Shown: positions 1 through 64,000 of the stretch, one piece after another | How the letters are laid out: each line of letters opens with the position of its first letter | Numbering within the stretch: the stretch's first letter is position 1 | Assembly: GCF_963675165.1 (NCBI RefSeq) | Contig: NC_087377.1 | Location: forward strand, 11,704,632-11,768,631 | Length of the DNA: 64,000 bases | Reading direction: 5' to 3' | Origin: Halichondria panicea | Taxonomy: Eukaryota > Porifera > Demospongiae > Suberitida > Halichondriidae | The notes under the pieces: model-generated | Database searches by the model: none | What the model was told of the DNA's origin: nothing | Seen by the model: the letters and a program-made list of their open reading frames with translations, nothing else | Made by a program: the position numbers and the translations under genes

Positions 1-1022
1 CGTAGACTTCACTGTAAAACATCACGTGAATCACTTCCGTTTGCAATCCCTCTTCTACTCTATCTATGCTTCCAAGAAGGCCCCACTCTCATTGCAGAAC
101 AGTCCCAACTCTTGTCAGAAGGAAGAAACGTCTTTGCCCGGTTTTTATCGACGCTTCATTTGCATAATTATGTGGTGCAGTTACCGGATTAGTAATTCCT
201 ATTCCTCCTAGACGGACAGGAAGAGCCAGTAAGATTTCTCACTTCCCTTGAACACGCTGGTTTCAGTCAAGGCAAGAAGCAAGTCGTGTTGGATCGTGTC
301 CTCCAGAGGGTTGCTGCAGGTCAGCAATGTCTGGAATCATACGTGACAGGAAGGACCAACGACTGGAAAGACCATGCATGAACGTCGGCACAGTAGGCTG
401 CGTGGGGTTGTGATTGGGCAATATTAGCTAGTAGTTTTATCTCCTCCGACCACTTTCTGACTTTGCTTGTCACATATTCAACAGTGTGGGATCTCGAGCC
501 AATTGCAGCTTTAATTAATAGTAGAAATTTGCAATGATAAGGAATGCAGTAATTCATTAGTCACAAGGCCAGAGGTCAGTCGAGGTAGTTGAGCCACTAT
601 AGCTACAGGTCGGTTAAACTTAATAAAATGTGTCTTATGAAATTGAGGCGATTTAAGTGCCATGTATGATTATGAGTGAAAAATGTTCAAATGTCGTATA
701 TTTAGAGGGTCACCTCTGATACAGGTTGGTTGGCAGAAGTTCAAAGTTGAAATGCAGTCAAGTATGACCACTAATTGCATTAGTGAAGTATAGACATACA
801 CTGTGTGAATGAGATGGCATGACTGACTGGCTGCACTTCAACTTCTACTGCTGTCAACCAACCTGAAGTCCTCTGTAGGTAGCTAAAAATACTATATAGT
901 ACAAGCTATACTTATACTAACTCAGGTCTTGCTATATTAATTACTATCTCAAATCATATTTTTCGGTATAAATTATGATTATAGATTAATATTTTATTTT
1001 ACTGTCATTTCTCTACCAAAAG
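1..1022. other. Upstream region of receptor G1, no signal-peptide exon found
   Basis: No coding exon is convincing here. Position 23-28 is a CACGTG E-box followed by CACTTCCG and a CAAT-like sequence. The same stretch occurs in inverted orientation near 54350-54410, and looser versions lie upstream of G4 (21697) and G6 (39793), so it may be a dispersed repeat rather than a promoter. I looked for an ATG-led hydrophobic exon ending in a phase-1 donor, as in the other receptors, and found none. Confidence 0.4.
719..876. repeat. Foldback (MITE-like) repeat
   Basis: About 40 bp beginning CAGGTTGGTTGGCAGAAG near 722 recur as an imperfect reverse complement near 830-872 (CAACCAACCTGAAG). The arms flank a loop of about 65 bp. 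This is typical of a short non-autonomous inverted-repeat element. Confidence 0.55.
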
Positions 1023-2999
1023 AGGCGTCTCTAATGTCGAACACGAGTGTAGCATGTCCTGGTGAGGCTGTTTTGTTCACATGCTCTTCGCCTGGTACTT
1101 CGTTGACATGGCAAGTGGATCTACTATCACCAGCAGGGACGTCACTGCAAAGTTTCTTCCTTCCCTCACAAATTGGTGGTCGAAGAACACTTGGACCTGG
1201 AGTGATCATGTTTGAGGCTGTTCTTGTGAGCAATGATGGTGGAACTCTGACATCCACTCTCATCAACCTCAGTGAAGTGTCTGTACTGGATGATAGCAAT
1301 GTCACCTGTACTGTTACTAACAATGGTCCTATGTCACAGCAGCAAACCATCATGGTTGCTGGTGAGTATTTATACTTCATAATTATACCTGAGATTTTTA
1401 ACTTTCAGTTGTCCCAACACTTCCACTCAATCCAAGCGTATCCTTCATTCAAAACCAGCTCAGTTCGTCCATTATCACTCTGGAGTGGGACCCTCCCTCC
1501 TCTACTGGTGGTGTGTCTGTCAGCTATGTTCTCACCATCTCCCAAACACCTCTCTCTGGGTCAGCAGTCACCATGGAGACCACCTCCACACAGATCACTG
1601 TTTCCTATAACACACCCTACAATGTGACCATCAGAGCTGTCAACTGTGCTGGAATGAGTCAAGAAAGTTCAATTGTGGATCTAAGTAAGCTATACTTCAT
1701 GGTGACTGCCGTCATTGATTATAGGCTGCAATTGTATATAAGTAGGCTATTTTATGATCATAAAACATAAATGCCTTTATCAATCAATGCAGTTGTGTGC
1801 CCCACACCATCTACTGCTACTGGTGTGACTATCACCAACACACCTCCTGTCACTATTGGTGGATCCATGCTCACTTTCACTTGCAGTGGAGACAATGAAG
1901 TGAGAACCTCAACCTGTGGCACTAGTGGATGGTCTCCTAACCCTGGGACCTTTGACTGCAGCAGTCCGATTACAGGTATATAATCTTAATCAAAAATGTG
2001 TACATGCTTCTTTTCATTGGTGTCCTCATTAGATCCCCCAGTCACCTGTGGCTCTCCTGATGCACCATCCAGAGGTAGTGTGGACATCAATGGTGGGACA
2101 CCACCCTTCTCACTGGGTTCAGAGGTCACCTATCGCTGTGACGAGGGACTGTTCCCCTTTGATGTGAGGACCAGCACATGCACTGATGTGGGGGGTAGGG
2201 GAGAGTGGGTGGAGAATCCTGGGAGCTTGATGTGCAGGGAGAGACCAGGTGAAATGTAGTTGATCAGAACAAAATTTTCCTGCGAAAAAATAATTTCTGT
2301 CTGCATGATCTGTCTACAATTGTATTCAATGGCAGGTCATATAATATTGGGTGCTCATGTTGAGCTGATGAGATACAAACATCTGTCATGTGCTATAGTC
2401 ATAGTATAATCATAATTATGATATAGATATATTTTCTGACCGTCCATATAATTATAGTCAACTGCACTGTACCTGTTGAGCCCTGCAACGGTGCTATAAT
2501 GGACCATGAGAGGTTGAACGAGACAGTGTTGGAGGGAACAGTGCTGACTTACCAGTGTGACAATGGACTCTCATTGACTGGACCCAACACCATTACTTGC
2601 ACTAATGCTGGAGTCTGGAGCACTGAGCCTGAGGCAATCATGTGTGTACTTATGACTGAAGGTGATATATAATTATATATATGAGCTTTGTAATTGTTTG
2701 CTATTTATATACTACCGGTACCTCATCTCACAGTTTCTACTGTCGCTTCCTTGTCCACTTCTGCAACTGTCGCTATCAGTGTGGTCATCACTTTCATTGT
2801 CACTCTAGTCATTGGGTTCTTCACTGGACTGCTGGTGATGCATATTTTCTCTCGTAAGAAAGCAGTGTACTTCCCAGCAACTGAAGGACAATCTAATGTA
2901 GGACCCACTGCACCAACTGGTCCTGTTTATGAGGAGGTGTCACCCAAAGAGGAGATTGAACTCAACACAAACCAAGCATACGGACCAGTAGGACTGTGA
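1023..2999 (+). CDS. G1: class A Ig-FN3-CCP3-TM receptor (signal exon not found)
   Basis: Single-pass cell-surface receptor. Exon model: Ig 1023-1361, FN3 1409-1684, CCP1 1793-1975, CCP2 2033-2248, CCP3 2458-2661, TM plus tail 2734-2999. All internal exons start and end in phase 1 with GT-AG borders and sum to about 494 residues after an unseen first codon base. The Ig domain shows SVACPGEAVLFTC and a later VTC. FN3 has TLEWDPPS, YVLTIS and NCAG. Each CCP shows the four-cysteine sushi pattern. The TM is ISVVITFIVTLVIGF followed by SRKK, then the conserved tail with VYEEV and AYGPVGL. CCP2 onward is nearly identical to G6, but the Ig and FN3 exons differ. No signal-peptide exon was found, so this copy may be 5'-damaged or use a diverged first exon. 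Ligand unknown; a recognition role is inferred from domains and clustering. Confidence 0.78.
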
Positions 3000-3720
3000 A
3001 ACTCATTCACTTTAATATTCAACGAGTTATAATTAATTGCGATCATTCTGGCATTTCATTTGTTCTACAGACTATCATGATAGAGGCTATAGTGTTTTAT
3101 CCTTCGTATATTATAATTATATAACTATACGTAGAGATTTTCTCAATATAATAATTTATTTTGCATTCCCTAATACAAGCAGGAGGTTATTTTTTGCTGT
3201 AAATTTGTCATTATTATAACGTGGTGTTTTTGACTTCCTCAAAGAAATAGAATGAAGTGGTGTGGTTCCTTTGAAACAAGTGATCAAACTCGACAGTTAT
3301 TATAACTATGCCTCGGTGTGGTGGTAGTATATGCATTATACTCTAGCTTTCAGTATACTATTGTTCTCCTTGCAACTTTTATTATAATGTATATTCAGCA
3401 TCAGATACGTTCATTGAGAACAATGTAAACAATACATGTACGTAGCACTGCATCTGTTCACATATTTAGCAAAGAGTAGTAAGAAAAAACAACAATTAAG
3501 CTACATTAATTATACATCTGCATGTTACTGTTCTGTCAGATTTGTCCAGATTCCTGCAGCAAATAATTATAAATCACAGTACATAAAGTATTTGTAAGAA
3601 AAACAATTATTATAATGAGTGGTGCAAGCTGTGCAGTGAAAATGCCTCTCGCCATGTTTTGCTTCTGTCACTCAAAAAGTGATTATAGAGACAGAAAGTA
3701 GACATTACGCAATGCCGGAC
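3000..3720. other. 3' flank of G1
   Basis: AT-rich and non-coding. It holds the block GAGTGGTGCAAGCTGTGCAG with AATGCCTCTCGCCATGTTTT (about 3616-3660). The same block lies downstream of G2, G6, G7 and G9. The whole stretch is repeated after G6 (42354-43064). Confidence 0.5.
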
Positions 3721-5479
3721 TCACATTGGATCGTGTTGTTCTACTCTCCCTCTAAGGATCATTCTCCCTAGCAGCTGATGGAGTGAAGTGAGATAGTCCA
3801 CTCCAGCAGACTGCACCAAGGCATTGTCACAGCTCTGTGACGTGGGTGGAGGGGGAGTACATGTAAATAACTGGAGAATATACATTACCTATTAAACAAT
3901 GGACACAAAAGTGTTTTGGAGCAAACGTTAACCTGTGCTATTGTAAATAATGTCTTCTATACAGCGTTGGAGCAACATTATTGAACACACTCAAAGAAAA
4001 TGGATAACGAAACAGAAAGAGAGTATTAGAACAACATTGAACACATGCATGCACTCAAATAAATGTAGCGTAGTCACAGTGCAACACAAATACAAGCAAT
4101 TAAATGTACTGTGGAATCCACTGCTCTGTTTCAGTGAAGCACTGGTGTCTAAGAAATTTCAACCCACACACTATCACTATAAAACAACTGGAGAGCTAGC
4201 TACTTTCATACATCTACTCATCTCACCAGTTTGAGCAGTGTCTCCAAGAGGTTGATATGTTTAGGGTAGTGTCTGTGTCGTAGTGTCTCAGCACAGAGGG
4301 GGAGGAGGGAGGACATTCGGTCACCACACCCATTACACTACTCAGCTCTCCAGCAGGAGAAGGAACTGGAGGGGGTGTACAATGGGTTAAAACTACCATT
4401 ATTATTATAAGTACTCTACCTCAATGGACAACACACAACACATTCACAAGCTGTACACAACACTTGTGTCACTGGCTGATACAGTGACCACCACATTTAT
4501 CTACCTATACTATACAGCACATCTACAAAAGTGCACCTAATCCACATGTCACATCAACATACCTTTATCCCATACCACACTCAATCTCATCTCCACACAC
4601 AACATGCATGCACACACCCTCACCCCTCATTCTCTCCCACGGCTCTCCCGGCTTGTGATAGTGAGAGTCTATACATCCTCCCCTCCTCATTTTGGGAGCC
4701 AATGAACCACACGAGTACATCTGCTGGTCTGTATGAGTCAGGTCGTCATGGATACGATGTACCACCCCAAATACAGACGGTCCAGGATCAATACCACAGG
4801 AGCTGAGGAAGGGGGAGGATGAACAATAGTAAAACAATTCAATCGTAAACACAATCATCAATAGCTAAGCGTATTACATCTTTCAGACAGCTGTTCAGGT
4901 AGTAACACAGTCGAAAGGGCTTTCAGCGCTCAATGTACAACAATATTGAAAGCCAAGCAGCAGCTCACAAGGTTAGAGAAAGAGATAGTTGAGTGCTGTA
5001 CAAGTAATAAACTGAGCAAACAAATAAATTTTACAATCTTGACAGTACACCTCAAATTATCAGCACAGTCTACAGTCTGTACAGTGTCTCACCATAGGCC
5101 TTGGTAATACTGGTGAGAGCAACAGCTGTAGTTATAGTGTGGTAACAGTGAGTTTTTCTTACTTTCACTCTTCTGGGAAGCATCCCAGGAAGTTACCACT
5201 GGTCAGACAGCTACAGGCGGCTAAAGAAATTAAGGGGCGGGATATGAACTGATAACATTAGTAGACTAAGAGTCGTCATGGAAACACTCCAACAACAGTA
5301 CTAAAAAAAGTCAAAATCTACACCTTAATGACCAAAGATTTCACTGTATGCAAAAATCCCATCACCCACTCACCACTTTGTGGATGTTCTGCTCTACAAG
5401 CTGCACTCCCCTGGTCTGTGTGACCATCCTCCAGGTCTCCTGAGAGTAGAGCCTCACACCCTCAGCCATAATATAGTAC
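3721..5479 (-). pseudogene. HEAT-like protein gene copy M1 (partial, 3' end)
   Basis: Minus-strand exons recognised because they recur with splice signals in many copies here. Order 5' to 3': exon Y 5374-5479 (EGVRLYSQETWR, 35 codons), exon A 4624-4802 (VFGVVHRIHDD, QQMYSCGSLAPKMRRGGC), exon C 4227-4345 (RVSSLLPLCAETLQ-type helices in intact copies), terminal exon E 3721-3810 (LLGRMILRGR, ending HDPM and a stop). Exon D, present in other copies, is missing between C and E. The helical, leucine-rich exons, with NHAVREAACICTAELG in copy M5, suggest HEAT/ARM-like repeats. I do not recognise the family. Converges tail-to-tail with G1. Likely a decayed copy. Confidence 0.45.
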
Positions 5480-6631
5480 CTGAGGAGGAGGTAGAGATAG
5501 TGAAATACAGTGGGACAATAAACAAAGAACCTTCAGAGAAAAGGGACACTGTACTGATAAGGAAAATGCTTCCGTGTCGTAAATATTAATAAACAATAGA
5601 CAGTACGAAATCATTCAACCAATATGCACATTCTGTACTATAGGGTGAGTAGATTTGGTAAAGAGGTTGTAATAATAATAATAATAATGTTATAGTTATA
5701 TACTACATTGTATTAGTCACTAGTGGAATTCAAAGTGAAAGAAATGGACAACTATACTGCCACTATTATCAAACAGGATTGTTATAGTTTTAGGGATTTA
5801 TGGCAGTAAACCCACCGCTTAAGCACAAGGGCGTAGCCCGAGGGCGAGGTGGTTTACACCAACCAGTATGCACATTCTGTACTATATATAGGGTGGATAG
5901 ATTTGGTTATAATAATTATGTTATACTTATTGTTCACTATATCAAAATTTATGGCAGTCAACCTCCGAGGACGAGGGCGAAGCCCCGAGGCCAAGGATGG
6001 TTTACATTTGCTATAAATTCAAATGTAGTGGACAATAAGTGTTATATATATAGATCTACCCACTTGAATGAAAAGTACTTGCCAGCTAAGTTACCTCGAT
6101 CACCTTGGATATAACTAGCTAACAGTCTCATAAACTATTAAAAACGAACAAAAAATTTGTGCGTATAGCTTGAAGCCAGTGCTAAGCTTCTAGCTCGATG
6201 CATTAACTTTTCAATGTCCAAGCAATGAGCCCCACCCATCCTCCAGCCTTCCTGGTGTTTAGCGAGCCCCAACTATCTGTCCTACCCTTGTCAACAAGTG
6301 TCTATGTAGATCTAGTATAAAATCAGTGTGCCATCAAGGCAAGGGAGTTTATGAGGAATGTGCTCTATATATATAGGGCTGGGGTTTATGGTAGTTAAAC
6401 CCCACCCAGTTGCTATGATACAGACCCCAAATGGGGTATATAATAATATAATAATAGGTGTCTTATATATCATGTGTATAATAGGTGTCGTACTAAGAGA
6501 GAGGATGAACAATATAAGAAGGCTATAATAGGCTTATAACCGATTATGATAACGCAGTAATTTTTATTCTAGAATAATGGCGAAAAATATTTGGTGCTAT
6601 AATAACAGGCCTATAAGATGCATATAATTAT
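5480..6631. repeat. Spacer with hairpin repeat family
   Basis: Contains (TAA)n near 5672-5690. Two hairpin-forming modules, about 5795-5860 and 5950-6010, begin TTTATGGCAGT(A/C)AACC, carry CGAGGGCG(T/A)AGCCC and end GGTTTAC. A related piece is at about 6383-6408, and the module recurs at about 24605-24650 and 45040-45270. No gene seen. Confidence 0.45.
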
Positions 6632-6793
6632 TGTGTACACTGTATGGTGATGTTGGTGTGTACACTGTATGGTGATGTTGGTGTGTACACTGTATGGTGA
6701 TGTTAGTGTGTACACTGTATGGTGATGTTGGTGTGTACACTGTATGGTGATGTTAGTGACAACTGTATACACTGTATGGTGATATCGGTGTGT
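6632..6793. repeat. 25-bp minisatellite
   Basis: Five to six tandem copies of TGTGTACACTGTATGGTGATGT plus TGG (25 bp). It encodes HHHTVYT-type shadow peptides only. The duplicate at 45850-45985 has fewer units, so the array has changed length since duplication. Confidence 0.8.
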
Positions 6794-6979
6794 GTACATA
6801 AAAATAAGCTGTTTAAGCAAACTATAGACACTTTCATGGACTGCTTTAACTGTAATGAGACGGTGGTTGAAATAATTCTAAAACTTGTAGGCGATTTTCG
6901 AAAGCGACAAAAAACACTCTTTTCTAATCAATATAATCGTTGCTTTATAATTATAGCTTCACGATCATTCCCCATGTTA

Positions 6980-7192
6980 TAATGAAGTCATTACGGTAAA
7001 AAGTTATTGTATCCGTTTTACCGCTGTGCACGTGCAATGAAGCTCAATGCACGGCTCTATGAGCATCTTGTTATAATTATATTAGTCTACGAAAACTGGA
7101 AGTGTAATTAAAAGAAGCTATGAATAAATTATCATAAAGGAAGTAAACAAGGAGGTTGTGTAAACCTTCTCACTGTCAAGAAATAATTTGAG
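6980..7192 (+). promoter_or_regulatory. Class B receptor promoter-proximal region (G2)
   Basis: Starting at CATTACGGTAAAAAGTTATT this block is conserved ahead of G2, G3, G7, G8 and both remnants. It has an E-box (GCACGTGC near 7027), GGAAGTGTAATTA near 7098, and GGAAGTAAACAA at 7139-7150, where an ETS core abuts a forkhead core about 43 bp before the ATG. G5 keeps only the ETS-like elements (34709-34720). Function is inferred from conservation among paralogs. Confidence 0.45.
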
Positions 7193-8796
7193 ATGACACT
7201 AATAGAGATAATAAAGCTCATTAGAGTTCTTCTGATTTGCTTTCTGGCTGGCTTCAGCACTGGTAAGACTGACTATTCAATTATAGATTTCCTTACATTG
7301 CTGCATGTTTCGTAAAGCACAATATTCAGTGAGTGTGGAGAGACCATGTCCAATGGAAACAGTCACTTTCACCTGCACTGCTCCTGGAGATTCCTTGAGA
7401 TGGTCACCATCAGATGTTACTAGCATCACTATCCTCTCCTCCTTGGGTCTCAATGTACCACTAATGCAGTCAGATTACACTGTGACACTGATTGCATTCA
7501 ATGACACTACATTAACATCTACTCTGTCAAGAACAGCAGAGAATGGGATCACTGTGTCCTGTGTTGAGCTTAGTATACCTACTCTGACCACTATAGGATC
7601 TTCAACAATCCGATTGGTTGGTGAGTTGCAGTTAGTGTCTCGTCAATTGTCTGTATACACTAAGTTACATAGATCCACCAGGATCACCTTCCACAATAAG
7701 ATACTCCATTCTGAGCAGCTCAGCTAATGAAGTCAGCGTATCTGTGCAGTGGGACCCTCCAACTGAGATTGGTGGTAGAGATGACCTCACCTACACAGTG
7801 ACCGTCTCACCTCCGGCCCAGCTCTCTGCTACTGTCCTCACATCCACCTCTGTCACTGTGACTGCTCAATACGATGTGGACTACACTGTAAGTGTTATGG
7901 CTACCAATTGTGCTGGGAACAGTACAACTGCTGACTACAACTTTAGGATTGGTGAGTATTATTATTTTGACACAAATTGTCAACTCCTTAATTCTCAGGT
8001 AAATGTCCTGTGTTGACCAACCCCATGAATGGAGCCTTTGGACCAGTCTCCAGCAGATTATCAGGATCCACAGTAATCATCCAGTGTGACACTGGGTATG
8101 TATCTGCTGTTACAATGGTGACATGTGAGGGTACACTAATGTGGAGTCCAGACCCTGAGGCTATTGAGTGTACATTACTAACCACACCTACTCCCACAAC
8201 TCGTGAGTTAAGCTCTTGGTTGTAGGAAATTAATACAAAATATCTATGTTAATCATTACACAGCTCCTCCAATAAACTGCACAGCTTCACTACCCTCACC
8301 ACGGAATAGCATTATCAGTGATCATTCAGTACCAGCTTTTCCCGGTACACAAGTTACCCTCCAGTGCGACGATGAACTGTTCCCTGAGGGAATAATGACT
8401 GCTACCTGTCTAGCTACAGGAAAGTGGGACGAGGAGATCGTCTGCAGAGGCAAGTGTATTCATTACTTGAATATACACTTGTAATAATACTTCTCTCTTG
8501 AACAACCTACAGCTGCTCCTTTTAGTTGTGCCAGCCTATCTGATGGGAGTCGATTTGATGCAGCTGTCTCCATCGGCGTTGTTGTCACAGCAGTTGCGTT
8601 CACAATCATTGGATTATTGATAGGTCTCTTGATCATGTATTTGTTCATGCGTAAGAAGGCAGTATGCTCCCCAGCAGCTAAAGGACAAGCTAATGTTGGA
8701 CCCACTACACCAGTTGGTCCTGTTTATGAGGAGGTGTCACCCAAAGAGGAGATTGAACTGAATACTAACCAGGCGTATGGACCAGTAGGACAGTGA
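7193..8796 (+). CDS. G2: intact class B Ig-FN3-CCP2-TM receptor
   Basis: Complete 441-residue model. Signal peptide 7193-7262 (MTLIEIIKLIRVLLICFLAG), Ig 7318-7620 (an in-phase alternative acceptor allows 7330), FN3 7673-7951, CCP1 7999-8202, CCP2 8264-8449, TM plus tail 8513-8796. The Ig domain has RPCPMETVTFTC, LRW and a later SC. FN3 has VQWDPPTE, TYTVTVSPP and NCAGNS. CCP1 runs from KCPVLTNP to EAIEC. The donor after CCP2 is GC (8450), a GC-AG intron shared by all class B paralogs that keep this exon. TM: FTIIGLLIGLLIMYLF followed by MRKK. The tail carries VYEEV and AYGPVGQ (Q instead of the usual L). This is the best-preserved class B copy; its duplicate G7 is frameshifted. Predicted type I surface receptor, ligand unknown. 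Confidence 0.85.
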
Positions 8797-10083
8797 AACT
8801 TCTGTGTTAATGTGCATGCTCGTAAACGATTTTAACAACTGTAAGCAGCAACATCTGTTCATTAAAAGCCACTACATCTTTTGTATTAAAAAAGAAGCTA
8901 TATTAAATGAGTGGTGCGCTGTGCTAATGCCTCTCGCCATGTTTAGCTTCGCTCAATTAAGGTATTAGAGTGTTATAATTATGTCATATAACACTCAAAT
9001 ACAAAGTATACTAATACCTCTTCTATGATCATAATTATAATACGATCATAGAAGAGGTATTTGTATGCTTTGGATACTGTTAAGTTATTATTATGCCTCG
9101 GTGTGTATGTGCAAGCAAGGTATACGGCAGTGTGTGTTTGTATGTGTGCATGTGTGTATGTAGACTGCTACAGCTGCTCAAAGATCAATAAGCTGCAAGT
9201 AAAAGTTTCTATAGGGTTCTAGTAATGTTTTCATGGATTCTGATTCGTGGATTTCCAAAAGAATGCTTCGTTCTCGAGTTATGCCTAATTTTGGAATGCC
9301 ATTGCAGCCTTTCAGAAGAGTGCATGTGTAGCAAAAGTTGTCCATGGAGTGTTGCTACTCAGTAGTTAGCTCTGTACTAGAACGCTAGAGAGCTGCAAGG
9401 CTCTATACACTGATGCAGCAGCCATAAACTTTGTACTTTTAGCATCCTCTTTAGCAACAATCATGATCATTTCGATCCCACTCTAGATGCAAAAATATTC
9501 ATCATGATAATCATATCACGTGTGTATTAGCAATATCAGCTAGTAGGTTTATGTTGGCACATCCACTGAGGCATCAGCACCTGCGGTGCTTTCATTATTG
9601 TTTGCAATTGTTGGCAATGAATCCACACACAGTCAATAGAAGAGGAGCTTAATGGCAACAGAAATCTATTATCTGATGGCTTGGTAAACTAGAGCACTAA
9701 TTTAAAAGTGCTAACCCTCAGCTGTCGACATGAATCTATACAAACTTGAAGCGTGTTACACAATAAATGCAGATGTATAATGTGTATATGTGTGTACATG
9801 CATGGACACAAAATGAGCTGTTTGAACGAACTAGACACTTTCATAGGCTGCTTTAACTGCTGTACTTGAAACTTTTAGGCGATCTTCGAAGGCGACAAAC
9901 CAATTGATTTAATCGTTGCTTTATAAATTCACGATCATAATTATATTCCCCATAATGATAAACTCGTTACGGTAAAAAGTTATTGTATCCGTTTTGCTGC
10001 TGTGCGATGAAGCTCAACGCACAGTGTGAATGCTCTACTGAGCATTGTTATGAAAATTAATACTTCCCAACAGTATGTTATTT
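8797..10083. other. Spacer between G2 and a remnant, with a 49-bp hairpin
   Basis: Holds the shared AATGCCTCTCGCCATGTTTA block (about 8936) and a near-perfect hairpin at 9013-9061 with arms AATACCTCTTCTATGATC. About 9170-9360 is homologous to the sequence after truncated G3 (12640-12860). The end of the region (9965-10080) repeats the class B promoter block. No gene seen. Confidence 0.5.
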
Positions 10084-10645
10084 ACACAGCTCCTCCAATG
10101 AACTGCACGGCTCCACTATCCTCACCACAGAGTGGCACCATCAGTGATCATTCAGTACCTGCTCTTTCCGGTAAACATGCAAGTGACATTCCAGTGTGAT
10201 GATGGACTCTTCCCTGAGGCTGAGGGCATAATGACTGCCACCTGTCCAGCTACAGGAGAGTGGGACCAAAACCCAGTAGAGATCCTCTGCAGTGGCAAGT
10301 GTAGTCATTACTTAAAGTAATTATGCTTCTATATACCTTGAACCACTTATACAGCTGTTTCTTACAATTGCGCCAGCCTATCTGATGGGAGTCGATTTGA
10401 TGGAGCTGTCTCCATCAGCGTGGTTGTCATGGCATTCTATTCACCGTCATTGAATTGTTGATGGGACTCTTGATAATGTATTTGTTCATGCATAAGAAGA
10501 ATGTGTACTCCCCGTCAGCTAAAGAGCAAGATAATGTATAGGACCCACTGCACCAACTGGTCCTGTTTATGAGGAGGTGTCACCCATGCAGAGAGGAGAT
10601 TGAACTGAATACCATAACCAGGCGTATGGACCTGTAGGACTGTGA
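10084..10645 (+). pseudogene. Class B receptor remnant (CCP2 and TM exons only)
   Basis: A class B promoter block runs directly into a CCP2-type exon starting at 10092, followed by a GC-donor intron and a TM exon starting near 10354. Signal peptide, Ig, FN3 and CCP1 exons are missing. CCP2 has a 4-bp insertion (ATGC, near 10177) shared with the copy at 49.3 kb. The TM and tail exon has further frameshifts near 10431, 10536 and 10587. Dead internal-deletion copy. Confidence 0.8.
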
Positions 10646-10771
10646 AACTTCTGGTACTTTGCTAATGTGCATGTAACATAATTTATAGAGCATGCATGTA
10701 CTGCATCTGTTCATTATCAACAACTTAGAACAATGGCGTAAGTCATGTAGCTACGTAATATAGTCAAAGAC

Positions 10772-11400
10772 TCACATTGGATCGTGTTGTTCTATTCTCC
10801 CTCTGAGGATCATTATCCCCAGCAGCTGACAGAGTGAAGTGAGACAGTCCACTCCAGCAGACTGCACCAGGGCATTGTCATATTGCTCTGGGGGTGGGTG
10901 AGGGGGATACATGTAATTAAGTGGAGTATATACAGATCTCGTTATTTATTGAAATAGCTTAAATGTAGGAAACAAGGACAGAATAACATTGAACACTCAA
11001 AGTAGTTGGATGCATGTAGTCACAGTACAATTACACAAATACAAGAAAATGTTATGTGGAATCTACTTAGAAAATTTCTTGCAGTGTCAGCTTTTGAGGA
11101 AATTTAGGTGATCTAGCTGGCTAAGAAATATCAACCCACGCTATCGATAGTACAACAAACATCACTAAAGTAACTTTATAGACTTAGAGAGTATAGGGTC
11201 ACCAGAGGACGTCCGACATGCGTGCATGAATAATTACAAGTGCTAATGTATTTTTTGGATCACACAATGACATCAATGCACTGAACTTATAGTGATTCGT
11301 GCACGCATGTCAGACCTTCTCTGGGGTCATACTGTAAGTATCCTTTATTCACCCATCTCACCAGTTTGAGCAGTGTCTCCATGAGGTTGTACAAGGTCTT
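10772..11400 (-). pseudogene. HEAT-like gene fragments, copy M2
   Basis: The terminal exon E motif (LLGRMI and following) is at 10772-10861. A truncated exon C (starting after CTCAC near 11361) runs into a CA-repeat after about 45 bp. Nothing else of the family remains. Confidence 0.45.
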
Positions 11401-11456
11401 CGCACACGCACGCACACGCACACGCACACGCACACGCACACGCACACACACACACA
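11401..11456. repeat. CA/CGCA microsatellite
   Basis: CACACG/CACGCA tract followed by (CA)n. It replaces the rest of HEAT-like exon C and recurs with a different length at 50580-50632. Confidence 0.85.
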
Positions 11457-11699
11457 CATTCTGAACTATATATATTATATTATAGATTAGTCATTACAGT
11501 AAAAAGTTATTGTATCTGTTTTGCCTCTGTGTGCGTGCAATGAAGTTCAACGCACGGGGTGAATGCTCTATGAGCATCTTGTTAATTATTTGTCTACAAA
11601 AACTGGAAGTGTAATTAAAAGAAGCTATGAATAAATTATCATAAAGGAAGTAAACAAGGAGGTTGTGTAAATATTCTCACTGTCAAGAAATAATTAGAG

Positions 11700-12632
11700 A
11701 TGACACTAATAGAGATAATAAAGCTCATTAGAGTTCTTCTGATTTGCTTTCTGGCTGGCTTCAGCACTGGTAAGACTGACTATTCAATTATAGATTTCCT
11801 TACATTGCTGCATGTTTCATAAAGCCCAATATTCAGTGAGTATGGAGAGACCATGTCCAATGGAAACAGTCACTTTCACCTGCACCGCTGCTGGAGATTC
11901 CTTAAGATGGGAACCATCAGATGTGACTCGTATTCTTGTCCGCTCTGATCTCAATGTACCAATGACGTTATTTGGCTACACTGTGACACTGATTGCAGCC
12001 AATGACACTACATTAACATCTATACTCTGTCAAGAACAGCAGAGAATGGGATCACTGTGTCCTGTGTAGATCCTGAGCCTACTGCGGCCCTGATAGGATC
12101 TTCAATAATCCGTTTAGCTAGTGAGTAATGTTTTTTTTCTGTCTAGGCCATTGTACCATCATATTCGATTTCTTATAGATCCACCAGGACCACCTTCCAT
12201 AATAAGACACTCCACTTTAAACACCTCAGCCAATGAAGTCAGTGTATCTGTACAGTGGAACCCTCCTACTGAGAATGGTGGTAGAGATGACCTCACCTAC
12301 ACAGTGACCATATCACCTCTGGCCCAGCTCTCTACTACTGTCCTCACATCCACCTCTGTCACAGTGACTGCTCAATACAATGTGGACTACACTGTCAGTG
12401 TTGTGGCTACCAACTGTGCTGGGAACAGTACGACTGCCGAGTACAGCTTTAGGATTGGTAAGTATTATCGTTTTGTACACACAGTTTCAACTGATCCTCT
12501 CAGGCAGCTGTCCTGTGTTGACCAACCCCATGAATGGAGCCTTTGGACCAGTCGCCAGCAGATTACCAGGATCCACAGTAACTATCCAGTGTGGCGATGG
12601 GTATGTATCTGCTGTTACGATGGTGACATGTA
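11700..12632 (+). pseudogene. G3: broken class B receptor, 3'-truncated
   Basis: Signal peptide exon 11700-11769 (identical to that of G2), Ig 11825-12120, FN3 12179-12457, CCP1 from 12504. The Ig exon has a 2-bp insertion (ACATCTATACTCTG, G2 has ACATCTACTCTG, near 12022) that leads to a TAG near 12067. CCP1 stops matching at about 12632 (after VTC) and runs into sequence homologous to the G2 downstream spacer, so CCP2 and the TM exon were lost by deletion. G8 shares both lesions, so they predate the segmental duplication. Confidence 0.82.
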
Positions 12633-12978
12633 ATAGTCAGCAGTTGTACTGTTCCCAGCACAATTGGTAGCCACAACAGGATCAATGGAGTGCAAGTAAG
12701 AGTTTCTATAGGCTTCTGGTAACATTTTCTTGGATTCTGATTCGTGGATTTAGTAATACTTCGTTCTCGAGTTATGCCTAGTTTTATTACTGGGAATGCC
12801 ATTGAAGCCTTTTCAGAAGAATGCGTAGCACAATTTGTCCATGGAGTGTTGCTACTCTACTTATAGTAGTTACATGTAGCTCTGCTAAAATGCTCATCAT
12901 GATAAATCATATCATATCATGTGTGTACGTATTAGCAATATTAGCTAGTAGCTTTATATTGACACAGCATCAGCACCC

Positions 12979-14218
12979 TGGATCAAGGTCAAGAAGTATG
13001 CGTAGTTTTCTTTGATATCAAAAAGGCATTCGATACTGTCCCCCATGTCAATCTTCTGAAACATCTACAGTCACTTAATTTTAACAAATATTTACTAAAC
13101 TGGGTGCATAGCTACTTACTGGAGAGGAAACAGTTTGTGGGTATTGATGGCAGTAACTCAGACAGCTTACATGTTCTCTCAGGTGTGCCCCAAGGTTTGG
13201 TTTTGGGTCCACTATTGTTCATTACGTACATAAACCAAGTCACAGATGTTATTTCTCAAGACAGTAAGCTAAATATGTTTGCTGATGACATGGCCTTATA
13301 CAGAGTTATCACATCTACTAATGACTACATGAATCTTCAAAAGGACATTTCTAAAGTCTCAAATTTTTTGAACACTAAATTATTAGAATTTAATCTTGGC
13401 AAGTGTAAGTTTATGTCCGTTTCTAAGAAAACATCGCGCTCATTGAAGGCTCCAACTCTACTTCTAAATGGTTATGTACTGCAGCAGGTTTCTAACTACA
13501 AGTATTTAGGAATTACCATATCGGCTGACTTGAGCTGGCACACTCACATCAATACGATTTGTAATAAAACAAGGAAGTTGATAGGTCTCCTACATCGCAG
13601 GTTCTCTGAGAATTCTTCTCCAACAACACTGTTAAAGTTGTATACATCGTTCGTGAGACCACATCTGGAATACGCATCCTCTGTATGGAACCCATTTCAC
13701 AAGTGTGAAATAAACAATTTAGAAAAAGTCCAGAGATTTGCTATGAGAGTCTGTCTGAAGAAATGGAATTTGAAAAGTGAAGAATTACTCACCTTGACCA
13801 GGCTTCCTTCTCTGCAGCTGAGGCGCCTTGCTGCGGTGCTTTGCCACCTTTTCAAAATACTACACAATCTAACTGACTTCCCAAACAACCCAGCAACCAA
13901 GAGAAATATGACGTACAGTAGTAAAACTGTTAACTGTTTTACTCTGGTCCCCTACCAATGTAGAACATCCTTTTACAAATTCTCATTTTTTCCGCATGCA
14001 ATCACAATATGGAATAGGCTGGTTAGCCACAAGGACTTTACTTTAGTAGACTGTACTAGTATAAGTTCATTTAAGTCTCATCTGTATTCACATCTAGTTG
14101 ACATGTTGTAACTATTAAAACGTATGTTATAGGACTCACTTCACCCTAGCTTTGTAGCTATTTGTGTATCCTTGCAATTAATTGCTAAATCTTTCATAAA
14201 AAAAAAAAAAAAAAAAAA
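12979..14218 (+). mobile_element. 5'-truncated LINE insertion with poly-A tail
   Basis: Inserted 1240 bp, ending in a run of about 20 A. It is flanked by GCACCC at 12973-12978 and 14219-14224 (target duplication, 6-7 bp). The duplicated locus at about 52130-52145 has the uninterrupted sequence CATCAGCACCCGCGGTACTG, which is a direct empty site. Insertion therefore postdates the segmental duplication or is allelic. Confidence 0.93.
12981..14111 (+). CDS. LINE reverse transcriptase, C-terminal part
   Basis: Open in one frame from the truncated 5' end to TAA at 14109-14111, about 376 codons; the first internal ATG is at 13104. The palm motif FFDIKKAFDTVPH (catalytic Asp) is followed by GVPQGLVLGPLLF (canonical Ser replaced by Leu) and the catalytic box NMFADDMALYR (FADD, typical of jockey/CR1-like LINEs). 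Thumb and C-terminal regions follow (YKYLGITIS, RPHLEYASSVW). Upstream endonuclease and fingers are missing, as usual for a 5'-truncated insertion. Not itself mobile; clade not resolved. Confidence 0.88.
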   Translation, partial: DQGQEVCVVFFDIKKAFDTVPHVNLLKHLQSLNFNKYLLNWVHSYLLERKQFVGIDGSNSDSLHVLSGVPQGLVLGPLLFITYINQVTDVISQDSKLNMFADDMALYRVITSTNDYMNLQKDISKVSNFLNTKLLEFNLGKCKFMSVSKKTSRSLKAPTLLLNGYVLQQVSNYKYLGITISADLSWHTHINTICNKTRKLIGLLHRRFSENSSPTTLLKLYTSFVRPHLEYASSVWNPFHKCEINNLEKVQRFAMRVCLKKWNLKSEELLTLTRLPSLQLRRLAAVLCHLFKILHNLTDFPNNPATKRNMTYSSKTVNCFTLVPYQCRTSFYKFSFFPHAITIWNRLVSHKDFTLVDCTSISSFKSHLYSHLVDML

Positions 14219-15010
14219 GCACCCGCGGTACTGTTGTAATTGTTGACAATGAACTACACAGTCATTATAGAAGAGGGAAACAGAAGTCTATCTGATGGCT
14301 TGGTGAACTAGAGCATGAAGTGCTAACCCTCAGCTACTGACATGAATCTATACAAACCTAAAGCATGTTACACAATAAATGCAGAATGTATGAGCATAAA
14401 AGCTGGCTAGTAAACAGCACAAGTAACAAGAGCAATAAAATTAAAGGCATGCTGAAACTTTTGAGAAATGCGTTTTAGTGGTGCATGAGACATGCACTGT
14501 GGACTAGAATCACATCAAAGTCAGCAAAGAAGCCTGGAGTCTTGTGGCTCCTGATATGCTCTGGAGCTAAAGAAGCAACAAACTACAATTCTAGCTTTCT
14601 ACTTTAGGGACCCTGTTCCATTGCTCCTGGTAAAGGATCACTTCAGCTGAAAATACGCACCTTGATTAAAGGCCACGCGTATATTCATAATACATGTACA
14701 CGTGCAAGTGTCTTTTCATAATCGATTAATGACATCTGTTAATCCGGAAATTTCATATATTTGGATGGAGTCTGGTCTCGCTCTATACCGATTAGCGAGG
14801 GTCTACTGTATTAATTTTGCATGCATCTCCCCATGCACTTTTTTTATGCAGTAAACGATAATTATTACCACCTCTGAGGCACTTCTCACACGTATAGATC
14901 ATATAAACTATCTAACATGTAATGACACAATATGCGATTTGACATGGGTACATGCAGTCGTCCTAGGCTTTGAGTTGTTGGCCTAAGTCATGTAGATATT
15001 ATTTAATTAC
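14219..15010. repeat. Spacer with a dispersed repeat
   Basis: Sequence around 14280-14700 (GGCATGCTGAAAC, GACCCTGTTCCATTG, CTTCAGCTGAAAATACG) recurs at about 27590-27960, 52200-52600 and 62030-62410. Looks like an old dispersed element; no coding signal recognised. Confidence 0.45.
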
Positions 15011-15329
15011 TCACATTGGATTGTGTTGTTTTATTCTCCCTCTGAGGATCATTCTCCCCAGCAGCTGACATAGTGAGGTGAGACTCCAGCATATTGCACC
15101 AGACATTTGTGTGCATGCATGTGTGTACATGTAAATAACTGGAGTACATTATCAATGTTGAAATTGCAACAAAGTACACAAACAGAAAGTGTTTTGGAGC
15201 AAACTTGTATGATATTGTAAATAATGGCTTCTAGAGTCATAATAACCCACCAGTCCATGAAATATGGGGAGTCCAAGAACAGCTCGAGGTATCTCTTGAA
15301 CACTCTCTTACCCAGCAACTTGGTAAACA
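15011..15329 (-). pseudogene. HEAT-like gene fragments, copy M3 (exons D and E)
   Basis: Exon D 15251-15329 encodes VFTKLLGKRVFKRYLELF with a GT donor. Exon E begins at its stop at 15011 but has lost the usual acceptor (CAGCATATTGC). The copy at 52943-53270 is nearly identical. Upstream exons are absent. Confidence 0.45.
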
Positions 15330-16233
15330 CTGGAAAATGTGGACAGAGAGAGAGAGAAACTATTAGAGCAACATCGAACACATGCACTCAAGATACTGTA
15401 GTCACAGTACAACACAAAATAATTATTTTGTAATGTTCTATGGAATCCACTTTGAAAGTTTCTTACAGTGTCAGCTTTATAGTCTGTTTCAGTGAAGCAC
15501 TAGTGTCTAATAAATGTCAACCCATACACTATCACTAAAGTAACTGGAGAGCTACTTTTTTTCTATCCGTGATGCGCTACGTCATCGACTTTTTTCATCT
15601 TTTGTAGCCTCTATTTATAGCTAAAAGTAAAAAAAACATGCTTAAGAAAATCAAAATCAAGAATTTATGCAGCCTAGTTAATCAACAGAGACACAACAAA
15701 ACAAGATATGTAGGTAAAACATCATAGGCTTACAGCAGTGCTTCTTAAAAGGGGCACAAACTAATATAACACTTTCTCGTCTTTTACAGCCTCCATTTTA
15801 GCATTTTTGATTATAAATGTAAAAACATACAAAAGAGATTTAACCAAGGAAATGTATGCAGGCCAGTTCGTCAACATAGACACAAATAAGCAGGATCTGT
15901 AGGCAAAGCATCATTTGGCTACGGCAGTGCTTCTTAAAAGGGGGCACAGACCAATAATAACTAGTTTTCAAGCTCTAGAGCACCACAGTCAATTCTTCCA
16001 CGTTTGGACTTCACTTTAAGTAAAGCACAGGACACGTGTAGCCTTACTATACGCAATTCTAAAGTCTCATGAGACTAATAACTAACTAAAAGTAATAATT
16101 ACTAGGGTGACGCAAGCGCCATGGGGCAAGCGTGATGAATGTCATAATTTAACAAAGTTATTTGTTTGTGATTAGAGGTTGGAAACATAATCAATTGGGA
16201 ATTGGTACAATAGTGAGTAAGGAAAAGTCAAAT
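15330..16233. other. Spacer with a repeated internal motif
   Basis: The duplication with block B ends near 15555. The sequence then switches to a different segment with two diverged copies of a unit (CTTCTTAAAAGGGGCACA at about 15740 and 15930). CTAGGGTGACGCAAGCGCCA at about 16103 is repeated in the same orientation at about 20710. No gene seen. Confidence 0.35.
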
Positions 16234-16973
16234 TTAGGAGTGACGGCATACACTAGTGATCACATGGAAATCCTTGTAGGTTACATCAAACGGTGAAGCT
16301 TCGAGTAAGGTTTGAGCAGAAAGCTGTTTATCCATTGTGACTTGGTTTAGTATGTCTTCGTACCCTACCAAAGTAATGATGTTGACATTTGGTCCTTCGA
16401 TTAATAGCTTAGCTATTATCTTGGTTGGGGACTTGTTAGATTTTTGGGTAGTGCTGCACTTGTGGCATGTGACTAAATCGGCTTCATCAGTGATTGTTAT
16501 TTTGGCCTTGCATGACAAGCATGTTTTGAAATGGGTGAGTTCTTTGACAGCTACAATGGAGACACTAAAGAATCTCTGTAATGAACAATAATTATGAACA
16601 ATAATATTGGCTAACGTTTTGGTTGTATCAGTTACCGGAGGCTCTGCTGCTTTGGGTGGAAGCAGCATTTTGTTGTAGGCATGCATGCCTGACCTCACAA
16701 CTTTCTGTGTTTCGTCTGAGTTGCTGCGTTGATCTATTGGCATCCATTTGTGCCTGTCGAGCTTGTGCAGTTTCTACAATGATAGCTCAATGCCAGAACC
16801 GTTTCACTTCACTTAGTTATTAAATTACCTTCAGTCCTACGTGCCCTGTATCTTTCTCTGCGCTTAGCAAGCCTTGTTTCCTTCTGCTCAGCAGTTTCCT
16901 GCGCTCTTGCCTGTCGCTCTCGCTCCCTCCTTCTTCCTAACCTTTCTTGTTTCCTTTCGTTGTTAGTGTCCAT
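16234..16973 (-). pseudogene. RPA-like zinc-ribbon OB-fold protein, broken
   Basis: Reading leftward: an N-terminal basic exon 16829-16973 (starts MDTNNERKQ, with LAKRRERYRARR), then an exon 16234-16773 whose later part has CLSCKAKI and CHKC (a four-cysteine ribbon as in the RPA1 C-terminal OB fold), VGYEDILNQ and FDVTYKDFHVITS to the stop. The basic-repeat frame and the RPA-like frame do not join without a shift near 16740, so the gene is probably decayed. The C-terminus is matched by a second fragment at 25272-25445. RPA-like proteins are known cargo of Helitron elements, but no Rep/helicase is seen, so that link is only a guess. Confidence 0.45.
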
Positions 16974-18269
16974 CTTTTTCGAAATTAGCGTGCCTTGTGG
17001 CCTCATCTGTGCTAGCTAGCTCTTGTGCCCATGCGCAGCTTTCACATACATTTGGTAAAGGGTCACAAGTACAAAAAACAAATATCGTGCCGGTGTCATA
17101 AAATTTTAGGCCCCCCATGAGATTGGGCCTCCCCCAGGCCTAGAATTTTAAAATTCTGGGCCCCCTCTTAAAAGTTTAGGCCCCCTATTAAAAGTATCTC
17201 AGCGGTTATTATGATACATCTCAAAACTTGAACAAGTACAACAACAGAAAAACTAGCTATCTATTTGCAGTCTATTTGCAGTCTTTACAGTGCCAGTCAC
17301 TGAATGGAGCTTTCTTTATACGTGCACACTTCATGTGGTACCACCTGTCGCAGCCATCACACTGCACCATGTCGTTCCACAAGTCAGGCCTTATGCACTG
17401 GTAGCACGAAGCTACTACAGATACCCACACTATCTCACTTCGAGGGGTCTCCTGCCTTGATTTTGGGAACCTTGATAGTTTCTTCTTTTCAAAGCACCTT
17501 ACCAAATGCCGTCTGAGTTTTTGCTGGTCCAGTGTCAGCGTGTTTAAAGAGTCTCCAACTAAGAGGTGGTACGCCCATGCAATAGCAAATAAGCCACAGT
17601 CATATGACTCTTGTTGTTGTTGGACAGGCGGACACTCTGCCAGTAAACCAATTTCTTGACGTTGTGGTGGACTAAGTGTTGGATGGTAGAGCTGGAGTAG
17701 TTGATTTTCTACAGATCTAGGAAATTCTTTAGTGCCTGTCTGCAGGCTGTCATACCATAGACACTGCCTTCAATACAACTTGTCAGGATCCAGTGATGAC
17801 GTTCTGGCACAAACAGTATCTGCACTCCTAATATATAATAATAATATAATAAAAAGAATTGTTTCATAATCTTGAGACAGTTACATAACTCACCTTGAAC
17901 CCTCGTGCGCTTGTCCAAATCAATTGGGCGAAAACCAAGACGAAACTGCACTTTAAGTGACGATTGCAACCCAGATGTTTTGGAGAATTGGCCACTTAAA
18001 AGCATCATTGCAGCATCCACATGCTTGTCAGACAGCATGCCTGTTGGGGCGAGTAGTATCTCTCTGTCATGTGCCGTGAGAGAGAGCTCATTGACCCACT
18101 GTACTTCGGTCTATGATAAGGTAAGAATAGTACAGTAAAGGTACAGTAACAGACAAAAGATAATTGATTGAGACACAACACTCACCTTCTTGAAAACATC
18201 CTTAGTCTTACATTTGTTTGACTTAGGGTCTCTCTTTGGTGGCTGTGGATCCTCTTTCTTTGGGTCGTC

Positions 18270-18470
18270 TTTCTTTGGTGGCTGTTGGTCGTCTCTCTCT
18301 GGTGGCTGTGGGTCGTCTCTCTCTGGTGGCTGTGGGTCGTCTCTCTCTGGTGGCTGTGGGTCGTCTCTCTCTGGTGGCTGTTGGTCGTCTCTCTCTGGTG
18401 GCTGTTGGTCGTCTCTCTCTGGTGGCTGTTGGTCGTCTCTCTCTGGTGGCCGATCGCCTTCTGGTGGCTG
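18270..18470. repeat. 24-bp coding minisatellite
   Basis: About eight units, CGTCTCTCTCTGGTGGCTGT plus 4 bp, lie in the fifth Ginger exon. They encode PPERDDQQ/PPERDDPQ on the minus strand, a charged proline-rich linker between the integrase and protease modules. Confidence 0.85.
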
Positions 18471-19665
18471 TTTATTGTCTCTAGACAAGCTCCTTTCATT
18501 AAACAACTTCAGCCGACAGACATTCGCCTTCTTCTTGAGTATTTGACCAGAAAGGTTTTTTAGCTCATATAAGCCCTTACCTATATATACATATAATAAT
18601 ATATATATAATTATATATATAGTGCATGTGAATTCATTTTAGCTGTATAACATACAGGCTGTATAGATATAACTATTATCACTAAAATAATAATAATAAC
18701 TTACCTAAATCTCGGTTGATGAAATATGGCCCTAGCCATCTTGAGTCCAGTTTTCCTCCCTTCCTCTGCTTTTGAGCAGTATTCTCCAGCAAAACCTTCA
18801 TACCCACGCTAAGTGTGCTGACTTGCTGGTGTTTTCTGTCATACGTTTCTTTTTGTTTGCCTTGTGCTGACTTGATGTTGGCTTCAGCTGTTGTGAACAC
18901 TTCTTCACGGCTCTTCAAAAGATGCTCAATAACTTCTTCTGGGGTTCTTTCTTCAGGCTGACCGGGCAGTAGCTCACTATCAATCGGCAAACGCATCTCA
19001 GCTTGGAAGAGCATGAAGTAAGGAGAATGCTTGATCGATGCCTGACGTGATGCCCTATACCCCATGAGAATCATGTTGATCTTCTCGTCCCAGTTATCTT
19101 GGTTGTCATTCACAGTCTTAGCCAAACACCTAGAAAGAGTCTGGTTAAACCGCTCAGTTAATCCATTTGTCTGAGGGTGGTAAGCGCTAGTGATTCTATG
19201 CTGGGTGTTGGTTTTCTGGTACAACTGGGCTGAGAGTGAGTTGACGAATTCCCGACCCTGGTCAGTGATGATGACTTCTGCACAGCCCATTCTGCACATA
19301 ACCTATTAAGAGAGATTGATTTGCTGTAAATGATGTGCATAATAATTATTGCTATAGTGCACTTACAGAATAAAGGAATTTAGCTACTCCATGTGCTGTC
19401 TTGTCTGGTAGTGGGGCTGCTTCCACCCACTTGCTGAAATAGTCAGTGAGCGTTATGACATACTTGTTGCCCCTGGATGACTCTGTCAGAGGGCCAATTA
19501 AATCCATCCCAACTGTATGCCAAACCTTTGGTGTCACTGGTATTGGGTGGAGAGTCGATGCTGGTTTTAGTAGTCTAGGATTGGTACACTGGCACTTGGT
19601 ACATGTTTTCACCTATAAGAAATAAGTAGATCATGCAAATACACTAAAAGAAATACTATAGTAAA

Positions 19666-19740
19666 GTCCGGCTTAGCCTCGATTCAAGGCCGATTAAAAT
19701 ACGTATTTTAATCGGCCTGGAATCGAGGCTAAGTCCGGCT
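19666..19740. repeat. 58-bp palindrome in a Ginger intron
   Basis: Near-perfect palindrome 19674-19731 (arms TAGCCTCGATTCAAGGCCGA) flanked by repeated GTCCGGCT. It lies in the intron between exons 2 and 3 (19613-19748). AGCCTCGATTCCAGGC pieces also occur at about 25146, 36449 and 55425, so this is a small hairpin repeat family. Confidence 0.7.
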
Positions 19741-20622
19741 TCACTTACATATTCTTTGACTTCATTTGTTTGACCAGGCCAGTAATACTTGGCTGTGATC
19801 ATGTCCAATGTTCTGTTGACTCCCATATGACTTGGATCATGGATTGCTCCTATAATCCTTTTCCTCTGCTCCTTGTCTTCCACAACAAGCCTCTTCTCAT
19901 CACCTTTTTTGAAAATGTAATACTGCATGTAACAGTATGTAGACACAAATATATAGCGATAACTATATGTATAATATCTAGGTAATTTATGGCAACTGTC
20001 TCTTACGGGTAGATCCAACATAGTACAATTCTCCATCCACTGCATCAAAGCATTTAACTCTCCGCCTCAGGGAACGCTTGTCTTCTTTACTAAAGGATGA
20101 AGGGTACTCGTTCCTGCTTATGAGAGCATGAATAACTTCAAAGGTAAATCTTCCTTCACTTTTGGATTCCATGGTAGATTTAGTAACATGCCTGCTAACA
20201 TATTTGCTACTTTTATACACTCTCTGACAGGATCTGAGGTGAGGGTTCACAGATAACTAATAGCTAGAAGTCATAGTGTTATAGCACTCCCTTTGCTTTG
20301 TCCATTAGTATCATGCATAGATCAGTCAGCTAATAGCCAGAAGTCATAGTGTCATAGCACTCCCTTTGCTTTGTCCATTAGTATCATGCAGCATAGATAA
20401 GTCAGCTAATAGCCAGAAGTCATAGTAAGTCTAGTCCGTAAGCGCTTTTTGTTCCTGCAGAAAAGAGGGGGGCCTAATCTCACAGTGGGGGGCCTAGAAT
20501 GTTAACAGTTTAGGCCCCCTGGGGGGCGTAAACTGTTAACATTCTAGGCCCGGGGGGCCCAAAATTTTAAAATTCTAGGCCCGGGGGGGCCTAAACATGG
20601 GGGGGCCCAAAATTTTATGACA

Positions 20623-21660
20623 CCGGTCCATGACACACACACACACACACACACAAAATTGCAATGTTCATCACTACGAAGGGACTCGCTTCGCTCGCCC
20701 CAATTATAACTAGGGTGACGCAAGCGCCATGGGGCGAGCGAGCAATTTTGTATTTGCTGTACAGTCATTTGGTACAATGTGGTAATTTTAAGTATTATTG
20801 TTTATTTATGAATCGAATGAAATGAACAGTGATTGTGAATAACCGAGTAGTCCATGTAGACGACTTTCCTGTGCCAGCTGTATACCCGTAGCAATTATTC
20901 TGTCAGAGTGGTGTAGGGTTGTTGTCTTTGACTGTGCATGGTGTAACATGAAGTTGACTTACTAAGAGTGAAACATAATTATATCTATGAGTGAAAGTTC
21001 AGCACGAAAGAGCTGGCTGTACAAACTAAGCAAGGAGATATTATCACTTTTTGCTGGACCCAAATTACAAGGCTATAGTATACTGTCAGTGTAAACAATC
21101 CTTAAAGCTACTCTGACCTGTTGTAAGCGTGCCTGTGTGGCGGCCTCAGAAGTTTCCATCTGAGCTGGTCTGACCTGCCGTAGTGCTGTATTGTCTAAAG
21201 GTGCCTGTGCAACTTCAGAAGTCTCCATCTGAGCTGCTCTGATCTGTCCTAGTAACTGGCCTCGATCTCTGTTTTGTCCTGTTGAGCTAGCAGGTTTATT
21301 ATCACAAAAACACAAGACTTGGAAGTGAAATATGGCAAGTAAGCTGCTGTGACCTCCTGCAGGCGTGCCTGTGTGATCTTAGGCTCAGAAGGTCCCCATT
21401 TGAGCTGCTCTGACCTGCTGTAGGCGTGCTTGTAGCCTCAAGCGTCTCTGTGTCTTGTCTGAGCCTTTGTTCCTGAGTGTAGCTAGCTCTTGTGCCCATG
21501 CGCAGCTTTCACGTAAAAGTTGGTAAAGGGTCATGAGTACAAAAAACAAATATCGTGCCGGTCCATGACACACACACACAGACAAAATTGCAACGTTCAT
21601 CACTAGAATTACTTCGTTTCGCGGGCGTTGTGCCGGGAAATAATGCGCATCAAGGATGGT
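20623..21660 (-). other. Second copy of the basic-repeat gene 5' region
   Basis: The 17020-17093 flank joined to 20623-20690 matches 21490-21600, so the sequence hit by Ginger exists twice. On the minus strand 21070-21500 encodes short repeats (ARLQQVRAAQMETSE), a basic/glutamine-rich segment with a start near 21499. A likely relative of the N-terminal exon at 16829-16973; no conserved domain seen. Confidence 0.35.
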
Positions 21661-21689
21661 TGAGAGGAAATCAATATGAAATCAATGTG

Positions 21690-21796
21690 AAATGATCACG
21701 TGACTTACTCCCGTTGCCAATCCCCGGGCCTGTATTACTCTGGTGCAGCTATAAATGTAGTTTATGTCGCTGGGATTCATTTTCATACAGTTAGCG
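21690..21796 (+). promoter_or_regulatory. Class A promoter-proximal region (G4)
   Basis: An E-box CACGTG (21697-21702) and CCAAT (21717) lie about 80-100 bp ahead of the G4 ATG. The same order of CACGTG and CAAT-like box is at 39793 ahead of G6. Inferred only. Confidence 0.35.
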
Positions 21797-24365
21797 ATGG
21801 ATCTTCTTGTCCAGATATGTCTCCTGTTCTATCTCCTATCATCTTTTGTTGTTGCAGGTAAAGTTTGTGCCTAGACTAGATCTAGCCTGGGCACCGGTAC
21901 GTAGCTATGTTTTAAGGTAGATAGGCTGATAGCAGACGTATCATGTGTATTCAGTATTCAAGTACAAATACATGTAACTGTACCATATTATTACCCTATT
22001 ACAGTATTAGATACTTCTGTCATTTTGTTTCTAAAACAGAGGCCACTTTGGATCTGATGTATAACACGAGTGTGGCGTGTCCTGGAGAGACAGTTCTGTT
22101 CACATGCTTCATACCTGGTGGTGTTGCATTGCAATGGAGAGTAGATCCTCCAGCAGAGTCTATGTTGATGTCAAAAGTACAAACGAATCCATTCGATATA
22201 TTCTCACAAGTTGGTCGAAGGGACACATTTGGATCTGGAGTGATCATGTTTGAGGCTGTTTTTGTGACCAATGATGATGGAAATCTGACGTCCACTCTCA
22301 TCGACCTCAGTGAAGTGTCTGTACTGGATGGTAGCAATGTCACTTGTACTGCTACTATTAATAATGGTGTTGTAATAGAGTCACAACAGACTGTCACAGT
22401 TGCTGGTGAGTTTTTAAATTCTCCATGCAGCTAATCATGAATTTGCAGGTGCCCCAACTTCTCCACTCAACCCAATAATTTCCTCCATTCAAAATCAAAC
22501 TCTCTCTTCCATTATCACTCTGGACTGGGACTCCCCCTCCTCTACTGGCGGTGTGTCTGTCAGCTATGCCCTCACCATCTCCCCAACACCTCTCTCCGAG
22601 TCACCAGTCACCGTGGAGACCACCTCGGCACAGATAACCATCTCCTACGACACTCACTACACTGTGACCATCAAAACTGTCAACTGTGCTGGCAATAGCA
22701 GTGCTGTAATGGTGGTGATTCCTGCTATTGGTTAGTAGAAGTGACCAATAGAAGGAATGCAGTGTCCTTTTTTCTGTGGATTAGTAACCTACACCTTATA
22801 TTATGTTTCTCCAATGCAGTTACCTGCCCCTCTAATCCACCACCTGCGGATCGAGTGATCATCAATGGTCGTCCACCACTGCCTGTACTAATAGGATCAA
22901 TACTAAGCTTCACTTGCAATAGACAGACAGTAACTGCAACTTGTGAGAGTGATGGACGATGGTCATCTGACCCCACCACTTACATGTGTCTCTCAGGTAA
23001 GTTGTAATTAAAATCATGGCTGCATTGTACGCTATAGTCCTCTCCTCTCAGTTGCCACCTGTGGTTCTCCTGCTGCACCATCTAGAGGTAGTGTGGACAT
23101 CAGTGGTGGGACACCACCCTTCTCACTGGGTTCAGAGGTCACCTTCCACTGTGATGAGGGACTGTTCCCCCCTAATGTGAGGACCAGCACATGCACTGTG
23201 GTGGGGGGTAGGGGAGAGTGGGTGGAGAATCCTAGGAGCTTGGTGTGCAGGGAGAGGCCAGGTGAAATGTAGCTGTTTAGAAGCTTGATTTTTCTGTCAA
23301 AAAAATTGTTTATGTGACTGCATGTGTACAATTGTATCGCCTTTGTTTCACATTTCTTAGTATTCTGCAATAGCAGGTCATTAATGGGTGCTCATGTTGA
23401 GCTGATGAGATACAAAGATGTACCGTATATCTTCTAATTTATCGGACACTTCTAATTACCCGGACACTCTTTTGGGCAATTTTCGTTGTTCTAATACAAC
23501 GGACACTCGAGTACTTTAATATTACATTTGTTCTAAATATCCGGACAATACCTTGAAAAGTTGAGTTACCATTCATAGACGGCAAGTAAGACTTAGAGTG
23601 CTGCAGTTAGATAGCCTTTGAGTAGCTAGTTTTAGATAGTTAGTGCAACTATTCAGTCGTACCTTGTTCTATTAAACTTAGCTAGCTCGCATGCAGCTGC
23701 TTGCTTGTTCTAATTATTCCGGACACTTCGCATGCTCTATAAAAGTCTGTTCCAATTATACCCGGACAATTTCCAAAATAATTATTTTTTGCTGTCCGAT
23801 AAATTAGAAGATATACGGTATACTCACAGTTATTTTCTGACCGTCCCTATATATAGTCAACTGCACTGTACCTGCTGAGCCGTGCAACGGTGCTATATTG
23901 GACTATGAGAGGTTGAATGAGACAGTGTTGGAGGGAACAGTGTTGACTTACCAGTGTGACAATGGATTCTCACTGACTAGACCCAACACCATCACTTGTA
24001 CTAATGCTAGAGTCTGGAGCACTGAGCCTGAGGCAATCATGTGTGTAGGTCAGTAATTGTTTGCTATCCCAAAATTAATACAGTCATATCTCACAGTTTC
24101 TACTGTCGCTCCCTTGTTCTCCACTTCTGCAACTGTCGCTATCAGTGTGGTCATCACTTTCATTGTCACTCTAGTCATTGGATTCCTCACTGGACTGCTA
24201 GTGATGTATCTTTTCTTTCGTAAGAAAGCAATGTACTTCCCAGCAACTGAAGGACAAGCTAACGTAGGACCCACTGCACCAGCTGGTCCTGCTTATGAGG
24301 AGGTGTCACCCAAAGAAGAGATTGAACTCAACACAAACCAGGCGTATGGACCATTAGGACTGTGA
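21797..24365 (+). CDS. G4: intact class A Ig-FN3-CCP3-TM receptor
   Basis: Complete 518-residue model. Signal peptide 21797-21857 (MDLLVQICLLFYLLSSFVVA), Ig 22040-22405, FN3 22449-22730, CCP1 22820-22996, CCP2 23052-23261, CCP3 23857-24048, TM plus tail 24097-24365. Ig: SVACPGETVLFTC, LQWRVDPP, VTC. FN3: TLDWDSPS, YALTIS, NCAGNS. CCP1 is of the VTCPSNPPP type (as in G10, unlike G1, G6 and G9). CCP2: FSLGSEVTFHCDEGLFP. CCP3: NCTVPAEPC. TM ISVVITFIVTLVIGF, then FRKK and the standard tail (AYEEV in place of VYEEV, then AYGPLGL). The CCP2-CCP3 intron is enlarged to about 600 bp by a MITE. All splice borders are GT-AG and phase 1. Predicted surface recognition receptor. Confidence 0.88.
23423..23818. 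mobile_element. TA-flanked MITE in a G4 intron
   Basis: 396 bp with terminal inverted repeats CCGTATATCTTCTAATTTAT and its complement, flanked by TA on both sides. The paralogous intron in G9 reads GATGTATACTC without the element (about 57648), an effective empty site. Tc1/mariner-type target; no coding capacity. Confidence 0.9.
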
Positions 24366-25271
24366 AACTTGTTCACTCTTTATGAATAGCATTCAACAAG
24401 TTACATTGCAATAATAATATTATCATTCTGTTGATATTTTGTTTGTTATAGACTCACTGTTTTTGATAGTGTATAATTATAACCAGGAGCCCATATTAAA
24501 TAAGAATTCTAGATCGATCTCTTATTTATATGGGCTCCTAGTATAACTTATAGACAATATATATGCATGTAAAACCAGTTAATGTACAGTTATAATTATA
24601 GAGGGCCGGGTTTATGACAGTAAACCTCCCGACCACGAGGGCGTAGCCCAAGTTATAGATCTATGTGGTTTTTCTCTCAATCAGAAAATTGAGTACACAT
24701 GCATGTTTTTTCTTCATGAACCAAGTGATCGATCAAGCTCAGCATGCAGTTATTAATTATGCCTCGATGTGCGGTAATAATAATTATTATGTGCATTTTA
24801 TACCCTAGCTTTCAGTATATAAACCGTTAATTGTTTTCTTTGCAACTTTCATAAAAATAGTAATGGCATTGTTTATATTCAGCATCGGATATGTATAATT
24901 GAGAACAATGCAAACAATAGCTGCATCTGTTCACATACTTAAACTGATGAACAAAGAGTAAACGTACACATAATTATATTGCTTCAAATGTAAGAAAAAC
25001 AACAAGCTATATAATTGTACATTGTATACTGTTCTTTCAGACTTGTCAAGATTCCTGCAGCAAAATGGAACATCAGCATGAAGTTAGGATATTAATTAAG
25101 CAATAACTAGGGATACACTGGAGTGCAACCTCGCTACGCACTATTAGCCTCGAATCCAAGGCCTTTTTAATTGTCTTGGGATCGAGGCTAATTCATAGGT
25201 AAGGCTTTTGAGTAATAATTGTTGAAACAGCACATGGGAAAAAGGAATTGTTAAATGTTAATAGTTGTAGC
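24366..25271. repeat. 3' flank of G4 with foldbacks
   Basis: Hairpin 24485-24540 with arms AGGAGCCCATAT. A piece of the TTTATGACAGTAAACC hairpin family is at about 24610. A second foldback at 25143-25195 has arms TTAGCCTCGA and CCAAGGC. Otherwise AT-rich and non-coding. Confidence 0.5.
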
Positions 25272-25445
25272 TTGATCCTGGTGTCAACGTCGCCGAGAGA
25301 CACTTGTAGCTACATGGTATTGATTGTATGTAATATCGAACGGTTTAGCTTTCAGGAGGGAAGTAGTAGTTTGCTGATCTTGTTCGACAATGGCTTTGAT
25401 TAAATCGTTGTAAACAACAACCGTAACAAACGTGGTATCTGGCCC
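25272..25445 (-). pseudogene. RPA-like C-terminal fragment
   Basis: About 57 codons on the minus strand from EGPDTTFVTVVVYNDLI through KPFDITYNQYHVATSV to a TGA. This parallels the end of the gene at 16234 (EGPNVNIITLVGYEDIL, FDVTYKDFHVITSV). The cysteine ribbon is not seen upstream, so it is a fragment. Confidence 0.5.
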
Positions 25446-26144
25446 TTCCAAGTACCAAGCACAATTTTATATTATATAGAGAGCAATCTACTGCAAGCAC
25501 TTTACTATGACTTGTCTATTTATTGTGCGTGGTATATATAAATTGTGCGATTTGTACAATTTTTAATCTACTGGAGAGGCACTTTACTATGTTGTACTGT
25601 ACGTGGTATATAACAGACTTACTAAGAAAAGTAATCTCAGCACAAGCACTGATATTTGGTTTCATGTTCAGATTGCAGAAAAGAATAGATCTAGGTAATG
25701 ATCGAAATGTCACGAATCGTCAATTTAAGAAGCATTGTCTAGCTTATGAGCAGAACGCTTGAAAAAAGGCCTTCTGAGCTGTAGAATGGAGCTGAAGTGT
25801 CCTCAGTACAGTGGCTAACGCGTCCTCCAACTTTGAAGTCAAACCGTTACGGTCTGCAGCAACCAGAGCCACTAGTTCCATTGAGTCCTACGTTGTCCAT
25901 TTTTTTTTTTTATTTTTTTTTTCTTCGCCAAAATCTCAACGTGACCCAATTATAACCTCGCTTCGCTCGGAATAATGCCATTACGGGGTTAGATTATGGA
26001 GGTAGAAAGGAGGAGAGAGTGGCTGAAGGGATCGAATGTACATAGGTAAAGTCGTCCTAAGCCTAATTAAGCTTAATGAGCAGAACTTTGAGTTACATGA
26101 TCGTATATAATAATTATGGTAAACGATAGACATTACGCAAAGAC
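25446..26144. other. Spacer
   Basis: AT-rich. A long T-tract is at about 25901-25921, followed by CTCGCTTCGCTCGG, also seen near 20690. An open stretch at 25523-25762 has no recognisable domain. No gene supported. Confidence 0.3.
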
Positions 26145-26952
26145 TCACATTGGATTATGTTGTTTTATTCTCCCTCTGAGGATCATTCTCCCCAGCAGCT
26201 GACAGAGACAGTCCACTCCAGCAGACTGCACCAGGCATTGTCACTGCTCTGTGAGGGGGCGGGGTGCATGTAAATAACTGTATGTATATCTACATCATCA
26301 ATATTGAAATAGCTAGGAAACAAGGACACAAAGTGTTTCTATGCCATTGAAAGTAATGGCTCCTACACAGTCCTAACAACTCACCAGTCCATAGAAGACA
26401 CAGCTCGAGGTGTCTCTTAACACTACCTCACCCAGCGACTTGGGCAGGCAACTGTGGACAGAGTTAAACACACTCGAAAAGAAGTGAGAGAGAGAATTTC
26501 AAGCTGGAGAAGGGAACTGAAGGGGGGGTACAATACTTATACTCTGGCCTCAATTTACATCACACACAAGCTGTACTCAACACTGAATACTTGGATCCTT
26601 GTGTATCACTAGTGACCACCGGGTACTATACATGCACATCTACAAAAGTACTATAACACACATCTTTTGTAAATGATCAGTACACCTAATCTACACAACA
26701 TCAACATCCTTTATCCCATACCCCACTACACCCTCAATCACATAGCATATCCACACACATCACACACCCTCACCCCTTCTTCTCCCACAGCTCTCCTGGC
26801 TTGTGATAGTGTGAGTCCATACATCCTCCCCTCCTCATTTTGGGGGCCAGTGAACCACACGAGTATATCTGCTGGTCTGTGTGAGCTGGGTTGTCATGGA
26901 TACAATGAATCTCCCTAAATACAGCCTTTCCAGGGGATCAATACCAGAGGAG
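26145..26952 (-). pseudogene. HEAT-like gene fragments, copy M4
   Basis: Exon A 26774-26952, degenerate exon D 26385-26451 and terminal exon E 26145-26225. The exon A frame is interrupted (SSGIDP, then loss of the GVVHRIHDD frame), so this copy is decayed. Located between G4 and G5. Confidence 0.4.
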
Positions 26953-27329
26953 CTGAGGCAGGGAGAGGATGAACAATAAAATAATTCATCTTTGCATCTA
27001 AAAACACAATCATCTACTATTAAGTTAAACACAATCTTTCAGACAGCTGTTCAGGAACTTTAAACACTCAATGTACAACAATATTGATTGCCTAGCAGCA
27101 GCTTACAAGGTTAGAGAAAGAGATGGAGAAACTTTGAGTGAAGTACAAGATGGAGATAAGACAAGGAATGTAGTGGTCACCCACAACTTGGTGATCTGTT
27201 ACAGGATTCAGAAGGTGATACATTCCATACAAGCTAAACTATAGCTATAACAGGATTGCAAAATACAACCGCAGCCAGTTAGGTCCCTTAATACAGTGCA
27301 GCTATCTTCAAAGGTTCTTAATGTTTCTT

Positions 27330-28400
27330 AAAGGGGCTTTCATACTTGTAGTGTTGTTTTCACACAATCAGCTAGTGTACCTCGAATTAAAAGCCGCGTG
27401 TAGTTAGCTAGCTGTAACATACAAGTTCAAGCTTAGCTTTTGCTCGCTTTTATTCGACAACGAAGCTTTAACATAAAAATCTGCCACTATTAAATAATTA
27501 ATTGTTGTGTTGAGGCTATCCATGCTGTAAACGCAGTGCTATGGCATCCAGGTAAGCAGACCCACACATTACAAACAAACAAACTAGAGCACTAAAGTGC
27601 AAACCCTCGGCTGGTGACATGATTATAAAGAAACCAGAAGACTGCATATAGTGATGTTGTTATCATCATGCATGACTTGCACAGCAACTCAGGAGCAATA
27701 AAACTAAACCAGACTGGAGGCATGCTGAAACATTTGAGAACAGGTAGTGGTACTATAGATATATGCACTGTGGATTAGGATCACAGCAAAGAAGCCTGGA
27801 GTCTCAGAGAAGTATGGCTCCAGGTCCTGCATGGATCCCAGTCAGCTAAAGCAAGCTTTCTACTTTGGTGACCCTGTTCCATTCTTCCTGGTATATACAG
27901 CTTTCTACTTTAGTGACCCTGTTCCATTGTTTCTGGACCGGGTACAGGATCACTTCAGTTATAAGTAACGCATGTGCAAGTTCTGTTCAAGCTACATTTT
28001 GCTCGCTTTTATTAGACAACGAAGCTTTAACACCGAAAGCTGCCACTATTAGAAGTACTGACTTGTTGTGTGGAGGCTACCCATGCTGTAAACGCAGTGC
28101 TAGAGCATCCAGGTAAGCAGACCCAGTCACAAGCTTCTTAGCTTTTGCTCGTTTTTATTTGACAACGAAGGTTTAACATGAAATTCTGCCACTATTAAAA
28201 TTAATAACTTGTTGTATGAAGGCTATCCATGCTGTAAACGCAGTGCTGTGGCATCCAGGTGAGTAGATTCACCTGTCACAAACAAACAAACAAACCAAAC
28301 GACTACTATAACCCGTGGCCGCCCACGCGCCTCGGGTTAACAAACAAACCAACAGACTACTATACCCGCTGGCTGCGGTGCGGCCTCAGGTAACAATGTA
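27330..28400. repeat. Three tandem copies of a ~135-bp unit plus hairpins
   Basis: Units at about 27437-27570, 27995-28125 and 28140-28265 share TTTTGCTCGCTTTTATT, CTGCCACTATTA, CCATGCTGTAAACGCAGTGC and end GCATCCAGGTAAG or GCATCCAGGTGAG. A fourth is at about 62470-62595. GC-rich hairpins of CCCGTGGCCGCC...CCTCGGGT type follow at about 28312-28390. Function unknown. Confidence 0.5.
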
Positions 28401-29516
28401 AACAGAGTTGTTGGCATAAGTCATGTAGCTATGCATGTAGATAATATTCAATGACTCACATTGGATTGTATTTTCCCTCTGAGGATCATTTTCCCCACAG
28501 CTGACAGAGTGAGGTGAAACAGTCCACTCGAGCAGTGCTCTGTGGGTGGGGGGGGGGGTGGTACATGTAATTAAGTGGAGTTTGCAGATCTCATTATCTA
28601 TTGAAATAGCTTAAATGTAGGAAACAAGGACAGAGCAACATTGAACACACTCAAAGAAGTTAGATACACGTATAGTCACACAGTACAATTACACAAATAC
28701 AAGAAATGTTCTGTGGAATCTACTTCAAAAGTTTCTGACAGTGTCAGCTTTTGAGGAAATTTAGGTGATCTAGCTGTCTAAGAAATATCAACCAACGTTA
28801 TCGATAGTACATCATACATCACTAAATTAACTTTATAACTTAGAGAGCATAGGGTCACCATGAGAGGACGTTTGACAAACGTGCATGAATAATTACAAGT
28901 GCTAGTGTATATTTTGGCCTGGACGTTATACCACAATGACATTAATGCACTGAAGTTTTAGTGATTCGTGCACGCATGTCGGACCTCCTCGGGGGTCATA
29001 CTGAATGACACATTGAGTATCCTTTTATCACCAATCTCACCAGTTTGAGCAGTGACTCCAGGAGGTTAATGTGTTGAGGGTAGTGTCTGTGTTGTAGTGT
29101 CTCGATCAGCACAGAGGGGGAGGAGGGAGGACACTCAGTCACCTCACCCACTCACACCACTAAGTTCTCTTCCAGCAGGAAAAGGGAACTGGAGGGGGGG
29201 TACAAGATTAGAACTGCTATTACGTATAATTATTATACTCTGCAGTGCCTCTATTTACATCACAACACACAACACATTCATAAGCTCACTTGAGGATTCT
29301 CTTGTGTTACACACTGGCCCACATTTATCTATCACAACATCTACAAAAACACATACCCTTATCACGAACATTGTACAGGTACATAATTATAAGATAGCAT
29401 ACCTTTATCCCATACCCCACTACACCATAAAGCTACACACATCGTCATGGAAACACTACAGCAGTACCACTCACCAGTCGTCCCACGTAGGGTTTCAGAC
29501 AATCCTTCACCTGTGT

Positions 29517-29577
29517 GTGTGTGTGTGTGTGCGTGCGTGTGCGTGTGCGTGTGCGTGTGCGTGTGTGTGTGTGTGTA
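29517..29577. repeat. (GT)n microsatellite
   Basis: GTGTGTGT with interspersed GTGCGT, immediately upstream (minus sense) of exon X, replacing the normal pyrimidine tract. A shorter one is at 38199-38234 in copy M6. Confidence 0.85.
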
Positions 29578-30130
29578 GGTGGATGGGGTTGAATTGTTGA
29601 GCTGTAATATGTGAACATAATTATGTGTGCTACTGACCACATGATGCCAGACTTTAGGGTATATAGATTACACAGGCACTATCACATGACCACCCACTCA
29701 CCTTAGTGCCCAGCTCTGCAGTACAGATGCAGGCTGCCTCTCTCACTGCATGGTTGGCTCCCTGGCTCTGGGAGATGTAGAACTCCACCTGCACAAACAC
29801 ACATCAACATCACAACAAGATCGAGACTGTTGCAATAACATACTACGATACATAGCATTGTTCTACTTAATAACTATAATTATATTGAAAATTGTGAGCT
29901 AACCTACTACTAATTAAACGATTGCACTGTCAGAATCGATTAAAATACAGCTATTTGACTTGCCAAAAAGTGTCGTTTTAACTAAACACACCTTCCATGG
30001 AAACAATCTACCATATAGCCGGTCACACATTCGTAGTTGAGCAATATTTAGTCAGTTTGTGGGATGCATTTTTGTGGCTCTGAGATATGTAAGCCTACCT
30101 GCACAGACACATCACCTTAACAAACAAGAT

Positions 30131-31431
30131 ACCGTATAATTATGCTCGATCAGAGGCCGCTCTTGTATAAAGGCCGCACTCAAATAGTAGCCTCCCTTGC
30201 TAGCAAAATGAAACATTTAGTAGCCGCTCTCAAATAGTAGCCTCAGTGAACTTTGACTCTAGCATTTCTGCACGTGGTAGCCAACAAATTATTAATACTA
30301 TAGCAGCTAGCTATATGTACGTAGCTACTAGGTACAGGTAGCAGCTTGTTAGTGCTTCACAAAGACTTTCTCATGGCAGAATTCAAGTTTATGCAGCTGA
30401 AAAGAACTTTTGATGACAAACTAAGGTTGTTGAATTAATAAACGCTGCTCTTAACCCTTTCCCCGTTTTAATTAAAAAAAGAAAATACAGAATAAATAAC
30501 AATTTTCTTTAAAAATTCATATATCATGAACAATACATTGAAATGACTTGTAACTATTTCCTACAGGTAGCGCAGACCCCAGAGGTATCTTGACACCATC
30601 TTCGTTACCTAGCAACTGACCACCCCCACTAATTAGCAATTGTTTACAAACATTCACAATTATGTACACAAATTATATTGTATGAGGGCACAAAGTGGCT
30701 AAAGACACTAAATAAGTGTTCTCAATGTTCTCACGGTGACATGGTTCAATCAAGATCTGCATAAAGTTCTCTGTGAGGTCGTACCAGCAGACGCCCTTTT
30801 CCCGGGAAATGTTTTCTTCACCTACACACAGGTTTACAAGTTCAATGGTGGCTCATGATGTCCACTGCTGTACTAACTAGCCTAAATACAGTTATACTGA
30901 AGCCTACAAGACTACATATGCTACTCTAGACTTACCAGATCCAAGAAGTTTATCAATTGCAAGAGCTTCTTCCTCAGGCCTTCAGGCTCGATATTCTTTA
31001 GCTTGAGGTAGCTTCTATCTATCTATGATCCCAGTCACTATCCTCTCACTCAATAAGGCCATAAGCATTGATATTCTCACTGTGTAGCTGCTCTAGAACC
31101 TCACTAAGGTTGTACTACGAAGATCTTGAAACATTATCAAACGGTCACTTTTCTTTCGACATTATTGTACCAAGTGTACCTCAAGGCAGCATATTAAAGA
31201 TACCATGTGAAAGAGCAGCTCAATGCGCATGTGCTGGTACCTACAGTGTGTGCATAGCTCCAACACAGTGTACACAGCAAATTTTTGAAAATTACCACTA
31301 GAGTGGCCGTCATATGACGGCTTCAACGGGGAAAGGGTTAAACAGTGGCCTCTCTCGAATTGTAGCCTCCTCTTCCAGCAAAATGAAACATTTAGTAGCC
31401 GCAGCTCCTGATCAAGCATATAATTATGGTA
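30131..31431. mobile_element. TIR element carrying a nested insertion
   Basis: The left end ACCGTATAATTATGCTCGAT with CAGAGGCCGC is mirrored at about 31400-31431 (CTCCTGATCAAGCATATAAT, TATGGTACC). Internal repeats (CAAATAGTAGCCTC, AAATGAAACATTTAGTAGCC) occur on both arms. Total about 1.3 kb, with 30455-31337 nested inside. It belongs with the other CCGTATA-ended elements at 23423, 53847 and 62690. Confidence 0.65.
30455..31337. mobile_element. piggyBac-like non-autonomous element (TTAA flanks)
   Basis: TTAA at 30451-30454 and 31338-31341 flanks terminal inverted repeats CCCTTTCCCCGTT and AACGGGGAAAGGG. TTAA duplications and CCC...GGG ends are the signature of the piggyBac superfamily. The interior shows no clear transposase. 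Confidence 0.8.
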
Positions 31432-31637
31432 CCTTAATTTAGCTATTGCAATAATGATAGAGATCTCAACTAACAAATTTGTGCTGCTGGATTTGGCTAG
31501 CTCGTCCACATTTGTGTTCCAATCACCCACTCACCACTTTATGGATGTGCTGCTCTACCAGCTGCACTCCCCTGGTCGGTGTGATCACCCTCCAGGTCTC
31601 CTGAGAGTAGAGCCTCACACCATCAGTCACATATTAC

Positions 31638-34051
31638 CTGAGGGGGAGGGAGAGATAGTGAAACAATAAACAAAGAACCTTCAGAGACAAGGGACACTGT
31701 AATAATAAGGACAGTGCTTCCGTCCCTGAATTTTCCTACTCAAACTATACAACCTCCGAACAAAAGGAAAACCTCTCTTAGACTATCATAATTATCATAT
31801 CAAGCGCCAATAAACAATAGGCAGTACGAAAGGTTTGTAAATGGTAAGCATCAGTCAACTAATATACACATTCTGTACTACGGTGGGTAGATTTGGTAAC
31901 GGCTTCAGAATGGATAAGCAACAATAATCACACCGAGCCCAAACAGACGGTAAAGATCCACTTTACAATAAGTGATATATAGCTTTGGTAAAGGTCACAC
32001 AACCTACAACGGTTATTATAGATGGGTATATTATTTAACGGATGAGAGTGTTTCAAGCTTTTATAGCACTAATTCACGTACTTACCTCCAATCTAGCTCA
32101 TAGCTAGTCAAGACCAGATCTTACTGAGATGATCGGTCAGCTTCTTCCATGTTGATCATTCAGAGCAACTCTTCATCCATTGGTCAATCACTCCCATTAA
32201 GCATCCAGCATTGTTATTGAAACACGCATCTTCAATCTAGTGGTCCAGAAGAAAAAAAGATTAAAGTGGGTAGTATGATTACTTACTAGCACCTATACTC
32301 ATACTTTGCAACTATAAAGTTTATGGTGTGACAAAACAATGGTAATCACATCAGCACAATTAATGTAACAGGATTGCAAAATAAAACCACAGCCAGCTAG
32401 CTAGGTCCCATAATACTGTCACAGTTTCTTACTGGGTACATGTATGTTTAGTGTACATTGTTTTCGCAATGTAAGAATAATGAGCACGACTTTTCTCCAC
32501 ATACAGAGGAAACAATGAGCAAATAAGTAACAATCTTGACAACATCAACAGCTAGTACACCTCAAATGATCAGTACAGGCCGGGGGTTGGATTACTGAGC
32601 GGTGCACTAATTAATCATGAGCAGTGCTGTTAGTCATGAGACTCTATGAGGAATTGGTCAGTTTAGAGGAAACCACTCTTTAACCCGCCAAGTCTATGAG
32701 CTACTGAAGGTACATGAAAGTAAATAAGGAAACAAATGTAGCAAGATCTAAGAATCAGTCCCCACTTTTGGTAAAGACTCTAGAGTGGACAAGTAATAAT
32801 CACACTGAGCCAAAAAACACAGACGGTAAAGATCTGCTAGGCAATAAACATTACGTGAGACAAGAATTTAAGGGTCATAATTTTGATAAAGGGTCATACA
32901 ACCTACAGCCATTATATTACCTCATGGCTGGTAGCAGCAGTGTGGGTAGGTGTGGTTGTCTCTCCTCTGAAAGAGGTGGACCAGTAACTCCCTCGTAGCT
33001 GCAGGGGATATAACAGGTGGGTATATAATTGCTTGACACAGTGGAACCTCTAGACTAACAGTGACCGTAATAAAAAGGTGGTTGCAGAACATGTTTTGGG
33101 GGCTTTGGGCTGGTCAACCTGGCTGTATAAAAATGGGTGACCACAAAGCTCTTTTTAAATGCTGTAACCTCATCTTCTTCAGAGCAATAATTATAGTGTT
33201 AATGGATATGATGGTACACCTATGAAACATTGCAAGGTGCATGTGTGTAGGGAGGGGGTTAGTAACTCAGTCAATAGATCCATTAAAAGGGAATGACAAC
33301 TTAAATTAGAGAAACCAAGGATGATTCATGCATGCAGGTGAATCTTACTGGGCATGTACTCTACCGTGGTGCTTACCATGTACATGTATGCACAGTCATG
33401 TATGTTAGCTTGTATCAGACGTACTCTAATATAAGCGCCAAACTGGAATTATAGTTTTTTCTTGTTCTATTTGTACGCCACTGAAAAATCATAATTTTTA
33501 GTAGGCACTGTAATTAGAAGAAAAATAGTAGGCATTAAGGCAGGTATAAGGTGTGACAAAACAATGGTAATTACTGCAGCACAATGTAACAAGATTACAA
33601 AGTAAAACCACAGCCAGTTAGGTAGGTCCCATAATACTGTCACTGTTTCTTACTGGGTACATGTATGTTTAGTGTACATTGTTTTCGCAATGTAAGAATA
33701 ATGAGAACAACTTTTCTCCACATACAGAGGAAACAATGAGCAAATAAGTAACAATCTTGACAACATCAACAGCTACATGTAGTACACATCAAATTATCAG
33801 TACAGGCCGGGGGGGGGGTGGATTACTGAATTATATACTGAGCTGTACAACTAATCATGAGCAGTGCTGTTAGTCACGAGACTCTATGATGAGGAATTGG
33901 TTAGTGGCAACAGCTCTTATTTAAAAGAGTGGGGTTGCTGTTAGGTAAATATGCTAGCTCTTCTTTTCTAAAATCAGGGGGGAGGGCCTTTAAAAATAGA
34001 AAATAAATTTTTCACTCAAGGAAAGCATCTGATGTCATAATTACTTATTAC
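31638..34051 (-). other. Region with degenerate HEAT-like 5' exon copies and a local duplication
   Basis: A minus-strand exon P copy at 32921-32998 (PHLPTLLLPAMR) and an N-exon remnant near 32100-32230. Sequence at about 32330-32640 (GTGTGACAAAACAATGGTAA, ATGTATGTTTAGTGTACATT) is repeated at about 33550-33870, a local direct duplication of roughly 300 bp or more. Otherwise non-coding. Confidence 0.35.
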
Positions 34052-34345
34052 CGCATGGCTGGTAGCAGTGTGGGTAGGTGTGGTTGTGTCTCTCCTCTGA
34101 GGGGAGGACCAGGAACTCTCTCATAGCTGCAGGGGGATATAACAGTACTTATGTTAGAATGAATAGCTTGTATATAGTCCCACTTTATACTCAGATCTAC
34201 ACATGCCAATATCTAATGTACTGACTGCTTGGCCTCACAGATAATCAGGAGTTCCTTTGCCAGTTGCTCCTCTCCGATCTTACTATGGTCTGCCAACTCC
34301 CTCCAGGTTGGTCTTCCAGAGCAACTCTTTGTCATCCATTAGCCA
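34052..34345 (-). pseudogene. Candidate 5' exons of the HEAT-like gene (N and P)
   Basis: Exon P 34052-34126 (YERVPGPPLRGETQPHLPTL, then LPAMR and a GT donor) and exon N about 34231-34345 (WLMDDKELLWKTNLE, then after a one-base shift ELADHSKIGEEQLAKELL). A cleaner copy of N is at 39862-39940 (DEELLELADHLNKISQKLL). Leucine-rich helical sequence; assignment to the same gene rests on orientation and repeated co-occurrence. Confidence 0.35.
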
Positions 34346-34787
34346 ATCATTTCAGCCAAGCAGCTGAAAAAAACAAAGGGTAAAGGTTCATTACACAATA
34401 AACATCAAGTGAGACAAGTGTACTATATATAGCTCTGATAAAGGGTCATCATACAATGATCTACAACCATTATTTTATGGACATAATTATTATAAGAACT
34501 GATATTAATTCAAGATGCTGTATTTCTGAGCACAATTACACAGCATGCTTAGAAAAAATACCAAAAAAATTGAAATTTTTTTAGCAAGTGTAAATAAGGC
34601 ATGTAAGGCCACCCACCGGAGTACTCGTTTGGTTGAGTATCATTCATGTTTACGAAAACAGGAAGTGTAATTATGATATCATAGATAATAGAGCCTATGA
34701 TAAATAAAGGAAGTGAACAAAGAGAAGTTGTCTAGTCAGCAATCACATTGAAATGCAACCTTCTGACCATCAGGAAATAAATAAGAG

Positions 34788-36202
34788 ATGACACTAATAG
34801 AGATAAAGCTCATTAGAGTTCTTCTGATTTGCTTTCTGGCTGGCTTCAGCACTGGTAAGACTGACTATTCAATTATAGATTTCCTTACATTGCTGCACGT
34901 TTCATAAAGCACAATATTCAGTGAGTGTGGAGAGACCATGTCCAATGGAAACAGTCACCTTCACCTGCACTGCTGCTGGAGATTTCTTGAGATGGGAACC
35001 GTCAGATGCAACTCGCACAATCGCTGTCCGCTCTACCTCTGGTCTCAATGTAGCCAATGTTGTATCAGGTTACACTGTAACACTGATTGCATTCAACGAC
35101 ACTACTTTAACGTCTACTCTGTCAAGAATAGCAGAGAATGGGATCACTGTATCCTGTGTGGGGTTTGTGCTTACTCTAACCACTATAGGATCTTCAATGA
35201 TCCGATTGGTTGGTGAGTTGCAGTTAGTGTCTCGTCTATTGTCTGCATACACTAAGTTACATATAGATCTACCAGGACCACCTTCCATCAGACACTCCAT
35301 TTCAAGCAGCTCATCCATTGAAGTCAGTGTATCTGTACAGTGGGACCCTCCTACTGAGACTAGTGGTAGAGATGACCTCACCTACACAGTGACCATCTCA
35401 CCTCCGGCCCAGCTCTCTGCTACTGTCCTCACATCCACCTCTGTCACTGTGACTGCTCAATACAATGTGGACTACACTGTCGGTGTTGTGGCTACCAACT
35501 GTGGTGGAAACAGTACAACTGCTGAGTACAACTTCAGAGTAAGTGAGTATATATATTTTTGCACACAGTATCAATTGATCCTCTTAGGCGGCTGTCCTGT
35601 GCTGACCAACCCCATAAATGTAGCCTTTGGACCAACCACCAGCAGATTACCAGGATCAACAGTAACAATCCAGTGTGATGCTGGGTATGTGTCTGCTGTT
35701 ACAATGGTGACATGTGAGGGTACACTGATGTGGAGTCCAGACCCTGAGGCTATTGAGTGTACATCACTAACCACACCTACTCCCACAACTCGTAAGTTAA
35801 GCTTTTGGTTGTATATATAGTAATGGTATTCTTATACAATTCTATTACACAGTCCCTCCAATAAACTGCACGGCTCCACTATCCCCACCACTTGAACCAA
35901 CTACAGCTGCTCCATGTAATTGTAATTGTAATTGCACCAGCCTCTCTGAAGGGAGTCGATTTGATGCAGCTGTCTCCATCAGTGTGGTTGTCACGGCAAT
36001 TGTGTTCACGATAATAGGATTATTTGTGGGACTCTTGATAATGTATTTGTTTGTGCATAAGAAGAATGTGTACTCCCCGTCACCTAAAGAGCAAGCTAAC
36101 GTAGGACCCACTGCACCAGCTGGTCCTGTTTATGAGGAGGTGTCACCCAAAGAGGAGATTGAACTGAATACTAACCAAGCGTACGGACCTGTAGGACTGT
36201 AA
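34788..36202 (+). CDS. G5: class B receptor with a single complete CCP
   Basis: Complete 399-residue model. Signal peptide 34788-34854 (MTLIEIKLIRVLLICFLAG, one codon shorter than G2), Ig 34910-35212, FN3 35267-35542, CCP1 35588-35791, fused last exon 35853-36202. The last exon begins like CCP2 (PPINCTAPLSPP) but skips the CCP core and the following GC-AG intron, running in frame into the TM exon through a TGTAAT-repeat stretch (CNCNCNC). TM: VFTIIGLFVGLLIMYLF followed by VHKK; tail with VYEEV and AYGPVGL. The 54-nt Ig-FN3 intron and the FN3-CCP1 intron contain no in-frame stop. Unique in the array, and apparently functional because the frame is intact end to end. Confidence 0.84.
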
Positions 36203-36840
36203 AAACTCTCATCAACAGTGTAGATATACATGTAAACAATTAATATAGCACTATACATCCGTTTATTATCAACAACTTAAACAATGTAAACAATAACATT
36301 GTTCATTAAAAAGCCACTACCATACTTATTTGATTTAAAGCACCCCTCCAAATATGCAACACCCTCGATCTTTTCCAATTTTCTGACCTCTAAAAGTAGT
36401 GACTGCTGCGTTGTTATGTCACGTCCTAAATAGAGGTCAAACAATAGCCTCGATTCCAGGCTGCAAGAAACAATGTAATTTAAGCGGCCCTCCAAATATG
36501 CGACACCAGGACTTTAACATAATTTTTCAACCTCCAAAAGAAACGATCTCTGGCTGTTTAGTTGTGAACGCTGTGTCAAACCTTCAACTTTTGTTTGGAA
36601 AAAACTCCTCCTAATCTCTTTATTAGGCTTCCTCTGATTTAGCAACATGCAAAATTAACTGATATTAAATAGCCTCTCCAACTTTCTCTATATATGCAGT
36701 ACATGCGTGATTACCACCTCTGAGCACTTTTTTGGTGTCAACTTTCGAGGACATTTCTCGGTTTCAGCGAAGCATAACAAATTTCAACCCACACACTATC
36801 ACTAAAGCAACTGGAGAGCTACTTCATATCTTAATCATCT
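36203..36840. other. 3' flank of G5
   Basis: AT-rich spacer with an AGCCTCGATTCCAGGCTGCA hairpin-family fragment at about 36448. Lacks the AATGCCTCTCGCC block found after other receptors. No gene seen. Confidence 0.35.
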
Positions 36841-37089
36841 CACCAGTTTCAGCAGTGACTCCAGGAGGTTGAGGTATTGAGGGTAGTGTCTGTGTTGTAG
36901 TGTCTCAGTACAGAGGGGAGGAGGGAGGACACTCGGTCACCACACCCACTCACACCACTTAGCTCTCCAAACAGGACAATGAAACTGGAGATACAACATA
37001 CAAGATAGATACAAGATTAGATTTGGTTAAAACTGCTATTCCGCATAACTCTGCAATTAATGCCTCTATTTACTACACAACACATTCAT

Positions 37090-37424
37090 AAGCTCACTTG
37101 AGGATTCTCTTGTATACACATTTTATCTACCACAACATCTACAAAAGCACGTACTCAGGTTGGTTAAGGCCGTTTCACAAATACAGGCCATAAATGAGGG
37201 TGCATTGCTGTCTATTCATTGTCATTGTGTAATGGTTTCATTGTGTACCTTTTTATAAGCTCACTTGAGGATTCTCTTGTATACACATTTTATCTACCAC
37301 AACATCTACAAAAGCACGTACTCAGGTTGGTTAAAGCCGTTTCACAAATACAGGCCATAAATGAGGGTGCATTGCTGTCTATTCATTGTCATTGTGTAAT
37401 GGTTTCATTGTGTACCTTTTTATT
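37090..37424. repeat. 167-bp tandem duplication across a transposon border
   Basis: 37090-37256 is repeated at 37257-37424 with about one mismatch. Each unit contains host sequence (CTCACTTGAGGATTCTCTTG) plus the first ~100 bp of the element starting at GTAC, so the duplication arose after insertion. Confidence 0.85.
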
Positions 37425-38041
37425 CGGGATTCATATTAGATACGTAAAATGGATCAGGATGATAACACTGTTGCCATGGTTACTGCCTTGTTGTGTACAT
37501 TAACTTGCTATTTACTTAAACCAAAGAACACTGTCTCCAATAATCACTTTCATGGTTCAATCTTAGTATCAAAAGAAAGCTCTTACTACAGTGCAATAGA
37601 AACCAAGTGGATATTTAGGGCTGCTATCACGTATTTTGTACAATACGCATACAAATCATAAATTTTCACGTTTTTTTAGCATTTTTTCAATAAAGTTGCT
37701 ATAATCAGAGCTAAAATGAGCTCACACCAAATATCCACTTTGTTTCTAGTAAACCTCACTAAAAGCTTTCTTTTGATACCAATAATTATTGCTTTCTACA
37801 ACTTGGTATTGGAGGCAGCATTTTCAAAACAATTGTTAAGGTAAGTCATATTTGGTCACAGTTAACGCACATATCAAGATAGTAACCATGGTAATAATGT
37901 TATCAGATAAAAGGTATTCCTGTTTACAATACATTTTGTGAAAAATAATGTGTAATTGACAAAAATTTTTTACAAAAAATGGTAGTTCTTTATAGTACAC
38001 TTTTTCTTCATTTCAATAAAAAACGGCCTTAACCTACCTGA
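37155..38041. mobile_element. Foldback DNA element with GTAC target duplication
   Basis: Ends TCAGGTTGGTTAAGGCCGTT and AACGGCCTTAACCTACCTGA are inverted repeats, flanked by GTAC (37151-37154 and 38042-38045). The paralogous site at about 29350-29365 (CACATACCCTTATC) lacks it. A second internal inverted repeat pairs 37567-37619 with 37730-37790 (TATCAAAAGAAAGCT, AAGTGGATATTT). Non-autonomous; superfamily not assigned. Confidence 0.78.
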
Positions 38042-38424
38042 GTACCCTTATCACAAATACCTTCGTACACAAGCTAGCATACCTTTATCCCTTTATCCAT
38101 ACCCCACTATACCATAAAGCTCTACACATCGTCATGGAAACACTACACCAGTACACTCACCAGTCGTCTCTCGTACGGTTTCAGACACTCCTTGTTCACC
38201 TGTGTGTGTGTGTGTGTGCGCGTGCATGCGTGACAAGGATCTCAACTAACAATTTGTGCTGCAGAAATATCATGGATTTGGCTAGCTTGTCCATATTCGT
38301 GTTCCAAGCACGAAAACCCACCACTTTGTGGATGTGCTGCTCTATCAGCTGCACTCCCCTGGTCTGTGTGACCACCCTCCAGGTCTCCTGAGAGTAGAGC
38401 CTCACACCTTCAGCCACATAGTAT

Positions 38425-40283
38425 CTGAGGGGGAGGGAGAGATAGTGAAATACAATGGAACAATAACGAAGGACCCTACAAATTTCCTATGCAAAATAAT
38501 TCCGAGCGAAGCAAGGCTCTAATCAGATTCATTTTAGTGGTGGTAGCTAGCTAGTGGACACATTCATTAGAACTATAGTAGCTTAATTTGGTTGCTGCAG
38601 ACAGTACGGTTAGTTGACTTCAAAGTTGAACTAGTTACAATCTGTAAAGAATACACGTAAAATGAAATACAAATGGTACATGTATATGCATCAGTTAACT
38701 GTGCTAGGGTGCGTAGATTTGGTAAAGACTTCAGAACAGATAAGCAATAATCACACAAGTGTCACTGTAGGTATAGGTGTGGTTGTCTCTCCTCTGTGGA
38801 CATACACAACTGGAAGGGATTCAGAGAATAAAATGTCTCATGCTTGACAAAGGGAACTTCCATGCAGGTCTTTTGTATATCGAAGAAGTATGTACCAAAG
38901 TACATGTATGTTAGAATGAATGGATTGTACACCGTCTCACTTTTAGTTTATACTCATTACCACTAATTAACATGCCAATCACTTCTAACATAGATAAAGG
39001 AAAGGGATTGGAAATGGAAGCGGTACAATCCATGTTTCTCCGTGGTTTAACTGAGGCTGTTATTCTACATGCAGTGGCGTAGCCAGGATTATGAATTGGA
39101 TTGGGAAGGGCAGGGCTCAAATTATTGAAGCATAGACGCTGAAGTTTATTCACTAAAAAAGGTCATCACTTTTCCTCAGCAGTAAGCATGCGCATCAGAT
39201 GACCCCTGCCCACATATCCATTACATGACATCATTCTAGTAACTATGCGCATACAGTACTGCAGAATAGATCGACAGATTACAGTTTCAAGCTAAGTTGC
39301 AGTTGATGGAGCACAAAAGGAGGGGGGCTCTAGCCCCGTCAGCCCCCCCTCTGCCTACCCCACTGACACGAAGAAAATTAATTGCAACGGACTAGAACCA
39401 GTCACTATAGTGTCTGTGAGGGCGAGTAGCGTTGTTAGAGGTGCTGTATTGATGTTATATAGAGGACATTTGGATGTAAGTCAGAGTAAAACCCCAAATA
39501 CCATGTTTTGTGTCTTGGGTGAGATCCAGAGGGGGCAATTTTCTGCCAGCCAATCTTAATCCAGCTAAAGGAGATGTAGTGCTAATAAAACCTTCCTGAT
39601 GCTGTTAATGTAAGACGCAGCTTACCTCCCAATAACAGCACGAAGCACTGGTACAATACCTGCCTGAATGCCTGAATGATTGTCTCTTATAGCAAAGTTT
39701 TAAGTCAACGCTATCGTTTTCACTAATTAAAAAGTGAAACACAGTAAGATCAAGGGCATTCTAATCACAAGCATCAAGTCTATGTACGTTAGCACGTGAT
39801 CCGCTTCTGTTTCCAATTGCTTTAATAATCTATGCTTCTAACAGTGACTGCATATACTCACCAGCCTCACAAATAGTCAAGAGTTTCTGAGAGATCTTAT
39901 TGAGATGATCCGCCAGCTCCAGCAACTCTTCATCCATCAATCACTTCACAAAACAGACGGTAAAGATCCACTACACAATAAACATCAAGTGAGACAAGGG
40001 TACTAACTCTGATAAAGGGTCATGCAATCTACAACTATTATTTGAAGTAATTAATTTAAGGGCCACAGTAGAAAAAGACATAGCTTGCAGCTAGAGTATA
40101 GTCTACTGCTTTTCACTCCAGCATGATGTTAACACTCGTACCAAGTTAAATCTAATCTTGTCTAGATCTGGTTGATTTGGTAAAGAGTGTTAACTAAACA
40201 TATGTCATATCATATGATATGACATTGTTTACAGTTGGAACTTAGCTTAGTTAAATCATAGAGCTAGATGTAGCTCTGTGATA
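38425..40283. other. Spacer with HEAT-like N-exon fragment
   Basis: 39862-39940 on the minus strand encodes DEELLELADHLNKISQKLL and ends with a GT donor. About 38765-38800 is a piece of the exon P repeat. The rest is non-coding. A CACGTGATCCGCTTCTGTTT stretch at 39793 resembles the window's first 50 bases. Confidence 0.35.
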
Positions 40284-42353
40284 ATGTCTTGGCCTAATTT
40301 CCTATTTTTAGTTTTGCTTTATAGACACACAGCTACAGGTGAGTCCAATACAGCATCTAAAATAATTTATATATACTAGATCTCCATACCGTTAACTTCA
40401 ACAGAGGCCTCTCTGGTGTCCAACAGCAGTGTTGCATGTCCTGGAGAGGCAGTTCTGTTCACATGCTCTGTGCCTGGTGATATGTCTAGTGTACTGAGAT
40501 GGCAAGTCGATCCTCCAGCAGAGTCTGGGTTAATGACTATGCAAAGTACACTCTTCCTTGGTTCTCTAGTCGGTCGAAGGGACACATTTGGATTTGGAGT
40601 GATCATGTTTGAGGCTGTTCTTGTGAGCAGTGACGGAGTAAACCTGACTTCTACTCTCATCAACCTCAGTGAAGTGTCTATACTGGATGGAAGCATTGTC
40701 ACCTGTACTGTTGTCAATTCAGATGCTACTACAGTTGTTGAACTACAGCAGACAATATTGGTTGCTGGTGAGGAGCTATCTTTACTAATCTAGCACAGTC
40801 TCTTATTGATGTCACACACAGGTAATCCAACCTCTCCACTAAACCCAAGAATATCCTCCACTCTAAATCAACCCAGTTCCTCTCATATCACTCTGGACTT
40901 GGGAGGCTCCCTCCTCTACTGGTGGTGTGTCTATCAGGTATGTCCTCATCATTTCCCCAACATCTCTCTCCGGGTCACCAGTCACTGTAGACACCACCTT
41001 AGCACAAATCACTGTCTCCTACAACGTTATATACAATGTGACTATCAGAGCTGACAACTGTGCTGGAATGAATGAAACTAAAATTGTGAATCTGGGTAAG
41101 CTCATTAAACGTCATGTACATTGTATATCTATGCTCCTTCTCTTACAGTTGTGTGCCCCACACCGTCTATTGCTGCTGGTGTTACCATCATCAACACACC
41201 TCCAGTCACTATTAGTGGATCCATGCTCACCTTCACTTGCAGTGGAGACAATGAAGTGAGAACCTCAACCTGTGGCAGTAGTGGATGGTCTCCTGACCCT
41301 GGGACCATTGACTGCAGCAGTCCGGTTACAGGTATATAATCTTAATCATAAATTTGTACATGCTTCTTTTCATTGGTGTCCTCATTAGATCCCCCAGTCA
41401 CCTGTGGCTCTCCTGATGCACCATCTAGAGGTAGTGTGGACATCAGTGGTGGGACACCACCCTTCTCACTGGGTTCAGAGGTTACGTATCGCTGTGACGA
41501 GGGACTGTTCCCCTTTGATGTGAGGACCAGCACATGCACTGATGTGGGGGGTAGGGGAGAGTGGGTGGAGAATCCTGGGAGCTTGATGTGCAGGGAGAGA
41601 CCAGGTGAAATGTAGTTGATCAGAACAAAATTTTACTGAGAAAAAATAATTTCTGTCTGCATGATCTGTCTACAATTGTATTCAATGGCAGGTCATATAA
41701 TATTAGGTGCTCATGTTGAGCTGATGAGATACAAACATCTGTCATGTGCTATAGTCATAGTATAATCATAATTATGATACAGATATTTTCTGACCGTCCA
41801 TATAATTATAGTCAACTGCACTGTACCTGTTGAGCCCTGCAACGGTGCTATAGTGGACCATGAGAGGTTGAATGAGACAGTGTTGGAGGGAATAGTGCTG
41901 ACTTACCAGTGTGACAATGGACTCTCATTGACTGGACCCAACACCATTACTTGCACTAATGCTGGAGTCTGGAGCACTGAGCCTGAGGCAATCATGTGTG
42001 TACTTATGACTGAAGGTGATATATATATAGATGAGCTTTGTAATTGTTCGCTATTTATATATATACTACCGGTATCTCATCTCACAGTTTCTGCTGTCGC
42101 TTCCTTGTCCACTTCTGCAACTGTCGCTATCAGTGTGGTCATCACTTTCATTATCACTCTAGTCATTGGGTTCGTCACTGGACTGCTGGTGATGCATCTT
42201 CTCTCTCGTAAGAAAGCAGTGTACTTCCCAGCAACTAAAGGACAATCTAATGCAGGACCTACTGCACCAGCTGGTCCTGTTTATGAGGAGGTGTCACCCA
42301 AAGAGGAGATCGAACTCAACACAAACCAAGCATATGGACCAGTAGGACTGTAA
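40284..42353 (+). pseudogene. G6: class A receptor, frameshifted in FN3
   Basis: Signal peptide 40284-40338 (MSWPNFLFLVLLYRHTAT), Ig 40405-40767, FN3 40822-41095, CCP1 41149-41331, CCP2 41389-41604, CCP3 41812-42015, TM plus tail 42088-42353. The summed exons are one base over a multiple of three. The extra base is in FN3 near 40900-40915 (CTGGACTTGGGAGGC, normal paralogs TGGAGTGGGACC or TGGACTGGGACT), so the protein would end early. All other exons are open and the tail is standard (VYEEV, AYGPVGL). Downstream of mid-CCP1 it is nearly identical to G1; upstream it differs. A sequencing or assembly error cannot be excluded. Confidence 0.78.
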
Positions 42354-43064
42354 AACTCATTCACTTTAATATTCAACGAGTTATAATTAATTGTGATCAT
42401 TCTGGCATTTCATTTGTTCTACAGACTATCATGATAGACGCTATAGTGTTTTACCCTTCGTATATTATAATTATATAACTATACGTAGAGATTGTCTCAA
42501 TATAATAATTTATATTGCATTCCCTAATACAGGCAGGAGGTTATTTTTTGCTGTAAATTTGTCATTATTATAACGTGGTGTTTTTGACTTCCTCAATCAG
42601 AAATAAATAAAGTGGTGTGGTTCCTTTGAAACAAGTGATCAAACTCGACAGTTATTATAACTACGCCTCGGTGTGGTGGTAGTATGTGCATTATACTCTA
42701 GCTTTCAGTATACTTATAATTCTATTGTTTTCTTTGCAACTTTCATTATAATATTCAGCATCAGATACGTAATATTATTCATTGAGAACAATGAAAACAA
42801 TAGATGTGTACGTAGCACTGCATCTGTTCACATATTTAGCAAAGAGTAGTAAAGACAATTAAGATAATTTAATTATACAACTGCATGTTACTGTCAGACT
42901 TGTCCAGATTCCTACAGCAAATATAAATCACAGCACATAAAGTATTTGTAATTATTAATGAGTGGTGCAAGCTGCGCAGTGATATAATGCCTCTCGCCAT
43001 GTTTTGCTTCTGTCACTCAAAAAGTGATTATAGAGACAGAAACTAGACATTACGCAATGCCGGA
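42354..43064. other. 3' flank of G6
   Basis: Copy of the G1 3' flank, including AATGCCTCTCGCCATGTTTT at about 42986. Non-coding. Confidence 0.45.
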
Positions 43065-44790
43065 CTCACATTGGATCGTGTTGTTCTATTCTCTCTCCGA
43101 GGATCATTCTCCCAAGCAGCTGACATAGTGAAGTGAGACAGTCCACTCCAGCAGACTAGGCATTGTCACAGCTCTGTGACGTGGGTGGAGGGAGGGGGAG
43201 TACATGTAGATAACTGGAGTATATACATTACCTATTAAACAATGGACACAAAAGTGTTTTGGAGCAAACGTTAACCTGTGCTATTGTAAATAATGTCTTC
43301 TATACAGCGTTGGAGCAACATTATTGAACACACTCAAAGAAAATGGATAACGAAACAGAAAGAGAGTATTAGAACAACATTGAACACATGCATGCACTCA
43401 AATAAATGTAGCGTAGTCACAGTGCAACACAAATACAAGCAATTAAATGTACTGTGGAATCCACTACTCTGTTTCAGTGAAGCACTGGTGTCTAAGAAAT
43501 TTCAACCCACACACTATCACTATAAAACAACTGGAGAACTAGCTACTTTCGTATATCTACTCATCTCACCAGTTTGAGCAGTGTCTCCAGGAGGTTGATG
43601 TGTTTAGGGTAGTGTCTGTGTTGTAGTGTCTCAGCACAGAGGGGGAGGAGGGAGAACACTCGGTCACCACACCCACTTACACTACTCAGCTCTCCAGCAG
43701 GAGAAGGAACTGGAGGGGGTGTACAATGGGTTAAAACTACCATTATTATTATACGTACTCTACCTCAATGGACAACACACAACACTTGTGTCACTGGCTG
43801 ATACAGTGACCACCACATTTATCTACCTACTATACAGCACATCTACAAAAGTGCACCTAATCCACATGTCACATCAATATACCTTTATCCCATACCACAC
43901 TCTATCTCATCTCCACACACAACATACATGCACACACCCTCACCCCTCATTCTCTCCCACGGCTCTCCCGGCGTGTGATAGTGTGAGTCTATACATCCTC
44001 CTCTCCTCATTTTGGGAGCTAATGAACCACACGAGTACATCTGCTGGTCTGTATGAGTCGGGTCGTCATGGATACGATGTACCACCCCAAATACAGACGG
44101 TCCAGGATCAATACCATGCAGGAGCTGAGGAAGGGGGATGATGAACAATAGTAAAACAATTCAATCGTAAACACAATCATCAATAGCTAAGTGTATGACA
44201 TCTTTCAGACAGCTGTTCAGGTAGTAACACAGTCGAAAGAGCTTTCAGCGCTCAATGTACAACAATATTGAAAGCCAAGCAGCAGCTCACAAGGTTAGAG
44301 AAAGAGACAGAGAAACTTTGAGTGCTGTACAAGTAATGAACTGAGCAAATAAATAAATATACAATCTTGACAGTACACCTCAAATTATCAGCACAGTCTA
44401 TAGTCTGTACATGTACAGTGTCTCACCATAGGCCTTGGTAATACTGGTGAGAGCAGCAGCTGTAGTTACAGTGTGGTAACAGTTAGTTTTTCTTACTTTC
44501 ACTCTTCTGGGAAGCATCCCAGGAAGTTACCACTGGTCAGACAGCTACATGTACAGGTAGGTGGCTAAAAAAATTAAGGGGCGGGATATGAACAGACTAA
44601 GAGTCGTCATGGAAACACTCCAACAACAGTACTAAAAAAAGTCAAAATCTACACTTTAATGACCAAAGATTTCACTGTATGCAAAAATCCCATCACCCAC
44701 TCACCACTTTGTGGATGTTCTGCTCTGTTCATCCTCCAGGTCTCCTCAGTGAGAGTAGAGCCTCACTCTCAGCCACATAGTACCTAGGGG
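43065..44790 (-). pseudogene. HEAT-like gene copy (block B equivalent of M1)
   Basis: Exon Y remnant about 44709-44788, with a central deletion of about 35 bp. Exon A 43944-44124 (VFGVVHRIHDDPTHTDQQMY, SCGSLAPKMRRGGC). Exon C 43570-43689 (RVFSLLPLCAETLQHRHYP). Exon E from the stop at 43065. Exon D is missing, as in M1. Confidence 0.45.
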
Positions 44791-44969
44791 AGGGAGAAAT
44801 AGTGAAATACAGTGGAACAATAAACAAAGAACCTTCAGAGAAAAGGGACACTGTACTGATAAGGAAAATGCTTCTGTGTCGTAAATATTAATAAACAATA
44901 GACAGTGCGAAATCATTCAACCAACATTCACATTCTGTACTATAGGGTGAGTAGATTTGGTAAAGAGGT

Positions 44970-44976
44970 TGTAATA

Positions 44977-45016
<40 letters not shown>

Positions 45017-46388
45017 TTATAGTTATACTATTATGGTTTCTAGGGATTTAGGCAGTAAACCCACCAAGCACAAGGGCGTAGCCCGAGGGGCGAGGTGGTT
45101 TACACCAACCATGCAGTACGCACATTCTGTACTATATATAGGGTGGGTATAGATTTGGTTATAATCAGTAATTATGTTATACTTATTGTTCACTATAAAA
45201 TTATCAGAATTTATGGCAGTAAAACTCCGAGGACGAGGGCAAAGCCCTGAGGCCAAGGATGGTTTACATCTGCTATAAATTAAAATGTAGTGGACAATAA
45301 GTGTTATATATATAGATCTACCCACTTGAATGAAAAGTACTTGCTACCTAAGCTACCTCACCTTGGATGTAACTATAGCTAACAGTCTCATAAACTACAA
45401 AAAATTTGTGCGTATAGCTTGAAGCCAGTGCTAAGCTTCTAGCTCGACGCACTAACTTTTCACTGAATGTCCAAGCAGTGAGCCCCACCCATCCTCCAGC
45501 CTTCCTGGTGTTTAGCGAGCCCCAACTATCTGTCCTGCCCTTGTCAGTCTAGTATAAAATCAGTGTGCCCTCAAGGCAAAGGAGTTTATGAGGAATGTGC
45601 TCTATATATAGGGCTGGGGTTTATGGTAGTTAAACCCCACCCAGTTGCTATGATACAGACCCCAAGTGGGGTATAATATAATATAATAATATAATAATAG
45701 GTGTCTTATACATGTGTATACTAAGAGAGAGGATGAACAATATAAGAAGGCTATAGGCTTATAACCGATTATGATAACGCAGTAATTTTTTATTCTAGAA
45801 TAATGGCGAAAAATATTTGGTGCTATAATGACAGGCCTATAAGATGCATTATTGTGTACACTGTATGGTGATGTTAGTGTGTACACTGTATGGTGATGTT
45901 GGTGTGTACACTGTATGGTGATGTTGGTGTGTACACTGTATGGTGATGTTAGTGTATACACTGTATGGTGATATCGGTGTGTGTACATAAAAATAAGGTG
46001 TTAAGCAAACTATAGACACTTTCATGGACTGCTTTAACTGTAATAAGACGGTGGTTGAAATAATTCTAATAAGTTAAAACTTGTAGGCTATTTTCGAAAG
46101 CGACAAAAAACACTCTTTTCTAATCAATATAATCGTTGCTTTATAATTATAGCTTCACGATCATTCCCCATGTTATAATGAAGTCATTACGGTAAAAAGT
46201 TATTGTATCCGTTTTACCGCTGTGCACGTGCAATGAAGCTCAATGCACGGCTCTATGAGCATCTTGTTATAATTATATTAGTCTACGAAAACTGGAAGTG
46301 TAATTAAAAGAAGCTATAAATAAATTATCATAAAGGAAGTAAACAAGGAGGTTGTGTAAACCTTCTCACTGTCAAGAAATAATTTGAG
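44970..46388. repeat. Spacer with (TAA)n, hairpin family, minisatellite and class B promoter
   Basis: (TAA)n at 44976-45016, expanded relative to 5672-5690. TTTATGGCAGTAAAAC hairpins at about 45040-45270. 25-bp minisatellite at 45850-45985. Class B promoter block from about 46180 with GGAAGTAAACAA at 46335-46346. Confidence 0.6.
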
Positions 46389-47991
46389 ATGACACTAATA
46401 GAGATAATAAAGCTCATTAGAGTTCTTCTGATTTGCTTTCTGGCTGGCTTCAGCACTGGTAAGACTGACTACTCAATTATAGATTTCCTTACATTGCTGC
46501 ATGTTTCGTAAAGCACAATATTCAGTGAGTGTGGAGAGACCATGTCCAATGGAAACAGTCACTTTCACCTGCACTGCTCCTGGAGATTCCTTAATTGAGA
46601 TGGTCACCATCAGATGTTACTAGCATCACTATCCTCTCCACCTTGAATGTACCAGTAATGCGATCAGGTTACACTGTAACACTGATTGCAGCCAATGACA
46701 CTACATTAACATCTACTCTGTCAAGAACAGCAGAGAATGGGATCACTGTGTCCTGTGTTGAGCTTAGTATACCTACTCTGACCACTATAGGATCTTCAAC
46801 AATCCGATTAGTTGGTGAGTTGCAGTTAGTGTCTCATCAATTGTCTGTATACACTAAGTTACATAGATCCACCAGGACCACCTTCCACAATAAGACACTC
46901 CATTCTGAGCAGCTCAGCTAATGAAGTCAGCGTATCTGTGCAGTGGGACCCTCCTACTGAGATTGGTGGTAGAGATGACCTCACCTACACAGTGACCGTC
47001 TCACCTCCGGCCCAGCTTTCTGCTACTGTCCTCACATCCACCTCTGTCACTGTGACTGCTCAATACAATGTGGACTACACTGTCAGTGTTGTGGCTACCA
47101 ATTGTGCTGGGAACAGTACAACAGCTGGGTACAACTTTAGGATTGGTGAGTATTATTATTTTGACACAAATTGTCAACTCCTTCTCAGGTAAATGTCCTG
47201 TGTTGACCAACCCCATGAATGGAGCCTTTGGACCAGTCTCCAGCAGATTATCAGGATCCACAGTAACTATCCAGTGTGATGCTGGGTATGTGTCTGCTGT
47301 TACGATGGTGACATGTGAGGGTACACTGATGTGGAGTCCAGACCCTGAGGCTATTGAGTGTACATCACTAACCACACCTACTCCTACAACTCGTGAGTTA
47401 AGCTCTTGGTTGTAGGAAATTAATACAAAATATCTATGTTAATCATTACATTACACAGCTCCTCCAATAAACTGCACAGCTTCACTACCCTCACCACGGA
47501 ATAGCATTATCAGTAATCATTCAGTACCAGCTATTCCCGGTACACAAGTTACCCTCCAGTGTGACGATGAACTGTTCCCTGAGGGAATAATGACTGCTAC
47601 CTGTCTAGCTACAGGAAAGTGGGACGAGGAGATCGTCTGCAGAGGCAAGTGTATTCATTACTTGAATATACACTTGTAATAATACTTCTCTCTTGAACAA
47701 CCTACAGCTGCTCCTTTTAGTTGTGCCAGCCTATCTGATGGGAGTCGATTTGATGCAGCTGTCTCCATCGGCGTTGTTGTCACAGCAGTTGTGTTCACAA
47801 TCATTGGATTGTTGATAGGTCTCTTGATCATGTATTTGTTCATGCGTAAGAAGGCAGTATGCTCCCCAGCAGCTAAAGGACAAGCTAATGTTGGACCCAC
47901 TACACCAGTTGGTCCTGTTTATGAGGAGGTGTCACCCAAAGAGGAGATTGAACTGAATACTAACCAGGCGTATGGACCAGTAGGATTGTGA
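46389..47991 (+). pseudogene. G7: class B receptor, frameshifted in Ig
   Basis: Duplicate of G2. Signal peptide 46389-46458, Ig 46514-46814, FN3 46867-47145, CCP1 47189-47392, CCP2 47459-47644 (GC donor at 47645), TM plus tail 47708-47991. A 4-bp insertion near 46592 (TCCTTAATTGAG, G2 has TCCTTGAG) shifts the frame and gives a TAG about eight codons later. Everything downstream is open, including FN3 NCAGNS, VYEEV and AYGPVGL. A recent loss, because the rest is nearly identical to intact G2; an assembly error is possible. Confidence 0.82.
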
Positions 47992-49310
47992 AACTTCTGT
48001 TAATGTGCATGCTCAATCACGATTTTAACAACTGTAAACAGCAACATCTGTTCATTAAAAGCCACTACATCTTTTGTATTAAAAAAGAAGCTATATTAAA
48101 CGAGTGGTGCGCTGTGCTAATGCCTCTCGCCATGTTTAGCTTCACTCAATTAAGGTATTAGAGTGTTATAATTATGTCATATAACACTCAAATACAAAGT
48201 ATATACTAATACCTCTTCTATGATCATAATTATAATACGATTATAGAAGAGGTATTTGTATGCTTTGGATACTGTTAAGTTATTATTATGCCTCGGTGTG
48301 TATGTGCAAGCAAGGTATACGGCAGTGTGTGTTTGTATGTGTGCATGTGTGTATGTAGACTGCTACAGCTGCTCAAAGATCAATAAGCTGCAAGTAAGAG
48401 TTTCTATAGGGTTCTAGTAATGTTTTCATGGATTCTGATTCGGGGATTTCCAAAATAATGCTTCGTTCTCGAGTTATGCCTAATTTTGGAATGCCATTGC
48501 AGCCTTTCAGAAGAGTGCATGCGCAGCAAAAGTTGTCCATGGAGTGTTGCTACTCAGTAGTTAGCTCTGTACTAGAACGCTAGTTATTGGTAGCTGCAAG
48601 AGTGAGAAGAGAGCTGCAAGGCTCTATACACTGATGCAGCAGCCATAAAATTTGTACTTTTAGCATCCTTTAGCAACAATCATGATCAATCATTTTGATC
48701 CCACTCTAGATGCAAAAATATTCATCATGATAATCATATCACGTGTGTATTAGCAATATCAGCTAGTAGCTTTATGTTGGCACATCCACCGAGGCATCAG
48801 CACCAGCGGTGCTTTCATTATTGTTTGCAATTGTTGACAATGAATCCACACACAGTCAATAGAAGAGGTCCTGGAGCTTAATGTCAACAGAAATCTATTA
48901 TCTGATGGCTTGGTAAACTAGAGCACTAATTTAAAAGTGCTAACCCTCAGCTGTTGACATGAATCTATACAAACTTGAAGCGTGTTACACAATAAATGCA
49001 GATGTATAATGTGTATATGTGTGTACATGCATGGACACAAAATGAGCTGTTTGAACGAACTAGACACTTTCATAGGCTGCTTTAACTGCTGTACTTGAAA
49101 CTTTTAGGCGATCTTCGAAGGCGACAAACCAATTGATTTAATCGTTGCTTTATAAATTCACGATCATAATTATATTCCCCATAATGATAAACTAGTTACG
49201 GTAAAAAGTTATTGTATCCGTTTTGCTGCTGTGCGATGAAGCTCAACGCACAGGGTGAATGCTCTACTGAGCATTGTTATGAAAATTAATACTTCCCAAC
49301 AGTATGTTAT
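47992..49310. other. Spacer after G7, with hairpin
   Basis: Copy of 8797-10083: shared AATGCCTCTCGCC block at about 48118, hairpin 48208-48256, class B promoter block at about 49190-49290. No gene. Confidence 0.5.
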
Positions 49311-49873
49311 TTACACAGCTCCTCCAATGAACTGCACGGCTCCACTATCCTCTCCACAGAGTGGCACCATCAGTGATCATTCAGTACCTGCTCTTTCCGG
49401 TACACATGCAAGTGACATTCCAGTGTGATGATGGACTCTTCCCTGAGGCTGAGGGCATAATGACTGCCACCTGTCTAGCTATAGGAGAGTGGGATCAAAA
49501 CCCAGTAGAGATCCTCTGCAGTGGCAAGTGTAGTCATTACTTAAAGTAATTATGCTTCTATATACCTTGAACCACTTATACAGCTGTTTCTTACAATTGC
49601 GCCAGCCTATCTGATGGGAGTCGATTTGATGGAGCTGTCTCCATCAGCGTGGTTGTCATGGCATTCTATTCACCGTCATTGAATTGTTGATGGGACTCTT
49701 GATAATGTATTTGTTCATGCATAAGAAGAATGTGTACTCCCCGTCAGCTAAAGAGCAAGATAATGTATAGGACCCACTGCACCAACTGGTCCTGTTTATG
49801 AGGAGGTGTCACCCATGCAGAGAGGAGATTGAACTGAATACCATAACCAGGCGTATGGACCTGTAGGACTGTG
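49311..49873 (+). pseudogene. Class B receptor remnant, block B copy
   Basis: CCP2 exon from 49319 and TM exon from about 49583, with the same lesions as the remnant at 10084 (ATGC insertion in CCP2, later tail frameshifts). The defects predate the duplication. Confidence 0.8.
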
Positions 49874-50000
49874 AAACTTCTGGTACTTTGTTAATGTACA
49901 TGTAACATAATTTATAGAGCATGCATGTACTGCATCTGTTCATTATCAACAACTTAGAACAATGGCGTAAGTCATGTAGCTACGTATTATAGTCAAAGAC

Positions 50001-50632
50001 TCACATTGGATCGTGTTGTTCTATTCTCCCTCTGAGGATCATTATCCCCAGCAGCTGACAGAGTGAAGTGAGACAGTCCACTCCAGCAGACTGCACCAGG
50101 GCATTGTCATATTGCTCTGGGGGTGGGTGAGGGGGATACATGTAATTAAGTGGAGTATATACAGATCTCGTTATTTATTGAAATAGCTTAAATGTAGTCA
50201 CAGTACAATTACACAAATACAAGAAAATGTTATGTGGAATCTACTTAGAAAAGTTCTTGCAGTGTCAGCTTTTGAGGAAATTTAGGTGATCTAGCTGGCT
50301 AAGAAATATCAACCCACGCTATCGATAGTACAACAAACATCACTAAAGTAACTTTATAGACTTAGAGAGTATAGGGTCACCAGAGGACGTCCGACATGCG
50401 TGCATGAATAATTACAAGTGCTAATGTATTTTTTGGATCACACAATGACATCAATGCACTGAACTTATAGTGATTCGTGCACGCATGTCAGACCTTCTCT
50501 GGGGTCATACTGTAAGTATCCTTTATTCACCCATCTCACCAGTTTGAGCAGTGTCTCCATGAGGTTGTACAAGGTCTTCGCACACGCACGCACACGCACA
50601 CGCACACGCACACACACACACACACACACACA
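50001..50632 (-). pseudogene. HEAT-like fragments, block B copy of M2
   Basis: Exon E from the stop at 50001, and a truncated exon C near 50540-50575 running into a CA microsatellite (50580-50632). Confidence 0.4.
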
Positions 50633-50874
50633 TTCTGAAGTATATATATTATATTATAGATTAGTCATTACAGTAAAAAGTTATTGTATCTGTTTTGCCT
50701 CTGTGTGCGTGCAATGAAGTTCAACGCACGGGGTGAATGCTCTATGAGCATCTTGTTAATTATTTGTCTACAAAAACTGGAAGTGTAATTAAAAAGAAGC
50801 TATGAATAAATTATCATAAAGGAAGTAAACAAGGAGGTTGTGTAAATATTCTCACTGTCAAGAAATAATTCGAG

Positions 50875-51795
50875 ATGACACTAATAGAGATAATATTTTT
50901 TTTGATTTGCTTTCTGGCTGGCTTCAGCACTGGTAAGACTGACTATTCAATTATAGATTTCCTTACATTGCTGCATGTTTCATAAAGCCCAATATTCAGT
51001 GAGTATGGAGAGACCATGTCCAATGGAAACAGTCACTTTCACCTGCACCGCTGCTGGAGATTCCTTAAGATGAGAACCATCAGATGTGACTCGTATTCTT
51101 GTCCGCTCTGATCTCAATGTACCAATGACGTTATTTGGCTACACTGTGACACTGATTGCAGCCAATGACACTACATTAACATCTATACTCTGTCAAGAAC
51201 AGCAGAGAATGGGATCACTGTGTCCTGTGTAGATCCTGAGCCTACTGCGGCCCTGATAGGATCTTCAATAATCCGTTTAGCTAGTGAGTAATGTTTTTTT
51301 TCTGTCTAGGCCATTGTACCATCATATTCGATTTCTTATAGATCCACCAGGACCACCTTCCATAATAAGACACTCCACTTTAAACACCTCAGCCAATGAA
51401 GTCAGTGTATCTGTACAGTGGAACCCTCCTACTGAGAATGGTGGTAGAGATGACCTCACCTACACAGTGACCATATCACCTCTGGCCCAGCTCTCTACTA
51501 CTGTCCTCACATCCACCTCTGTCACAGTGACTGCTCAATACAATGTGGACTACACTGTCAGTGTTGTGGCTACCAACTGTGCTGGGAACAGTACGACTGC
51601 CGAGTACAGCTTTAGGATTGGTAAGTATTATCGTTTTGTACACACAGTTTCAACTGATCCTCTCAGGCAGCTGTCCTGTGTTGACCAACCCCATGAATGG
51701 AGCCTTTGGACCAGTCGCCAGCAGATTACCAGGATCCACAGTAACTATCCAGTGTGGCGATGGGTATGTATCTGCTGTTATGATGGTGACATGTG
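50875..51795 (+). pseudogene. G8: broken class B receptor, block B copy of G3
   Basis: Signal exon 50875-50932 is altered but in frame (MTLIEIIFFLICFLAGFST, a short T-run replaces part of the usual segment). Ig 50988-51283 has a TGA in place of the conserved Trp after LR (near 51071) plus the 2-bp insertion shared with G3. FN3 51342-51620 is open. CCP1 from 51667 is truncated after VTC at about 51795. Lacks CCP2 and TM exons. Confidence 0.82.
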
Positions 51796-52942
51796 ATAGT
51801 CAGCAGTTGTACTGTTCCCAGCACAATTGGTAGCCACAACAGGATCAATGGAGTGCAAGTAAGAGTTTCTATAGGCTTCTGGTAACATTTTCTTGGATTC
51901 TGATTCGTGGATTTAGTAATACTTCGTTCTCGAGTTATGCCTAGTTTTATTACTGGGAATGCCATTGAAGCCTTTTCAGAAGAATGCGTAGCACAATTTG
52001 TCCATGGAGTGTTGCTACTCTACTTATAGTAGTTACATGTAGCTCTGCTAAAATGCTCATCATGATAAATCATATCATATCATGTGTGTACGTATTAGCA
52101 ATATTAGCTAGTAGCTTTATATTGACACAGCATCAGCACCCGCGGTACTGTTGTAATTGTTGACAATGAACTACACAGTCATTATAGAAGAGGGAAACAG
52201 AAGTCTATCTGATGGCTTGGTGAACTAGAGCATGAAGTGCTAACCCTCGACTACTGACATGAATCTATACAAACCTAAAGCGTGTTACACAATAAATGCA
52301 GATGTATGTATGAGGATAAAAGCTGGCTAGTAAACAGCACAAGTAACAAGAGCAATAAAATTAAAGGCATGCTGAAACTTTTGAGAAATGCGTTTTAGTG
52401 GTGCATGAGACATGCACTGTGGACTAGAATCACATCAAAGTCAGCAAAGAAACCTGGAATCTTGTGGCTCCTGATATGTTCTGGAGCTAAAGAAGCAACA
52501 AACTACAATTCTAGTTTTCTACTGTAGGGACCCTGTTCCATTGCTCCTGGTAAAGGATCACTTTAGCTGAAAATACGCACCACCTTGATTAAAGGCCACG
52601 CGTATATTCATAATACATGTACACGTGCAAGTGTGTTTTCATAATCGATTAATGACATCTGTTAATCCGGAAATTTCATATATTTGGATGGAGTCTGGTC
52701 TCGCTCTATACCGATTAGCGAGGGTCTACTGTATTAATTTTGCGTGCATCTCCCCATGCACTCTCTTTATGCAGTAAACGATAATTATTACCACCTCTGA
52801 GGCACTTCTCACACGTATAGATCATATAAACTAATGTCTAATATGTAATGACACAATATGCGATTTGACATGGATACATGCAGTCGTCCTAGGCTTTAAG
52901 TTGTTGGCCTACATGTAAGTCATGTAGATATTATTTAATGAC
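51796..52942. other. Spacer with the LINE empty site
   Basis: Homolog of 12633-15010 without the LINE. The unoccupied target CATCAGCACCCGCGGTACTG is at about 52130-52149. The dispersed repeat seen at 14280-14700 follows (52200-52600). Confidence 0.7.
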
Positions 52943-54770
52943 TCACATTGGATTGTTTTGTTTTATTCTCCCTCTGAGGATCATTCTCCCCAGCAGCTGA
53001 CATAGTGAGGTGAGACTCCAGCATATTGCACCAGACATTTGTGTGTGCATGTGCATGCATGTGTGTACATGTAAATACTGGAGTACATTATCAATGTTGA
53101 AATTGCAACAAAGTACACAAACAGAAAGTGTTTTGGAGCAAACTTGTATGATATTGTAAATATAATGGCTTCTAGAATCATAATAACCCACCAGTCCATG
53201 AAATATGGGGAGTCCAAGAACAGCTCGAGGTATCTCTTGAACACTCTCTTACCCAGCAACTTGGTAAACACTGGAAAATGTGGACAGAGAGAGAGAGAAA
53301 GTATTAGAGCAACATCGAACACATGCACTCAAGATACCGTAGTCACAGTACAACACAAAATAATTATTTTGTAACGTTCTATGGAATCCACTTTGAAAGT
53401 TTCTTACAGTGTCAGCTTTTGAGGACATTATAGTCTGTTTCAGTGAAGCACTAGTGTCTTATAAATGTCAACTCATACACTATCACTAAAGCAACTGGAG
53501 AGCTACTTTAATATCATCACCCACACTTGGATTGGTCAGTGTGCATGAAATATACAGGAAGTAGTCACGTTACTCTCCGCATACATCTGATGCACAGTAT
53601 ACCTACGTTCGATACTCTCTCTCTCTCTTAATTATGCTTTATTGCCTCAATTTACATCACACAACACATTCACAAGCTGTACTCGACACTTGGATCCTTG
53701 TGTGTCACTAGTAACCACCACATTTATACCACATGCACATGTACGAAAGTATACACACATCTATGTACATGATCAGTACACCTAATCTACACAACATCAA
53801 CATACCTTTATCCCATACCCCACTACACTCTCAATCATATAGCATACCGTATAGCGCGAAATTTTCGAGGGGCTTAATTTTCGCGGATATCGTGAGTTCA
53901 CGAAAAATTTTCTTTAATTAGAATTATCTGCGCTATAACGTTGCAAATATTAAAGGCATGGCTTCCGGTAAGCATGCAGTTCTTCCACGAACATTGTGCA
54001 ACGAAATGCTTTTAGAGGCCATTCCACGAAATATAAGTGCCTCGAAAAGTTCGCACTATAATACGGTATAACATTGTGCTTGTTGTGTTTACCGTGTATA
54101 GAGTTGTTGTAAAGTTCCAATCTGGAGTTTTCCTCATGTCAAAAGTAAAGATTGTAACTGATGAACATTAATTTTGCAACTTAAGTTAATAGATCTAGTT
54201 TAATAATTATGGTATGCATGTGATGTGTAAAAGTTTATGGTGCAGTGGGGTATGGGATAAAGGTAACATAGCTTGAATGTGTGGTAGATAAATAATATGG
54301 TGGTAATGTGGTGGTCATTCATAAAATCTATAATTATATACGATAGAAGAGGAAGAAGGATTGGAAACGGAAGCGATTCACGTGATGTTTTACATTAAAG
54401 TCTACAAAGTGGCTCTGGGACCATCCGTGTATATGAATCACATGCCCCCTGGTATAATAGTATAAGGAAGAAAATAAGAGCGCTTCTTCATACTTGTCTA
54501 TAGTACCTATAATATTTATCCCATACCCCACTACACCCTCAATCACATACATGTAGCATACTCACACTCCTCACCCTTCATTCTTCTCTCACGGCTCTCC
54601 TGGCTTGTGATAGTGTGAGTCCATACATCCTCCCCTCATTTTGGGGGTAAGTGAACCACACGAGTACATCTGCTGGTTTGTGTGGGCCGGGTCGTCATGG
54701 ATACGATACATGCACCACCCCAAATACAGCCGGTCCAGTATCAATACCAGAGGAGCTGAGGAAGGGGGAG
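52943..54770 (-). pseudogene. HEAT-like gene copy (exons A, D, E) split by a MITE
   Basis: Exon A about 54590-54760 (interrupted frame), exon D 53192-53270 (VFTKLLGKRVFKRYLELF), exon E from the stop at 52943. A 220-bp MITE (53847-54066) lies between A and D. Decayed. Confidence 0.4.
53847..54066. mobile_element. TA-flanked MITE
   Basis: Ends CCGTATAGCGCGAAATTTTC and GCACTATAATACGG form inverted repeats with internal TTTTCGAGG/CCTCGAAAA arms. TA lies on both sides (53845-53846, 54067-54068). An unoccupied related site, AGCATATCCACAC, is at about 26746. Confidence 0.8.
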
Positions 54771-54869
54771 GAAGAACAGTAGTAAACTAATTCATGTAAG
54801 TTGCTTCTTAAAACACAATATCTAAGTCAAACACAAATCTTTCAGACAGCTGTTCAGGTAGTAACACAG

Positions 54870-55000
54870 CTCAATGTACAACATTATCAGTGGATGTAAT
54901 CACTCTGTAATGGATGTAATGCCAGTAATCATTCCCTTTTTACAATGATTACTGCAATCAAACAGTGATAATTATTCATCCATTACATGCACCCATTGAT
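54870..55000. repeat. Foldback repeat
   Basis: GGATGTAATGCCAGTAATCA is opposed by TGATTACTGCAATC with further ATTACAT arms. Small palindromic element; no gene. A fragment like the HEAT-like N exon follows at about 55170-55215. Confidence 0.4.
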
Positions 55001-55726
55001 TTGCATTACTCATTAGATAATGACATTGAATCATTAGACTTCTTACTTGGCTATGGGTCAAGTGTTAGGTAAAGATCATTAATGCCAAAAAAATTGTGGT
55101 GGCGGCACAGTGTGGCATTACATACCACGTAAGGCAGAAATTAAAGCTGTACGCTCACACTCATGCACTTGATGATCCGCCAGCTCCAGCAACTTCATCC
55201 ATTGGTCAATATCACTTCAGTCAAGCAGCTGAGACAAAACAGACGGTAAAGATCCACTACACAATAAACATCGAGTGAGACAAGGGTACTAGTCTGATAT
55301 AAAGGGTCATGCAATCTATACAACCAATTTGATGGGCATAAATATTAAATGATAATGATGACAGTAGAAAAAGACCTAGCTTGCAGGTATAGTCTACTGC
55401 TTTTCAAGGTCACCATCACTCCAGCTAGCCTCGATTCCAGGCAAGATATTTACTTTTATAATCAATTTCTAGTAGAAGTTGATTTGGTAAAGAGTGTTAA
55501 CTAAGCATATGAAAAACAACATTGTTCACTTCTTAGCAATGGCAAAAACATATGCATGAATAAATCGAGTGACCAATAATTAGGCTGCTAATGACTATTA
55601 CCACAAGCGTAAAACCACACATGATAATTGAGTAATTCGTTAAAAAGGAGTATGAGCTATTCCCCACTAATGAAAATGCCTATAAGCGTACAGCCAGAGG
55701 TTAGCTAATTATTAAAGAAAACATCA

Positions 55727-55981
55727 CTAAGGCCATGCAGGCCAATTTTCCTTTAATAGAACGGAAGGTCTAAGAGAATAGGCTTGCATTTGGCATGCAT
55801 AGATCAGATCCAATGACCACTCTACTACTAAAGGCCATCCCAGTGTATATAAACCCCTCTCCCTTTGCAAATAATGGTCGGAATGTGCTGAGGATCCTTG
55901 ATGGTTTTCGACAGCCTCAAAGTACTCGTGCAACTTCAGGACGACACCTTCTATATCAGAACATGATGAGGTTGGTACCAA
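55727..55981 (-). CDS. Unrecognised open segment
   Basis: About 84 codons (VVLKLHEYFEAVEN, LYTLGWPLVVEWSLDLIYA) with protein-like composition but no start context, splice evidence or recognised domain. A complementary open frame exists on the other strand. Possibly a transposon-derived fragment. Confidence 0.25.
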   Translation of the reverse strand: MVPTSSCSDIEGVVLKLHEYFEAVENHQGSSAHSDHYLQRERGLYTLGWPLVVEWSLDLIYACQMQAYSLRPSVLLKENWPAWP

Positions 55982-56189
55982 ATTAAACTAATTTAAAACA
56001 CAGTAGGTTGAGAGTGAGTCAACTGACAGTTTGTGTTAATTAATGTGTGGGTGGAAGTATGCATTAATTTTTGGCTTTCCTTGACTTCCTTAAAAGAGGT
56101 GTGTTCTTTTTAAATGCTATCTATTTACACTCTTATACTACGTCTAGTTCTAGATCTATTAGCCACTGTCTATATCTTGCAATCCTGCA

Positions 56190-58267
56190 ATGCAAGTAAA
56201 AGCTTTTATTATTATCATTACTCAGTTGTTTGCTATTGCTGCAGGTAAGGACTTACTTTATATATATATATATATACTAGAGGTATAAATACTATATATA
56301 TAATGTGTTGACTGCATGTATATAGCTATCATTGTTCAGCCACACTGACATCCACTCCCACTGTGGCCTGTCCTAATGACACTGTCACCTTCACCTGCAC
56401 TCTACCTGGTAGCGCCATACGATGGACAGTGGCTCCTCCACAAGGCCAACTGTTCCTCATCACTTTGAGTACCAGTAACACTGAGGACATACGAGGTAAT
56501 CCAGCGTTCCGTGGTGTTCTCACCGATACCAGGGAAAACCTCACTGCCACTCTCACTTCACTGTCTGAGGCATCCATTGTGGAAGGTACTATGGTGGAGT
56601 GTGTGGGATCACTTGGTTCACAAGAGAGTCCTCTCACTATCGCTGTGGCTGGTGAGTGGATCATGGAATGCATGTAGAGTTATATCTATAGTCAATATAC
56701 TCACAGATCCACCCAGCCCTTCACTGAATCCAAGAGTGTCCTCCACTCAAAACCAACCCAACTCCTCCATTATCACTCTGGACTGGGACTCCCCCTCCTC
56801 TACTGGTGGTGTGTCCGTCATGTATGTCCTCACCATCTCCCCAACACCTCTCGCCGAGTCACCAGTCACCGTGGAGACAACCTCTGCACAGATCACTGTC
56901 CTATATAACATTCCTTACAATGTAACCATCAGAGCTGTCAACTGTGCTGGAATGAGTCAAGAAAGTCTAATTGTGGATCTTAGTAAGCCATTCCATGGCC
57001 GTAATTATTATAACACATGCATGTATATTGTACTCTTTCTCAGTTTTGTACCCCACACCGTCTACTGCTGCTGGTGTGACCATCACCAACACACCTCCTG
57101 TCACTATTGGTGGATCCATGCTCACTTTCACTTGCGGTGGACCCAATGAAGTGATAACCTCAACCTGTGGCAGTAGTGGGTGGTCTCCTGACCCTGGGAC
57201 CTTCGACTGTGGCACCCCAGTTATAGGTATCATACATGGGCAACTAACTCTCTGTTGATCTCATGCATTATAGATCCCCCATCAGTCACCTGTGGCTCTC
57301 CAACTGCACCATCCAGAGGCAGTGTGGACATCAGTGGAGGGACACCACCCTTCTCACTGGGTTCAGAGGTCACCTTCCACTGTGATGAGGGACTGTTCCC
57401 CCCTAATGTGAGGACCAGCACATGCACTGATGTGGGGGGTAGGGGAGAGTGGGTGGAGAATCCCTGGAGCTTGGTGTGCAGGGATAGGCCAGGTGAAATG
57501 TAGCTGTTTAGAAGCTTGATTTTTCTGTCAAAAAAAATGTTTATGTGACTGCATGTGTATACAATTGTACCGCCTTTGTTCCACATTTTAGTATTCTGCA
57601 ATGGCAGGTCATTAATGGGTGCTCATGTTGAGCTGATGAGATACAAAGATGTATACTCACAGTTATTTTCTGACCGTCCCTATATATAGTCAACTGCACT
57701 GTACCTGCTGAGCCGTGCAACGGTGCTATAGTGGACTATGAGAGGTTGAACGAGACAGTGTTGGAGGGAACAGTGTTGACTTACCAGTGTGACAATGGAT
57801 TCTCACTGACTGGACCCAACACCATCACTTGCACTAATGCTGGAGTCTGGAGTACTAAGCCTGAGGCAATCGTGTGTGTACTTATGACTAATGCTGGAGT
57901 CTGGAGTACTAAGCCTGAGGCAATTGTGTGTGTACTTATGACTGAAGGTGATGATGAGCTTTGTAATATTGTATACTATCTACTATCTCATTTCACAGTT
58001 TCTACTATCGCTCCCTTGTTCTCCACTTCTGCAACTGTCGCTATCAGTGTGGTCATCACTTTCATTGTCACTCTAGTCATTGGATTCCTCACTGGACTCC
58101 TAGTGATGCATCTTTTCTCTCGTAAGAAGGCAGTGTACTTCCCGGCAACTGAAGGACAAGCTAACGCAGCGTCCACTACACCAGTTGGTCCTGTTTATGA
58201 GGAGGTATCACCCAAAGAGGACATTGAACTCAACACAAACCAGGCGTACGGACCATTAGGACTGTGA
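56190..58267 (+). CDS. G9: class A receptor with altered CCP1 and CCP3
   Basis: Complete 523-residue model. Signal peptide 56190-56244 (MQVKAFIIIITQLFAIAA), Ig 56340-56651 (TVACPNDTVTFTC, IRWTVAPP), FN3 56707-56982 (TLDWDSPS, NCAGMS), CCP1 57044-57226, CCP2 57274-57492, CCP3 57690-57947, TM plus tail 57999-58267. CCP1 begins LYPTPS where G1 and G6 have VCPTPS, so the first sushi cysteine is a tyrosine. CCP3 has an exact-length 54-bp tandem duplication adding 18 residues (TNAGVWSTKPEAIVCVLM twice) and one extra cysteine. The tail is VYEEV, then PKEDIELN (Glu to Asp), then AYGPLGL. The 51-nt last intron has no in-frame stop. Frame intact throughout. Confidence 0.87.
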
Positions 58268-59099
58268 CAGTTGTTCACTCTTAATTTTAATACAATAGCA
58301 TTCAATAATGCGATCATTCTGGCATTTAGTTTGTTTATAGACCTATGTATAGACTCGCTATAGTTTAATATACATTTGTAGATAGTGTTAATTAATGCCT
58401 ATATAATTCTAATACTAATCATAGATTGTCTCATGCAATGACATCTATATATATCCCTATGATTAATATACAGGTTATAATTATTTTTTGCTGTAAAACC
58501 TTATAATGTGGTTTTTCTGACTTCCTCAATCAGACTGAAATAGAATAAAGTGGTGTGTTTCTTTATGCCTATATGAACCAAGTGATCAAACTCGACAGTT
58601 ATTATAATTATGGCTCGGTGTGTGTGGTAGTATGTGCATTACACCCTAGCTTTCAGCTATAAATATAATTGTTTTCCTTGCAACTTTCATTATTATTCAT
58701 TGAGACAATGTAAACAATACATGTAGCACTGCATCTGTTCGCATAAACTGATGAACAAACAACAGCAATTAATTATACAACTGCATGTTACTGTTCTGTC
58801 AGACTTGTCCATCCTGCAGCAAAAATAAATCACACACAGTACAATAAGTATATTTGTAAGAAAAACAATTAATATTATTAACATGTGGTGCAAGCTGCGC
58901 TGTGCTAATGCCTCTCGCCATGTTTTTCTTCACTCAAAAAGTATTAGAGGGTACACAGGTAGGCTCGGGGAGTGGCTGAAGTGACTAAATTTAAATGTAC
59001 ATGCATATAGGTAAAGTCATCCTAAGCCTAAGCTTAATGAGCAGAGAATTGAGTTTATGCATGTGTTGGAGAAAGTTGTATGCAGTAAACTGCAAAGAC
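58268..59099. other. 3' flank of G9
   Basis: AT-rich, with AATGCCTCTCGCCATGTTTT at about 58907. A truncated HEAT-like exon E fragment follows at 59100-59145 (minus). No other gene. Confidence 0.4.
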
Positions 59100-59334
59100 T
59101 CACGTTTGATTGTGTTGTTCTCTTCTCCCTCCGAGGATCATAACACTTATAGTGTCCTAATTGATATTGAACAGCTCGATCAGCAAAACTTCAAAGGATA
59201 ATCGCATTCATGACACTATAATATATATCCAATCTACCACAGAAACCAATATCAACATTGACAAGTTGACAGCACACTCCCGAGCTTCTAAAGCTGCTAT
59301 TGCTAGCTAGGTACATCAACGCTCGCACCACAAC

Positions 59335-61583
59335 ATGGTTGAATTTTGGATTAAGATGGCCTTGATACTTCAAAGCCTGTTCAAAACGGCAAGTGCAAGT
59401 AAGAATACAGTGAGCAGTATTAAAACATGCAGTTTAATTAGCATATGCAGATTCTGCTTTGATGTCTAGCGCTGGTGATGGCTTGGCCTGCCCCACTATC
59501 TCAGTGGTATTCACCTGCTCTGTTAGTAGAAGTTCACTTTTATGGGAAGTGGATCCTCCACCTGCATGGCGTGATTACTGCGCAGTTGACACAAGTGGTG
59601 TCTTCTGCTTCTACTGAGCTATTACAAATAGGGGTAGAACGTTTCATGTTTCAAGCAGCTAGAACTGAATTTAGTAGTAATAGCCTCACCTCTACCCTCA
59701 CCACAGTCACTGAGGTGTCCTTGCTGAACGGCACCGTTATGCATTGTATTGGAGAAGCAACAGAATCCCTAACGATCATTGTTGCAGGTGAGACATATTT
59801 ATATAATAGTTTTAATTGAGTTCAACTGATCTCTTACAGAGCCACCCACTTCTCCATCAGCTCCAATGGTGGCTTCACAACAAAACCAAATCAGTTCCTC
59901 TATTATCACTCTGGAGTGGGACCCTCCCTCCTCTACTGGTGGAGTGTCTGTCAGCTATGTCCTCACCATCTCTCCAACACCTCTCTCCGGGTCACCAGTC
60001 ACCGTGGAGACCACCTCAGCACAGATAACCGTCTCCTACAACACTCCCTACAATGTGACAATCAGAGCTGACAACTGTGCAGGATCGAGCAGTGATGTGA
60101 TGGTGATGATTCCTTTTATTGGTTAGATATTACACATACTAGCTTCACTGTTGGCCGTTAGATATTAGCTTCTGCGAATCACTGTAATTTAATCTGCTGC
60201 ATGCAGTTACCTGCCCCTCTAACACAACACCTGCGAATAGAGTGACCATTGTTGGTGCTCCTCCACTGCCTGCACTAGTAGGATCAACACTGAGCTTCAC
60301 TTGCAATGGACAGACGGTATCAGCAACCTGTGAGAGTAATGGACGATGGTCACCTGACCCCGCCACATACGTCTGTCTCTCAGGTAGGTATATTCACTGT
60401 CATGACTGTATACTATAGTCTTTTCTCAGATCTCACCTGTGGCTCTCCTGCTGCACCATCCAATGGCAGTGTGGACGTCAGTGGTGGGACACCACCCTTC
60501 TCACTGGGTTCAGAAGTCACCTATCGCTGTGACGATGGACTGTTCCCCCTTGATGTGAGGACCAGCACATGCGCTGATGTGGGGGGTAGGGGAGAGTGGG
60601 TGGAGAATCCCGGGAGCTTGGTGTGCAGGGAGAGCCCAGGTGAGGCAGCCAATTCCATTTCTAGATCTTGTTTTTAAACTTTACTTCTTTATATGCAGCT
60701 AATTGCACAGTACCCAAGGAGCCCTCCAATGGAACTATAGTGAACTATGAGAGGTTGACTGAGACAGTGTTGGAGGGAACAGTGCTGACTTACCAGTGTG
60801 ACAGTGGGCTCTCACTGACTGGACCCAACACCATCACTTGCACTAATGCTGGAGTCTGGAGCACTGGGCCTGACACCATCGTGTGTGTGTCACCAACTGA
60901 AGGTGAGGATAATTAACCCGAGGCTCGCAGGCGAACATGGGTTTTAGAAGTCTCTTGTTACCCGAGGCCATACCGCGGCCAGCGGGTATAGTAGTCCGTT
61001 GTCTGTTTACGTATTCTGAGTCTACTCACCTGGATATCATAGTTGTTTTGGAAGGCTTCTTCGCTGACTCTCTTATATAGTTTTGCTGTAAATCATTATT
61101 CTGGTTGTCTTCTGCATGACTATAATTATATAGACCTTAATTCGTGAATTGCTGCTATAGGTTTCCATGATACATTAAATTCTGCGGTTTTCCCAGAGCC
61201 TGTCACATAATGACATAATTTGTATAACAACACAGCTAGTACTCTGGTTGTGATATACTAGTGCTCTATAGTTGTTATCCCTATATAATTATTGCCAATC
61301 CTCCACAGCTCCGACTGTGACAGATGCTACCACACTATCAACTGGTGTAACTCTTGCCATCGGTGTTACTATTACTTTCGTTGCGTCTACTCTCCTTGGA
61401 TTTCTCGCTGGACTCTTAGTGATGTATTCATTCACGCGTAAGAAGGCAGTGTACTACACAAGAAAAACAGCATTATCTGTTGTAGAGCCCACTAAACCAG
61501 TTGGTCCTGTTTATGAGGAGGTGTCACCCAAAGAGGAGATTGAGCTGAACACTAACCAGGCGTATGGACCACTAGGACTGTGA
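59335..61583 (+). pseudogene. G10: class A receptor, frameshifted in Ig
   Basis: Signal peptide 59335-59398 (MVEFWIKMALILQSLFKTAS; an internal Met at 59356 gives a better signal), Ig 59451-59787, FN3 59840-60121, CCP1 60207-60383 (VTCPSNTTP type, as in G4), CCP2 60430-60639, CCP3 60699-60902, TM plus tail 61309-61583. The first half of Ig (LACPTISVVFTC, LLWEVDPP) and second half (LTSTLTTVTEVSLLNG) lie in different frames. Exons sum to one base over a multiple of three, so a +1 shift sits at about 59580-59620. The TM differs from other class A copies (VTITFVASTLLGFLAGLLVM), yet the tail is standard (VYEEV, AYGPLGL). The last intron carries a CCCGAGGC hairpin insertion. Pseudogene or sequence error. 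Confidence 0.78.
60915..61010. repeat. GC-rich hairpin in the last G10 intron
   Basis: AACCCGAGGCTCGCAGGCGA, then ACCCGAGGCCATACCGCGGC, then CAGCGGGTATAGTAGTC. The same module (CCGAGG, CGGCC, GGGTATAGTAG) is at about 28305-28390 and 62607-62650 in inverted or direct form. Dispersed hairpin repeat. Confidence 0.5.
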
Positions 61584-61888
61584 AACTTCGTGCTATTAAT
61601 ACTAATAGTAGATAATTATATAATTATTATTTTCTAGCCAGTATTATGTAGCTAGTGTTCATCTATAGATTGGTAATGATTTGTTTGAAAACAATAATTA
61701 TAAACAATAATAATTATAGCACATTCATTAATAATATCAACAAAGAAACAAGTACACATTGTTCAGTTACTGTTCTGTCAACCTATATACAGTGAAAAGG
61801 AAGTGCATCAGTACATAAGAAAAATAAGCAATTGCAATGTACTTGTATAAGCTACACACATGTAGACAGTCTGCCATTACGCAAAGAT
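61584..61888. other. 3' flank of G10
   Basis: AT-rich, with many ATAATTAT motifs. Nothing coding seen. Confidence 0.3.
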
Positions 61889-64000
61889 TCACGTTGGATG
61901 GTGTTGTTACAGGGTGAGGTGAGACAGCTTGTCCATTCCAGCAGACTGTACCAGGCATTGTCACTGCTCTGTATAGGCACTCCTGCATGGTATAGGTGTG
62001 TGTGTGTGTGAGGGGGGAGGGAGACATGTAAACTAGAGCATTGAAGTGCAAACCCTCGGCTGGTAACATGTGATTATAAAGAAACCAGAAGAGTGGTATA
62101 ATGCAGTGCATGTAGTAATGTATGTCTAGCAACTCAGGAGCAATAAAACAAACCAAACTGGCCGGAGGCATGCATGCTGAAACATTTAAGAACAGAGCTT
62201 TAGTGGTACATAAGACATGCACTGTGGACTAGGTCCTAGTCTAGGATCACAGTAAAGAAGCCTGGAGTCTTAGAGAAGTATGGCTGCTGGAGTAGGATCC
62301 CCATGCAGAGTCAGCTAACAGAGAATCAACAAACCAGTCACAATTCTAGCTTTCTATTGTAGTGACCCTTTTCCACTGTTCCTGGTACAGGATCACTTCA
62401 GCTGTAAATACGTAGGGTACCTCGAATAAAGGCCACGTACAGTTAGCTAGCTGCACCGTGCAAGTTCAAGCTTCTCGCTTTTATTCTACAACAAAACTGT
62501 AACATCGAAATCTGCCACTATTAACTTGTGTGTGGAGGCTATCCATGCTGTAGACACAGTGCTATGGCATCTAGGTGAGTAGACTCACCAAACAGACAAA
62601 GAAACCAACGTACTACTATACCTATGGCCGCCCACGCGCGCCTCGGGTAATAAGTGGAGTATGCAGATCTACAATGTACATTATCAAAACCGTATAGCGG
62701 GTATATTTCGAGGGTATAAATTTTCGCGGATGTGCCTTTAGAAAGATTTTTGCGGATTTAATTTTCGTGGAATAGCGCCTTTTTTGCAGCATGCATGCAT
62801 GCATGGAATATTAAATTCACGGTTATAAATGTTCGCGGTTCATGCCTAATCCGCGGCGAAAACCACAAACATTTTTATACTCTCGAAATATACCCTCTAT
62901 ACGGTTTGAAATAGTTGTAGGAAACAAGGACACAAAGTGTTTTGGAGCATAATTATGGCTTCTACACATTCCTAACAACTTACCAGGATAGAGTTCAGGA
63001 ATAGATCGACGTGTCTCTTGAACACTCTCTTACCCAGCGACTTGGCAAACACTTTAAAGCTGTGGGAGAAGAATGAGGGGTGAGGGTGTGTGATGTGTGT
63101 GGATATGCTATGTGATTGAGGGTGTAGTGGGGTATGGGATAAAGGTATGTTGTGTAGATTGGGTATACTTTGTACATGTGCATGTGGTATAAATATCCAA
63201 CTGTGGACAGAGAGAGAGAGAAAGTGTTAGAGCAACATTGAACACATGCACTCAAGATACCGTATAGTCACAACACATAATACAACACAAATACTGTACC
63301 AAGCATTACATGTTCTGTGGAATGCACTTCTTACAGTGTCAACTTTTGAGGACATTAATCTGTTTTAGTGAAGAACTGGTGTCTAAGAAATTTCATCCCA
63401 TACACTATCCCTAAAGAAACTGGAGAGCTACTTTCATATATCTTATTCATCTCACCAGTTTGAGCAGTGTCTCCAGGAGGTTGATGTGTTGAGGGTAGTG
63501 TCTGTGTTGTAGTGTCTCAGCACAGAGGGGGAGGAGGGAGGACACTCGGTCACCACACCCACTCACACCACTCAGCTCTCCAAGCACAATAATGAAACTG
63601 GAGAGGGGGGTACAAGATTAGTAAAACTGCCTCAATTTACATCACACAACACATTCACAAGCTGTACTCAACCTTGGATCCACTAGCTAGTGACCACCAC
63701 ATTTACATGTATACCACATGCACATGCAAAGTACCTTATCAAACACATCTTTGTACATGATCAGTACACCTAATCTACACAACATCAACATACCTTTATC
63801 CCATATATACCCCACTACACCCTCAATCACATAGCATATCCACACATATCACACACCCTCACTCTTCTCCCACAGCTCTCCCGGCTTGTGATAGTGTGAG
63901 TCCATACATCCTCCCCTCCTCATTTTGGGGTCACTGAACCACACCGGTACATCTGCTGGTCTGGGTTGTCATGATTACGATGCACCACGCCAAATACAGC
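61889..64000 (-). pseudogene. HEAT-like gene copy at the window end (exons A, C, D, E)
   Basis: Exon A from about 63863 beyond the window edge, exon C 63456-63575 (SGCGDRVSSLLPLCAETLQH), exon D 62984-63051 (VFAKSLGKRVFKRHVDLFL), exon E from the stop near 61889. Exon C is the cleanest in the window, with an intact acceptor and donor. Between D and E lie dispersed repeats (62030-62600) and a MITE (62690-62904). The gene may continue past position 64000. Confidence 0.45.
62690..62904. mobile_element. MITE with CCGTATAG ends
   Basis: Ends CCGTATAGCGGGTATATTTC and CGAAATATACCCTCTATACG(G), inverted. Same terminal CCGTATA as the elements at 23423 and 53847, but the flanks are AAA/TTT rather than TA, so the border may lie 1-2 bp out. 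Confidence 0.7.

Follow-up and report, generated by a model that had tools for sequence, protein, structure and literature searches.

Do the clustered Ig-FN3-CCP receptor genes of the sponge Halichondria panicea form a recognition locus? Sponges branch near the base of the animals, and their histocompatibility has long been studied, but we know of no accepted Ig-type recognition locus in this group. We analyzed a 64,000-nucleotide slice of H. panicea chromosome C1 (the window), for which a birth-and-death receptor cluster had been proposed from the letters of the DNA. The cluster is a candidate for sponge recognition genes: the loops that vary in its outermost Ig domain are those that also vary in vertebrate antigen receptors, and its tail stays fixed. 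That it deserves the label of a recognition locus is something we infer from the sequence.

Gene architecture and extent of the family

Searches with tblastn, for which a single gene of each class (A and B) supplied the query exons, recovered at their places all ten plus-strand loci and both remnants of the original prediction (Table 1). Intact genes encode a signal peptide followed by a single Ig, a single FN3 and one to three CCP modules, with the transmembrane segment (TM) and tail together in one last exon. The predicted domain order stood, and the CCP number, given as two to three, had to be widened, since B3 has one. Exon borders in phase 1, also predicted, were seen together with AG/GT in spliced models of B1, A4, A1 and A5; the A2 model, in which one donor is misplaced, contains a stop. 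B1 and A4 have complete open frames of 443 and 528 aa, respectively. Signal peptides are clear in class B, A2 and A4; for A1 the only good candidate is found beyond the window, at a distance of 1.93 kb upstream from its Ig exon, and nearly matches the signal peptide of P0047.

Table 1. Positions of family members and of the segmental duplication in the window
Feature	Position	Strand	Parts and remarks
A1, class A	1023-2999	+	Ig 1023-1361; FN3 1409-1684; CCP 1793-1975, 2033-2248, 2458-2661; TM+tail 2734-2999
Segmental duplication	1790-15558, partner 41146-53509		left edge inside FN3-CCP1 intron of A1/A3
B1, class B, complete	7193-8796	+	signal peptide 7193-7262; Ig 7318-7620; FN3 7673-7951; CCP 7999-8202, 8264-8455; TM+tail 8513-8796
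Class-B remnant	10011-10640	+	CCP2 and TM-tail, frameshifted
B2, class B, broken	11700-12650	+	signal peptide; Ig with frameshift; FN3; truncated CCP1
A2, class A	21764-24365	+	signal peptide 21764-21857; Ig 22040-22405; FN3; 3 CCP; TM+tail 24097-24365; CCP1/CCP3 borders uncertain
B3, class B, one CCP	34788-36202	+	
A3, class A	40405-42353	+	FN3 exon frameshifted; weak signal-peptide candidate 40284-40338
B4, class B	46389-47991	+	Ig frameshifted
Class-B remnant	49324-49870	+	duplicate of 10011-10640
B5, class B, broken duplicate of B2	50875-51813	+	Ig stop and frameshift; truncated
A4, class A, complete	56114-58267	+	signal peptide 56114-56195; Ig 56340-56651; FN3 56707-56982; CCP 57044-57226, 57286-57492, 57690-57947; TM+tail 57999-58267
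A5, class A	59451-61583	+	Ig frameshifted; FN3 59840-60121; CCP 60207-60383, 60430-60639, 60699-60902; TM+tail 61324-61583

When full-length models were scanned with Pfam, Sushi/CCP (PF00084) scored above its cut-off of 20.7 in B1, A4 and A1 (40.9, 52.5 and 51.8 bits, respectively). For FN3 (PF00041, cut-off 25), A1 passed with 30.9 bits, and B1 (21.5) and A4 (23.7) were just under. The third CCP of A4 contains an 18-aa tandem duplication.

The cluster proved to be real and far larger than predicted. At least 187 distinct tail places, window loci included, are spread across 3.68 Mb of C1, so that the cluster is of multi-megabase scale and the window is only a small part of it. The tail signature N-x-A-Y-G-P had 235 genome-wide matches versus 2 for its reversed control. 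In RefSeq, such genes are scattered among models named 'uncharacterized', 'mucin-2-like' or 'complement receptor type 1-like', and the isoform labels of some RefSeq models suggest expression. B3 corresponds to LOC135347183 isoform X1 (P0025) at 100% over 34945-35790 and at 99.1% over 35849-36199. Three family proteins had no match in NCBIfam, the window had none in Rfam at gathering thresholds, and no paper on this family was among those listed in our literature searches.

The Ig domain and the two-tyrosine tail

The Ig domain is predicted with high confidence to have a V-set-like fold. Its AlphaFold2 model (pLDDT 94.6) has strands 36-39 and 47-50 between C and D, strand names being assigned in this analysis, and Cys19, Trp28 and Cys81 are invariant in 17/17 aligned Igs. 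In a structure search TCR V domains matched best, and 43 of the 50 matches listed were T-cell or NKT-cell receptors by title, a tally to be read with the richness of the PDB in TCRs in mind. In Pfam, the A4 Ig reached V-set with E 0.036 and 14.7 bits, below the cut-off of 26, the other nine Ig exons tested gave no V-set row, and profile matches of the Ig to V-set were likewise under cut-offs.

Variation is concentrated in the C'/C'' and FG regions in classes A and B alike; length variation contributes to the class-A entropy, which treats gaps as letters. Hypervariable columns, initially picked from the same class-B alignment, had a dN/dS of about 0.9 (not significantly above 1), versus 0.32 in the framework, in a codon analysis from which exons with less than 66% identity to B1, less than 85% coverage or a stop, and with them the broken copies, were left out. 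Formal positive selection on the Ig is not established. Because dN/dS is not significantly above 1, the columns were picked from the alignment itself and their pS is raised (0.33 versus 0.15), relaxed constraint together with conversion could yield this pattern. It might further be argued that the family is a largely neutral expansion in a region prone to recombination and rich in transposons, with decaying copies carried along by a few functional genes and Ig variation reflecting relaxed constraint. We consider this unlikely: a hypervariable dN/dS near 1 fits such an expansion, but relaxed constraint alone would hardly leave classes A and B variable in the same two segments, and constraint is also seen in the Ig framework and in the FN3 and CCP exons.

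The tail argues against neutral expansion as well. It extends for 48 aa after the TM, rather than the predicted 55 or so, and is under strong purifying selection. Both tyrosines are present in 58/58 exons, and the tail module has a pS of 0.235 and a pN of 0.032 (pN/pS 0.14, at normal synonymous divergence), a constraint that holds within and between classes. Dropped beforehand were hits that contained a stop or spanned no more than about 70 query residues, then identical DNA (from 66 exons to 58); having been found with tail queries, the exons carry some bias to conserved tails. The same tail is joined to at least four ectodomain types. Recent homogenization as the sole cause of the shared tail was rejected, as tail pS is similar to that of other exons and pN is low. 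The dN/dS comparison that had been suggested for Ig and TM/tail exons agrees with the original prediction of variable Igs on a shared tail, with near-neutral hypervariable segments at one end and purifying selection at the other.

The tail sequence, GPVYEEVSPKEEIELNTNQAYGP(V/L)G, has Pro or Gln at Y-2 and V after the first Tyr, with 13 residues from that V to the second Tyr. ITAMs follow YxxL/I-x6-12-YxxL/I and ITIMs (S/I/L/V)xYxx(I/L/V), and an immunoreceptor motif of either type was rejected for the tail on these consensuses. YEEV resembles a ligand of Src-family SH2 domains, and putative YxxPhi endocytic signals lie at each of the two tyrosines.

Duplication, exchange and decay

Birth, death and exchange are ongoing in the cluster, as seen from a segmental duplication, from a chimeric junction and a conversion tract, and from shuffled blocks. 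The predicted duplication aligns 1790-12978 to 41146-52141 over 11,338 columns, among them 239 mismatches and 491 gap positions. A3 is chimeric relative to A1, being close to it only from CCP1 onward. As predicted, about half of the copies are broken (B2, B4, B5, A3 and A5, by frameshifts or stops, 5/10, plus the two remnants). Tandem duplicates, pseudogenes and recent segmental duplication, the marks of birth-and-death evolution, are all present.

One such exchange is a short gene-conversion tract within the Ig hypervariable segment, where the Ig of B4 is a mosaic of B1 and the paralog L052. A permutation run test placed 4/153 pairs above the global 95% line, and its observed maximum was equalled in 0/300 shuffles. 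However, this test is anticonservative because variable sites cluster, and we therefore base the claim of conversion on the B1/B4/L052 mosaic itself. By the four-gamete test, minimum counts of recombination events, which recurrent mutation can raise, were 17 for 49 informative sites in Ig, 18/39 in FN3, 10/24 in each of CCP1 and CCP2, and 17/42 in TM-tail. Gene conversion reaches a hypervariable Ig segment here in a non-bilaterian.

Transposon insertions, the broken window loci and one nearly identical copy of very recent origin (99.94% over 3273 bp) are what a neutral expansion would also produce. It is quite improbable, in our view, that retained haplotigs or false duplications in the assembly inflated the copy number. 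Near-identical pairs do lie 717 kb and 958 kb apart, and some tails have equal scores in twos and threes; against this, a divergence of 0.06% is under what would be expected for sponge haplotypes, and the fetched loci include only two non-overlapping pairs above 97% over at least 800 bp, one of them on opposite strands.

Possible recognition roles and related systems

We favor, with a probability of roughly 0.6, the reading that these loci are part of an H. panicea lineage-specific repertoire of single-pass receptors, with a germline, conversion-diversified V-set domain, that serves immune or allogeneic recognition. The variable C'/C''/FG face would bind diverse ligands, such as the surfaces of microbes or the allotypes of other sponge cells, with CCP and FN3 as a stalk. 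The tail may be phosphorylated at YEEV and YGPV/L and feed one common SH2-type pathway, or may direct YxxPhi endocytosis. Diversity would be germline-encoded, through duplication, decay and gene conversion, and not somatic. More tentatively, the cluster could be the polymorphic recognition complex of the sponge, a megabase germline V-set library whose CDR2/CDR3-like segments are reshuffled by gene conversion and whose copies all lead to one fixed two-tyrosine tail; this would be CDR-style diversification of the GFCC'C'' face in Porifera without somatic rearrangement. With at least 187 tail places, CDR-equivalent Ig variation and a conserved, putatively signaling tail, the family makes sponge recognition molecules concretely testable, and it bears on the age of V-domain-based recognition.

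The ligands could be microbial. A large germline pattern-recognition set directed at bacteria or symbionts, with a role like that of the expanded SRCR, NLR and SpTransformer families, is possible at somewhat below even odds, and it agrees with the copy number, the CCP modules and the variation among copies. Expressed pattern-recognition genes differ among H. panicea individuals (PMC8242945), the Ig-FN3-CCP family not being among the classes named in the available part of that paper.

Some or all receptors might instead be allodeterminants or allorecognition receptors for fusion and rejection, with (near-)homophilic, Alr-like binding through the variable V-set face; we regard this as doubtful. 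In the accessible parts of the sources, Hydractinia Alr genes are clustered single-pass IgSF genes with pseudogenes (PMC11067881), and the family has 41 genes with V-set and I-set Ig (PMC11999971), as against at least 187 tail places in H. panicea. Clustering, pseudogenes, V-set-type Ig and strong variation are common to both. However, hundreds of loci per genome are unlike a system run by two linked genes. The domain order is also unlike that of Alr: the same parts of the sources mention no FN3 plus CCP architecture, whereas the sponge genes have one Ig followed by FN3 and CCPs, and the Alr-type V-set plus I-set ectodomain was not found in them. In homologue searches, which detect sequences by 5-residue words in common and covered the best 8000 and 7999 candidates, no match was named from another organism, cnidarians included.

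Copies on short contigs are also relevant to allorecognition. Of four such copies missing from the reference, three lack a close full-length counterpart in it, which is compatible with strong between-individual variation. Among the candidates scored (129/511, 124/470 and 150/1050 for P0031, P0033 and P0070, respectively), P0031 reached at best 77% over residues 1-299 of 306 (single exons to 88% for Ig and 87% for FN3), P0033 74% over 1-317 of 323 (an FN3-CCP1 stretch to 88%) and P0070 68% over 4-249 of 250 (partial stretches 74%), identities lowered by translations that read through introns. P0036 (134/429 scored) has a clear counterpart at 92-94%. However, the contigs may or may not stem from another H. 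panicea individual, parts reach 87-88% in the reference, and the protein database, clustered at 90%, favors divergent copies. P0027 matches a locus of the reference at 100% identity and therefore comes from the same genome; a fragmented H. panicea assembly exists, according to the accessible text of PMC8994243.

Other receptors share parts of this design. Ig domains also occur in sponge surface proteins of Geodia cydonium, an adhesion molecule and a receptor tyrosine kinase (PMC11999971, PMC12018476), although the available parts of these papers describe no clustered Ig-FN3-CCP family, and the H. panicea receptors are without a kinase domain. The SRCR receptors of H. panicea itself are expanded and have sushi and FN3 modules (available part of PMC8242945), whereas the three Ig-FN3-CCP members scanned contain no SRCR domain.

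Vertebrate NITR/KIR/LILR-type clusters are likewise tandem birth-and-death Ig receptors with tyrosine-bearing tails, from which the sponge tail (YEEV...NQAYGPV/L) differs in fitting neither ITIM nor ITAM. Botryllus Fester is a sushi-bearing receptor in the fuhc region. TCR and antibody V domains share with the sponge Ig the predicted V-set-like fold and the C'C'' and FG variation, at 9-21% identity among the matches listed; unlike in those receptors, diversity in the sponge family is spread across whole germline genes.

Loci, gene models and family size

All ten loci and both remnants that had been predicted in the window (G000:C1:11704632-11768631, within a searched genome of 131.5 Mb and 39 contigs) were recovered in tblastn searches that used exons from one gene per class as queries. 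Two genes, B1 and A4, were complete as spliced models, and the introns in the models of B1, A4, A1 and A5 were in phase 1 with AG/GT borders, in agreement with the predicted exon grammar. Two to three CCP domains had been expected; class A has three, and class B has two or, as in B3, one. B3 is matched by the RefSeq model LOC135347183 isoform X1 (P0025), and this isoform label hints at transcript support. It had also been claimed that about half of the copies are broken, and indeed five of the ten window loci carry frameshifts or a stop (see table).

A signal-peptide-like exon (locus L044), nearly identical to the start of the database family protein P0047, lies outside the window, about 970-910 bases before its first base. 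This exon is 1.93 kb from the A1 Ig and may be the first exon of A1 or what is left of a lost gene. A 25-bp tandem repeat, which translates as repeated MVMLVCTLYGDV, occurs at window positions 6644-6755 and 45865-45951, upstream of B1 and B4.

In genome searches, the class-A TM-tail query matched 149 places on C1 and one on C7 (150 of 338 candidates scored), and all matches of the class-B TM-tail query were on C1 (150 of 301 scored). A DNA signature for N-x-A-Y-G-P had 235 genome matches versus 2 for the reversed control. When the two query lists were merged with the first 100 of these 235 places, at least 187 distinct tail places (a lower bound) were obtained in the interval 11.249-14.928 Mb of C1, 147 on the plus and 40 on the minus strand, with a median spacing of 6.5 kb; the window holds ten of them.

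The tail was found behind several ectodomains. In L041 (14.42 Mb), an unrelated-looking Ig exon, for which there was no Pfam match, an FN3-like exon and one CCP precede the common tail; these domains were assigned by eye, and the arrangement was designated class C. L042/P0057 has Ig and FN3 modules of hemicentin-like type together with the family TM and a triple tail module, and the C7 copy (L039) has class-B-like FN3 and CCP joined to an A5-like TM. Some tails contain the second-tyrosine module in two or three tandem 54-bp copies.

Coordinates and state of features in the window and elsewhere in the genome
Feature	Position	Strand	Observation
B2			broken; Ig frameshift
B4			broken; Ig frameshift
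B5			broken; Ig frameshift and stop
A5			broken; Ig frameshift
A3			broken; FN3 frameshift
L039	G000:C7:3596801-3600500		lone family copy on another chromosome; frameshifted FN3, variant tail YEEVPPREKIELNINQAYGPLG
Tails with tandem 54-bp second-tyrosine modules	G000:C1:11480185-11480309, 12272694-12272764, 12364673-12364743
LINE-like insertion	window 12977-14218		RVT_1 E 1.6e-27, poly-A end, short GCACCC target duplication
Degenerate transposon	window 16234-21681	minus	integrase zinc-binding, weak integrase core, Ulp1-type protease and PHD-finger pieces; frames broken

Selection on the Ig domain and the tail

A comparison of dN/dS between Ig and TM/tail exons had been proposed with the original prediction and was carried out for class B. 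For Ig, 18 class-B-type exons free of stops were used. Their two variable segments, HV1 behind the C-strand Trp and HV2 behind the F-strand Cys, had a combined dN/dS of 0.91 (0.60-1.35), versus 0.32 (0.16-0.61) in the remaining Ig. The values for other exons were 0.39 for FN3 (20 exons), 0.41 for CCP1 (19), 0.51 for CCP2 (13) and 0.32 for TM-tail (19). Among the 153 Ig pairs, the closest 18 (dS <0.15) showed an HV dN/dS of 1.36 versus 0.47 outside HV, and the 76 most distant showed 0.80 versus 0.28. pS was also raised in the HV columns of class-B Ig (0.33 versus 0.15 elsewhere).

Because the HV columns had been picked on the class-B alignment itself, class A was checked separately. In 20 of 22 proteins (two without an Ig start were left out), mean entropy in the HV1- and HV2-equivalent regions was 1.53 and 1.48 bits versus 0.92 elsewhere (p 9e-6 in a one-sided rank test, with gaps scored as letters and columns non-independent), and these regions also varied in length.

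Both tail tyrosines were present in 58 of 58 unique tail exons. In these exons, pN was 0.032 and pS 0.235 from PVYEEV to the end, versus 0.207 and 0.304 in the TM and juxtamembrane part. Purifying selection thus holds the tail, and the ectodomain drifts or diversifies.

Duplication and exchange among copies

The predicted segmental duplication was confirmed and is recent: the alignment of 1790-12978 to 41146-52141 spans 11,338 columns and has 239 mismatches; the duplicate is carried on by 14218-15558. The empty site of the LINE-like element is retained in the duplicate copy near 52135; thus, the insertion postdates the duplication. The left edge of the duplicate falls within the FN3-CCP1 intron of A1/A3. 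From CCP1 onward these two loci belong to the close duplicate (1.5-7.1% mismatch by exon), whereas identity between their Ig-FN3 halves is only 74%; A1 and A3 are thus chimeras with the joint in a phase-1 intron.

Within this duplicate, the B4 Ig tracks B1 to about column 113, save a 4-base insertion, and in columns 124-182 it has the state of the paralog L052 at 14 of 14 B1-B4 difference columns (8 substitutions and one 6-base gap). This tract in HV1 is the product of conversion. Among 18 copies, one HV1b block was identical in five, each of which differs from the other four in both HV1a and HV2.

The A1 locus (L012, C1 11.706 Mb) and L013 (12.423 Mb) are 99.94% identical and 717 kb apart, which reflects either duplication in very recent time or an error of assembly; L027 and L028 (99.1% identical, 958 kb apart, opposite strands) are likewise a very recent duplication or an assembly artefact.

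Three of four family copies on short database contigs had no close full-length reference counterpart (best 77%, 74% and 68%), and two of these three had single stretches up to 87-88% in the reference. The fourth, P0036, had a 92-94% counterpart at G000:C1:13490213-13491102. These results are compatible with a putative turnover between individuals. Relative to the P0036 translation, this counterpart has one TAG and one frame change, which may sit in introns read through by translation and therefore do not demonstrate a broken copy.

Relatives and possible function

Family proteins in public databases were named Halichondria panicea (demosponge, order Suberitida). Of the 57, 41 and 58 matches in three homologue searches, 48, 39 and 51 displayed this name; the other rows had incomplete (3, 2 and 2) or no names (6, 0 and 5). 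No other organism was named in any row of these searches, in which distant kin could be missed because the method requires shared 5-residue words. No publication on this receptor family was found in literature searches, which covered few subscription papers.

The reading with the best support is a germline library of receptors whose V-set tips vary and whose tyrosine tail is shared; it may sense either microbes or conspecifics. The Hydractinia allorecognition complex is described as a family of 41 genes with V-set and I-set Ig (PMC11999971, PMC11067881). It serves as a model by function, but its domain order is unlike that of the sponge family. H. panicea pattern-recognition genes are reported to show individuality, and the families named there are others (PMC8242945). 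Many more sushi-domain exons were clustered on C2, C4, C5, C9 and C15 (150 of 4112 candidates scored), which suggests additional arrays of CCP receptors elsewhere in the genome.
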